Assembly: GCA_026874595.1 (NCBI GenBank)
Contig: CM049310.1
Span: forward strand, 79,167,056-79,231,055
Source of the DNA: Sipunculus nudus
Taxonomy: Eukaryota; Annelida; Sipuncula; Golfingiida; Sipunculidae
Direction: 5' to 3'
Length of the DNA stretch: 64,000 nucleotides
Shown here piece after piece: positions 1 to 64,000 of this stretch. The notes below the pieces were generated by a model. The model saw only the letters and a program-made list of their open reading frames with translations, was not told where the DNA came from and made no database searches. The position numbers were made by a program, and so were the translations under genes. The stretch's first letter is position 1. Every line of letters begins with the position of its first letter.

Positions 1-926
1 AACCACGGTGTCTATTACAAACAGAACATTTCAATTAAACTGCACAGAAATGATGATAAATTAATATAAACTTGTATTTCCAAATGTTGATCACAGTTAA
101 GGTATTAATTCTATACATTTCATAAAGCAAAAAATATTCAGTGACATACATATTCATCATCACTACATGAGCTGACATAACTTGAAGCCTATGGTCCATT
201 CTCTGGTCTTATACATATTTGTGCAGCAGATAGATTGTGAAATGATAAATTGCTATATATATATTCAGTATACTCCCATTTATTTGCCAATTTCAGGATC
301 TAGAAAAAAAATTTCCAATAGGCGAGGGTGGTAGTACATCAAGAGTGATGGGGGAAAAAAGATATATATAAAGAAGGGTAATCAGGAATTTTATGAATAG
401 TTGGTAAAAGACAATTCTAGCGGTAAACGGGCAAACAAGATAAACGAGTGCAGAGCTATAGTATATATGAGCAAAAATTTGACCGACTCTTGTTTCATGT
501 ACCATGGGCCACTACTTGATGAAAATGAAATAGCAGGAACCTTTAATTCCAGTCTAAAACTATTGCACTATGAAATTGAGAAGAGGTTCCTTATTTCAAG
601 TATATGATGAAGTGGCATTTTAATTTAAAGATGGTTTTTCTCCAATAACTGTTAATAATAATATTAATTGTTTGACATTGAAATTTGTTATTCTTTGAAA
701 CACTGCACATCTATAAAAAATAGAACAATTAATGAATCCTTTGCTATTTTGCAGATTTAATTCCATTCACATTATCAGCACCTGTTCTTGGCATTAATTT
801 TAAATCCTTGATACCTGTTGGTATTACTAAATGCCTATATCCAGACACTTGTAGGTAATATTAATAATTTACTTGTTGACCTAACATGAGCATTCCTGGC
901 AGATTAAGGTTTTCATCTACTAAGAG
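1..926 (-). other. VARS1 3' UTR and downstream flank
   Basis: AT-rich, with no coding signal on either strand. Minus-strand poly(A)-signal candidates are ATTAAA at 761-756 (about 165 nt past the stop), ATTAAA at 624-619 and AATAAA at 284-279. I cannot tell which is used. A 68-aa open frame on the plus strand (401-607) resembles no known protein and is probably chance. Confidence 0.45.
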
Positions 927-995
927 TTACTGTAACTTAGCAAGGGTTTCCATGGCAGCTGCTAGTTTCTCTATTTCTGCTGTTATCTGAGACAT
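927..995 (-). CDS. VARS1: VARS1 exon 27, C-terminal exon (aa 1041-1062)
   Basis: Encodes [22 protein letters not shown] and then TAA at 929-927. It completes the coiled-coil arm. Confidence 0.93.
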   Translation of the reverse strand: MSQITAEIEKLAAAMETLAKLQ

Positions 996-3900
996 CTGAA
1001 AAGAAGCGAACAGGATATTATAATCAAAATCAGTTCTAGCTACTTCAGAATTAACTATATATAACATTAGAAACATAATGTCAATCTCCTTTTTTGGCAA
1101 TTAAGCTGATGTTTAAGAGTCCTAAATGACATACTTAATGTCCACATTTAATGTTATATCCAAAATCAAATATGTTGACTTTAGGGGGGTACAACCATCA
1201 TATGGCACCATACTTGTACAAACTAGCTGGTTGATACCTAAGAACTTTCAATTTTTATAGTAATTTTAAGATTTGACCTCATCACCAGTACCCTTGTGTT
1301 CCACCCTTTTGACCTTGTTATTATAATGGGCCCCCAAAATGCTCCTACACAGGTCTTGGGATAGCTGTTTACAAGACAATAATGATGTCACAAAGGTCAA
1401 TGATATGGACATCACACTGACTGACGTCATCAACTTGAATCACTGCACTGATGAATATATTGCAGTCATTGTCAACTGTCTTGAAATATTCTGGATTATT
1501 TGTTTCATACGAATTACGTGCCATGCAGGTAAAACATTATTATTCACTCAATAATTGGAGGAATGGCTCCTGAACCTTTGGCCTAGAACTTTTTATTCTG
1601 TCTCCTTTGTATAAAAAATATCCCGGAATACATGCCAACATTGGTAATGGTACAGACTACATATGTTCTGTTTATAAGAGGTCTCTTAAATTATGAAAAT
1701 TTTATTATTGTCAGATGATTAACGATTTACAGTAATATTGGAAACCTGATTGGCTGAACGGAACAGTTATGCTCATGCTTATATACATTAAATGAATATG
1801 CTATTAAGGTCACGTAAAGGCTGTGGTTAGGTCAATTACCAGAAATTTCAGAAACAGTCCTGATGTAAGAGCTGAGATTTTTACAGTTATCCTAATTGAT
1901 TTCATTCATCATATTTTTATATATACAATGTATATAAAACTGACTTGAAGATAAAGACCATAAGGAAGTTAAGCTGCTGGATAACACTGTGGTGTAATAA
2001 TGTAATATTCAGTTCTTCAACTATTGTGTAACTCTTACACAACATGTCAGACTTTGTAACACTACTGTTGTAATCAATGTGCATTGCTTTTGGTCATAAA
2101 TTTCAGCTAACATTTTGTTAAATGCTATCAGATAAGAGTCATCTTCATGTAGTTCTGCTCCTAGTTCTCTAGCTAGTAATGTACAAAGCAGAATTTCTTA
2201 TTTTTTTTCACTCAGATTGTAAGACACTGTGACTGACCTTATTGGTATTCTGTTCCCGGACATTCTCTGGTACTTTGGTCTGGTAGTCAGGTTTGGATGC
2301 GGCCTCCTTCAGCCTGTCAAGCTGACTATTTAGCTTTGTTGTCTTGTCTTCTAGTTTAGATATTTCCTTCTGGGCATCTATCAAACCCTGCAATGTTACA
2401 AAATATATCAGGTTACCAAGCATTAAAGACTCATAAAATATAAAAGATATTAAATCTTCTTATTTTGATGAATGACATATTACTTTTATTCAAACCCTCA
2501 TCTAACAATTATCCACCATCATACTATAATTCACGGGAATCTGTTTGTTTGTTTGTCTGTCTGTCCGGATTCATTCGCACGCTAGGGATCGCATGGTCGT
2601 CAAACTTCGTGGGAGGGTGCATCTTGGTCTGGGGAAGAACGAGTTTATATTTTTTAGGCGTTTGGTAAAGAAATGGCCTCAAAATCGATAAAAATATTAT
2701 GGGTTTAATACCTGCGCTGTGCCATGGCCATTCTCACATAGTGCGCCCACGTCGTCCTAATTCTCCTCTCGCTAACCAATCAAATCAAACCTGACATATT
2801 CTGCCAAACATTCACTACGCGTCGGCCTTTTCTAAGCAGTCCGCTAGGTCAACACAAATTAAAGTTGTTGTGGGTTGACCGCGGGGACGAATTTAGACCG
2901 GGAACATCTCACCACTGCCCATATCGGCAATTTTGGCACAAGTGAATCATGTTGCGGGTTAATCGTTGGGACGAGTTGTTGTGGGTTAACCGCGGGGACA
3001 AATTTAGACCGGGAACATCTCACCACTGCCCATATCGGCAATTTTGGCACAAGTGAATCATGTTGCGGGTTAATCGTTGGGACGATTTTGGACGCGGAAC
3101 ATCTCACCCCTCGCCACATTTGTGTCAGTGCATTTCAAACGCGCACGCCATGTCAGTGCTCACTCATAATTTAAGAAAAGTGTGGATGCAGGTACTGATA
3201 TGGGTATATTCAATTATAAATCAACCCATCATCTGTGTACCTTGTGTATATAACTCTACATCTAGCACTTCACCTACTTTCTGAGCAGATGATAAAATTC
3301 CTCGCCACATGAACAAGGACCATTTGCTTATTTATATGCAACAAAAATAAAAACAGCACAAACTATCACGCATCCAGTGTATTTCCTTTTACATGCACAA
3401 GCTGATGTGAGCCACGATGATTGACATTTGTTATTGATACCTCCCCACATTCAGGAATGTCTATTTAACACGAGCAAAATACTATAAGCAGTCATTGAAG
3501 GTAAATAATACAGCAAATCAAAGATCAAACTACTAAATTTGAAGATCAACATGTGGTTTCCCTGCTAGTTTAACCACAATATAAAACATGAGAACGTAAC
3601 TTGTACTCCAGCATTCAACCTTGAACTAGCTGCAGGTATGGAATTAGATAAAGATGGACACATTTGTCATCACTATGTATGAAGTTCCTCTGTAAATAAT
3701 AGAAATCACTGGTCTGTTCAATCTTAAATAACTATTCATTTAATGAAGGATATCCCTTACCTTAAGCATCATGTGGACCTCACACTTGTCAGACACGGTA
3801 GCGATGGCACATCCCTCTGGTATCTCCTCCGTGGTGATGACGCTGACCTTGGCTCCTGATCCCAAGGTCACCATCAGGTCTATGTGGTTCTTTAAGATGC

Positions 3901-4618
3901 TGGCACAGTCTTCTGTAGAACACCTCAGGTACACTGCCAACAAATTAAATCAATGGATTTGTCATGTTTAAAAGACAGTTGACCTAACCATGAACTATAC
4001 ATGAACTTAATTACATATTCATAAAATGAATAATCATGAGCAAAGAGGTTGCAAGAAACCAATCAGAGCACTGTTGGCATGTAAACAGTCAATCAGCTGG
4101 CAGCCACAAAATTTGCATAATTTGGGCAGCTCTCCCAAAATCAACAAGAACACCTAAAGTCTGCACAGTACCAGTGTCTGCATGTTTTTAAAAGGAGACA
4201 GCACAAAAAAGGAGGCAGTATAAAACTTTCTGGCCCAAGGTTTGCAGGAGCTATTCTGCCAAATAGTCACTGAAATAATGTCTATCTTTTAACTGAATTT
4301 GTATGAAAAAGCACAAATATTGTGATATATTTATCGATGGAGAACAGATATAAACAAGCAATTCCAGCTGATGATGTCAGTCAAATCATATGTTACCACC
4401 CTTTCAGACGTCTTTGTGACGCCACTAAAGTGGAAAAGGGAAAATTTTATACTTTATTAGAGCATGTATTGAATTGTACAGATTTCCATACAATAACAAA
4501 CTAATATTTTAAGAAATCACATTAACACACACTGGTCCCCCCACAACAAATATAAACATCATGACAAGAACTAACAAAGATAATTTGCTATGACAACTTT
4601 AAAAACATTATGGTCTGT

Positions 4619-4672
<54 letters not shown>

Positions 4673-7600
4673 ACACTAACATCTGAGATAAGAAAAGTTT
4701 ATAAGTTCCTTTTGTGGCAGGGCATTTGGTTTTCACAAATCATTTAACAAAGCTCTATAAATAGTAAGATATGGACTGGCCAGTCCCTATCAGTTTTCAC
4801 TACTTACAGTCTGCCTTGGTCTTTGTGAGTTGGTAATCAGCCCTCATAGAGCGGACAGTCTTCACCACAGACATTGTGAATTCAACATCAGCCTCAAGCT
4901 CAGCATTCCTCCATGGGAACTGCAAAAGTATTTACATTGTGAAAACATTAAAGCATATCCAAATCTTAATCAAGGATTTAAAAGAGAAATCACATGAAAT
5001 GAGTACTTAATGATTTACAGAACATCAAAAGAAAAATTAAATAAAGACTTCATATCAACCCTTCCTACAGTTGGTCAGGTGCGTCTTGTTTGTGTGTTTA
5101 TATATATATATAGTTTATACCATTTTCTATGCAATGAGCATCCCCACTGTATAATGAGCACCCCCCCCCATGGATTTTTGAGAGATATCTTTGAGAAAAC
5201 AGAAGGGATAAGCTCTTCTCACCTTAAAAAACTTTGGCAGTACTTGTGGTCACTGTTATCTTGCCACCCCACTTGATGATTTTGGTGGCATTAAGTATTA
5301 TCAGGGTCCCAAGCCCATAAATATTGGGCACATTTTAGGGTACCAATAATATTTTATAAAATTCAATTTTGAGAGCATAAAAATTACATCAATTAAAGTA
5401 TAAATACAGCATATAGATTTTAAGTGAATAACCATCCACAGTGCATGTTACAACTGGAAAAGAGGGCCAACAAATTCTTCTCTGGACAATCTCTCTTTAG
5501 TGGACTGAAACTAATGAAATGTATAATGAACAATGTTCAATAAAGGTTAGGATAGTACTGTACATGTTTTTATATTCACCTGATCAGCTGTTGGGTAAGG
5601 TGTAACACAAATGCTGGGCGGCTCCTGATCCGTCCTGCGTGGCAGTCTCTGGAACAGCTCCTCTGACACAAACGGCATCATGGGAGCGATCAGCCTCAAT
5701 CCGCCATCCAGACAGGTGTAGAGGTTGTTCCTGGCGATGTCCTTCTTCTCTTCATCCTCACCATACAACACCGGCTTTAAACTCTCCTGCATGATCAGGC
5801 AGAATTTGTAACAATATTTATCATTATCATATTCCTAAACTTTTTGAGCAAAATTTCGAATGTTTTTATTTCCTTTTCTATGATAAATCTAAAAATAACA
5901 CCCTTTATCATACAGGACTGTTTCACTTTTAGTCCAAGGTAACATTTTATGTAAATTTTTAATATCCAATTCCATGTCACAGAATTCAAAATTAATGCAA
6001 AACATGTATGGTTTGCAAAGTAGCACATACAGAACCTGTAGACTATGTGCATGAGTCATTCCATTCATTTATTAGTTGTAGTCTTTCCAAATGGATCTCA
6101 GGAAGATTATATATATATATAACAGCAAAACCTAACATGTAATTCATTACAGCTGAATAGGATATTTTTACATGTAATCATAATTTAAATCAATGTTGTC
6201 ATTTTAAAAACAAACCTGAGATGTCAACACAAACATATGTATATTTTTAGAATGTATTCATAATTTTTATAACCAGGGGCTATCTGATCAGTTAACTATA
6301 TAGGCCATAAAGTATTTAGAGGGTGGATGAACTTACCAGATAGATATCACAAAGTTCATACAACCAGAAGTTATAACAGGCTGTGGTAACAGTAGGGAAG
6401 TCGTAATTTGTGAAGCCCTGATGTGACAGGACCACGGCTTCTGACAGGCGGCTCAGGATCCACATGTCCATCAGGCTCTCCTTACCAGTAACCTGACAAT
6501 GGGAAAACATATACATATATACATACATAAATACATACATATAGATAGACAGATAGGCATCTGTTATCATACATGTATATTTATCATATAAAGGACATTA
6601 CTATGTCAAGAGAAAGACAGATCAACAGAATAATACATTCACACTTACTTTAATTTTCAAAATTAGAAATATGACTCACCTGATTATGACTATAGTATAT
6701 GAGCTGACTGTTTTAATTTCTTAATATTTACTTATATTTAATACTAGATGTACAAGACCTTATAGGCTGATCCTAGGAAAGGTCACACTTCTTGTGTATC
6801 TACATTAATGTATCTTATTATGAACATGTAAAATATATGCGTGTGTCAACTACCAATGAAGTATTGTGACCTAAATGCAACATTTATATAGACATATCCA
6901 TTCCCCAATAGTGGATGACCTTTTATAGTCATTAGTTTTGCTTCATGTTAGGAAATGAGAGGCAAAAATTTAATAAATAGGGTAAAACAGGAGAAAGCAA
7001 AAATAACAAAAGAGATCCAATACAGTCTCTGACATTGTTTTGACAAATGTACATTCAATATACTTAAATTATGGTATAGTATGTTCAAATTTGCATTAAT
7101 TCAGAGACTTAAGCATTAATACTTGTATGTAATAAACATGTGAATTATTTATCATTAATTCCATGAAGTTCTAAATTGTTAAAGTACCTCCATCTTTGAC
7201 CTTGGTTTAAAGTTTTCCCCGAGACCATTCAGAGCGAATCGTGTGGCATTCCAAAGCTTGTTACAGAAGAACCTGTAACCCTGGACACGCAGGACATCCA
7301 GGTTGATGTCACGACCTGTAATTAACAGATACAATGTAAGTAATGGAAGATGACCAGTGAGTGATGTACCTTGTGCACCTAAAAGATACAAAGAGCACAC
7401 ATTTATATGCAGTGGTTTTCTACTCAATTTATACAAGTAAGCTTCCTCTAGCCTCTAATTATTCAAATGAAATAGATTTCTTAGGTTACTGGCTAATTGG
7501 TAGGTTATATTACCATTATTCCCTATGGGAAATCATATTCAAATTCTTATATGAAATTTCAACATCAATTTTGTGATGCAAGGGAAGAATGCAAAAACAC

Positions 7601-10600
7601 TACAGAGAAATGTATTTTTTATAGTCTACAGATCACACATATGCTCATCAGACTTATGAACACTCATAAAGTTAAAATTACATCTACATAAATAATCTTT
7701 GCTTTATCTCTTGGCTAAAAATAGCTTGTCATTAAAAGGTAGGGGACACAACTGGACTGTAAAAAGATGCTCACCAAGATTCTATCAATGATCTCTGTTA
7801 GGGGATAACCTCTCTGGGAACATATGCATTATAACATATGCACACATGTATATTTAATGACACTGCAATTTTACACTATCCTGACTGGTTAAGAAGTAAC
7901 ATTGAAGTCTTAGTACAGAGAGGGCCTACCTTGTGCTGTATAGGCACATAGAGCAAATCTCAAGGCATCTGTTCCACATTCAGGAATACCATTTGGGTAA
8001 TCTTCTTTCTGAAAAGAAAATAACACAGATGTTGAGAGATTTCTGAAAGTTGAAGTAATAACTTCTTTTCAGTTTCACTTTTTCTCAGGTACAAGACGTT
8101 GCAACTGATGCAATTATTTTTTAAGAAAATTAAATAACTCTTATGTGGCATTTTGAACCTAAGGTAGAGTTTCTATATTATAAGAGAAGAAAATTATGTA
8201 CAACACAGAACTCCCTTCAATTGAGCAATGAAATTAGCAGGCCATGCATTTAACTGAATATCCAAATAACACTTATGCATTTACTGCATATTTTAATAAT
8301 TGAGTGAGGATTGAAAAAGGTCAGACTGGTATTTCGGTTATAATGGTTATTATATATGGATCATACAACTAGATATAATAACTAATATAAGCACTCACAA
8401 CGGATTGGATGTTGGTGCATATTAGTCTATAAAGGTGGAGAAAATCAGAGTAATGAAATATGTATGTTTCTTCAGGTTAAATGATTTTCTCACCTGTCCA
8501 GCTTTAGCTTTTTCTATTTCTTTTGGCTCTAAGTTGCCATTCATTAGCTGGTCATGAAGGCCCTGTCGAAACAAATAAACATAAAATTCATCCATCACAC
8601 GCAATATGCCTAAATTGTCAATTCATCAGAAATGTATTGCCCAGGTTAAAGAGTAAATAAGTAAGTTTTTTTGTAAAAAAATCCATTTGACTTAAAAGAT
8701 TTTGAAGGGTTTAATAAACAAAGATTCATATTTTTCATATTCCACTGAATATAAAAGAATATCAATAACTGTATGAAATGAGATTCTTTTTATGCAATGC
8801 CAATGAATCTGATAAAGTTTGAAGTAGTGTTTGAAGTTGCTTCAGCTTAAGTAAAACAAAAATATTTTAAATATCCAAAGTTTTGCAGATGTGATGAGGG
8901 CATGGTGGTTTTTGTAGCTTTAAATACTTCAGTGCCAAATTACCAGTATATTGATGTAAAACCAGTTGGGTGTAACAACTTACTTGCAGTGATATACCAT
9001 TGATCACATCTAATGGATCTATAACATTCCCCAGTGACTTGCTCATCTTACGACCATGAGCATCTCTGATCATGGGATGAAGGTAAACCTGAATAAGAAA
9101 AAAAATATGCAAGTCTCCCTCCAGTATTAAATAACAGTATGATTTACATCTGGCAAATAATCCCACACACTCACAAGCTCTCCACTGAGCTTGCTTTTCC
9201 TACTTTTAAGCCTTAGTACTACACTTATGATGAAAGCTGAAATTGACTCAATATTGTTCAAAATAAAGAGTTCTGGACAAGGCCAAAATGTCTGTATGAA
9301 GGTGAAGGCATTTTCAGCAGGTAGTGGGCTTGGTTTGAGGTAGCAAGGGAGCCCTTATAGGGCTATATATGATCAGCACAACCTCCGAAGCCACATTTCC
9401 TGACCAGACCTGTCTTTAATTGTACTATTTTTTCTCTCTTTTTCTTGAAATATCCACTTTTCTAATATATATGTCTTATATTACATGTTGGATTTGACAT
9501 AACTGGTAACTTATCAAGAATAAGCATGCATAATTTTGTAACCTGTGTGGTTCCAGTCCTACTTTTATCCTGTTTTTTCATAAGCGGGCTGGACAGCCTG
9601 TACAGTTTGGTTTGAATTGGACTATGTATTTTGGTTGTCTTTTTGTTTGTGAGAGTTTCAAATTCACTATATTCGCAAGAGGGAAGTTATGTCAAATATA
9701 AAACCTTCATGAATCAAAAGCCTCAATGGTTGAAAGCAAGTTGAAAGGTAATAGATGAAAATAAATGAAATGATAATAGATTGTGTATGTTACCTGTAAA
9801 TCAAAGATTGCTATAATTAATGAAATCAGATCTTTTAAATTATTTGGAAATAATGAAAAATAATTTCAACTCATTCACTGTTCACTTGGGTCCCCCATCC
9901 AATTGATACAATTTTGCATGCATATTGTTTAATATAATTTATTTATGTAATAATAGATAATATGTGATGGTTATTTTATTTTGATATCACAAAAAAGAAA
10001 CCCTCACGAAAGAGTGAAAACTTAACAATCACAAAATTTTAACCTCGTGAATAGAAAGTAAACATTATATGGTTTATTATGTGTAATGTTGAAGTCAAGC
10101 TGTACCACAAAGGCAAATTCACTTTCAGTACAAGAATTTTTCTTCTGCTATTTATAACACTTGCATCTGTAAAAGGAAGCTTGAAACTATCATATTTTTC
10201 ATTTACCTCTGTGAATGGCAGTTTGTCTGTTAGCTGTAGCCCCATCATAACCATACGAGCCACCCAGAAAAATAAGATGTCATGACCTGTCTCAAGCAGA
10301 GTTCCTGGGTAGAAGAACTTCAGATCCTCTGTCTGTAACACATGGAAATACAATAATTACACACACACACACATAAACACTTTACTTGTCTGCATTCAAG
10401 TAAAAGAATTCAACAGGTTAAGCTTTTTTGCTTTATATATAGCTATTCTTTGACCAGTAAAAATGTTTAAATTTTATTTTTACCATTTTTTTGTATTTGG
10501 ACTTTTTAAAAGTCTGGTCACCTTCATCTATCACCTTTTTAAGTATTTTAAGAACTTTGTAACAGTTAATGTTAACAAAATAAAGTTTCTTAATAGATTT

Positions 10601-13600
10601 GTAAATGAAAGAATGTTTCTGTGAATGTATAAATATAGAAAAGAAAGCTTTGGTTTTAATAATATGCCACCACAATTATTTGATTATACTTGACTGTTCA
10701 CAACACGTGAACCACTGGAAAGAGCTGCCACCAAATTACTGATTATTCAATAAATGACAAACATGCAAGAATGTACACTTATCCATGTTTTGTGAAGCTA
10801 CAGCTGTGTAGATATTTGGGGAAATCTTACCTGATCTGGCCAGCCAAAGATGGAGAAAGGGAAAAGTCCAGAAGAAAACCAGGTGTCTAACACATCCTCA
10901 TCTACAAAACATACAGCACCACACAGTCAGAGGAATATGTGTGAAGCCTGACTGGAGAAAATAATCTAAAAGTTGAATATTCTGACAACAAGCACACACA
11001 CACTATGCTACTTCATTACAGGGATGACATAAAAAGATGCATTTATTAAGAAACTTGTTTTGCTTGTTCTTTGTCTTTATATATTTTGAATGAAAGTGTT
11101 GAAAATCAAAAGGGCAGTTTGAGTTCAGATTCCACTAAAAAGAATTCATAACTAAGAATAAATACCTATTTTTTCTATATTCATATGTATTTGAATTCCA
11201 ATACCAAAAAATAGGGCTTTTTGTGAAGATTTTAAAAAGCAAAAGTTAAAGCCAATGGCAAGAACTCCCTGTTCTCACTGTAACATAAAATAATGTTTCA
11301 AGCACGCTAGAAAAAAAATCAGGAGCAAGATTTTTTTTCATGGATGCAATAAGCTATCTTCAACATTTATTAATCAATTTAATTCATAAAAATTAAAAAT
11401 ACATAATCAAAGAACAAAGTATAAACAAAAGTTTTACACAATTTTGAGGAAACAACTTCATGATTATTATTATCTAAAATATTAACTGACCTTGTTTCAG
11501 CTGTATTTTCTCAGCAGGAACACCAAACTTCTTGGCTGCCTTTTCTCTTGCTTCCTCCTCTGTCCTGCCAACCACCCAGTATTTCTCATCTGCCTCCTGC
11601 ATTAAAAATACAACGTTGAAAATTAGATTCAATGTCAAGAGAAAGAGAAAGCCCTGGATCCCTAGCCATTGGAAAGAACACAGAATTAGCACACATAGTA
11701 TGAACAGAAGTGAAATACACACAGCAATCAATTATAATAATCAAATAAAAACACCAATGACAAGCAAATAAAACTGAAATCTTTGAAAAGCTAAATCTCT
11801 CAATAAATGCAAAAACTGCGTATTCTCTTACAGCAGAGAAAAGGGCCAAGCTAAAATAATGTATATCATGCTCTGGTACAGACAGTGAAATGAACTATGA
11901 GAGGAAAATCTGAATAATAATCGAAGCTTTACCAAATGATCTCTGCCATAGCCATAATCTATGGTTAAAACACTATTTGCAATTACAAGTACTGAATCAG
12001 GCCTATATCACAAAATAAATACACAGATTACAATATTTTAAGGTGCCTGTACAGTGTTTTGCTTTGCCTTTGGGTAACATCTGCACACAATCACATACTG
12101 ACCTCTCCAGCAGGGACTGATGGGTCATCGACAGTCACAAAGTATGCTGGGATACGATGCCCCCACCACAGTTGCCTGGAGACACACCAGTCTCTGCAAA
12201 AAAAAAACAGGTGTTAAATAAACAAATGAACCACACAGTCATCATACCATGAACATATAAGATGAGACTCTTTATATTACCTGTTAATTACATAAAGAGT
12301 ATTTTGCATAATATACACAGTAAAAGCTGCACTAACTGACATCTCTCTGGTGAACAGACCTGTTTAAAAGATGGTATGTCCAGAACAAAAAAGATGTATG
12401 TTCAGTGAAAGCTTCTAAAAAAACAACAACAAGGACCAATGTACCCGTAAGTGGTTTTGTTGGCAGACTGTCATGTCAGATATTTAATACAAGTCTCAAC
12501 TGGGACTTAACATTATGGCCTTGATAGCAGGATGGTGATGATATAAGGGTGGTCAAAAGGCATGGCCTTTCTATTAAAGAGATTACCAGTAATGATGCTG
12601 TAGTAATTTTTATACGAACTGATTTGTTTTTACTTACCTGCAGTTATCCAGCCAGGAGAACCAGGTTTTGACAAACATGTCTGGGTAAATCTTCAGCTCA
12701 CCTGTCTTCACAGCCTGAAGAATGAAGTTTTCATCATGTTAAAAACAAGTCAATGAATCATAGTGATCTATCTTTAGGTATTTCACTAAAGCCAAATACT
12801 AATACTATAAATTATATTACTATGGAAGGTCTAGGTGAAAATACTGCCATAAAAAATATATAAAATTTTGTTTTATTTTTGTAAACTAGTCACCAAAATT
12901 ATTAATCTGACATAAAATATTATGTGTATGCTATCATACACCAGACAAAAACCCCAATTAAATCTGAGCTAAAGTTTGATATATAACTAGAATGGGTTTG
13001 TTTTTTGCAATGCAAAAACAGATACATGTCTCCTCTCCATATGGGCCTCCCAACCTTAATTCTGAGGAAAATAAAGACTGCTTTAAAAGTTTTTAGTGCA
13101 CAGAAATTCTAGAATTCTGAAGATTTGACCTTGAAAATGAAGGTCAGGCTCACCAGTTTTCCTTCTGGTTTGAGAACTTTGGTTTAAACAACTGCTGTAT
13201 CAAATTCGAGGAGAGAATATGCAGGGCTACAAAAGTTACCACATTCACAAAGAATCATAGAAACAATGAGCAATACTTCTGCTAATTTGACCTTGACGAT
13301 CCAGGTCAAGGTCACCATTTTTTTAACTCATCCAAGATCTTGGTGGAAACATTTGGTATATCAACATTGTGAAAAAAATATGCAATACTTCAAAAGTGAA
13401 GGGGTTCACAAAAAATTCAATTTTGGCTTAATTGACCTTGAAGGTGAAGACCCGGGTCACCAGCTTCAAACCTGTCTGAGATTTTGGTAGGACCAATTCA
13501 AATTTGTATTTCATGAAAAATTTTTTAAGTGGTTCATTAGTAATCACTTTCATAAAAATAAATGACAGAGGCCGACGCCAACTATGGATGCCAATGCAGA

Positions 13601-16600
13601 CGACAGACCAAACAAACAGTATATGTCTCCCCTCATGTTAGGGGAGACAATTTATATGGACAGTAAAAGTATGTCTGTACAATTAGACAAACTATCCTAA
13701 ATTTGACTTCTAACCTCTTTCTTCAGCTACCATTAATTAAATTCTACTTCTAGGTAATGTATGTAGAAATAAATTTTTGCTTTAGGAGACAAACTCACAT
13801 TTACAGCTCTTGCAGCCATATCCTTGCAGTCCACATACCACTGTGGTTTTAACAATGGTTCAATGATGTCTTTGGAACGGCTAAAATACACAAACATATT
13901 TTAACCCTGGCTTTGGCAAAATTATTTATATTCCAGATGTTATACTGCACTATATCCAGCCATTTACAGATTAAATATATTACTAGTGTACTCTACTGCC
14001 AATCCCTATATTACATTTACTTTTAATTCACTGTGAATTATCAAAAGTTATTGCCACTTTGCTAGACAGAGCAATGAATGCATATCGAAAGTAATATATC
14101 TCATTCTCATTTATCTTAACTAAAACTTATAATTGAAACTTGAAAATTAAATTGCAACAATAGCAAAATAAAACATCATGGAAAAGATGATTAATAATGT
14201 ATGAGTGAAAGTGAGCTAAGAAAAATCCTTTGACAACCATGTTCTTGCTGAGGCTCAAGTTGTACAGCCTTTAACTTCATACTGGAGCATCCCTGCTTAA
14301 TAAATTGTTCCTATTGGTATTTTAAAGAATTTACAAAAATCTCTTATGATGTAAGTAGCAAGTTGATTTCATTAACTCCTCTTTCCCTACCAACAGACTG
14401 AATAATTTTATAAGCAACATTTATCATTCTCACCTGCAGACTGGGACAACCATAGGGTTTTCTTTGGTCTCTCTGTACAGCCCCTTCTCCTTCAATGCTT
14501 CCAAGACAGCCTTCCGAGCATGGAACCTCTTCATACCCTGAATAATTTAAAGGTCTTACAGAACTTACTCTTTTTAAATTTCTGACATCTTTTATGGAAA
14601 TATGAACATTTTCCTTCTGAAAGAGCATCCTTCTGCAAAATAAGGACTAGAAAAATTAACTGAAAAGTCGTTAATTACATTTGCAAATATGTGTAATTGT
14701 AAATGTAATTTGACATTTGAAAGTAATTGTAAATGCAATTAAGTATATTTGATGTAACTGATCCGAGATCTGGCAACAAATGTCAAAATAGTTAATATTC
14801 TGGTATAAGTGTCAAGTCAAAGGCTGTCAAATCCAGGTCTGATTAAATACCATGTTGATAGAGAAGACTGAACGATGAAGACATTTTCACATTTTCTACA
14901 TTTCAGCTTAAAAGTCTTTAAACCTCAGTCTTTTTCAGTCTCTTAAGATAACTTAAATATAAAGAACCTGAACTGGAAAAAAAATATAACTTTTACTAAG
15001 CCTGCTACTGGTAAAGTTTTAATTTGAAATCAAACTCTTTCATTGCTGATGCAACAGTTACAACATTCATGATTTCCAACTCACAGAGAACTGGCCACAG
15101 TCTTTGGTCATGTTGCCATTGTCATCGATGATGGTGATAAGCTCCAGGTTGTTCCTCTTCCCACAGTCGTAATCGTTGTGGTCATGAGCAGGAGTGATCT
15201 TCACAGCACCTGATATATCAAACCCACCCAGTAATTAATGTAATAAACAGGAATAACTGCATTAAAAAATCATGGATTCTTGTTTGGGCTATTTTATGTG
15301 GTTTTCTTGTTTTATCTATTTCCCCTACTGAAAGAAACAGCCAAATTAATACTGAACATAAACACATTCAATATTAAAAATAAAGTATGGATCCCCATGC
15401 CTGACTCAAACCTAATCCTCATAATATGACAATTTTACATCACAGACTCTCTTATTTTTTTTATATATTTTATATTTTTATATAAAATACAGGAAAACAT
15501 AGCTGCCTCACCTGTACCAAAGTTCATATCAACAAAATCATCTGTAACAATGGGCATCTTGCGGTCACAGAACGGATGGATGACAAATTTTCCGTGCAAG
15601 TGCTTGTACCGTTGATCCTCTGGATGGACAGCGACACCAGAATCACCAAGCATGGTCTCAATACGAGTGGTGGCAACAACAATCTCCTCATCTTCAAAAC
15701 AAACATATCATATATATGTACAGTGGAACCCGTTTTAAAGACCACCTCTCTTATAAGACCACCTGTCTATTAAGACCACTCTTGGATGATCTGAAAGCAT
15801 TCACATTGGTTGTAACTGACTTGTCTAACAGGACCACATGTGCATTAAGACCACTTGAAGCCAGTCCAATGGGTGGTCTCACAATACAGATTTTACTGTA
15901 CATGTAAAGATCTCATCCAATAGTAGGCCTACACAAGTGTCATGCGTACATTTACAAATAAACATGGCAAAGTCTACCTAAAATTTTGAAATAACATGTT
16001 ATACTTGTTTGAAAAAAAAAGAATATTACAGTTATATAAGAAATTAAGCCTTTATCATCACCTGCACTTTTCATATGAATCTGCACATGTATACAACTTA
16101 AACTGATATAATATAAGGTATATACTGGTATATATATAGAAATGAAACAAGAGACCCATGGGTCACTGTGCTCAGCTCAAGTTGACCTTGAAGGTAAAAA
16201 TCTATAATAATATCAAATGGAGATAAAGTGGAAGAGGAAAAAGTAATATAGGCCATGGTTGGTTTATATGATTGGTTTGTATTGATGAGTTAGAAACTGT
16301 TGCAAATAATATTTTGTCACCTGACCATGTGTTTCCTAATGTTGAAACTGAAGCATGTGAGCAGTTTATGAACAAATGATCTGTACTATTACCATGATCA
16401 TTAGTTGGCTTTTTGATTAACTGTTGACATTTCAGTAGTAAACACATTTGTTCAATTGAATCTATTTTTTTATAATATATATTATTAAATATATGTATTT
16501 TTTTATTTTATGAAATGTTTACAGTTGACACGTAATTCATTAGTAACATACATACAGGGCAAACAAAGCCTGATCTCCAATTCTGCTGAGGCATGAATAT

Positions 16601-19600
16601 AATGAACAAATGTTTGTATTAGATCCTCATTTTTTAATCACCTCACTTTTTTTATTATAAGTTTATATTTCTATACATTCCAATATAACACATATATCTG
16701 AATATAAAAGTTGATTCATAATTCTCAATTGCATCATCATAAATCTCAATCTTGTCAGATAACACCACATTATACATACAAATGTTTATTTATTTTTTAC
16801 CACAAAAATATATCTTTTTAATCTGCAAAACAATAAATATCTAAAAATAATACTTGATTTAGATTTCACAATTTTAAATTGTGTCTTTGTTTATCCATAA
16901 TGTGCTTCATATTTTATAAATTTAAGCATACTAATGGGCTTTATTATATTTGTTAAAATCATTTAAAAGAAAAATGATTTCTTTAAAAATGCTACATTAA
17001 CACAACATGGCATCTTCTGGATTACACCTTGAATTACTTTTTCAAGGTAATTTTTTTGCATATCGGAGTGGAAACAGCATTACAATTAAGGAGATACAGT
17101 GAAAACAATATAAATTACTGCATAACACTTGGTGGGTTGGGTATGTAAGGGGGGGGGGGGGTTGGGGGGGGGGGGTGATATGAGAATAACTGTCACCTGT
17201 CACAGCAGGGGATCTCCCCCAGTGACTGTAACAAATCAGACACCCTGGCATAGCTGACTTCCAGTGACCTAGAGTAGGACCCTGCATCTGTAATCAAACT
17301 TACTAAAGGAAATGACTACAATAAAGCCTCAAGAAAAAATCAATAACTAGCCTAATTTTTAACCTTTTACTTTCAAATTTCAGATTTAAACAAATAAAAT
17401 ACTTAGGTTTACATGCTGTGAAAATTAAATCAATGGTACTTACAGGAAAAAACGTGCCATGGTCAAAGTTGGGCAAAATTTAAGGTACTGATTTTATTTT
17501 TATGCTCATAACTTAAGAAAATTACAAATTCAGATCTAATTTTGGGTTAACAACTGAATCTTAATTAAACATAGTTATATATGTGGGAAAATAGACTCTA
17601 TTTTCAAAATTTTTCAAGTTAAGTGGGTGAATATTTTTCCTTATTTTTTACAAAGACCATTATGTTGGGCCCATAACTTAAAGAAATTATACTTAACAGA
17701 CTTAATTTCTGGCATGTGCATAGGAATTATATAGAGGAATATTTATGGTAAATATGAGGAAAAACAGATGAGTGGTTTTGATATTAGGCAGTCCTGAAGT
17801 GTGAAAATAGGTTTTTTTTTTTAAATAAAAAATTGAGGTTTTTCCTTAATTTCTCAAAGGAACGAATTTGCAAAGACCCAGTTTCCAGCTTGGTAGGAGA
17901 TCTTGGGAACATCTAACATTATGCCCAATTTTGGATTCCTAGGTCTTACGTTTTCAAAACGTGCCACATCTACGGACGGACAATGGACCACGACTATAGC
18001 TCAGATGACTTATAGTCAGCTGAGCTAAAAAAACAGAACAGTGACAAGATGTAATTTGAATGAAGATGTATCTTCACACAGATTTTGCTGCCATAAAATT
18101 CTTTTGTACCTGATCCTTCAACTTTGTAGGCAAATGACACAAGGACGCCAAATTCAACCTTCTCCTTATATCCTGGCACAGGTAGGAATGTACGTCCCTG
18201 GATCTCTCTCTTGTCCACCTGTAAAACATCAATTAACATTAAGAAAGAAAGAAAGAGAGTAAGGGAGAAAATAAATTAAGGTTAGAACACATTTAAATAA
18301 CCAATCCTACAAATGAACTTACAATTAAAATCAAAACAATCAGAAGAAAAATTGACTGTTTTCTGGGGGATACTGTCCATACTGGTAAAATATTATAAAT
18401 AAAAATAACTATTTTTTTAATAATTACTGTGTTGATTATCAGACATTAGGATACTGGGAAAAAAATTAAATAAACCAAACTGGATAATTTTATTTTCTGA
18501 CATTAGTGATATAAGTGCTAAAATGGTATTTTGGACTGAAACTCTCTTGTCAATCATCTTAGTTCTACAGGGCGCGAGCTAATAATAATAAAGCTATAGA
18601 AGTGTTACAAGATTTTCCACCCTACTGTGCATCAGACAAGATTTTGATCAATTTACCTCTATGTCTGAGATCGCAGAATTGAGGGAACATGACCAGTTGA
18701 CAAGACGATTGCTTCTGTAGATTATCCCAGATTCATGCATCCTGACAAATGCTTCTTTAACAGCCCTGACTAGTTTCTGAAAAGAATCATTTATGATCAC
18801 ATGTAATGCATGAATATCTTCTGACAGCTCAACAAAACCCACCAAGTTACAGAATCTTGAAATAGAGAAAATAAAGCATGGAATACTACAAATAAATGAA
18901 TCAGGTAAACCATCAAGTCTTATTTTTATGCCAAACAACATCTGATCAACTCACTTTATCAGGCAAGAAAATGATAATTATAAAACAATGATTTATAGTT
19001 CAGGTAGTAATGATGCATGCCTTGCTAGCAGTCAGATATCTCAGTGCAACACTTGCACTTGTGTTGCCTTTCAAGCTGAAGCAAAACCAAAATTTATATA
19101 AAACAGTCACTAGATTCCAAGGAGGACAATTACTTTGATGCTATATACATCTATCAATCTAACTGATTACTTACCTCTTAAATTTATAAGTATTTACCAT
19201 CTGCAGCTGTAACTCTACCAGTTATATATCAAAGAAAACTTACTGGGTCCATTGTAAAGCAGGCACGGTCCCAGTCATAAGATCCACCAGACTTCCTTAG
19301 CTGGTGGTAAATCCTGTCTCCTTTTCTGAAATTGAAGCAACATGTTACAAAACCATAAAACATATACCGTAAAAGTCGTTGCAGAAGTCGCGACTTGTAC
19401 TAGGAAATTGAATTCTAAAAACAAGAATTTTCTAGAAAAGTCGGGGTGCGACTTATAATACGTACTTATCCCGTCTCAGTCAGCTTTCCCGGTATATGGA
19501 ACGACGTCAGTTGAGCGATAATATGCGATACCTTTAACCAGTGCTTTGTGACACGTCTATCCCCAATAATTTACACCTTTAACCATCTCTAATGAAAACC

Positions 19601-22600
19601 TGCCTCATATTTTGTTAACTGACGGAAGTTTGATTTTATTAACATGAAATTTGCTCAGTTCAAGGCTTACCCGTTCTGACAAGTCGCAATTCAAGTGACA
19701 CTTCCTAATCTGCGGTACTGTTATATCATAAGTCAATTTGACGCATATGCCAGTCTGCCGCTCTCTGATGTAATATTCTTTCCGTTTAATCTTTATGAGT
19801 ATGCATGCCATTATGAAAAACTCGCGGTTCCATATCCGTTTATACATGTAAAGTTGCGTCTCATTCAAGCTTGATCCACTACATACACGTGAATTTTATT
19901 GCCTGCCCGGTTGATCGCTTGGTACCAGGTGCCCTAGAAGCCGTATAGCGGAAGTTCAAGCCCCGGGTCACCCGTTCAATGACCTTTACATCCCCAGGTC
20001 AACTAAGCCTTCCGTGACTGATAACCACAGTTATAAACTCCCATTTTAAGAACCATCAGATCACCGTCACCATCTCGTGGTTTTCAAGCGTATTGGATAA
20101 TGTTATAATATAATGTTATAACGTTTCACGTTAGCTGCAAATATACGATTTGCTTCGTGATTTACCTGTGTCTCTCTCATGACGATCGTATGCCCGGGCA
20201 ACAATATAGCGGCACGCATGCATTACGGTCAATCGTGCGTTGACGTATTCGTGATTTTTTTGAATAAAGACACATTAATAAATACAATGAAATAAAAAAC
20301 ACCATACAAGTATATATTTTATTTTCTGAAATTGCCACATACATACCTAAATTCCACGGGAACCGGCATCATTTGGTGTCCTGACCGATTTGATTCAATA
20401 CGGCCGAGTCTGCCATACATCTAAGCCATTTGAATATATTCAATGATAACGATGGAAATTGGACTTTCCAGATATTATCACAGAATAAAATCATTAGTCT
20501 CAGTAAATATAATACCCGTAAATTCAATTATGTTTATTTTTTTATTTAACTGACCGGTCTTTAAAGCGTTCATTATCCCCTTGTTGACTGACATATTTCA
20601 GTGATTTAAATGATACCGTGCATGTACCGCGCCTTGATGGTAAGTTGTAACAATTAATTCAAGGGCTACTTAATTCAGTTTGAGAGCCCATTTAAGAAAT
20701 TAGATGAATAAATTCAAACTTAAATTATTCTTTCCATCCTTCAATAATCTTTAGTTAAAAATATGCCCAATGCATCGGTTTGAGACTGGTCACGCGTGCG
20801 GAAACTGATCATGGTGTAATGAATCCTCCATACTTTTGACGATCTTTAACGTACAAATCTTACCTGACAATCAAACCCTGACTTTATATGTAATGATTTT
20901 CTTGTTATTCCTTAAATATAAGCATTGTATTAAAGCTGTCCAATTAGTTTTATGTTTAAATGGTTTACTAGTTAATTAACCACATTAGTACTACGGGGAC
21001 GTTGGTTGTAATCTTGCACCACAAGGAATGATACTTAAATTCCATAAGTATCAGGTGGTTGGGACGCCTCTGAAGTCTGGGTGCGACCTATATTATGGAC
21101 TTTTCCTGAAACAAATCTTGAACGGCTTTTCTCCGGAGGAATCCTTAAAGTCAGTATGCGACTTGTAATAAGGATGCGACTTCTGCAACGACTTTTACGG
21201 TATCTTACAACAGAAACATCTATTAATTTGTCACATTGGTTATCTATACTGCTGTTAATGGCACTGTAGTGGGAACTGCAACTTGGACTCTGGGTATCCA
21301 CACTGCAGCCATACTATCAGCAATCCAGATAATATCCACAAAATAGACCATCTGACGGTTTGTCATCTGTTTATGACATCTAAGAAATTTACCAAAAAAT
21401 TCAATACGATTTTGTTTGGTGATGGGAAAACAGGAAAGGAACAGTTTCATTAAAAGATGATGCAGACAAAAAAATTAATACAGGATCATTTATTATTTTT
21501 TTTATGTTCTTTTTAAAAAAAATCTCTGATGCTGTGTGAACTGCAAACACCTGGTGGAAAAAGCTGGTACTTATAAAATATGTGGGGGCTGAGACCTGGA
21601 AAATCTAGCTTTGGCAGAGGTATGCGCTCTTTGAATAATGTTTAGTAAACAGATTGTGGAGAATCAGCTTGGTTGCAAATAACACACAAACATATACAGT
21701 GAAACTCCCCTAAGCCGGACACTCATGAGACTGGAGGATTTTGTCCGTATTAGTGAGTTGACTTGTTTAGAGTATTTTGGCATATTGCGTCAATTCGTCA
21801 CTGAATGTTTCTGATATCCTATGTTTCATTAAATTTACGCCTAATTTGAAATAGGTTACATAAATTTGATTTAAATCATTTTCAAATAGCTTAAATATGC
21901 ACTTGCAATTTATATAATATAATTATTTAAAAAAGAACATCAGCTAGGCCTTGCAAACTAATCTTGGCAGTTTCAATTCGACGTGCCATGCTTAATCCTC
22001 TAAGCAAGTGGCAGTTCATGGATGGTTGCATCAGGCATATTGAAGATTGATTATTGACAGCGTCCGGACAGCATGCTTATTTGTTAAAGGATATAGTCTT
22101 CACCACGAATTCACCATAACAAAGTGCAAACTGTCACAAACTATAATTACGGCTCCCCGGGCCGGACGCGGATCACTAAGCATGAATGTCTTTGATGGTG
22201 ATCTTATCGAATGAAAGCTGTTTCAGTTTAAAAGCTTATTTTTTCCTTATTGACCTGCCAATCTTAATATAATAATGATTGTGTTATCAACACATTTATA
22301 GAAACAAACAAAAATTTTGATACTGTATATTTATATATAATATTCAAATGGTTCACAAAATTACACTTGTCCCTGGCTGTTGCTTTGACCAAAAAAGTCA
22401 TATGAGATCACAACCTCTGAGCTTCATCTCCTGGCAAATATATGGACAAAAATAGAACTTGTGATGTCTGTCTGCTTTAGAGGGTCCTAATATGTACTGG
22501 ATATGCTGGCAGGACAGGAAAGTTGTTCCTTGTCTGGGCTAGTGAGTTGTCCCTTTTACTGAGTTTATGTTAAACATAATATAGAGGCATAACTGAAGGG

Positions 22601-25600
22601 ACTGATATTTAGTGTCCGCATTAGTGAGTTGTCTGCCTTTCTGAGTTTTCCTCAAGTTGGTGTTTCACTTTATATACAAACATAATCAAACAATGTGTTC
22701 CCTTACTCATTTTTCCATTTCCACACTTGTTCCAGGAATTTGTCTCTTCCTAAGTCATGCCTGGTGATACCTTGTTCCCGCTTCAGTTTTTTCTCCACAA
22801 CAACCTGCGTGGCGATTCCTGCGTGATCACAGCCTGGGTTCCACAACACAGTTTTCCCATGCATTCTGTGCCTAAACAAGTAGAATAAGGTCATTAAAAC
22901 ATTTCATGCATATGTTTGTGGGAAAATACTTTGTTACAATACAAGGGTAGATAAAATCTAGTCATTTATCTCTTTGGGTAAATACCAGAGATGCACACTT
23001 ATATGCCATCAGTTTCAAGTAAGCTAAAGGCAAATATTAAAATGTTATAATTTAAAGAATCGTATAAGACAAATTAATATCATGAATATATCCCTACTTT
23101 GAAGTTATGGTTTTTAGTAGAATATGCTTTTGAATATCCATGAAGCAGCATAATGCACCAAAAATTAATTTAATTCTGTTTGGAAATCCTAAAACAATTG
23201 ATCTTCATTCCTTTCCATTAAATTTTTATGATAACCTTTAACATTTTATATCAATATAAAATTTATAAATTCCTTGTCCAAGTACATATTATAACTATCT
23301 TATATAAAAGTTATACAAGAATAATAATGGCCGGCTGAATTAGGAATTACCAGTAGTCATGTATGAACTACTAAGTAACAGCTTGGTAGCTGGGAAGCAT
23401 ACATTGTCAATATAACCTACTTCCCTTTAAACAACCTTTTCTAAGTTCTTTGATAAAAATTCTACAATCCTCACCATCTAGTTATTGAATCCTCAATGGC
23501 ATTTGTCAAAGCATGGCCCAAATGTAGTGAACCAGTGACATTTGGTGGGGGAATTACCATCATAAACATCCCTTTAGGGTTTTCTTCATATGCAGATTTC
23601 CTCTGTGAAAGAAATAAAGCATAATAAAGAACTGTATACACTCTTCAAGGGAAGAATGAGAAGCTTGGAAGCTGACACAAATAAAATATCATTTCAAAAC
23701 AACCAGTGGTCATATCTGCATATATATACACAAACACCATCAATGATAGAAAATGAATATTAAAAATATGGATTGATTGAAAGCTCGCTCTTAACATAAG
23801 GGATGCAAAAACATTTAACCTTATAATCAACTATGGTTGCCACAGCTCCCTCAAAATTTAATTCCCCAACTTTTACATGGCTTTCCTTAACAGAAAAAGA
23901 TTTCCATTCCATGACACTTCCTTATTAATCAAAAATTTCCACAACTTTGATGTAATTCCCCATATTTTCACTTACCTTGAAGAAAATATTTTTCACAGAA
24001 ACCAAATGCTGAAATAGAACTGTCTGGAACTTTTTTTTACGACCATTAACACAGTGTACTTGTTCAGTGTACTTGTTCAGTGCTAACGTAATGCTAGAAA
24101 CCAGAGTTTTCAATACTGAGTTAATATTTTACAGATTAAGTCACAAGAGAGTATAGCACCAAATCTGAGGTGTTATTTTAAAATTATGAGGAAATTAGTC
24201 AAATTTATGTCCCAAAGAGACACAGTCTCTTTCTTGACCTAGTTCTGTACTATAAACCTATCAAACATGTATCATCACTACAAAAAGTCCTGCTTGTTGT
24301 GTAAGCGAGGTGCTGTGCACAGGCTTACATGTACATGTCAACTAGTAATGTCCACATTCACAGTACTCATGAACATTTTATGTGGTAAATAAGGCACCCT
24401 GAGAAAAGTCACCCTTGTTTTAATATGCATATTACCAGCTGCTGAATGGCATATAGCTACTTTCCCAGCCTGCCTTGGGCAAGGGCTGTTTGAGCACATG
24501 TGAAGCCAGTAAGGATCATGTTGACATCCATTGGCCAGGCGCTGTGAGCCAAATCAGACAATCATATCACTGTACACACATTTCAAGTGATTTGTAAAGA
24601 TATTTATGGGAAAATTTTCAATAAAACTTCAAAATTTTCAGGATTGGGAATTCGGTTTTAGTCTGTCAATTGTGTGATTCAGTGATTGCGGAAAATCTGT
24701 TGCTCTACAGTGGGTCTCTTTTACACAGCAATATTTATTATATTACTTCATCTACTTGTACTCACCCCATATTCAGGCTTGAAGAAACCTGATTTCTCCC
24801 ACCATGAGTACCACGCTGCTTCAACATACTGAGGGCTGTATGCTTCAGGCATGGGACATTTGGTGTCTGATCAGCAATGAAACAAAAACATGACACATGT
24901 TGACCTCAATTTAAGAGGAACATTTTCTTAAGGCTTCATTCTTATTATCAAATATACAAATAATATATTTTTTTTAAAATACACATGTTCATTTGTACTT
25001 TTTGAATAAAGGAATAAAATTGTCTATATTATTACAATTTCCTCACTCTTAATCATATATATCAGTGAATATATATATATATTATTATTATATCATTTCT
25101 TAAATCTAAATTCTTAAGTATGAATATTCATCTATTCATGCATTAAAACAAAAGAGTAAATTAAATTAAAAAAGTTTAGTGAATTCCCAATTAAATTTCT
25201 CTGACAAATACAGGTTAAAAACAACTGGATCCTCCAGATGTGAACAATTTTACATATTTTAATGAAGCATAAATATATAAGCTTAGTCCTGATTAATGGC
25301 AAAGTTTACTTACCCTTCTTCTCACCAGCAGGAGTGGGGATATCATATGTTATCACAGTTCTTTCTTTTTTATCCTTCTTCTTTTTCTGTAAAGAAATGA
25401 TGGACAATAACTAAGTGGATATACCTCAGCATTCTCATGTTTCAGTAATACCTGTGAGAGCTTATAAAAAACAAGTGAATCAATGTCTTTTTATGTATAC
25501 AGATTATATACATTTATGTATATATATTATTTTATATGCAATTATGGATTTTATTCTGAATCTTGCTAGCAGTGACAACCCAACGCAGTAGGCAATCAGA

Positions 25601-28600
25601 TAATTGGGCTGGTAAGCCTACTCAAGTCGTGATACTAGTAATATGGAGGAATGTATCACAGTGGTCTTGCATCTGGTTGCATTCATATCGTGGTAAATGA
25701 CCCATAATCTCAATATTATGCTTAGAATGGTGAATAAACACAACAGTATACATGTGAGCTCACAACCCAAACTGACACAACGTCTCCATGGACAGAGGTC
25801 CTTTCCTGTATCGCCTGCATATTGCCTGCGTCCTATAACCCGTGTAAGCCATGCTTGTGTTCATGCTGTCATAAATTCAACAAACATGCTGAGGGGTTTA
25901 CCAATGTGCTGGGTTAAGCAGGAACTTTTCTCCCTCATATTTGGTATAATTAGAAAGAACGCAAAAAATGCTAACGAATGGTCTGGTTTATGTTGATTGA
26001 CAGTGTACCTATAGGCCATGAAGGGTTGTCAGAAATAACGAAAATATTTGCATCTTCATAAGGCCTTATAATGCGATCCTCAGACCTAGATGTCATGACA
26101 CTCTGGCACCAGTAATCTGGTCGTAATGCCAGAGGGTTGATATGACGCTAGAATCTTGCAAAAGTAGAGAAACATGTTTAAAATCAACGAGATGTCAACA
26201 GTGAAACAATACAGGAGTTTATAAAATTATTTTTTTAATGAAAAATTAAGTACTATAAAAACAGGTGACCCATGGGTCATGACGCTCAGCTGACTGGGAA
26301 GAGATTTGCAAAAGGAAATTTTATCATCTGACTGGTAGTATATAACCATTCAACTGAAGCATTAAACAGATTAACCAACAGGCTGAGATTGTGTCTGTAT
26401 TAATATATCTCAAAAATAGAGAAAAAATGCGTAAACTAAAAAAAAATACAGGTGGCTCCACCAGTCTGCAGAAACTAATAAAAACACTGAATGGTCAATA
26501 TCCATGCATAGAAGCATGGTGGTCTCTGAATTAGTTGTTCAGATACTTCAGCTTTTGTATCAAATTTTCCATTATTCTGAGGGATACTTTAAAGTCCTAT
26601 AGCTTGAAGGATATGGGTAACAGAGACTTAATTTCAGGTTTCCACAGACACTTTTCATGGGCCTCCTTGCATGACAAGAATGAAGATTCTAGGTCCAGTT
26701 GTTACAATTTGTACCCTGTTGACAGATAACCACATCTTTAAAGGTCTAAAAAATAGAGAAAATAATTTGTAAAAATTTGAAAAAAATAGAGGTGGCGCAC
26801 CAAGTCTGCTGAAACTGATGGAACATGCCATGATCAGTATGTATGCCAAAAATCATGAGCATCAGTGTTGTAGTTATTGAAATACTGGTGTTTTGGATCA
26901 AATTTTTCACTATTCTGGGGGTTACTTTGGGGCCCCATAGCTCGAAAGATATGGGTAGCAGAGACCTAATTTCAGGTTTCCATGGAGATTTTTCATGGGT
27001 CTCCCTGTGTGTAAAGAATGAAGATTCTAGGTCCAGTTTTTATTTTTTTTTGCCATGAAAACAGATGTTCATATCTTTAAAGGTCTCAAAAATAGAGAAA
27101 AAATTTCGAAAAAAAAGCCCGAACAAATACATGTGGTGCCACCAGGCTGCAGAAACTGATGAAACACCTCATGATCAATATGTACCGCAAAAAACCGCAT
27201 ATACGTCGAGAAATTTGTTCCCAAAAAATTAATTCAAGAAAGGGGAGTCGACTTATGTGCGGGTCTAAGCCTGAGGGGCAAAATTTTGCACGAACTTAGT
27301 CAAACTGCCGGCCTGAATGTCTTAACTGATCGACAACTAGATATCAGTTTCCGGTGAAGTCAGGTACACAAGTCCCCCTTTCGGTCCAAAAATACAGTCT
27401 AATTAGGTTTACGAATATTTTTTTTTTTCAAATTTTGACCATTTGCGCTGTTCTTTCACTTGAATAATGCAGTATATTAAAATGTTTGCAATTTACATGG
27501 TTGATGACGACCACGAAATGACCCGCGTCTAGCTATAATGAGCTTCATTCACGGCGATTAAGTACGAGTGCAAGAGGCACGGGTATTGCGTAATCAGTTG
27601 GGATTTTATCCAGGGCATCGGCCCCTGTGTATTTGACATCCAATAACGTTACAGTATTTCCCCACAAAAACATTTGGTGCTTGCATAAGTTTGCAAACAT
27701 GTAAACGGTAAAAGCCTGTGGGCCGTGGTATCTGAACTACAGACAGGTGACAGAAGGCTGATTACAGCACCGATTAGCGCTCACTCGGTACGGGGATGGC
27801 TGCCTGTCCCAAGAAGCCCAAACTAGGTCACGCTGTTCACCTGTGTACTTACACGCGGGGGAAATTATCACTCCGTTCGGAAGTTCCTACTTAAAAATCA
27901 CCCCAAATCGTAGTGAATGACTGCGGCACTGAGCAAAGCTCGGGAAAAAAAAATAGACCGAAGCTCAACCTGACATCGATATCGCTATGAACAAACGAAC
28001 ACAAAACCTGCAAGACTTAGACAAAATTAGTACTCCACAGAATGTGAAATATATGATTCATTCACGAAAACTTTCATCAAAAAGATAGGAAAACGGAGTT
28101 TGATCAAAGAACGACTGTCGTGTTGTCCACGTGTTGCCCTGGCTTCCGTGCTCTCACTATGCGGTTCGCTATGCTGGATACCTACGCTGCATATATGCAG
28201 TTATATCGCATGTAATTGTTCATAAGTGCGTCCGTCTGTGGAGGCAAGGAAGACCGGAGTTAATTAAAACTTAAATAAAACTGTCGTTTACGGCCTTGTG
28301 TTTTCTCAGAATGTATAATAAAAATCATAAAATTCCTGCCCTTGATCCACGGATATGACCAAGCTGAGGACAGCTTACACTGTCACGCGGCCTTTTCAGG
28401 CGACTCGCTTGGTCGCGCGTTCTTTTCAATTTAGATTATATAAAATGTAGAGAAGTCTGCGACAATCCTGTTTAAGTAACACGCTTAAATAATCATGGTT
28501 TAATTGATATCTGACACAAAAAAATCATTAGAAGTTTAAAATAAATGAGCAATGACGGAAAGTGTGAGAAATCCTTGGCTGTTCTATTATCGCGCACCTG

Positions 28601-30944
28601 CCGATTCTGGGTGTCAGACGATCTTCATTTCTGCAAAATACCTTAAGTATCGACCTGTTATATTTATTAATCTTAGAGTCTTTATGATGCCCAATAACTT
28701 TTAAATAGATTGCACAACAAAACAAATGACATTTTTACAGTTAAAGAAAATTGGAGTGGTATGAATGTCAAAAACGAGTGGCCAGCCATACAATTCACCT
28801 TTCCCCAGTGGCCTGTCACACTACTCTCGATGGTCATGTATGCTGCTTCAGACCTGTTTAACCTCCAGAATGGCTTAAAAAAAATTTTTACCTGATATTT
28901 ACCCTGAAAATTCATACTCGACGTATATGCGAGATCGACTTATATGCGAGTTTTTACGGTATGCCAAAAATCATGACCATCAGTGATGTATTTAATCAGT
29001 TATTGAAGTTTTTTTATGAAATTTTTTACTATTCTGGGGGGGTACTTTGGGGCCCCATAGCTCTAAGGATATGGGTAACAGAGACCTAATTTTTGTTTTC
29101 CTTGCTGACTTTTAATAGCTCTCTCAGAATGTCAAGAATGAAGATTCTAGGTCCAGTCTTTACGATTTGTGCCCTGTTAACAGATGTTCACTTTTTTAAA
29201 GGTCTCAAAAATAGAGTAAACAAATCGTAAAAAAACGAAAAATACAGGTGGCGCCACTAGTCTGCAGAAACTGATGAAACATCTCATGTTCAATATGTAT
29301 CCAAAAAATCATGACCATCCGTGATGTAATTAATGAGATATTGAAGTTTTTGTATGAAATTTTTCACTATTCTGGGGGGTACTTTGGGGCCCCATAGCTC
29401 GAAAGATATGGGTAACAGAGACCTAATTTTTTGGTTTCCATGGAGACTTTTCATAGGGCTGTCAGAATGAAGATTGTAGGTCCAGTCTTTACGTTTGTGC
29501 CCTGTTAACAGATGTCCACATTTTTAAAGGTCTCAAAAATAGAGAAAACAATTCATAAAAAATTGAAAAATACAGGTGGCGCAACCAGTCTGCAGAAACT
29601 GATGAAACATCTCATGATCAATATGTATGCCAAAAATCATGACCATCAGTGATGCAGTTAATGAGATATTGAAGTTTTTGTATGAAATTTTCCACTATTC
29701 TGGGGGGTACTTTGGGGCCCCATAGCTCGAAAGATATGGGTAACAGAGACCTAATTTCTGGTTTCCATGGAGTTTTTTCATAGTTCTCTCAGACTGTCAA
29801 GAATGAAGATTCTAGGTCCAGTCTTTACGATTTGTACCCTGTTGACAGATAACCACATCTTTAAAGGTCTCAAAAATAGAGAAAATAATTTGTAAAAATT
29901 TGAAAAAAATAGAGGTGGAGCCCCCAGTCTGCAGGAACTGATGGAACATCTCATGATCAATATGTATGCCAAAAATCATGACCATCAGTGATGTAGTTAA
30001 TGAGATATTGAAGTTTTTGTATGAAATTTTTCACTATTCTGGGGGGTACTTTGGGGCCCCATAGCTGGAAGGATATGGGTAACAGAGACCTAATTCCAGG
30101 TTTCCAAGGAGATTTTTCATGGACCTCTCTGGATGTAAAGTAAGAAGATTCCAGGTCCAGTGGTTACGATTTGTGCCTTGTTAACGGACAGACGGCCGGA
30201 CGGACGACGGACAAAGAGTGATCGCTATAGCTCAGATGACTTACAGTCAGCTGAGCTAAAAACTTGCATCTATGTAACCTGGTAACACAGAGGAGGTATT
30301 TGTTTAAGTGTCTATAATTTTATATATACATAGTTTAAGGAAATATTTAAACATTGAAAAATTAAAAAAAGATGTGTTAACCCCTGGCCATATGTGATTG
30401 CCTGACATAATTTTGTTCAGTATATTACTGGAGATAGCTGGGAGGGGGCGTGGCATCTTGATTCTTAGTTCAGATTTTTTTTTTTAAATCAAACAAAGTT
30501 TACATTTTTTTAAACTGAATAAAACAAATATTCTTTCCTGAAATACCGAAAATCATTATACAAAATTAAACACCCCATATATAATTCACCAAATTCACAA
30601 CATTTTAATGTCAGACTTATTGATCCAACCTAGATTTATATTCCTTTATGATCACTGATCACGAGGCACGGCATAACTAAACAGTGATAAATGATGAATT
30701 TAAAGGGACACACTGGGCGATATTAGAGTAAAAAACTGCTTACATCTTGGGCACCGTCCTTTTTGTTATTTGCTTGTTTGGCCTGCATTTTTTCCTGTTT
30801 TGCCTTGAATTTTTCCAATTTTTCTCTCTTCTTCGCCTCCTTTTTTAGTTGGGCCTCCGTTTTGACCTGATCGCCGGCTCCATCGGCAGCCGGTTCCGTG
30901 GCAGCCGGGTCGGCTGCTGCCTGAGAATTCTGATCGTCTGCCAT
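927..30944 (-). CDS. VARS1: Cytosolic valine--tRNA ligase, complete 27-exon gene
   Basis: Class I aminoacyl-tRNA synthetase that charges tRNA-Val with valine in the cytosol and edits mischarged threonine. Coding exons, in transcript order: 30944-30744, 25386-25314, 24866-24766, 23602-23475, 22871-22707, 19325-19244, 18776-18657, 18218-18110, 15691-15512, 15209-15085, 14537-14434, 13880-13799, 12714-12638, 12193-12103, 11596-11491, 10901-10831, 10332-10207, 9088-8984, 8562-8494, 8008-7930, 7315-7188, 6492-6337, 5786-5580, 4919-4808, 3933-3761, 2387-2238, 995-927. They total 3189 nt (1062 aa plus TAA), with GT-AG and matching phases at all 26 junctions. Visible: Lys/Glu-rich N-terminal extension (about 1-90), HLGH (152-155), NPGCDHAG (179-186), editing-domain VATTR (332-336), WWGHRIP (from 525), KMSKS (661-665), anticodon-binding domain (about 770-960), C-terminal coiled coil (about 991-1062). 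Start: GCCATGG context with an in-frame TAG at 30960-30962 just upstream. Vertebrate VARS1 is about 200 aa longer because of a GST-like domain that is absent here. No mitochondrial presequence is visible, which argues against VARS2. Confidence 0.97.
2238..2387 (-). CDS. VARS1: VARS1 exon 26, coiled-coil arm (aa 991-1040)
   Basis: Encodes [20 protein letters not shown] and a further heptad-like stretch, then [14 protein letters not shown]. This is the C-terminal ValRS coiled-coil arm that contacts the tRNA outer corner. Phase 0 on both sides. Confidence 0.95.
2530..3160. repeat. GC-rich insert with a 111-bp tandem repeat, VARS1 intron 25
   Basis: More GC-rich than the surrounding intron. Two near-identical 111-bp units lie at 2864-2974 and 2975-3085, followed by a broken third unit to about 3110. 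Because 111 is 37 codons, a frame open in one unit stays open through the array on both strands (99 aa plus, 86 aa minus). These frames are a by-product and not a gene. Confidence 0.85.
3761..3933 (-). CDS. VARS1: VARS1 exon 25 (aa 933-990)
   Basis: Encodes [20 protein letters not shown] and [18 protein letters not shown], the small alpha/beta module before the coiled coil. Phase 1 in, phase 0 out. Confidence 0.95.
4624..4669. repeat. (TC)23 microsatellite
   Basis: Uninterrupted TC dinucleotides in VARS1 intron 23; polypyrimidine on the plus strand. Confidence 0.98.
4808..4919 (-). CDS. VARS1: VARS1 exon 24 (aa 896-933)
   Basis: Encodes [20 protein letters not shown]. Phase 0 in, phase 1 out; the donor (T|GTAAGT) splits a Leu codon with the next exon. 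Confidence 0.95.
5580..5786 (-). CDS. VARS1: VARS1 exon 23 (aa 827-895)
   Basis: The longest exon. Encodes [20 protein letters not shown] and [12 protein letters not shown], core of the anticodon-binding domain. Phase 0 on both sides. Confidence 0.97.
6337..6492 (-). CDS. VARS1: VARS1 exon 22 (aa 775-826)
   Basis: Encodes [20 protein letters not shown] and [14 protein letters not shown], the helical anticodon-binding domain. Phase 0 on both sides. Confidence 0.96.
7188..7315 (-). CDS. VARS1: VARS1 exon 21 (aa 732-774)
   Basis: Encodes [20 protein letters not shown] followed by LWNATRFAL, the junction with the anticodon-binding domain. Phase 1 in, phase 0 out. Confidence 0.97.
7930..8008 (-). 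CDS. VARS1: VARS1 exon 20 (aa 706-732)
   Basis: Encodes [20 protein letters not shown], the conserved stem-contact fold after KMSKS. Phase 0 in, phase 1 out. Confidence 0.96.
8494..8562 (-). CDS. VARS1: VARS1 exon 19 (aa 683-705)
   Basis: Encodes [20 protein letters not shown]. Twenty-three whole codons in phase 0. Confidence 0.95.
8984..9088 (-). CDS. VARS1: VARS1 exon 18, KMSKS loop (aa 648-682)
   Basis: Encodes [25 protein letters not shown] (661-665) is the second class I ATP-binding signature. Phase 0 on both sides. Confidence 0.97.
9590..10070. mobile_element. MITE-like repeat, family C (copy 1)
   Basis: In VARS1 intron 17. Shares ordered blocks with 63340-63870: TTTGTTTGTGAGAGTTTCAA at the left, ATCAAAGATTGCTAT, AATGAAAAATAAT, TTCACTTGGGTCCCC, and a right end running AATAG-AAG-AAAC. 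Non-coding and about 0.5 kb. Confidence 0.6.
10207..10332 (-). CDS. VARS1: VARS1 exon 17 (aa 606-647)
   Basis: Encodes [20 protein letters not shown] and [17 protein letters not shown], the Rossmann-fold second half before KMSKS. Phase 0 on both sides. Confidence 0.97.
10831..10901 (-). CDS. VARS1: VARS1 exon 16 (aa 582-605)
   Basis: Encodes [20 protein letters not shown], the conserved D-LDTWFSS block of class Ia synthetases. Phase 1 in, phase 0 out. Confidence 0.97.
11491..11596 (-). CDS. VARS1: VARS1 exon 15 (aa 547-582)
   Basis: Encodes [20 protein letters not shown] and [14 protein letters not shown]. Phase 0 in, phase 1 out. Confidence 0.96.
12103..12193 (-). CDS. VARS1: VARS1 exon 14, WWGH block (aa 516-546)
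   Basis: Encodes [20 protein letters not shown]. The [11 protein letters not shown] block is invariant in ValRS, IleRS and LeuRS type enzymes. Phase 2 in, phase 0 out. Confidence 0.97.
12638..12714 (-). CDS. VARS1: VARS1 exon 13 (aa 491-516)
   Basis: Encodes [20 protein letters not shown]. Phase 0 in, phase 2 out. Confidence 0.96.
13020..13655. mobile_element. GTCTCC-bounded molluscan-type repeat in VARS1 intron 12
   Basis: Begins ATGTCTCCTCTCCATATGGG and ends ATGTCTCCCCTCATGTTAGG with GGGAGACA. It contains three spaced blocks of the form TTGACCTTGA..GGTCA..GGTCACC. It has no long ORF. Its structure fits a dispersed short element; I cannot assign the class. Confidence 0.5.
13799..13880 (-). 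CDS. VARS1: VARS1 exon 12 (aa 463-490)
   Basis: Encodes [20 protein letters not shown], the conserved return to the catalytic domain. Phase 2 in, phase 0 out. Confidence 0.96.
14434..14537 (-). CDS. VARS1: VARS1 exon 11 (aa 429-463)
   Basis: Encodes [20 protein letters not shown] and ends ENPMVVPVC, the C-terminal part of the editing domain. Phase 0 in, phase 2 out. Confidence 0.96.
15085..15209 (-). CDS. VARS1: VARS1 exon 10, editing domain (aa 387-428)
   Basis: Encodes [20 protein letters not shown]. The TPAHD-NDY block holds the conserved editing-pocket Asp. Phase 1 in, phase 0 out. Confidence 0.97.
15512..15691 (-). CDS. VARS1: VARS1 exon 9, editing domain (aa 327-387)
   Basis: Encodes [25 protein letters not shown] is the conserved threonine-rich editing-site motif. 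It continues through [14 protein letters not shown] to [11 protein letters not shown]. Phase 1 on both sides. Confidence 0.97.
15721..15898. mobile_element. 178-bp TA-flanked MITE
   Basis: Flanked by TA (15719-15720, 15899-15900). Ends are CAGTGGAACCC on the left and, as its complement, CAGTAAAATC on the right. The inside repeats AAGACCAC at about 15740, 15760, 15772 and 15848. This is a Tc1/mariner-pogo-type target with no transposase. It lies 30 nt from VARS1 exon 9, on the acceptor-distal side of intron 8. Confidence 0.65.
16147..18028 (+). mobile_element. CTCAGCTGAGC-family element, unique core (copy B1), VARS1 intron 8
   Basis: Left end ACAAGAGACCCATGGGTCAC then GCTCAGCTCAAG; right end GGACGGACAATGGACCACGA then CTCAGATGACTTATAGTCAGCTGAGCTAA, a near-perfect hairpin. 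About 1.9 kb, non-coding, with a G-tract at 17149-17175. It aligns along its length with 43305-45574 and, more weakly, with 61793-63080. Confidence 0.7.
18110..18218 (-). CDS. VARS1: VARS1 exon 8, editing-domain start (aa 291-327)
   Basis: Encodes [20 protein letters not shown] and [13 protein letters not shown], the entry to the CP1 editing domain. Phase 0 in, phase 1 out. The donor lies about 80 nt from the end of an inserted repeat (16147-18028). Confidence 0.96.
18657..18776 (-). CDS. VARS1: VARS1 exon 7 (aa 251-290)
   Basis: Encodes [20 protein letters not shown], then [16 protein letters not shown], leading into the editing (CP1) insertion. Forty whole codons, phase 0 on both sides. 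Confidence 0.97.
19244..19325 (-). CDS. VARS1: VARS1 exon 6 (aa 223-250)
   Basis: Encodes [20 protein letters not shown] followed by ACFTMDP, matching the ValRS core. Phase 2 in, phase 0 out. Confidence 0.97.
19365..21202. mobile_element. 1.83-kb TA-flanked inverted-repeat element, VARS1 intron 5
   Basis: TA target sites at 19365-19366 and 21201-21202 flank perfect 25-bp terminal inverted repeats (19367-19391 and 21176-21200) that start CCGTAAAAGTCGTTGCAG. Extra CGACTTATA / CGACTTGTA boxes follow inside each end. No ORF exceeds 90 aa, so it is non-autonomous. The TA target points to the Tc1/mariner-pogo group. Confidence 0.85.
21695..22672. mobile_element. 0.97-kb TA-flanked element, VARS1 intron 5
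   Basis: TA at both edges. Left end CAGTGAAACTCCCCTAAGCC, right end (complement) AAGTGAAACACCAACTTGAG. Subterminal copies of TTAGTGAGTTG occur near 21750 and 22620, with a variant near 22540. Non-coding; mariner-pogo-like MITE. Confidence 0.65.
22707..22871 (-). CDS. VARS1: VARS1 exon 5 (aa 168-223)
   Basis: Encodes [20 protein letters not shown] and ends [10 protein letters not shown], the near-invariant ValRS catalytic-core block. Phase 2 in and out. It lies just beside a TA-flanked inverted-repeat element (21697-22670) in the next intron. Confidence 0.97.
23475..23602 (-). CDS. VARS1: VARS1 exon 4, HIGH motif (aa 126-168)
   Basis: Encodes [24 protein letters not shown] (152-155) is the class I HIGH signature that binds ATP. 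Ends in phase 2 within a Trp codon (TG|G). Confidence 0.97.
24766..24866 (-). CDS. VARS1: VARS1 exon 3 (aa 92-125)
   Basis: Encodes [20 protein letters not shown] and GFFKPEYG, the conserved segment before the first catalytic motif. Phase 1 in, phase 0 out. Confidence 0.96.
25314..25386 (-). CDS. VARS1: VARS1 exon 2 (aa 68-92)
   Basis: Encodes a KKKKDKKER run and then [15 protein letters not shown]. The TYD-PTP-GEKK stretch is the conserved linker at the start of the eukaryotic ValRS catalytic body. Ends in phase 1, donor G|GTAAGT. Confidence 0.95.
26261..30259 (+). mobile_element. CTCAGCTGAGC-family element with 340-bp satellite core (copy A1), VARS1 intron 1
   Basis: Left end holds the 14-bp palindrome TGACCCATGGGTCA (26266-26279) followed by GCTCAGCTGACTG. 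The right end has CGGACGGACGACGGACAAAG, then a hairpin CTCAGATGACTT-ACAGTCAGCTGAG, then CTAAAAA. Between them are about six tandem units of about 340 bp, recognisable by GGGGGGTACTTTGGGGCCCC near 26917, 29036, 29376, 29702 and 30042 and a diverged copy near 26577. One unit is split by the 27185-28959 element. Non-coding. Confidence 0.8.
27183..28961. mobile_element. 1.78-kb TA-flanked element inserted in a satellite unit
   Basis: Left end CCGCAAAAAACCGCATATAC, right end (complement) CCGTAAAAACTCGCATATAA. Imperfect TIRs of about 30 bp with TA on both sides. Neighbouring satellite units show the empty site as AATATG-TA-TGCCAAAA, so the boundaries are exact. Reiterated CGACTTATATGCGAG-like boxes lie near the ends, as in 19365-21202. 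No transposase ORF. Confidence 0.88.
30744..30944 (-). CDS. VARS1: VARS1 exon 1 (aa 1-67)
   Basis: Begins [13 protein letters not shown] and continues into a charged, Lys/Glu/Gln-rich helix ([17 protein letters not shown]). This is the basic N-terminal extension typical of eukaryotic ValRS, often implicated in tRNA binding. It ends in phase 0 at donor GAT|GTAAGC. The following intron (25387-30743) is the longest in the gene and carries the large satellite-bearing element. Confidence 0.96.
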
Positions 30945-31300
30945 GGCTAAGCAAACAGGCTAGCAGTTTATCCGCGGTGGCGCCGTGAGGGAGATCTACT
31001 GATGTGTAGAACAATGAGGTTGTTAATTATTGGTTAAGGATTATAATCCTCTTAAATACCTTGTGATTATTAATATTTCACCACACTTGCATGAGACCGG
31101 CTGACGTAACACGCATATGGTTTCAGCACTAGTTCCCTGCTTTCCAAAAGGGTGGCGCCACGTGCACGAGCGCAGTCCTCGCACCAGGTGGCGCATACAT
31201 ATTGATATTTTCAACTGTCAGCCTGGTCCAGCCGTCACGGTGTACCTTATCTCCCACTATAATATTATGGTATGACTGGATTTAGGGGTATGTTTACATA
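30945..31300 (-). promoter_or_regulatory. VARS1 promoter and 5' UTR region
   Basis: No TATA box is evident. On the minus strand there is a CCAAT box at 31033-31029, about 85 nt before the start codon. A CRE-like TGACGTAA lies at 31102-31109 and an E-box CACGTG at 31159-31164. GGTGGCGC occurs three times (near 30975, 31151 and 31188). CCAAT, CRE/ATF and E-box sites are common in housekeeping and amino-acid-response genes; their use here is inferred. An in-frame TAG (30960-30962) fixes the first coding ATG. Confidence 0.5.
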
Positions 31301-31870
31301 ACATGAATATATTTTCTAAACATCACAATATTCAGTGTTTTTTTATCTATTACGGACAGATTTATTGTAAGATTTGAAAAACATCTTAGTTTCTTCACAT
31401 AGCCGTGTCCGGGCACAGAAAATTCCAGGAGTTATATAGTCTCGGACTATAATTAAGTTAACTCTGGGAAAATGAGACAATGCCTCAACGCACCTTGGTG
31501 TAGGCACATGCGCTTGAATTCCTAAAAACATGTTATATATGGTTTGTCAATGTATATATTGTGATAATAAAGTATCAGTTCTGACGCGCCGATTTCAGAC
31601 CAGTGGGCGTAAATATGTCCCCCTTTTCTGAAAGAGCGCCTGTGGTGTAGGATAGATACAGGCTAAGCTATAGCCTTGTATTGCTGCATGTAGGCCTTTC
31701 AGTGATTTACTTGACAAAGGTCGATTGTAGAGAGTGCCTTTCAGTTTGAGTCTATCAGCATAGCCTGAGCTCTGGTCTGGACCTCTGTATTCCAATGGAA
31801 TTCGATGAACATTGCTGCGTCCGTCCGAAGGTAGCCTGAGTCTTTAAGCAATACCTTAAAAAAAGGCAAG
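31300..31870. other. Intergenic, nothing recognised
   Basis: Open frames of 62 and 66 aa on the minus strand show no family resemblance. I see no repeats or RNA genes. Confidence 0.4.
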
Positions 31871-31871
31871 T

Positions 31872-32504
31872 CGGTACCAAAAGAGGGCAATTGTTACCAT
31901 AATTTTTTATTATGTTTTTATTTTATTAATTATTTTATTATATGTTTGGTTTACAATATGTGAATACCGCCAAATATGCAAATTATTTTGTGTGTAGAAA
32001 ATATTATTTAAAATAAATATCTTTCTTCTGATGCATTTTGGCGTTTATTTCATCTTTTTATATACAAAACTAACAAAGCTATGGCCTTTTTTGTAAATTT
32101 CATAATTACTGCCAAAATAACCATGGTTGCCATGGAAACAGGCTAATATTTTATAGAAAGCTACCATGAATTCATGCTATCATGCATTTTTGTAATCTAT
32201 AGATCAACGCCTTTAGAAAAAATAATGATGGCCAGGGCGGTTCCAGGATTTAGGAAAAGGGGAGCGGGGGGGGGGGGGGGGTCCAACCCAGGAGGACTGT
32301 GATAAAACCTGGACAAAAGGTCCTCAGGTTCGGAAAGGGGGGAAGGGGGGGGGGGGGGGGGGGGTCCAGGCCGCAAAATTGGTCTGAAACCCTGAAAAAA
32401 GGATGCTTTAGCTGAAAAAAAGGGGGGGAGGGTTCCGGATCCCCTCGACCCCCTCCCCCCTCCTGGATCCGCTTCTGATAGCAATTGCCCCGCTTTTGGT
32501 ACCG
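31872..32504. mobile_element. Inverted-repeat element with CGGTACCAAAAG ends
   Basis: Left TIR 31872-31893 (CGGTACCAAAAGAGGGCAAT...) matches the complement of 32482-32504 with about one substitution and one indel. The inside is AT-rich except for a G-rich nested insert (32229-32481). No coding capacity. Confidence 0.7.
32229..32481. mobile_element. G-tract MITE nested in the 31872-32504 element
   Basis: Left AGGGCGGTTCCAGGATTTAG, right (complement) AGAAGCGGATCCAGGAGGGG, a short shared GCGG-TCCAGGA end. The interior has G runs at about 32264-32281 and 32345-32364. Minus-strand Pro-rich open frames here come only from these runs. Confidence 0.55.
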
Positions 32505-32774
32505 GCGAACCCCTCCGGCTGATAGATTAGGTATACAAGTTGAACAATGGAACACAGACAAAATCAAAATACCACGGTGGCTCGTTTAGGCCTTAAGAAA
32601 AAAAAATGATTACTTTTGAGATGTTAAAATGGATATTGGGATCAATGGGGATTATAGTACACCTGTGACCGCGAATTGTACAAAACTCCGTGTAGAAGAC
32701 CCGACTTATGGCACGCCTTCCGGCCAGTGAGCTGGAAATGCAGGAAAATCTTAAAGGCGCCTCTGGAAAATGCG

Positions 32775-32895
32775 TGACTTGCACGAGACCATTAACTCAT
32801 GCGCATGAAATAATTATGTCATGAGCACGAGTTAATAAGTCGTGAGCACGAGTCAGTTATGTCGACTTAATAACTCCTGCGCACGACATAATTAT
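32775..32895. repeat. Short palindromic CACGA/TAATTATGTC repeat cluster
   Basis: About five variants of a roughly 20-bp motif (ATAATTATGTCATGAGCACG, TTAATAAGTCGTGAGCACGA, GCGCACGACATAATTATT) occur in alternating orientation, so the segment can fold back on itself repeatedly. Non-coding. Confidence 0.65.
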
Positions 32896-33004
32896 TTAAT
32901 TTTCTTCTTGAGGCACAAATGGGCCACCGTACGAGATACTATCGCGTGGGAGAGAGATAAAAATTAAATTCTGTGTCCTATACGAGCCACCAAGTACATA
33001 CCAT

Positions 33005-33920
33005 GCACCGTATAGCCCGATTTAATCGGACTCAATAGTATTAGGCCCTGCCATATATTGAGTCCGTTAGCCATACAGTGAGAGTTTCTACAAATATCAG
33101 CCACGGTATTTGTAACGGATCCGTTTCATCTTCTTTTCAGGATTAAACTAGGATTTTTCCCACAGATAATAGAAAACAGCACAAATATAAGTTTAAATTC
33201 ACCAAATGGCCGAAAGATATGTCCTGAAATTATACTGCCAGTCTAATAGTTAAATGTGGTAAACAGGGAAGCTAGAACAAATCACGGTGGCTACTGAACC
33301 TCACCTTATGTCGATTTAACGTTTAGCCCCTTAACACGTCTAAATGACGTAACCAAGTGCCGACCAGACGTCGGCCACTGGGCCCACGTCTGAATCCTTC
33401 AAGCACAAGCGGAAGAGTGGCAGATCTCTGCCCCCAGCCCTGCATGGACAATCCTACTAAACAATAGGATGGCCTATTAATGGGTCAGTCCAAATATTTA
33501 TAAGAGGTGTTGCAGGCCTGATGTCTTACAAGACCGTTTTGACACCAATAAATATGTGTTTCATGGTTTCGATAGAACTTAAACTTGAATCATCATTTTT
33601 AAAAATTTACTGACTTTTTTACCAGAGGCATATGAGCGAGTTTATTAGGGACTGAGAAGAACAGTCGTATGGGCGCACTTGAACACTTCACTGGGAGTCT
33701 CGCTAACTCGAGGGACTGAGAGCAAGAATTGTGTTACATTAAATAAAAACATAAAATGACACGCAGGCATGGTGTAATAGTAACACTGGCTACAAGGGGT
33801 TTGGGCGGTGTGTGGTCTGGGGCTTTTACTGTAGAAACTCTCACTGTATGGCTAGCGGACTCAAAATATGACAGGGCCTAATAATATTGAATCTAATTAA
33901 ATCGGGCTAACAACGGTACA
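33005..33920. mobile_element. 0.9-kb element with ~90-bp terminal inverted repeats
   Basis: 33010-33099 (TAGCCCGATTTAATCGGACT... to GAGAGTTTCTACA) matches the complement of about 33826-33914 at roughly 85-90% by eye. The interior lacks an ORF. I could not fix a target-site duplication. Confidence 0.75.
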
Positions 33921-36900
33921 ATTTCCACTGCAGTCAACAGTGTGTGCAAATAACGCCAGATGGCGGCACTATGTGCAAGTGTGAACAGCTTCCACGCAGG
34001 GGCAAGATCTAATGGAACAAATGATACGTCCCTGCGACTATTCATTCACACGTTTTATTATTTTTTTATGACGGCACACTGTACTGGATATACTTCCTCC
34101 TTTCATTTTAGTCAAGTAATCTAAATGCATAATATTGAACTGGCCCTTGCAGGTACACGTGTCACTGGATAATTAATTTGCATATTCATACACCTTCATC
34201 AATTCTAGAGACATATGCATAACGTAATATCAGTAAGAAAGCACCGGTACAAGTTTATGCTTATATTTACATTGCCGCATCACTGATTTTCAACCGCAAA
34301 ATTGATCCACAGGTTTTGCAGAATATTCTCCGTATAACCACCAAATACTTTATGTTGGTTATATCTGGAATGGATGTTAATTATCGGTACATGCTCCATA
34401 TTTGCTTCATTTACTTAATTATTTTATTTACAATTCTCAGGAGAAATAGCTCGATTACGGCGTAAAAGGGTGCTGTGTGCATGAGTGTAGACAAGAGATC
34501 TACCCTTGACATTCATAGATAGATTTTCTGTTTGGAGAATGAAGTGTGAACTTGGTTTGACGATGTAATGAGTTCCATGAGCCTATGACCTTTGATCTCC
34601 AGTCACGCGTGATTGAACATCATTAGGCGGGTCCTTCTTAGACAGACGGAACTCATGCCGTTCACTGTAGGGAGCTATAATTTCTACCTTGATATCGATA
34701 GTTGCGCCGTCACTCTAGTGATGACACCGTTTGGGTTTTTTTTTCACAAAACTCTACGCAGGGTCAGGGTCCACTGGGGAAAATGATAGGCCCCTGCTGG
34801 TATTCATGCACTCGTTCTGCACAGAACACTCTATCATGTATAACCGTTTAGTAAGGTTGCGAACAAACAAACCATATAACCACGATGGAAACATAAAACT
34901 AAAATATAAAAAAAATACCAAAAACATTAAAAACTGAATATTAAAGGCCAGTCTTGAAGGCCATTTTAGAGTGAAAATAGTGAAAATATATTTAAATCTG
35001 AAAGGAAGTATAAAAAAGTCTTCCCTGAAGAAACGTGTGAAACTTAAAAAAAGATGCAAAGGGTTAACTCTGATTATCTTGTGAAAAGTATTAACGGTGT
35101 TAGCTTTATGCCGAATAATATCGTGGTGGGGGCGCGCTCTTTAGCCGGGTTCACGTTCTACCTGTATACACGGATTAGTGTGTGCACCTATATGCACAGT
35201 CAATGTCGAATATACGAATAAATTTATGGGATTCAGTTTTACTATTTTCCAGTTTCACATGTTTTTCACATATCACCCCATGTTATTTTCGTTTTAACCT
35301 GCATTAGTTAAACCACGCCGAAAGGTTATTTTATTCGGATATTCGCGCTCTCGCTGTCAGAACACGTTAAAAACGGCTTCATGGGTAATGTTTGTTAAAA
35401 ACCCTTTCTTCAATACATTTACTGGAGGAAGAATAGTTGCGCATGCTCTGTAGCTGCAATCTGAAAAAGTATCAACACCGAACCATATTAGGTGTGTACA
35501 CCAGAATGTGGATTTTTATTTATTAAATAAATGCTACATGCCGAATGCACAGGTGTAGGGGCACCTTAAAATATGTCTTCATTATTAACTGCGGAATAAA
35601 CGCTATTGCATCTCCCTAAAATCCTCTGTTAATTTAGAAAAAACATATAGATTTGAGAAAGGCATTAAAACTGCATGATTACTTTGTATATTCTTAGGCA
35701 TAACGTTTCAATGCGCAGAGCTAAAATATATTTAAAACTAACGTTTACTTGAAAAGATAGATATTTTTAACTTCTTAATCGTTCAACGTTTGAATACTAT
35801 AGATGGCACAGAGAACCAACATCGATAGTTACTGTAAATAATAATAACCTTGTTCAAAGGTACCCCATTACTCCATTAGAGTTCTGACACGAGACACGAG
35901 TTTTGATACGTCACCTATTGCCCCCGTAAAATCTAATTTATGTGCAACAAAACGTATATAACCCCTCAATGAGGTTATATATTTGATCTGATATTCTGAC
36001 AGATAGGCACAATTAATTAATATATGGGGTGGTCTTGTTTAAACATTTTGATACCAAACATTTATTAAAGGGGGAAAAATTGAAGCGTGTAATTCAAAGT
36101 GACGTCATTATACGTTTACTGCCAGCATTATATCTACCATCGGCACGATCGAAAAAAAAAAAAAACGCTTGATGTAATCAAACAGTTGATTAAAATATGA
36201 ACGAGCGGTTTTTTATTTCTTGAAGGACGAGAGGCCAATGAAGGGCCAACCGTATTCTACCGGTCTTCCGTGACAGGAAATTCCATGTGGTCCGCTGCTA
36301 ATTCGCGTCCAAACACAGGACATCGTTTTATAACAGAACTGCTGATCGAAAATTTCTCAACTTAAACATTTCTTTTTCTTCAATTAATCTTTACTGGAAT
36401 TATTTTCTTACAATAATTGTCATAGCCTTTACGTTTCCCTAATTTAACATTTTAATATGACACATTAAAACGGCTAAAAACCACTGATGTGTTGTTCGTT
36501 ATATAATTAGTTGGCTCAGATGGACGGAAGTGGCAGGTAAAAATAAATCATTTGTTTGCTTTTTGGTTAATATTTTCTACCTTTTCCTAACATTATCACA
36601 CTCATTTGCTCCTTGCCTCCAGAATATTTTCTACGGCAAAATCAACATTTCCCTGGAGATCATTATCCCTCATTTGCAGTCAATAATTTGCTTCAGTACA
36701 TAATCCCTCACCAAATTATGTCATCTTGCGCGGTGCTTCACTGCAGCGGCTATAATTCCTTATGGCAGGCATTGAACAAGATAAATAGTTTTTTTTCCTC
36801 AAAGGCTTGTCCCCAGCAGCCAGATCATATGCTCTCAACAAAGACCCCGTCTTTTTACGCATGTGGTGTACGCAAGTGTGTTATCTGACACCAGTTTAGC

Positions 36901-37020
36901 TAGGAGCAATAAGTATATAATTATGTCAACCTCTAGTGCACACACTACCACACGCGCTCGCACAAACACATTGCTTTCTCTCGCCCTCTCATAATTTTCA
37001 TGTGTGTGGAACGTAATCAC
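33921..37020. other. Intergenic, no gene seen
   Basis: Two related short segments (about 33990-34080 and 34745-34830) share CTACGCAGGG-CA and AAATGATA-G-CCCTGC with CATTCA-CGTT, so they are diverged copies of one repeat. Open frames of up to 101 aa (34754-35059 minus) look like chance. Confidence 0.4.
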
Positions 37021-37406
37021 GTGGTTGCCTTTTGTTCGCGACCGTTTTTAATTCACGATATTTTCCAAAAGGTAATTATCGAGTAAATAAAACCTTCCAT
37101 CGTGGAAGGCAAAGTTGAAAAATGATAGGTTGACATTATGAATGAAAATCAAAGATTGATATTTTAAATGATATCAGATCTTCCCAATTGTCTGCCAAAC
37201 AATATATTTTGTTAATAAGAATAGGTGCCTATTATATTTGGTTTACGCAATAGACCTGATAGTATAAAGACATAACAGTAATATTACATGTGTTGTGTAC
37301 AGGTCTTTTGTGTTGTTAGATCGCGAAAATGGAACCATCGCGATACACACTGAAAAGGTGAAAATCGCGAAATCTTAACCCCCCGAATATAAAGCCAACC
37401 ACAGTA
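37020..37406. mobile_element. MITE-like repeat, family C (copy 2, short)
   Basis: Left GGTTGCCTTTTGTTCGCGAC, then AAATAAAACCTTCC and AATCAAAGATTG; right end AATATAAAGCCAACCACAGT followed by TA. Same block order as 63340-63871, with an internal deletion. Confidence 0.6.
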
Positions 37407-37409
37407 TAT

Positions 37410-38215
37410 ATGGAACTAAAATACAATACTACAGAGGTCTAAAATCAGAAAGTTTGATTGCTGATGACCATAAAGCAAATATAATAAACAGATTACCAAT
37501 AAGGAATAGGATGCTATGACTCAACTGGTCACAATTCCGATAGATATTTATGTTTTAAACATATTATGTTATTATTTTGTTATTATATTAACGATATTAT
37601 GTTAATAATCGGTTTGGGTTATCTGCGGTTCTAGGACAAATACGTCTGCCCTAAGGCCATTATAAAGGGTCATAATATTTTTTAATGACGACCACCAATG
37701 TGTCATCAACCATATTTACTTTTACGATTAAGGAAACTAAATTTCCAAAAGCATACACGACCCAGCTACTTGATAGATCGAGGATAGTGTGGCCTTCTGT
37801 TATTTCGGCGCGTTTGACCTCGGTGAAGTCTAGCGGACCGATACCGACGTGCCGGGCAGATTTAACTCGTGTTCACCGGGCCCTAAAACACACTACGCAC
37901 TGCAATGGCTGCATCTGGCTATGTCATCAGCTGGTAATAGCTTTACATAACTCACAAGGACTGAGGTGTTGTAGTCATGTGTGAGCCAAAGAGCACTGGA
38001 TAGTTAAGGGGCCTGCATTGGCAAAGCATAATGAGATAACGAGCATGGCGCTCAATTGTGTCTCAGAGACCAGACCATTACATAGAGCTGACTCCCTATG
38101 TGGTTTCATAGCCTTCCCCTTTCAGTTAATTAGTTGATTATCACTGAACAGGATTAACCTCTTTGTCAAATTTGTGTGAACTGTTGAGCAAAAACTGTCC
38201 TCCAGCTAGTGACGA
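37410..38215. other. Intergenic, no gene seen
   Basis: A 99-aa open frame (37685-37984 plus) shows no recognisable motifs. No repeats identified. Confidence 0.35.
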
Positions 38216-38700
38216 GTAGTGTAACTCTAGTCCGTTAACCAGGCACAAATTGTGACCACTGGACCTAGATTATTCCTCCAGGGAGGTAAATGAAAAATCT
38301 CCTTGGAAATCTGAAATAAGGTCTCTGTAACCCATATTCTCCGAGCTATAGGGTTCAGAAGTAAGCCCAGGATAATTTAAAATTGGATACAAAAGTTCCA
38401 GTATCTGAATAACTAATGCATAGATCACTATAAATTTTTGCATGAATAATAATCATGGAGTGTTTTATTATTTTCTGCAGACTGCTGGCGCCTCCTGTTT
38501 TTTTCTAATGTTTACGATTTTTTTTAAATTTAGTTTTGGAGAAGTCCAATGCAGCAGTTGTCCATTAAACAGACACAAATTGTAACCACTGGACCTGGAA
38601 TCTTCCTACTTCACATCCAGCGATGTCCCTGAAAAATATCAATTGGAACTTGAACTTAGGTTTGTGTTACCTAGAGTCACTTAATTTATGTGCTTTATGC
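38216..38700 (-). repeat. Reverse-oriented fragment of the 340-bp satellite
   Basis: Read on the minus strand, this carries the satellite landmarks: AGGTCCAGTGGT, CCCTGTT-like, ATATGGGTTACAGAGACC, GCGCCA-CAGTCTGCAG. Neither characteristic element end is present, so it is a relic. It is the only copy in the window in this orientation. Confidence 0.7.
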
Positions 38701-38704
38701 TTGA

Positions 38705-40780
38705 GTTTTATTATATATTTCAGTATTGCTACATATACATGGAAAATATGTTTAAACTTTAATTATGAAAATTATGTTAGCTAAATATCCGAATATATTG
38801 AATCTGTAATTACTTTCAATATTTATAGGAGACACAAGGGCAATATTTGATTAATGTTTGTTTGTGTTTTTTTTTGCGGGGCGGGCTCAAACTGTGGTCC
38901 CGCACAGAGCTCTAAAGGTAGCAACCACAGGTTGGAGCTTTTATGTCGTAGTAAAGCCGACAAAGAGCGACTCGTTCGATTTAATTCCACTTGATCACAT
39001 GATCTCATCGTGGGATTGGTCTTTCAGCCTAATACAAACAAGTATTGCTGATATAATGCGCTTGTTTTTAAACCTAATACAAGACAACTTGACACGGGGG
39101 GAAACAATATTCATTCGACCTGCAGTACCATGCGCTGCAATAGAACAAATGTACTATCAATAATGTCCCCCACATCCCATTTTGCTTCAGATTGTATGAG
39201 TTTATTTGACGTAATAACTGCACTTACATTTATAGAGACCAGTCAATACGACCCAGAAAACGTGACAGAGAAGTCCAATGTAATACAAAATAACCTACTT
39301 TTATTGATACGATACCTGAACGGGACACACGCACTAATGGTTTGGATCACAAAGAAGAACGGTGCACTGAATACACTGCTGTAGTAACAGAGTGATTAAA
39401 CCTGATTTAATGACGAAGCTTCCAACGTCATGGCAACCAGTGATTAATAATGCATATATGTATGCGAGCAGGGCTTTACAAGACAACCCTAAACATATCT
39501 CCGCCAATGACAGAAATTTTTACCCAGCTAGGTCACCAAAAAAGCATGTTCAACCATATTTACCCCTCATATTACAAACTTAATTCCACCAGCTCGTGTC
39601 CAAATCAGTTGCAGTTTTTTTTTCTAGTTTCCTTTCTAGGAAACAGATTTACGTAAAAATTCCAGAGATCTGCATCAAGGTCCCGAACAACATAAACTTT
39701 AATCGGCTGTTCCGTCCACGAAGTGTTCCTCTCTTCGAAAACACAAATAAACAGACATGAAAACCAACATAATGACATGGATGAAAGGACAGAGAACGGA
39801 GGGGTTGACAACGTGTGCGGATGATGCCACATTATATTGTTATTTGTAAACAAAGGTGAAAGCAGGTTTTAAAATATCGAGCTGCCATTTAAAGCAGACC
39901 AACAAAAAAAATGAAAATGTAACTTATAATAGGTCTCAGTGTGCGTTTCCAATGGTTTGCCCGGCGCCTTTGAATTCTGGACATGTTCAGCAACTTCTAG
40001 ATTCCGAATCCACACCCTTACATATGTGATCTTTATTTTCACTGTACACGATGACGTCGCAAAAAGGCGCAGGGTATTCTCTGTGTTAAAGATCTGTTCA
40101 CAGTGTCATGGAGCTTCGCCGTTTACAGGTGCCCTATGTTTAAACGTCATCCGATCTGTCGACCGACAACAAATATCATATCAATAAAACACGGGAAACC
40201 CTTGCAAATCTTTTTATCACTCTTTTGCTCTAGTTCGAGGACAGAAAAAACTGTACCATACTCCTCACATTCCACTTGATAAGACCCTCTACCCCGGGCA
40301 AACATTCAGTGAAACTGTTAAAAAAACTATTTTTATCTATTGACAATTTAAAACTTTGTATACGTTCCTAAGGAAATACCGTCACAAAATTGCCTCCGGT
40401 AATATTTAACAATTTGTTCCTTTCTCTTGATTATTTGGTTTTATGATACATGACCCATAAATGTATTTTAGAAAGTTTCTGTGCGTTTGTGTTTGTTTTT
40501 GCATGAGGTGATCAAACTTTAAATTTTTATACAAGTACAGTTGAACGGAGGAGTAAATCGCTATAACCAGTACATTCATCTATTGCAGTCTTTTTCCCAA
40601 CAATGCTAAAGAAAAGATCAAGGAAGTAACTACAACATTTAAATTACTTTAAAGGTCCTTATCATCTATAAAACATGTTGAATAAAAAAAAATAGGGTCT
40701 TCTGTTTGAAACAAATTGGTACCTGCCAAAAGAGACGGTGTGCTAGGATGGTTTTAACTAGAAACTTCTGTATGATGCTA
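38705..40780. other. Intergenic with a cluster of short ORFs
   Basis: Plus-strand frames at 38858-39163 (101 aa), 39130-39384 (84 aa), 39392-39583 and 39939-40187 follow closely in different frames. I recognise no domain. They could be a decayed coding relic, or chance in a somewhat less AT-rich stretch. Confidence 0.3.
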
Positions 40781-41543
40781 TTGTGGAAAAACAATGTTAA
40801 AGAATAGGCATACTATATCTCCTGATTATGTTTCTTTAATATTCTACCACAATCTGTGATAATTTCTGGATAACCATTCAATTTCATTTCTTTTTTTTTA
40901 ATATTGTAAACTTGCAATGAAATTGTTCCAGATTTGTTCAATTGAGTTCGTCATTTATGATAATATTCTACGCCAAGCTCTCTACTATGTTGAGCAGTAG
41001 TCAGTTTGAGACTCCCCCCCCCCCCCCCTTTAACATTGTGGAAAGACAATGTTAAAGAATAGGCATACTATATCTCCTGATTATGTTTCTTTAATATTCT
41101 ACCACAGTCTGTGATAATTTCTGGATAACCATTCAATTTCTTTTCTTTTATTTTTAATATTGTAAACTTGCAATGAAATTGTTCCAGATTTGTTCAAATG
41201 AGTTCGTCATTTATGATAATATTCTACGCCAAGCTCTCTACTATGTTGAGCATTAGTCAGTTTGAGACTCCCCCCCCCCCCCCCCCTTTTAACATTGTGG
41301 AAAGACAATGTTAAAGAATAGGCATACTATATCTCCTGATTATGTTTCTTTAATATTCTACCACAGTCTGTGATAATTTCTGGATAACCATTCAATTTCT
41401 TTTCTTTTATTTTTAATATTGTAAACTTGCAATGAAATTGTTCCAGATTTGTTCAAATGAGTTCATCATTTATGATAATATTCTACGCCAAGCTCTCTAC
41501 TATGTTGAGCATTAGTCAGTTTGAGACTCCCCCCCCCCCCCCA
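40781..41543. repeat. Three tandem ~257-bp units with poly-C junctions
   Basis: Units start at TTGTGGAAA (40781, 41036, 41295) and each ends in GAGACTCC followed by 14-18 C. Units 2 and 3 share variants (CACAGTCTGTG, TTCAAATGAG) that differ from unit 1 (CACAATCTGTG, TTCAATTGAG), so the last duplication made units 2 and 3. Non-coding. Confidence 0.9.
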
Positions 41544-42047
41544 CACACACACATTTTTTCAAATGTCTGATCCGCCCTGTTGAAAATACAGACAACATTA
41601 GCTTACACAGTTCATGAGCGAATACAGGATCTTTAAAAAAAAAAAAAGGGGGGGGGGGGGGGGGGGGCTAACAGGCTTTACACCCATGGACTCGGCCGGG
41701 AGCGATTTCGATTTGGTACATAACACTCGCAAGGAATAGTAAATTGAAGAAAACGGTACGAGATACAAATGCAGGCGCTTCTTTTCTGTTTAAACCGTAT
41801 TTCATTCTATTAGTCCAATGTTTTACCCCACTCTTAATCTACATTTGCACTAAAATGAATATCTATTGCTTGTAGACATTCTATCGTCTTTTTTTGTAAC
41901 TCAAAGAACTAATATACAAGCAAGATGTTTCAGCCCTTCGTTTTCTTACATCAATTTACTCTTGTTATTGCTGCTGTGTAGAATTAATAAACTGAATAGC
42001 TCTGCTATGCGGCATAATTCTATCGTGAGCAGTGATAAAGTTGATGA
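41544..42047. other. Intergenic, homopolymer-rich
   Basis: Holds an A run then G run near 41637-41667; otherwise featureless. Confidence 0.4.
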
Positions 42048-45000
42048 ACAAGTGACCCATGGGTCATGACGCTCAGCCGACTGACATGTTGACAATATGT
42101 CCTTGCACAGGCAACTAAAGATAATGTAGGTGGCATCATTGTTCATGCATCTTAGCTTAAGTTCATCAAGACCCATAAGCACATCAAATTTGATGAAAAT
42201 CCAACCAGCCTTTCCTGAGGAATCTGGCAATTTGTGTGTATATTGCATTATTTCTGGGGTGCTCAAACAGTGACCGAATTTCAGGTTTCTGGGGAAAACT
42301 TTTGAGGAACTCTGAGGATGTCAAGTAAGAAGTTTCTGGGCCCAATGGTTATGATTTGTGCCCCACTTTGGTATCAAATTTTCAATTATTCTGAGGGATG
42401 TTTATAAGCCCCGTAGCTCAGAAAATATGGGTGATAGAGACCTAATTTCACGTTTCCAAGGAGACTTTTCGTGGACTTTGAAGATTTCAGGTCCAATGGT
42501 TATGATTTGTGCCCTGCTTTGGTATCAAATTTTTGATTAGGCTGGGGGGGGGGGGGGGGGTGTTTATAAGCCCCATAGCTCAGAGGATATGGGTAACAGA
42601 GACCTAATTTCAAGTTTCCTAAAGAAAAAAAATGTGTTAATTTTTTTAAAGTCCAGGTGGCACCACCAGTCTCCATGAACTGAGGAAACACTCCATTATG
42701 CATATGCATGCAAAGAATCATGCCGATCGATGCACTAGTTGTTTAGATACTAGAGCTGTTGTAACAAATTTGAGTAATTCTGGGTGGTACTTCTGAGCCC
42801 CATAGCTAGGGCAATATGGAGATCTAATTTCAGGTTTCCATGGAGATATTTTATGGAACTTCTGGGAAGTCAAGAAAGAAGATTCCAGGTCAAATGGTTA
42901 TGATTTGACCCCTGTTAACAGACAACCACATCTTTGAAGGTCTCAAAAATAAAGATAAAATGCGTAAAAATTCGAAAAATTCCAGATGGCGCCACCAGTC
43001 TACAGTAACTGAGGAAACACTCCATGGTGCATATGCATGCAAAGAATCATGCCAATCAATGCATTAGTTGTTCAGATACTTTAGCTTTTGTATCAAATTT
43101 TTCTTTATTCTGGGGGGGGGGGGGGGGTATTCAGAGATCCATAGCTTGAAGAATATGTGAAACAGAGGCCTAATTCCAAGCGTCCAAGGAGACTTTTCAT
43201 GGACCTCTCTGGATATAAAGTTAGAAGATTACAGGTCCAGCGGTTACGATTTGTGCCCTGTTATCAGATGACCGCATCTTCAAAGGTCTCAAAAATAGAG
43301 AAAAACAAGGGACCCATGGGTCACTTTGCTCAGCTGAAGTTGACGTTGATGGTAAATATCTGAAGAATTACAAATGGAGATAAAGTCTTAGAGGAAAAGG
43401 TAATATAGGCCATGGCTGGTTGACATGATTAGTTTGTATTGATGAGTAAGAAATTGTTGCAAAAAATTTGTGACCGAACAATGCATTTCCTAATGTTAAT
43501 ATTGAAGCATGTGAGCGATTTGTTACTATAAGATGTATATTATTACCATGTTCATTGGTAGGCGTTTTGATAAATTTTTGACAGTTTTTTTATAATATAT
43601 ATTATTAGATATATGCATTTTTTATTTATAAAATGTATACAGTGGAAATATAACTGATGTCCCCAGTCCACAGATGCAAGGACTTGGTGGTGCTGGTGTG
43701 TGTGTGTGTGTGTGTGGGGGGGGGGGGGTTATGGGATAAAAGTTTTACATCTGCTATATTACACAACTGAATATATAAGCAGCTTTCAAATTTCAGACTT
43801 TAATAGCTTAAATTCATACACATAGAGCAAATGAACGTTATTTCAACAGTGCTACTAGGAAAAAAATTCTTAATTAATATATATTAAATGATAACGGAAA
43901 GATGATGGGCAGACAGAACTGATCACTTTATGTTCCATTCTGTTGAAGATAAGAATATGTTTCAATCAGATCTTAATTTTTTTCTTATCCATTTATTTTT
44001 TAAATTAAATAATTTTTACACATTTGCAATAAAAACTAATGTCCGAGTGCACAGGTGCAAAGGAATCAATGGAAGGGTGGGGGGGGGGGGATGGTGGGAT
44101 TTTAACAACACTTCTGCAAACAAAGCCTGATCTCCAATTCTGCTGAGGCAGGAAAATAATGAACAAATGTTTGTATTAGATCCTCATTTTATTATCACAT
44201 CATTTTTTTAATTTTAAGTTTATTTTTCTATACATTTCAAATATAACATATATATCTGAATATAAAAGTTGATTCATAAATTGCATCATCATAAATCTCA
44301 ATCAGATAACACGACATCATGCATACAAATGTATATTTATTTTTTTACACAAAAATATATATCTTTTAAAATTGCAAAACAATAAATATCTATAAATAAT
44401 ACTTAACCCAGATTTCCTCAGTTTTAAATTGTGCCTTTATTTATACATAAATTGCTTCATATTTTATAAATTCATGCACAGTGATGAGTTTAATTATATT
44501 TTGATTGGTTAAAATCATTTTAAAGAAAATTGATTTCTTTAAAAATGCTGCATTAACACAACATTGGCATCTTCTAGATTACTCCTTGTATTACTATTCA
44601 AGGAAATTTTGTATATTGGCGTGGAAACAGCATTATAATTAAGGAAATACAGTGCAAACAATCACAATTACTGCATAACACGCAGGGTTGGCAAGGGGTG
44701 GGGGGTGGGGGGGGGGGGATCCGAGACTGTACACCTGTCATAGCAGGGGATCTCCCCTGTGACTGTAACAAATTAAGAACCCCCTTGCATAGCTGACTTC
44801 CGGTGACAAGGAGTGAGAAGCCTGCATCTGAACAAAGGAGGTGACTACAATATTGCCTCAAGAAAAAAATTCAATAACGAGCCTAATATTCAAGCTTTTA
44901 CTTTCAAATTTAAGATTAAAACAAATTTAATATGTATGTTTACAGACTGCGAAAATTAAATCAACAGTACCCACGGGAAAAACACGTGCCATGTTCAAAG

Positions 45001-45790
45001 TTGTGCAAAATTGAAGGTACTGATTTTATTTTTATGTTAATAACTTAAAAAAATTACAAAATTCAGATCAACTGAATCTTATTTAAACAAAGTTATATAC
45101 TTGGAAATAAGTCTTTAGCTTCAAAAATTTTAATGTTAATTGAGCAAATATTTTTCCTGATTTTTTACAAAGTCAAATATGTTCTAGCCCATAACTTATA
45201 GAAATTACTCTTTACAGTCTTAATTTCTGGCATGAATATAGTAAATAGAAAGGAGAATACTCCTGGTAAATAGTAAAAAAAAAAAAAAAAAAAAAAAAAC
45301 AGATAAGTGGTTTTGATGTTAGGCAGTCCTGAAGTGTGATAATAGGTTTTTAATGGAAATTTGAGGTTTATCCTTAATTTCTTGAAGGAACGAAGTCGCA
45401 GTGACCCAGCTTTTGGTTTGGGGGGGGGGGGGGGGAGATCTTGGGGACATCTAACAGTATGCCGAATTTTGGATTCGTAGGTTTTACGGTTTCAAAACGT
45501 GCTAGTATAACGGACGGACAGACGGACAATGGATCACGACTATAGTTCAGATGACTTATACTCATCTGAGCTAAAAATCGAGAAAAGTCGAAAAAATACA
45601 GGTGGCGCCACCAGTCTGCAGAAACTGATGAAACACACCATGATTAACATCCATGCAAAGGATCAAGGTGATCAATGCATTAGTTGTTCAGATACATGAG
45701 CTTTTGTGTCAAATTTTTCATTAATATGGGGGGTACTTCGGAGCCCCATAGCTTAAAGAATATCGGTAACAGAGACCTTATTCCAGTCTT
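42048..45790 (+). mobile_element. CTCAGCTGAGC-family element with satellite core (copy A2), split by a nested element
   Basis: Left end AACAAGTGACCCATGGGTCA and GACGCTCAGCCGACTG. Diverged 340-bp satellite units follow to 43304 and resume at 45575 after the nested copy B2. The array fades at about 45790 without the usual right end, so it is 3'-truncated. A G-tract near 42543-42560 marks one unit. Confidence 0.7.
43305..45574 (+). mobile_element. CTCAGCTGAGC-family element, unique core (copy B2), nested in A2
   Basis: Left ACAAGGGACCCATGGGTCAC, right CTCAGATGACTTATACTCAT with CTGAGCTAA. The core matches 16147-18028 block for block, for example CAAAGCCTGATCTCCAATTC and the minus-strand Pro-rich frame. 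Flanks AAATAGAGAAAA (43293-43304) and AAATCGAGAAAA (45575-45586) suggest a target duplication or pre-existing similarity. Confidence 0.72.
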
Positions 45791-48130
45791 CAAAGGAGTT
45801 TCATAAGAATTGGTTTGAATTGTATTGTTATGGCGTCATGACAGAAATGAGTTTTCGGTAACATCTGTGGATGCCGTGAACAATGCTTATGTTACTGGGG
45901 TGTTGTACTAGGAACATCAATAAAACACGTGCAGGAAATTGTCATATTTTTTTCTTTATCTGCATGATTGACGAAAGGCTTTGTGTTTAATAGCTCTCCG
46001 TCTTGGATAGTAATACCCGTGTGAAGCTTCATAATTTTCGAATTAACCATGTAAATACATCACTTTGAACTTCATGTGGAAAAATTATAACCTTATTGGC
46101 CGTCATTATATTCGCATGGTATTCACGTGTGAACAAATTGTGAATACCTTTGATTATTTGATTAATTATTTGCAGGAATATGTAATTATATGGTTAAATA
46201 ATTAAAAGCCCGATTCAGAATTTAATTTTAAAATGATTTCAAACCACGTCTTGCCAGGCGCATTTTCAGTAGGAGGTGGCAAAGGATCTCTTGTACACTG
46301 GGGACCGAAGAATATAATTTTTTTCCGACCGCGTGTTATTTCCGTCCTCCTAACTATCCCCTCTCTCCTTCATATAAATGTTTCGCTTAATCCAATTCGA
46401 GGATTCTCTGGGATAGTATTAACGTCAATATCTCACGAAGGTTAAACGCCGACTTTTCGAACTAAGAGAAAGCTTTTTATATATTTATGCATAATGGCTA
46501 TCGAACATTTGACATGTGTAAAAGGTACCAGACGCTTTGGATTTTAAAGGGCAACTTTTGGGAACAGTGGGCAATCCTTAGACTTATATTCGTGCAGTTA
46601 CATAGGCATACTGTTGAAGTATAAAGCCAGCGTTTTGAAAACAAACTCCGGAAATTCCTTAATAGGGTTGATGATATTCAACATTTTTTATATTAATATA
46701 ATAAATAACCGGTCACTTTCGGCCAGCACAGCTGTACGAATTTTCTTTCTCATATTCGTAGTTTATACTTAAATAATCTTGGAAGTAAGTACTTTGCCAA
46801 GAGCATGCAGGCACTTTTATGGCTCCTTTTCATGGCTGCATGGTTAAGTAATGCAGTATTTTGATTGTAATTTCAGGTAATTATGATTTATTCATATAAA
46901 TGGATAAGAGACTATATCACTTTAAGTCTGATTTAGTTTGAGGTACATGGAACGAAATCTTAATTTTTAGATTTAAGTATACTAAATGTTAGTTATTCCG
47001 AGAATTAAGTGGAATGGCGTACTTTTATAATATACTATGTTTTATATAATATTGTTTCATGAAATTAGTGTATATATGCATTTCATATTTCAATGTATTG
47101 CTTGTGAATAAAATAAAATAATATATGTTTATGTAAAGTAAAAATTGCCGCGTGAGGTGATTAGATGGTCCATGCACTCGTTTTTTTTGGATAGACCAGC
47201 TTTGTTCTCTCGCAATCGTTTGATTACACGTTACCGACCGTTACTTTCCGACCTTATGTTTTAGACAGCTTTCATTTATAAAACCAGCACAAGGAAATAA
47301 TGAAAATCTTTGAAAGTGGTCTTCGATGATTTAGTCTCAGTTGGTTCCATAAACAATATACCTGTGTTCCTGTGCAACGCTTCAATTGATCCTTGAATGA
47401 TTAAAAATGTAAGTGTACAAAGGGACTACCGGTCTGTTCTAGCTTAAACGTTTCCGAATCCCCAAGAGCAACTAGAAACATTTCTTCTTGTTAGAATTAA
47501 TCAAGCATGAACACAAGGAGGTGGTATTGGTAAAGTAACGACTGGCGGGTAAACAGATTTTACCGATCTAATCGAAAACACCGCCACTTTACCTTATACA
47601 TCAACACTCCGGTTGAAAGGCTCCAGGGTCTCCCCATTTCATGTTACCCCCCGGGTAATTTGAAATCGATTTCAGATTACCCCAGGGGTAGCTTGGACCT
47701 GATTTTCTGATTTCAAGTCAACCCCGCACTGAACATATACCTATTACCCCCCGACTTTGCTAAATGATAAATTTCTTCAATTTTGTCTAATGATATGTTA
47801 AATGAATAAAACACTTTAAAATACAAGATTTAAAAAAATAGATTTAAAGAACAGAACCAGTATATGAAAAAATATTAATTTAATTTTTATGATTGATTAG
47901 ATTCATATTGATTTCTATTCGTCATGAAAGGGCGTGACGCATAACATACCTGTAAGCGTAAGTCTAATTCAACAAAGCTGAATGACTACATTTACTCCGC
48001 CATTAAGAGCGTAGCATAGTGAAGTTTTACTTAACCTTTAATTTAATTGGAATGGCGTAAGTCATACGAAGTTTCAACCTCACTTTAGAAATGCAGAATA
48101 AAGAACCTGCAATAATTATAAAAAAAGGCC
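45791..48130. other. Intergenic, no gene seen
   Basis: AT-rich. A 70-aa frame (46233-46445) has no recognised motif. No repeat boundaries identified. Confidence 0.35.
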
Positions 48131-48139
48131 CGAGATGTA

Positions 48140-49115
48140 CAAACAGTCCCGAGACCCATGCATAACTCAAATGTAGGTATTTTCTCTGACATGCATTCAC
48201 CTAGCTCCAAGGAAAACTTGCATATGATTTGAAGGCTAAAGTATTATGATTTACTAAGATATCTGCAGAAAAGTGAAAAGACCATTTTGGAGCGCAGATA
48301 GTTGTTTAACAGAAGTGGTGCCACCTGCAGGTGATCGTCACATTTCAGTCACGTGCTGAGTAAGTCTGTAACTTTTTAAAAAGAAAGCAGCACGGGTCTC
48401 AGAGATATTTGGTAAAATAATGGGGCCATGGGGTGGGACGGACGGGCGGACGGACAGCAAGACGGTCGGGGACCATTTTAGAGCCCCCCCCCATCCTACG
48501 GCGGGGGATTAACATTATCATGTTTCCCCTTAGAAAGGAACCACCAACATCTGAACAGCAAAGTACGAAAAATGTTGACCTCTGACCTTGAACTTTGACC
48601 TCTGACCCGAAAATCTAGATATCACATATCAATCACATGATCAACGTGTATGCACAAGTTGGTGTTAAAACTGCAGCCGTTTTTAAGATATATGATAACA
48701 GCTTTCACAGCATAAATGGAAACATGTTAAATCAAGAATTTTTGCCACCAGCAAAATTTGAAAGTCCCGTGAAAAAAGAAATCCAATTCAACCAACATTA
48801 ATTAATGATCCTTATGTTAAAGGAATCGTTGTATGTGATTTGAAGGATCAGGTGTTCTTATTAATTCATTTATAAGTTTATAAGTAAAAAAGTGGAAATG
48901 ACCCTTTCGGATTGTGGAAAGTAGCGTAACAGTAGGTGGCGCCTTCTGCAGATCATAACCACATGTCAGTCAAATGAATAATATGTGTGTAAAATGTTGT
49001 GAAGAAAGCTGCAGGAGATTTGGAGATATTTTTAGAGAAGGGGGGCGGGACGGACGGACCGTCGGAAAGACGCGGACCAATTTACTAGTCCTTCTCCTAC
49101 GGCGGGGGACTAATA
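48140..49115 (+). repeat. Two dispersed-repeat copies ending GGACGGACGG...CTACGGCGGGGG
   Basis: Copy 1 (about 48140-48511) and copy 2 (about 48530-49112) both run AGCGTAACAG/AGTTGTTTAACAG, GGTGGCGCC/GGTGCCACC, TCTGCAG, GTCA, GGAGATATTT, then GGGACGGACGGAC and CCTACGGCGGGGGA-TAA. Copy 2 also has a GACCTCTGACCTTGAACTTT block. Non-coding and same orientation. Confidence 0.65.
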
Positions 49116-49459
49116 AATGAAAAGAAACAACGTATGAGGGGGTAATCTGAAAATGTAAGGTGCAGGTTGAAATCAACTCAGGTTACTCCCGTAATCTTAA
49201 GTGGGGGAAAGCTGATATCGCTACACCTGTATTGCTCGGAGTGGTGAGAACGATCGCAGTTGGTGACGATCGATTCTAAGACCAGACGACACTGTGATCG
49301 CTTTGTCAACCAAGCGTCGCCGAAAATAGGACTTTCAGGCATATTGTTAATTCTTAAACCAGAGGAGGGGATATTCTCTCGGAAGGAAGTCGCGCTTGCA
49401 GTGCTGATTTTTTTCTCTCCAGATTTAATCTTCAAGGTTACCTCAAGGTTTTTTCGTGG

Positions 49460-49518
49460 ATGGTTACCAAGCGGTAACTAAGATGACAGTTGTGGTGCTC
49501 CTACCTAACAGGTGTTGA
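49460..49518 (+). promoter_or_regulatory. Two short upstream ORFs before the signal-peptide start
   Basis: ATG GTT ACC AAG CGG TAA (49460-49477) and a 12-codon ORF, MTVVVLLPNRC (49483-49518), both precede the ATG at 49521. The second stops two bases before the main start. If both lie in the mature 5' UTR they could throttle translation. The transcription start is not known, so this is inference. Confidence 0.35.
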
Positions 49519-49520
49519 AG

Positions 49521-49560
49521 ATGATATTTACCTTATTTGTGTGTCTTTTGGCGATTCCAG
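49521..49560 (+). CDS. First coding exon of a secreted/membrane protein (signal peptide)
   Basis: ATG at 49521 has A at -3. It is followed by 12 mostly hydrophobic codons, MIFTLFVCLLAIP, and one extra base, ending at CCAG|GTAGGT, a good donor. This is the usual form of a signal-peptide exon ending in phase 1. The next matching acceptor is CAG|CT at 63924, where only the phase-compatible frame is open. Joined, the hydrophobic stretch extends through AVVGTA with a likely cleavage before GCHYDY. The frame continues to a stop soon after 49560 if unspliced, so splicing is required. I do not recognise the protein family. Further exons between the two are possible but I found none. Confidence 0.6.
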
Positions 49561-52080
49561 GTAGGTTTTCTAGTTCATCTTCTCACTGGGCATTAAATGG
49601 CACGGAGTACTGAAAATAGGAGACAGCTGAATTATTTTTAAAAAATCACTTGAACAATTCCTCACTGGCAATAAGATATTCCCTTTTATACTGTTAGATG
49701 TTTTTAATCTTACTTTCTTTCCTTTGTTAATAATGGTAAATTCAATTTTTTTTTATATATCCGTGAATTATCTATTAGCCTTGGTTTAGTCTGTAACTTG
49801 ATATATTCTCAATAAAACTGGCTAAAATACAATGTAATACGGGAAGTTTGCTTGTTCTAATATTCGTCAGTCAAGGTTTGCATTTGATATTGTCATTTAG
49901 AATTAAGGACATCATGTCCAGAATTTAGCAAGAAATAATCGTACCCATAAAGGTAATCGCTTATTTGAGAAAATCATATCTTTTTTTACCGTAATTATGA
50001 CCTTTTTTCTTTAGCATCGACAAAGCTGACATCGTCTTGAAATATATTAATATACTGTGTAATATTTAAAACAGTGTAATTACACACCCTAATCAAATAC
50101 TTAGTCCGGTTAATCAGTTTCTAATGAATTGTTCGTAAAAATGAAAGAGAAAAAAATACGTCCTTAATGTTGCAACATTAGTTAGGGAAATTTAGGAATT
50201 AAGAAAGACAAAGAATTATACAAATAAGTAAATTTACAGACTGTCGGTGGCTTGGTCTAACTTTTAAATTGACCATGAAAACACGTGGATAATCTCCCTC
50301 ATTCAATAAACACGTGCTACACAGTTACTTATTCCCGCCTTAAATGTCTATTTGTGACAACCCGATCGGTCATACCTTGAGCAGTTAGGAAAGTAACAAA
50401 ACAAAGTACATATTAAAAAAGAACTAGTCTTTAGAAAAAAGGTTAGAAATCTAATATGTTATGTAGCAATTCTTGGCGTGAAACTGTTTACCAATCCAAT
50501 AAAAGACATTTTATCACCAACTGCGTTTGCACTTAAGATTTTTGAATTTCATAAGTTTCTGCAATCGCGCCTAAAGTAAAAGGGCAAGATAAAGTTAATG
50601 CCCATATTTTGGTTTCATGGAAAAAAATCCACTGAAACACATGAAGGATTATTGAGTTTGTAATTATGAGCAGGAATCAATGGTCAATGTCGAATAAATG
50701 TGCCTTCTAACTGAAAATTTACAAAGTCAGTTTAGCTGGCTTCTGTAATTTCCTTTATTTCATTAAGTATTACTGGTCATGTAGAAAGGATAGAAAATAC
50801 ATGTAAACAAAAATCATTTAGACCACACTCTGGGAATAAAAACATATGGTCCGAACGAGATTTTTTTTATGTAAGTATTGTAAGTATTTCTGTTTCAGAC
50901 GAGAGTAATATGCTAGCTTGCCTAAAATATACAAAAAATATATGCTTCCACTCTTGAAATGGTGTATATGCTTAAAACTGAATTTTGTTCATTTTCTCAA
51001 TATTTAAGAATTCCTTTAAGGAATTTGTGTAAAGGCACAACGTTCAAAGGACCTGATTTTATTTGCCGATTTTGATTGACGTACAACAAAAATGTGTATT
51101 TTTACCCTATCGTACGAATAAAAAGTTTAACGAATTTTGAACGACACAGCAGGAAATATCGGCCCAATATGAATAAGGGAAAGACGTCTGTCGGATATAC
51201 CTGTCATCTTGCGGTCGCCTTTTTTGTGGCCATGAGATCACGCAAAACACGGACGTGGAGGTTAGCAGTTGCGCTAGGACGGTGATCGCCACGAAAAGAG
51301 AAAATAACTCGGGGCAATTAGCAGGGAAAGTGGGGTATCTCCCAAATGGCCAATTTATAAGTTCAGATATCGATAAATGTCTCACGGCAAATTAATGATC
51401 GGCTTGATATGAACCCGAACTAAGTCAGACATGTATGGATGATTATTGATTTTTTTGTTTAACACAAGTTACAGCCGTTAGTAAAAGAAGTATATATATC
51501 ACAAACGTGAAGTTGTTAAGACTTAAGCCAACGGTGTAACAAAATGTTTGATGATTATAAAAAATTTTACAATCTTACGCTGTTTCCACGAAAATCGTTT
51601 TAACATGCGGGTGAACTAGGACAAATTTCATCACTTAAACATTAACGTTTTTTAACCGAAATCGAAGTCCACATGTGGGCAATTAAAGAATGTGCCGCAC
51701 TCATCAGTAGCAGCTGTTAGCAAAGGTTGTTGTCCACATATAGACGAGTGTAAAAAATTAGGTTCTAACGATTTACATTTTAGCAAATATCTTTACCAAC
51801 ATACGGATAACGTGATAATCAAAATGCACACAAGCGTCGGAGTTCACAGTGGTCTTTACAGTGGCAAAATTTACAACTGATTTAAAGATTTTTTAAAGGA
51901 TAGGTCCATGGCCTGTTGGTGGCACTGTCTATTGAATGAGGATGAAGATATCCATATGATAAGAATGATATGTTTTTATAAAGCCTTCTAGATTTCAGGT
52001 TTTATATGCACGAGGTTAGGAATTATCCAGAAGTCGTAACCTGTCGTTAAGACATAAGAGCGAATCTCTGAGGTTCTATA
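49561..52080 (+). other. First part of the second gene's large intron
   Basis: If 49521-49560 splices to 63924, this is intronic. Short ORFs only (for example 51107-51385 minus, 92 aa) and no family recognised. Confidence 0.4.
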
Positions 52081-52084
52081 ACGA

Positions 52085-52155
52085 GATTACACCATTTTGC
52101 CATTTAAGCACCGGCGAGGTTCGAACCAGGGCCTTCAGCTCCGAAGTGGGAAATG
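52085..52155 (-). mobile_element. tRNA-like SINE fragment
   Basis: On the minus strand, CCCACTTCGGAGCTGAAGGC followed by CCTGGTTCGAACCTCG resembles the anticodon-arm to T-arm half of an Arg(TCG)-type tRNA, with a good B box (GGTTCGAACC). The A-box half is absent, so this looks like a truncated SINE head and not a working tRNA gene. Confidence 0.4.
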
Positions 52156-52235
52156 GAATTGATGTAGATACACGACAATACTCTAAATAAATATTTATTT
52201 CAATATATATGAAAAATAATATATCTCTAAAAAAT

Positions 52236-52257
52236 CACACACACACACACACACACC
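52236..52257. repeat. (CA)11 microsatellite
   Basis: Uninterrupted CA run. Confidence 0.95.
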
Positions 52258-53082
52258 CTATAGGCATATATCGATAAATATATGGCCTATATTTCACTAT
52301 TGGGAATATACATTAAGAACCAACAATGACAAAGTCGTATGACAGTCACAAGAAGGCTATTTTTCTAAATGTAACTGGTCCATCTTTATGGACACACGTG
52401 GACGCAAAAAACGATGTTAATAACCCTACTGTCGGTCAAAAAACAAAATCTTAACAATATAATTCAATCAGACCATTAATAGAAAAGGTATTTAAAGGCA
52501 TGTAACAAAATGATGTTATGAACATCCAAACGTACAGAAGTCATATGAAGTCAAATACAACCCTTGTCTAAACGACTATTTCAAATAAGTCTAATTCATA
52601 TATGATTGTCTGAATGCAGAATGAAAATATATTCTGAACACCTCTGATTATGTATGCGTGTAATGTAACGAAACTAGCTTGACCTGACCATTTGGTAATC
52701 TATGCTTAAGTTTTCAAGGATGTGGGCGTAGTCACAAAAAAGCGTTATTCCGCTTAAACCTTTGTTGATACACGTCCCTTTGCCATCAAACTCTCTCGCA
52801 AACAGATTTTCATCTGGATAGTGTTCTCGGAGTACTTTCGTGTTTCCATCCCCGCACCCTTATCGATCCCCGACAAGTTTATTTCCCGAAGTTTCTGGAA
52901 ACCGCTCATGGGCGCTGCCAATTTCCATACAATCTAAAATCCGGATGCTACATGGTCGCATGTCTAAATTAAAGGTAGAAGGCTAGTTTATAAAATGTTC
53001 ACTTTGGAGGTGTGTCGTATTTTTTCAGTGGGCGTTTATATATTTCCAAAGTTACCATGTGCTTGGTCACCGTTTATTAATA

Positions 53083-54072
53083 ACAAGTGACCCATGGGTC
53101 ATGACGCTCAGCTGCAAAGAAAGATTTTCACAAAAGGAATTTTATCATCTGAATGCCAAATTTTGTAGGTGGTGTCCCCATTCAACTAAAGCATAGCTTA
53201 AAGGATATGGGTAACAGAGACCTAAGTTCAGGTTTCCAAAGAGATTTGTCATGGACCTCCCTGGATGTCAAGTAAGAAGGTTCCAAGTGCAATAGTAACG
53301 ATTTGTGCCATGTTAACGGACGACCGCTTCCTTGAAAGTCTGTACAATAAAAGTTTAGAGAAAATGCGTAGAATTTGAAAAATTTGCAGTTGGCGCCACC
53401 AGTCTGCAGGAATTGATGAAACACTTCATGATGAATGTGCTTGCTAAGAATCATGGTAATGAATGCATTATTTATCAAGAAACTGAAGGTTTTGTATTAA
53501 ATATTTAATTACACTGAGGGGTACTTACAAGCCCTATAGCTCAAAGGATATAAGCAACAGAGACCTTATTTCAGGTTTCAAAGGAGACTTTTTATAGACC
53601 TCCCTGGATTTTAATTAGGGAATTTTAGGTTGAATGGTAACGATTTGTTCCCTAGCTGTTAACGGACAACTGCATCTTTGAAGGTCTAAAAAAAGCGTAA
53701 AAATTCGTTAAAAAAAATCCAGGCGGCGCCACCAGTCTGCAGAAACTGATGAAACACTCCATGATGAATATGCATGCAAAGAATCATGGTGACCAATGCG
53801 TTAGTTGTTCCAATACTAGGGCTTTTGTATCAAAATTTTTAATTATTCTTGGGTGAATTTTTGAGCCCCATAGCTCGGAGGATATGGGTAACAGAGACCT
53901 AATTTCAGTTTCCATGGAGATTTTTCATGGAACTCCCTGGAAGTTAGAAGATTACAGGTCCAGCGGTTACGATTTGTATTTGGTTAACAGACAGACAGAC
54001 GGGAAAACTGACAGACGGACGACGGACAAAAAGTGATCGCTATAGCTCAGATGACTAACAGTCAGCTGAGCC
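53083..54072 (+). mobile_element. CTCAGCTGAGC-family element with satellite core (copy A3)
   Basis: Left ACAAGTGACCCATGGGTCAT (palindrome 53088-53101) and GCTCAGCTG. About two and a half satellite units follow. Right end GACGGACGACGGACAAAAAG, then CTCAGATGACTAACAGTCAG and CTGAGCC. A shorter version of 26261-30259 with the same two ends. Confidence 0.78.
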
Positions 54073-54854
54073 AAAAAATCAGAATACAATAATAGTTCTA
54101 TTACTTATATTGAAAATCTGTTCAGTGGCAAATTAAAATATAACAAACATGATTGAATATTGATTGCTCTTCTCTTTATATATTGTTAAGCGTATTTACA
54201 GATTGTCAACATAATTATCTTACCTTGAACTCGACTATTATATAAAGATAATCAATAGAAATCAACAATCAAGGTACCCCGGCCATGAAAAGGTAACATT
54301 TATTCTAAATCGGGATGCAAACAGATTACATCCCGGAAGAGGAACTTAAGTGCCACTAGGGGGATGAATTGCTTATTAAACCCGCATGACCGGGACGCCA
54401 AATACGGGGCAATCAGAAGTGTTATTCTTTATATTCGTCTCTCAGCAGCCATAGTAGCGGCGTCAATCATCGGATAAAAAATCAATCCATTTAATATCGA
54501 CCATAATGGCTTCGATGGTTCTCAAATTTGCATAGCCATCCGCGTGTTTATTATTTAAATATTTGCGGGGCTGTCCATGTGATATGTAGATCACTTGTAT
54601 ATCGAGCACAATTGTTCATAACAACCCCCGTCACCCGTCTGTTAAGATCACTATAATAAGTTTTTTTGTTTCCTTCTGTACTTGTTTAAACAGGTAGGGT
54701 GATTTCATAACGGAACACCCGGGGGGCTGAGGGGTTTCAGACAATTTTTTGGGGCCTGGAATCCCCCCCCCCCCCCCAAACCCCATCTTTGCGGTTTGGA
54801 CTGCCCCCTCCTTCCCAACCCTTTCCGGGCCCATTGACCTCATTTAGTCTTAGT

Positions 54855-54856
<2 letters not shown>

Positions 54857-54905
<49 letters not shown>
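54857..54905. repeat. (TA)24 microsatellite
   Basis: Uninterrupted TA run. Confidence 0.97.
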
Positions 54906-54908
<3 letters not shown>

Positions 54909-55544
54909 AAAGTATTTATTGTGTTTATTGTATTACAATGTCGTTTATTTTAACTTAACATGCAGGGAGACTATAGGCGAACTCGTTTGAATTGAATTGG
55001 GAGAAAATATGTATAAACTTTATAAATGTTGTTCAGGGAAACATAATTTGTGATTTACAAGCTTAGGTTGCTTAGGTTACTGCTTACGTGTCTGCATGCC
55101 ACAAGGTCAGACGGGCTATATATTATTCAATATAAGTTTTATTTTAGATGGCAGGGAGGGTATTTTAAAAAGGTGTAGACCTACTTAACTTTCCGCATAC
55201 ATTGGACCAATGAGATGTGCAACAAAACCATTTTTTTAATTTCCAATTAGAGATAGTTTTAGCCCGGATTTTAAATTCGCATACATTTTCATGTCCAAAT
55301 AATCTATGTTATAAGGTGCCAGCAATGCCACCGAAAATAGCATGTGAAGCAGTGAAGAAAGATATAGAGCCAAATTCATAATTTACTGGCCAGATTCATA
55401 ATATACCGGTAAACTACATTTAAACACAAATGATTAAACTTTTATTATAATTGCTGGTTGAATCAATTAATTAACATAAATTATGGCGAATATCCAAATA
55501 TATATACTCTAGGGATCAATCAATCATATAAAATGTACGCTCAT

Positions 55545-56000
55545 CCCGCAGCAGTTACACACTGCGGTCATCCAAGAAATCCTTTCGTGTAACCGCTGCA
55601 TTGTATGGCAAGGATCTCTTGGCATAAAGACCAGGGATCGCACAGAGCACAGAATTGTAATCAGACAGCTAAATGCATGGTAATGCATTGTGTATCCAGA
55701 CAAAATTTTAAACATGCGACACCCGCTCTCGTTGGTGTGATTACAGCCGGACACAAGCTCTCATTGGTTTGATTTTTGGCTCTATGCCAGAACAGGTGTT
55801 AATTATCAGACCAACGAGAGCGAGTGTCGCAGGTTAAAATTTTTACTGGATACATAATGCAATACCAGACATTCAAAGGTCTGATTACTATTCTGTGCTC
55901 TGTGCACACCCTGGTGTTCATGCCCAGAGAACCTTGCAATACAAAGCAGCGGTTAAAAGAAAGGATGTCTTGGATGACTGCAATGAATAACCGCTGCGGT
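55545..56000. repeat. Long imperfect inverted repeat (foldback)
   Basis: Arms 55545-55742 and about 55806-56000 are reverse complements at roughly 80% by eye, separated by about 63 bp. Shared blocks include CTGTGCTCTGTGC, CCAACGAGAGCG and TTGGATGAC. The arms are open in the corresponding frame on opposite strands (55524-55754 minus, 55824-56018 plus), with similar peptides around LITILCSV. Confidence 0.8.
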
Positions 56001-56219
56001 AGCAGCGCAATAAAATGATGACTAAACGGATTTTAATTGAGTGGTTCTTTGCCAGGGCTGCACCAATAAGTATATTAGCCCTCGGCTGGAGTCAAGCTAA
56101 GCTTATTCTGAATTTAACTGGAGATATCCCCATGGTTCTTTTAATCTATTCTGGCAATAAATCTACCAGATCACAGAAAAGTAAGTCTTGTTTTTCACAC
56201 TGTTTACATGTCTAACAGA

Positions 56220-59200
56220 TTTATGAGTCTAGACATAACATCAAACAACACTATACCAAGACAAAAACGCCCCGAGTTAATTTCTTATGAAGGCTGTAAG
56301 TTAGTTGAAAAAGAACATGGAAATTCAAGGAAATGAAAACGACAGTTTCATACATTTAACTTGAAGCGATATGGTTTACTGCTTTCGTAAATCAACACTC
56401 ATTCCTTTGAAGGGCTGGTCTAATGATTCCTGATGAAAGAAAGGTCGCGCAGTGCATCATTCGTGCAATTATTCAATGGCCACTTTCCAAACAGCCCCTG
56501 TCGCTGCCAGGCGGGGATCAAAGACCCGAGGCGGGGAAATTCATGATGCCCGACCAACTTTTTCACGCGTGACTGGGAACGTCAAGTGATATTTTTAAGT
56601 AAGCAGACCAAAATTTGAAAGCTCCACAATGTTGACAAGTTCGTTTTACCAGTACATGTTGAGTCAATCAAGCCCAAAGGCATTTACCTGCCAAGGGGAA
56701 TTTGATGTTCTCCAACCCTTCTGGGTTCACATGTCGGAAAATGGTCACCTTTATTCTTGGCACTCTACGCAAGCAAAACATGGTTTACCTTCGCATATTG
56801 GACGAAACTATGTCACGAAAGGTGTAATTTCTACTAGGTGTTCAGTCCTTCTTTCCCCGTATGTTCGTCTAAGCCTCTCTACCCAAAGATAACCACAGAG
56901 GTAAATTGAAAATTTAATATGGAATTTAATGAACTATTGGCCGTGAGATTTGGAAAAATAAAAAAAAAAAAAAACTCCACAAAGACAAAACAAAGGCCCA
57001 ACTACCCGGACCCGCACCATTAAATTATTCTCTGGTACGTTCAGTCCAGCATAACGTTTTGTGGAAATCGGTATAAGTAGTCTGCGTAGTCGTAATGATG
57101 ACAAACAAAACCTCAAACCAACAAACAAACAAATAATGAGACACGGGAGAAAACATAATCGTCTTGTTTGAGGAAAAAAACCCAAAAAAAACAGTTGATC
57201 AAGACCCAGGTGTAGATCACGTTAGTCTGTTCGTATGTCTTAGTTACTGTAAAAAGGGACCCCTTACTTTTAAGTGCTGCTAATAAACCTTCAACAAGTG
57301 CTGCTAATTAACCTTTTCCATTCGCACTGCGCCCTTGGCGTATTGCTCGTTTGTTATGTGCGGATAGGTATCGTAGGATTTGACATGAGAAATCAGACTG
57401 ACATTTGAAGATAATACGGTTTTGATAATTTTATAATAAATGAAAAATTTGACCTATATTTTCCATATGATGGATCCGTATACTCATTCTCAATCGCCGC
57501 TAACAGGTATCGCTAGTGTGGAGGAAACGGTCTTTTGTATGAGGAAGGAGATAACCTTTCAAAACAGATGTGATGTGTAATGACTAGGACTGCTCAAGTG
57601 ACCTTCACCTCTGAAATCAGGAAATTTGATTATCCCGGCATAGGGCCAGCGTAATTCACTGGTACTAGGGCCGCCTTTGTACTAGCCAACAGTACTCACC
57701 TGTGATCCAACCATCAATTAAGTTTGATCAGTATACTGGCGGAGGTATATTGTGGTTTCATACTACTGTTCTGTTATTTTTTTCACTCATTGATAATAAC
57801 TGAGTGTGGTTCATACTTTATTCATCGTTTCCCTTGATATTATTACTAGAGAGGTATAACGTTGCCTGCTGCAAATATTGAAATAGAATATTGCCTCATC
57901 TGAACAATATTCTTTTTTCATCCAACGGACCGAGGCACCTCAGTTTATTTTAATGCTCAGATATGGCTATAGCGTTTGTACCTTGATTTTATTACTCGAT
58001 GTGAAGTCAATATTGTATTACCCTGAAAGCCGACTTATCCTGGTGGCGCAGCATTTAAACGCATGCCGTAGTCCGTGATTCCTCATAAAACGCAGGTTTT
58101 TAATGATCGGTTTATGTACCCAAGTTATGGTTGGTTCTGACAGATTGAAGATTCTCACAGCGTGCGTGGTTGTGGCTTTTTTACTCATCGATTCTTGTTA
58201 CCTACTTATTGAATGTCACCATTGAGAGATCACATTGCCGGGTAAGGTTTACTCTTAGGTTTTAACATTCCAGCAAGAAAAACTGTCATAATAAGTCATT
58301 TTTGATACCGATGATAGATAAAAAGGATGTTTATTCATAGGTGTTATATTTTGCGTAAGTGTGTGTATAATATTGAACAAGATCAGCAAGACAACTTAGC
58401 AAGAACACTTGCTGCCTGAATCTGTCTGAGAGAGCGCCTGTGTTTCTAAAATTCATATCGATAGGCACATAGCCAAATAATTTGTGAAATCTCCATATAT
58501 CGCGAATGATTAAGCCAACCCCGTAGGAAGGGGAGCTTATAGTGGTTGATGAGTACATTTCTGTATCAATATTTGGGTCAAAATGTTTTTGATGGTTTTC
58601 ACTCCTGAGGACCGAAAGAAGTTAATCTACAAACAAGTGTTTGTTACGCTTCTGAGTAAACACAGTTCGCATGTGTCAGTTTACCATAACAATACTGCGT
58701 GACCAAGGATCCGACCTTCTCCAAAAAAGGAGGAGAGACACAGAAGAAACACTGATTAGAAGCTTGAGAAAAGTATAGCTGCGCGTTACGACCAACAGCT
58801 TGAATACGCGCTATGCTTTTTTTTGCGCCACTGTGCGCGCCCGGTGCAAGTCTATTTTTAGATATTTCAAGAAGTTCCAATTAATAAATCTATTAACTTG
58901 TGTAAAGGAGTAAGCAAACGGCTGTAGAACAAATTATTGGCAGAAACAATAACAGTTCAAAGAGAAAACACTATTCTTCATGTATAATTATTTATACCTA
59001 GTGTATGGATATAGGTTCCTTTAATAGTCATGGAATATGCGATGAAACATTTAAAAAATAATAATAATAATATCCTTCTTCTGCCACAGGTCGTCTCTAC
59101 TCAAACCTTTGTAAAAACTTTCACCATCCAGAAAATAAAGCCTTCTGCTTAAATTGCACACACGCGTGCTAACTTAATAATACTTATTTAATTCTTTATC

Positions 59201-59440
59201 ACAAGAGCCTTCATTATAGCATATAAGTAACCTTGAAATAATTAAATAGCTTATTTATCCTCGTTTCCCTATATTTATAAGAATAAATATACCTGTACCT
59301 AAGTGGTAAACATACTCCGGCCTAACTACAAGCCGGATCATGGCTATGATAACAATGACGTTATGTCACAATAGGTCAACGAAGGGGAACATCGAGGGAG
59401 CGGAACATGACCTTTTTTATAACAGCAGGTTCAACGCAGA
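56220..59440 (+). other. Intronic/intergenic, no gene seen
   Basis: An 87-aa frame (56629-56892 plus) and an 83-aa frame (56934-57185 minus) have no recognised motif. A GGTGGCGCAGCATTTAAACG stretch at about 58042 is weakly A-box-like, without a B box. Confidence 0.35.
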
Positions 59441-59445
59441 GGGAG

Positions 59446-59843
59446 GTCAGGCCTGCCAAAGGTTAATGACCGAAAAAAAGAGTAAATGCTCCCGAAAAAA
59501 GAGTAGACTTTTTCGAAATAAAGAGTGAAAAAAAGAGTAAATTTAGCGTCAATTCCGGATTTTTCTTCACAGACTGAATAAAGATGTGCTTCACATACCA
59601 CAATTTGTGGATATATATCGGTCCCAAAGTAGGACACATACATGGTGCACCTCCCCCTGTATTTAAGATATGAGCATTTTCTACATGTTGTGACACATGC
59701 TGCACATTTGCACACAAAAAAATTGCGAAAAAGAGGAAAAAAAGAGTGTTGCTGAAAAAAAAGAATAATTTAGTGTCATTTTTAAGAAAATCCGTAAAAA
59801 AAGAGTGACTCTTTTAGAAAAGACTGATTTGGCAGGTCTGGAG
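59446..59843. mobile_element. A-rich element bounded by CCTGCCAAA / TTTGGCAGG
   Basis: Short terminal inverted repeat (CAGGCCTGCCAAA against the complement of TTTGGCAGGTCTG). The plus strand carries at least seven AAAAAAAGAGT-like blocks. Two direct copies of AAAAAGA(G)TAAATTTAG-GTCA sit in the left and right halves. Non-coding. Confidence 0.55.
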
Positions 59844-60639
59844 GTTTCTGCTTGTTGCAAAGGATCAGTGGGAAAGTGCGATACGTTACAACCGGAGGTG
59901 AGACGCCTGATACCGATTTTGATATATTGGCGGATGAAACTTAGCCCCGTATTGACTAACATCAATATGTTATGCTTCAGGATCCTCAAGTTTCTGTAAA
60001 CACTCTTGTCTAAACATGGCGCCTGGTTTTGGTTGAAACATCGATATCAAATATTGGGAAATGTTTTCTATGGTGCAGACGTGAAACAGAATATTTACAT
60101 TAGAGTAGTTAGTATTCCGCCCTGTGTACACTTTCTCATTGAAAAATGACTACAACGATTCGCGGTTATTTTTTTCTCTCTAATTTCCTACGTTTGTTCC
60201 TGCTATAGTCTGTCCCACTTGGAAACCCATTCCTGTTTTGAAGATTTTTACTCACAAAATCTATTTATTTAAAAAAAAAATACCTGTTTGCAAAAAAAAA
60301 AACAAAAAAAAAACATGTTCCCCGACAAGTATGTATAGGGAAACCAGTGCCATACTATACAAAATAATATGAGCGAAATAATTAATGCAATATCCGAAAA
60401 AAAAACAGTCTAAACATTGATTGAAATGACAGGGTGTATGACACCTATTTTGGGTTATGGCAGTACTGGGTATAGTACATAATATGAAATACAAACGTTT
60501 CTTTCTCTGTTGCCACACTACTCATAATGTTCTGCTGATGTACTTACTGAACGAAAATATTAGCATTTCATGAATTCCCCCCCCCCCCCCAAAAAAAAAA
60601 AAAACAGCCGCCCGTTGGGGGTAGACTATATACTAGGGG

Positions 60640-61025
60640 TCGGAATCAGTTTAAATATCTTATTCGATGACTGAAAAAAATACACGGCCGATGATCGATT
60701 ATTAATCGAATATTTTATGTTCCATCTATATTGCCGTGAAATATGCTGTGTAAAGAATTATACCTAAAATATTAACATAAAGATCAAGATGACGGCCAGA
60801 TTAACTTAAACACAAAGTTAACTTTTAATGCTGTTCGCTGTTTTGTGTCCCACATTTTTATGTCTCTGATAAAACATAAGACTATTTTACCGGATAATAT
60901 GACTTCTTTTGATGCGCATACATAATCGTTTATAATATATTATTCAGAAATGTAATCGATTTAGTCGATGATGAAAGAAAACAACTAATCATCAATATGA
61001 TCGATTAATTGGTACACCACAAATA
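60640..61025. mobile_element. Possible hAT-like short element
   Basis: Begins TAGGGGTCGGAATCAG and ends ATCGATTAATTGGTACACCA, with internal TCGATTATTAATCGA and AATCGATTTAGTCGATGA blocks that recall hAT subterminal motifs. The inverted repeat is weak and no 8-bp duplication was confirmed. Confidence 0.3.
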
Positions 61026-61792
61026 TATACTAATTCGCATCTTTAACGATGGATGTTGGATTGTCCAAATTTTATAGTGACAAAGGTTAAACAATTGGTG
61101 TTTACAAAAGCAGTATCTTCTCATCAATACGTATATTCTTTCCAGGATGGAAAATTAATTATGTATTCTATACTTACTAATAAGATATCTTAACAAGACT
61201 GCGTAAAACTTGTTATACACCCAAAATGTTACGGTAAAAGACTTAATATTGAATCTGACTCATCTTACTCTTTTCCTTCACTGGCCTTACTGGTTTTCTT
61301 GTTCCTGGCCATTTTTTAATCTTTTCCATCTCATCTGGGAAGAGTTTTTTTCATTTGGTTTCACCCAATGGCCGTCACAAAGGCCATTAAAATTGTGCCT
61401 TTCTGATACCCTAAGGTCTGAAGACTTTTCAACGGTTATTCAGTGTGTGCATTGATAGGTATTGCATTGATGTCCGACTTATCTGTTTGTCATATTGAAG
61501 AAGTAGCAAACTATAAGTATTATGCAGTGTCTCTTGAATACACATGCATGTGGAATATCGATATCCTGAGTGAATGAATTTTCCGCTGTAGTAATAGAAA
61601 GGAAGGATTCTCCTATATGTGGCTATTATTGCTGAGGTCCCTGCCATCGATTCTTGATATATAACACTACACCTCTATACAGTTTGGTATCACGCATTAT
61701 TGAATTCTGCTGTCGTATAGATTTATCTCACAGACCGTTTGGTTCCCATAAACAGAACAGTTCACTTACAACAATTAAACACAAAAGTAATA

Positions 61793-63080
61793 AGAGTACC
61801 ATGGGTCACGGGGCTCAGCTGAATTTGTCTATGACATTAATTTTATCAAATCCTGAAATACAGGAAAATTGATTTTTATATTGCTGCACTTGTAACTCCT
61901 CATGTTACAGCCATTTGGCAATATTATTAATAAATCTGTCCTGCATGTTTAGTCTCCTATCTCGTAGTTCCATATAAATGTTACGTTGCTTGGACACCTA
62001 CGATGATTATACATGCTAAGACTGGTGATTATCCAATACATGTTTGTATTAGACCCAAGTTTTATTTTATGAGTTGTTTTCAATTTTTTAGATCATAATT
62101 CTGTTATATATAAAAAATTCCAGAAAATATCAGTTAATTCAGAATTTTAAAATATTTAAAGATGCATTGTCAGAGAGAATGAAAGACAAAGCTGATTCCT
62201 GTATGTCCCATTCTGCTGAGGCTAGAAAATATTTCAAGTTTACATTTTAGCTTATTATTCTTATCATATATCTTAAAACATAAGATGATTCAGAACTATA
62301 AGTTGCATCATCACTTTTCCCCAGTTTGCCTCATGTAAAGTCAAATTATGTACACATATGTATTTGATGTTTTTTTAAATAATCAAATTTTTAAGCTTAA
62401 TCTAGGAGATTTTTTTTTTTTAAATGAAATTACCCAAAATTATATAAAGACACGTACAACATGGTTTCTTCTTTGTCACTACTTAGATCACTATTTCAAA
62501 AATGTTGTGTCCATTGGAGTGGAAAGAGGATTTTAATTTACAATACATGCTTAATTTATCATCTAAAATAAATGGTTCAGTAAAATTTATTAAAAACTCC
62601 CTTTCATGTCCGACAGACACACAGTCAGTTGAAACGGGATAAACAATATCATCATACATTTAAATGTTAATTAAATAAAGGTGTGTGCTAGAAAAAAATT
62701 TCTAGCTTGAACAGTTACCATGTAATGTGAGTAAATATCTCTCCTTCTGTGCTGAACCAGTTAGGTCCAAACTTCTTCAAATTATGGCAAATACATAGTA
62801 AACATAAAGAGGAACTGTCATATCAAATATGAACAAAACTGCAACAGCCGTTTAGCAATTAGGCAATATTTAAGTGTAACAATAATTGTTAGATAGAAGA
62901 GGTTGTCCCTTAATTTCAATGAAGTCGCATTGACCCAGTATTTGGTTTGGTGGAAGAACTTAGGAACACCTTACTTTACATTAAATTTCAGATTCGTAGA
63001 TCCAACGGTTACAAAACGTGCCCTGCTAACAGACGTCCAGTCGGACGAACGTCCGACAAAGATTTTTCGCTATAGCTAAA
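61793..63080 (+). mobile_element. CTCAGCTGAGC-family element, unique core (copy B3, diverged)
   Basis: Left ACCATGGGTCACGGGGCTCA and GCTG. The core includes CCATTCTGCTGAGGCTAG and GACCCAGTATTTGGTTTGGT, and the right part GTCCGACAAAGATTTTTCGC with CTATAGCTAAAAA. The last hairpin is degraded. It matches B1 and B2 in block order. Confidence 0.6.
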
Positions 63081-63339
63081 AAGAACTGGCTCACACATCG
63101 TAGATTTCATAAAGATGTGTCTCGATGTGCTGTCCCTATGTAATCCGGGTGTTGTCTTAATGTCCTTTGGATGGAACCCGATATAACCCGGCTGGCTCTA
63201 TGTCATCTATTTGTATTGTGGTGTCCCATCTCCTCTCTCTTCCCGATGTGTCCCGGTGTTACTCTGATGTTAAGATGAAACTCATTTGTGGCAAATCGGG
63301 GACGACACCGGCCATGTGCGAACTTTTCTAAGCAATATA

Positions 63340-63871
63340 TATTAAGTGGCTGCCCTTTTTGTTCGCGAGGGTTTCAAATTCGCGATAATCGCGAAAATGA
63401 AATTATCGCGAAAACAAAACCTTCGTGAAAAAGATACCCTTTTGTCGAACTCAATCGGAGAGGCAATATATTTATATAACTAATAACAACGGGTCTTGTA
63501 TGTTACCGTTTATCAAAGATTGCTATTATTAATAACTTATAATTTTCGGACTAACTTAATGTTGTTTGCCGTGTAAGTATTTTGCTGTATACTTTTTATG
63601 TATTGTTCTTTTGTCAATAAATATTAAAAAAACAACTTTCAAATTATCACCCAATAATGAAAAATAATATCCACTCTTTCAATGTTCACTTGAGTCCCCG
63701 TCCAATGTATATGATTTTCGAACATATTACTTTAACAGTAAATTCTTATAATAACGAATGTACTCTGTGAAGGTTATTGTATGTTGATATCGTGAAAATG
63801 TAACCCACGTAAATTAGTGAAAAAGTGAAAATCGTAAATTTTTAATCGCGAATATGAAGCCAAACACAGTA
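63340..63871. mobile_element. MITE-like repeat, family C (copy 3)
   Basis: Left TTTTTGTTCGCGAGGGTTTC, many TCGCGAAAA blocks, AAAGATTGCTATTATTAATA, TTCACTTGAGTCCCCGTCCA, right end AATATGAAGCCAAACACAGT followed by A. It ends 52 nt before the acceptor of the 63924 exon. Confidence 0.65.
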
Positions 63872-63923
63872 TTTGTTGTTGATTCTTCGACTTTTATTTT
63901 TGTTTGTTCTTCTTACACTTCAG

Positions 63924-64000
63924 CTGTGGTAGGGACCGCGGGCTGTCACTATGACTACCTGCCTGGTATGAGAAGGTCGACATCCTTCAGTCAGTACACG
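63924..64000 (+). CDS. Second coding exon of the secreted/membrane protein (runs off the window)
   Basis: A strong acceptor (long T-rich tract from 63881, then TTACACTTCAG) precedes 63924. Two carry-over bases complete an Ala codon from the 49521-49560 exon, then come 25 codons: VVGTAGCHYDYLPGMRRSTS and a few more, open to the window end. The other two frames hit stops within 30 nt. It supplies the end of the signal peptide and the first mature residues, including one Cys. The exon begins about 53 nt after a MITE-like repeat. The family is not identifiable from this fragment. Confidence 0.6.

Follow-up and report, generated by a model that had tools for sequence, protein, structure and literature searches.

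Co-oriented Helentron-type elements with shared ends in Sipunculus nudus, and a local insertion polarity common to two families

A 64,000-nucleotide stretch of Sipunculus nudus DNA (hereafter the window) carries six same-strand elements that share ends but not interiors, raising the question of what they are and why they point the same way. We find that they are non-autonomous Helentrons (HINEs) of a very abundant rolling-circle transposon family. The elements and their surroundings are as follows.

930..30959, minus strand: exons of a tRNA-synthetase gene, which we take to be of the valyl type; the host gene around E1 and E2, given as context, not an element
16147..18026, minus strand: E1, a HINE whose core is of the second, non-satellite type, running from its 5′ end at 18026 to its 3′ end at 16147
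16153..16165, minus strand: palindrome near the 3′ end of E1; the same palindrome lies in the others at 26267, 42054, 43311 and 53089, and at 61796 with 2 mismatches
26261..30257, minus strand: E2, a satellite-core HINE running 5′ to 3′ from 30257 to 26261
38226..38673, plus strand: satellite fragment without ends, in the opposite orientation
42048..43304, minus strand: 3′ portion of E3, a satellite-core HINE split by E4
43305..45572, minus strand: E4, a second-core HINE nested inside E3
45573..45804, minus strand: rest of the E3 satellite past E4, without a recognised 5′ end
53083..54072, minus strand: E5, a short satellite-core HINE with both ends present
61793..63077, minus strand: E6, a diverged second-core copy whose 5′ hairpin is internally deleted

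The shared starts described in the original prediction are present in all six elements: when at most 3 mismatches are allowed, GACCCATGGGTCA occurs 22 times on both strands of the window, compared with 11.5 ± 3.9 matches in shuffled controls, of which 0/100 reach 22. The right-hand hairpin was found in the elements beginning at 16147 and 26261 and, carrying a few substitutions, in those at 43305 and 53083; in E6 (61793) its central part is gone (TTTTTAGCTATAGCG). One of the six lies within another: 43305-45572 is nested in the element at 42048, whose satellite resumes at about 45573. A 5′ end for E3 was looked for within 1.9 kb past the satellite stop near 45804, and none was recognised. The common orientation, rightly singled out and in the end the most informative point, applies to the six elements but not to a seventh, end-less copy (38226-38673), which is reversed, so recognised copies are co-oriented in 6/7 cases.

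The direction in which these elements had been read, however, was that of the wrong strand, as the coding copies described below show. The hairpin followed by CTAA or CCAA, previously taken for a CTRR-like Helitron 3′ end, is the Helentron 5′ end beside a T-run, seen on the other strand, and the end with the CCATGGG palindrome close by is the 3′ one. With a slash for the element border, the 5′ end reads TTTT/AGCTCAGCTGACT..AGTCATCTGAGCT and the 3′ end CAGCTGAGC-GTCA-TGACCCATGGGTCA-CTTGT/TT. Subterminal inverted repeats (subTIRs) are present, with GCTCAGCTGACT and AGTCAGCTGAGC, at opposite ends, forming the inverted repeat; AGCTCAGCTGACT lies at the 5′ end and CAGCTGAGC near the 3′ end, except that E6 has lost its 5′ copy and none was found for E3. 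The palindrome TGACCCATGGGTCA stands 5 nt from the 3′ terminus, in full or in part, in 6/6 elements. The assignment to non-autonomous, Helentron-type elements was right. A canonical Helitron, which the sections covered of PMC4778049 define by 5′-TC and CTRR-3′ termini, insertion between A and T and no inverted repeats, was rejected, given ends of AGCTCAG... and ...CTTGT, a TT target and subTIRs.

These elements insert into T-runs: a T-run precedes the 5′ end in 5/5 elements shown, and TT follows the 3′ end in 4/5, the exception being the diverged E6. Target duplication, a check the original prediction had proposed, was examined at the nested E4 site alone, where joining the two flanks regenerates the satellite unit with no duplication (26 alignments, 19 crossing the junction). 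Genome-wide, the 3′-end motif GACCCATGGGTCANNNNGCTCAGC has 9035 + 9105 = 18,140 exact matches in 1.43 Gb, and the reversed-pattern control 0.

We next consider the interiors. Two core types had been claimed, a satellite in three elements and a unique core in each of the other three. The satellite stands, but the remaining three form one diverged second core family, with E1 and E4 80% identical and E6 about 66% identical over 209-262 bp; sequence comparison thus yields two core families, and six independent cores were rejected. The satellites of E2, E3 and E5 align with the leader of a coding element, the best alignments reaching 77-83%.

This coding element, of the Rep/helicase kind that the original prediction had proposed to search for, is a putatively autonomous Rep-PIF1 helicase-endonuclease Helentron of 15-16 kb in the same genome, bearing the same two ends. 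A copy on contig C17 (L004) has both ends as well as a reading frame of 2298 aa. Pfam domains PF14214 and PF05970 were found in L004, L005 and L001, and the endonuclease domain PF14529 in L005 (7e-8), with PF03372 in L004 below cut-off. Rep motif 2 has an S between G and P (RGSPHxH, a diagnostic taken from the sections covered of PMC4067079), reading VEFQQRGSPHIH in L004 and L005 and IEFQARGSPHAH in L001. Among coding copies, 5′ ends are seen in L026-L028 and 3′ ends in L004, L016-L018 and L020. The 3′ end lies 0.5-1 kb past the ORF in 6/8 loci (four of the same type, two of a GGCC variant), as well as in L004, and the 5′ end has differing flanks in 3/3 copies followed far enough. For an OTU-type coding family (L001-L003), ends were looked for and none recognised. 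A coding Helentron carries the same ends, so these form a common substrate around cores that differ. We infer that this element, whose activity is putative from its sequence, is autonomous and mobilises the HINEs. Some coding copies of this family (family 1) contain, at a fixed place and in the same sense, an element resembling a second family (family 2), so some pairs of the two families under ~10 kb may be nested.

To ask how far the common orientation extends, we mapped the ends along contig C1. Each pattern list comprised its first 100 places (totals 18140, 1074, 7234, 4767, 826, 3551, 1302 and 17553), 18140 being the total of the general pattern, of which the CTGT, TGAC and CGGC variants are subsets. 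Dense lists cover the first 4-24 Mb of C1, so the dense map is the start of one contig; the CTGT, GGCC and LINE lists run along C1, the latter two into C2, whose places (9/100 GGCC, 8/100 LINE) were removed before counting. The first 100 places of the general pattern fall 85 on the plus and 15 on the minus strand (runs z -4.6), compared with 9035:9105 genome-wide, and 47/48 listed elements agree over C1:0.06-1.17 Mb. Runs are likewise long for the TGAC (z -3.9) and CGGC (z -3.7) variants; the CTGT list alone gives a weak z of -1.5, with 36/51 adjacent places <500 kb apart agreeing (p 0.004). CGGC and TGAC places <30 kb apart agree in 38/41 cases, and at <100 kb 0/2000 circular shifts reach the observed agreement; the comparison of CTGT with TGAC used 26/100 CTGT places. 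Further inexact ends in stretches from strong domains lie on the domain's strand in 8/8 cases.

Family 2 shares this polarity; its ends are dissimilar, and in blastn its elements gave no significant match to family 1 (best E 0.005). Comparing 73/100 family-2 places with 254 merged family-1 places below 17.6 Mb, GGCC family aside, element sense agrees in 19/19 pairs at <10 kb, 90/104 at 10-60 kb (38/44, then 52/60 at 30-60 kb) and 45/77 at 60-100 kb. Agreement ranges from 48 to 63% beyond 60 kb, and the decay is not clean, with 63% at 300-500 kb. None of 5000 circular shifts matches this agreement, and the two families flip together near 1.23, 1.52 and 1.62 Mb. A two-state model, again without the GGCC family, gives 99 kb domains with 3% error (2dlnL 58.6, against at most 3.2 in 20 shuffles on a coarser grid); family 2 alone gives a weak 6.6. 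On C1 0-17.6 Mb, insertion polarity is thus largely a local property common to both families, constant over ~100 kb on average, a length that rises to ~500 kb across the leftmost 4 Mb.

Not every repeat behaves this way. A third, related family (GGCCCATGGGCC ends; GGCC) mostly does not follow (on C1, 15/26 agree at up to 60 kb, and runs within the family give z +1.4), and it agrees with the CTGT variant in 18/24 pairs at <100 kb. In a LINE motif control with few close pairs, orientation agreement was not significant; its pattern has 1302 matches and 140 in the reversed control, so about a tenth of the LINE matches may be chance. Judged by eye, 23 places of a rare variant, sampled sparsely across the genome, followed no clear chromosome-end rule.

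Several processes could produce such domains. Copies of one orientation could accumulate locally by duplication (tandem or segmental), hopping to nearby sites or end-bypass composites; tandem Helitron insertions are known in several species, according to the sections covered of PMC5148889. Composites do occur here: L016 has a pair of 3′ ends separated by 45 bp, and the leader of the coding element contains an additional 5′ end. Tandem arrays lie in the left 1.2 Mb of C1. Yet agreement spans different subfamilies, and dissimilar-ended families at 10-60 kb, and the long sequence shared among sampled stretches of the leftmost domain is, where assignable, that of the elements. We consider local amplification very improbable.

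Polarity could also reside in the target, through T-rich sense-strand targets, a regional bias of T versus A tracts, or insertion into the T-rich strand of older Helentrons. E4 occupies a T-run within the satellite of E3 and points the same way as that host copy, and the family-2-like element inside coding copies has their sense. By local majority, T12 tracts favour the element-sense strand (53/81; reached in 3/99 circular shifts), and element-sense TA skew is weakly positive at 0.019 ± 0.011; GC skew is nil (0.001 ± 0.013; both n=16 pieces, with L030, L032 and L034, mostly tandem arrays, left out along with the window's final 4 kb). However, T12 tracts agree with the nearest element at <100 kb in 51/87 cases (p 0.13, not significant), far weaker than the agreement among elements. 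Window-wide, Helentron similarity was found in the six elements, in what remains of E3 and in the fragment at 38226, and nowhere else, so the elements except E4 are not visibly nested. The orientation signal also persists in places thinned to at least 30 kb (2dlnL still 18.4). This similarity search and the thinning led us to reject self-nesting as the sole cause, and we regard target polarity in general as unlikely.

A more serious alternative, although still a doubtful one, is that transcription sets the strand, either by displacing the non-template strand (R-loops, negative supercoiling) or through selection against one intron orientation. E1 and E2 each lie between exons of the tRNA-synthetase gene, on its minus strand, and an Ig-domain exon in L038 is also co-oriented with its local elements; transcription would account equally well for this co-orientation in both recognised host genes (2/2). 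On general reasoning, same-strand gene runs could span about 100 kb, and supercoil-melted DNA is named as a possible ssDNA source by the Helraiser authors in the sections covered of PMC4778049. Against this, the region holding E3-E6, ~11-32 kb upstream of the first recognised exon, gave no recognised exon on either strand in a weak composition screen. Moreover, 47/48 elements agree across the leftmost domain, where two of eight sampled 10-kb stretches are tandem arrays and the best-scoring ORFs of the other six gave no recognised host gene in the same weak screen (top 5 ORFs per stretch, 10 ORFs to Pfam; L032 and L034 excluded). Finally, 19/19 agreement under 10 kb would require nearly all copies to lie in transcribed DNA.

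The leading explanation, in our assessment, is insertion into the lagging-strand template, which we hold about as probable as its negation. Counting against it are the third family, which mostly does not follow, the nil GC skew with its weak TA counterpart, the sparse sample with no clear chromosome-end rule, and the co-orientation of both host genes. Rep would join one transposon strand to target DNA that is single-stranded, with the target strand set by a directional host process; the target would most likely be the lagging-strand template exposed at replication forks, as for bacterial IS200/IS605. Orientation would then record germline fork direction. The fuller proposition, that two Helentron families enter this template as a eukaryotic counterpart of IS200/IS605 and leave a fossil map of ~100-kb replicon arms, we put fractionally below an even chance; the account as a whole (HINE ends with a coding partner, locus-set polarity and lagging-strand template insertion) we judge marginally better than even. 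Should the locus set polarity, and do so for different families alike, any well-assembled Helentron-rich genome could test fork- against transcription-coupled insertion, and could possibly provide a germline fork-direction map for species without such measurements. Among the literature matches listed, from a search with subscription papers mostly outside it, there was no earlier report of Helitron or Helentron orientation domains, and the sections covered of PMC5371812, PMC5876387, PMC4778049, PMC13286980, PMC5148889, PMC9741609 and PMC10030826 describe none.

The closest known counterparts, as the earlier comparison with bivalve pearl elements had anticipated from the satellite cores, are the pearl/Cg_HINE elements, whose architecture, compared by description rather than sequence, agrees with that of the six elements. 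In the sections covered of PMC7492417, Cg_HINEs of Crassostrea gigas are non-autonomous Helentrons with a 5′ subTIR and inverted repeat, a 3′ subTIR and palindrome, central satellites, and T-rich targets without duplication; their 'group 2' likewise joins related flanks to unrelated repeats. There, 0/10 autonomous elements could be related to Cg_HINEs, and insertions are in both orientations with no domain polarity described. The coding partner found here, with matching ends and a leader satellite, differs in this respect and addresses the gap left for the oyster HINEs. The Helentrons and HINEs of mites and Drosophila (DINE-1), according to the sections covered of PMC4067079, share the subTIRs, near-3′ palindrome, T-rich target, RGSPHxH Rep motif with S, PIF1 helicase and C-terminal AP-type endonuclease; they differ in the leader satellite of our coding element and in spacing from the 3′ end, which is shorter here (palindrome 5 nt, subTIR ~23 nt) than in mites (8-35 and 38-60). 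VTD-containing Helentrons, with molluscs among their reported hosts in the sections covered of PMC9741609, have in common with the Helentrons here a cysteine protease domain of the herpes tegument type within the ORF. For orientation itself, the parallels are bacterial: in the sections covered of PMC5371812, IS200/IS605 elements (IS608, ISDra2), which transpose as single strands, and Tn7-TnsE have copies whose orientation tracks a directional property of the chromosome. In those systems fork direction is known, whereas here it is deduced, and the likeness is one of behavior, with no kinship claimed.

The six elements predicted in the window (E1-E6) are all present, and coding copies of related elements settle their true polarity: in the coding stretch L004 the open frame runs towards one type of end, and the other type lies upstream. 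The terminus that the original prediction had read as 5′ is therefore the actual 3′ end. Read on the minus strand, elements in the window begin with TTTTT followed by AGCTCAGCTGACTATAAGTCATCTGAGCT and finish with CAGCTGAGCGTCATGACCCATGGGTCACTTGT followed by TT, with variation. The window occupies C5:79167056-79231055; across the 1.43-Gb genome, GACCCATGGGTCANNNNGCTCAGC is matched exactly 9035 times on the forward and 9105 times on the reverse strand, and the same pattern read backwards has no match. Helentrons are described as carrying one subTIR adjoining the 5′ terminus and another, together with a palindrome, near the 3′ terminus (PMC4067079); Cg_HINE is described with a subTIR and inverted repeat on the left and a subTIR and palindrome on the right (PMC7492417). 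The window elements are new members of this known kind.

In L004, the coding strand of a 2298-aa open frame leads to CAGCTGAGCATCATGACCCATGGGTCACTTGT about 1 kb past the stop. Among eight further endonuclease loci surveyed (L014-L021), this 3′ end lies about 1 kb downstream in four (L016, L017, L018 and L020), and in two others (L019 and L021) a GGCC-palindrome variant lies downstream at about 0.5 kb. The remaining two, L014 and L015, which are 98% identical, show no such end in the stretch examined. The 5′ end, TTTTTAGCTCAGCTGACT, is reached upstream in three coding copies, at the point where the alignment between copies stops and the flanks diverge; a fourth copy (on contig C10) was followed part-way. 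The element measures ~14.9 kb on C17 and ~16.3 kb on C9. The C17 copy, the one among those traced to combine both ends with a long open frame, may be active, and it supplies a putative autonomous candidate with the same ends and a Rep/helicase, as the original prediction proposed to seek. Second 5′ ends after the satellite in the leaders of three coding copies (L026, L027 and L028) and two 3′ ends 45 bp apart in L016 are read here as composites formed by self-insertion or end bypass.

Pfam searches of L004 and L005 returned Helitron_like_N, PIF1, DUF6570 and Herpes_teg_N; the endonuclease domain matched as Exo_endo_phos_2 in L005 (7e-8) and as Exo_endo_phos below cut-off in L004. All three proteins scanned have RGSPHxH as Rep motif 2, the Helentron form (PMC4067079), and tegument-type domains have been described in Helentrons (PMC9741609). 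A second coding family (L001-L003), with peptide repeats at the protein N-terminus, has an OTU domain and no Herpes_teg_N match (Pfam, L001 scanned); we looked for its element ends and did not find them. Several dozen equal-scoring loci genome-wide (e.g. C10:17517356 and C11:56094985) hold open frames of up to ~5360 aa, one part of which resembles the Helentron tegument-type N-terminal domain (~42%); these are apparently a recent repeated element.

The satellites of E2, E3 and E5 align to the leader of the coding element at 77-83% identity in the best alignments. A second core is common to E1 and E4 (80% identity), and E6 is a diverged copy of it (~66% over the best 209-262 bp). The prediction of shared ends around a satellite or another core holds, and its three 'unique' cores reduce to one family. 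When the flanks of E4, nested in E3, are joined, they give 26 alignments to satellite units in the sequence examined, 19 of which span the junction; at this one site tested, there is no target duplication beyond A/T-run ambiguity. The window also contains a 454-bp segment (55546-55999) that matches its own reverse complement at 78%, and repeated units ~98% identical: 259 bp in three copies (40780-41542) and 111 bp in two (2863-3085).

Orientation was analyzed in this one genome, mainly at the start of contig C1, using the first 100 places of each pattern. For the general family-1 pattern, 85 of these places (C1:0.06-4.33 Mb) are on the plus strand and 15 on the minus, against an even genome total (binomial p 2e-13; the runs test gave z -4.6). 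Variant subsets gave runs z of -3.9 (TGAC), -3.7 (CGGC) and -1.5 (CTGT, over 100 Mb); adjacent CTGT pairs <500 kb apart share a strand in 36/51 cases (p 0.004). CGGC and TGAC copies agree in 15/17 pairs <10 kb apart, 23/24 at 10-30 kb and 54/79 at 30-100 kb. Pairs are mutually non-independent; circular shifts and a two-state model serve as the tests. Agreement <100 kb was 91/119 versus a circular-shift mean of 0.49, with 0/2000 shifts as high. Beyond 4 Mb the counts are 9/11, 10/11 and 33/57 (<10, 10-30 and 30-100 kb); the general correlation length is therefore tens of kb, and the very long domain is particular to the C1 left end. There, 47 of 48 listed elements in 1.1 Mb point one way. Thirteen 10-kb stretches inside strong domains yielded eight more inexact ends (seven with one mismatch, one with three), all on the domain's strand.

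A second family in the fetched stretches, HINE-like by structure, has the same layout and different ends: GTATCCGCCAAAACGAAGTTTTGCGGATAC at the 5′ end, and TTTTGGCGGATAC with the palindrome GTAGTCG..TGTCGACTAC at the 3′ end. L033, L038 and L040 contain both ends, in matching sense. When three copies were compared by blastn with family-1 elements and the leader, the best match had E 0.005. Genome-wide, the 3′ pattern of this second family is matched 1747 + 1804 times (controls, 0). Agreement in sense with family 1 was 19/19 <10 kb, 38/44 at 10-30 kb, 52/60 at 30-60 kb, 45/77 at 60-100 kb, 99/192 at 100-200 kb, 244/389 at 300-500 kb and 438/909 at 0.5-1 Mb. To the nearest family-1 copy <100 kb away, 50/64 agree (0/5000 circular shifts as high), and beyond 4 Mb 41/54 (p 0.0002). 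The two families reverse together near 1.23, 1.52 and 1.62 Mb on C1, and by our reading 4/5 family-2 copies in the thirteen strong-domain stretches follow the domain. Nesting may account for some of the close pairs: in three coding copies of family 1 (L006/L022, L007/L023 and L008/L024) a family-2-like HINE occupies a fixed place, in the same sense, with a 3′ end that differs from the search pattern. The choice of strand is tied to the locus and common to dissimilar ends, and nesting or duplication alone does not explain it.

Between 4 and 17.6 Mb, a fit of the two-state model to the two families together (n=220) put the mean domain length at 99 kb and exceptions at 3% (2dlnL 58.6; maximum 3.2 in 20 shuffles on a coarser grid); thinning to >=15 kb and >=30 kb left 2dlnL of 23.8 and 18.4. 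Domains at 0-4 Mb (n=107) were 505 kb; family 2 alone (n=100) gave 2dlnL 6.6. A LINE reverse-transcriptase motif, sparse and thus limited as a close-range control, formed no strand runs (z -0.6 for 92 places on C1) and did not track the strand of Helentrons (nearest <100 kb, 7/13; pairs <100 kb, 26/51; 2dlnL 1.9). T12 tracts gave runs z -1.35 and 2dlnL 2.0; 53/81 lie on the element-sense strand as judged by local majority (3/99 shifts reach that), and 51/87 agree with the nearest element (p 0.13). The GGCC-ended family (TGGCCCATGGGCCATGACGCTCAGCTG, 412 + 414 matches), with ends that relatives of the family-1 coding element carry (L019 and L021), mostly does not follow the domain strand (15/26 within 60 kb, 6/12 within 10 kb) and has no orientation runs of its own (z +1.4); against the CTGT variant alone, pairs <100 kb gave 18/24. 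Two of the 26 may come from one inverted duplication (C1 near 65.9 and 66.8 Mb), where matching Helentron hits in opposite orientation (65.88-65.92 and 66.82-66.86 Mb) suggest such an event. In element sense, GC skew is nil and TA skew +0.019 +/- 0.011 (n=16).

Transcription could set the element strand. Both recognised host genes, a tRNA-synthetase gene (E1 and E2) and an Ig exon (L038), are co-oriented with their elements. The former, which we read as valyl type, is:

Window 930-30959, minus strand, tRNA-synthetase gene (Pfam Anticodon_1, 2e-13)

Both E1 and E2 sit between exons of this gene and share its sense. At the C1 left end, however, elements run one way and a weak gene screen of six sampled stretches recognised no host gene. 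This end carries tandem arrays; at 0.2-0.8 Mb (L030, L032 and L034) they have 67-, 118- and 64-bp periods and strand skew. Forks running to a putative chromosome end fit better there than transcription, which we consider rather improbable as the general cause. About 100 kb is a usual size for an animal replicon arm. Helentron insertion would be coupled to the replication fork, as in bacterial IS200/IS605; we regard fork coupling as about an even bet to explain domain polarity. The Helraiser authors suggest two possible sources of single-stranded DNA, replication and supercoiling (PMC4778049).

In the literature searched, we found no earlier report of domain polarity for Helitron or Helentron copies. 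The oyster Cg_HINE study describes insertions in both orientations with no preference for any chromosomal segment (PMC7492417), in contrast to the domain polarity seen here in one genome, mainly at the C1 start. Common flanks around unrelated repeats are known from oyster HINEs, for which that study leaves the autonomous partner unresolved; here, a candidate partner is found for this genome. In bacterial IS200/IS605, a similar pattern of copy orientation is attributed to preferred insertion into the lagging-strand template (PMC5371812).
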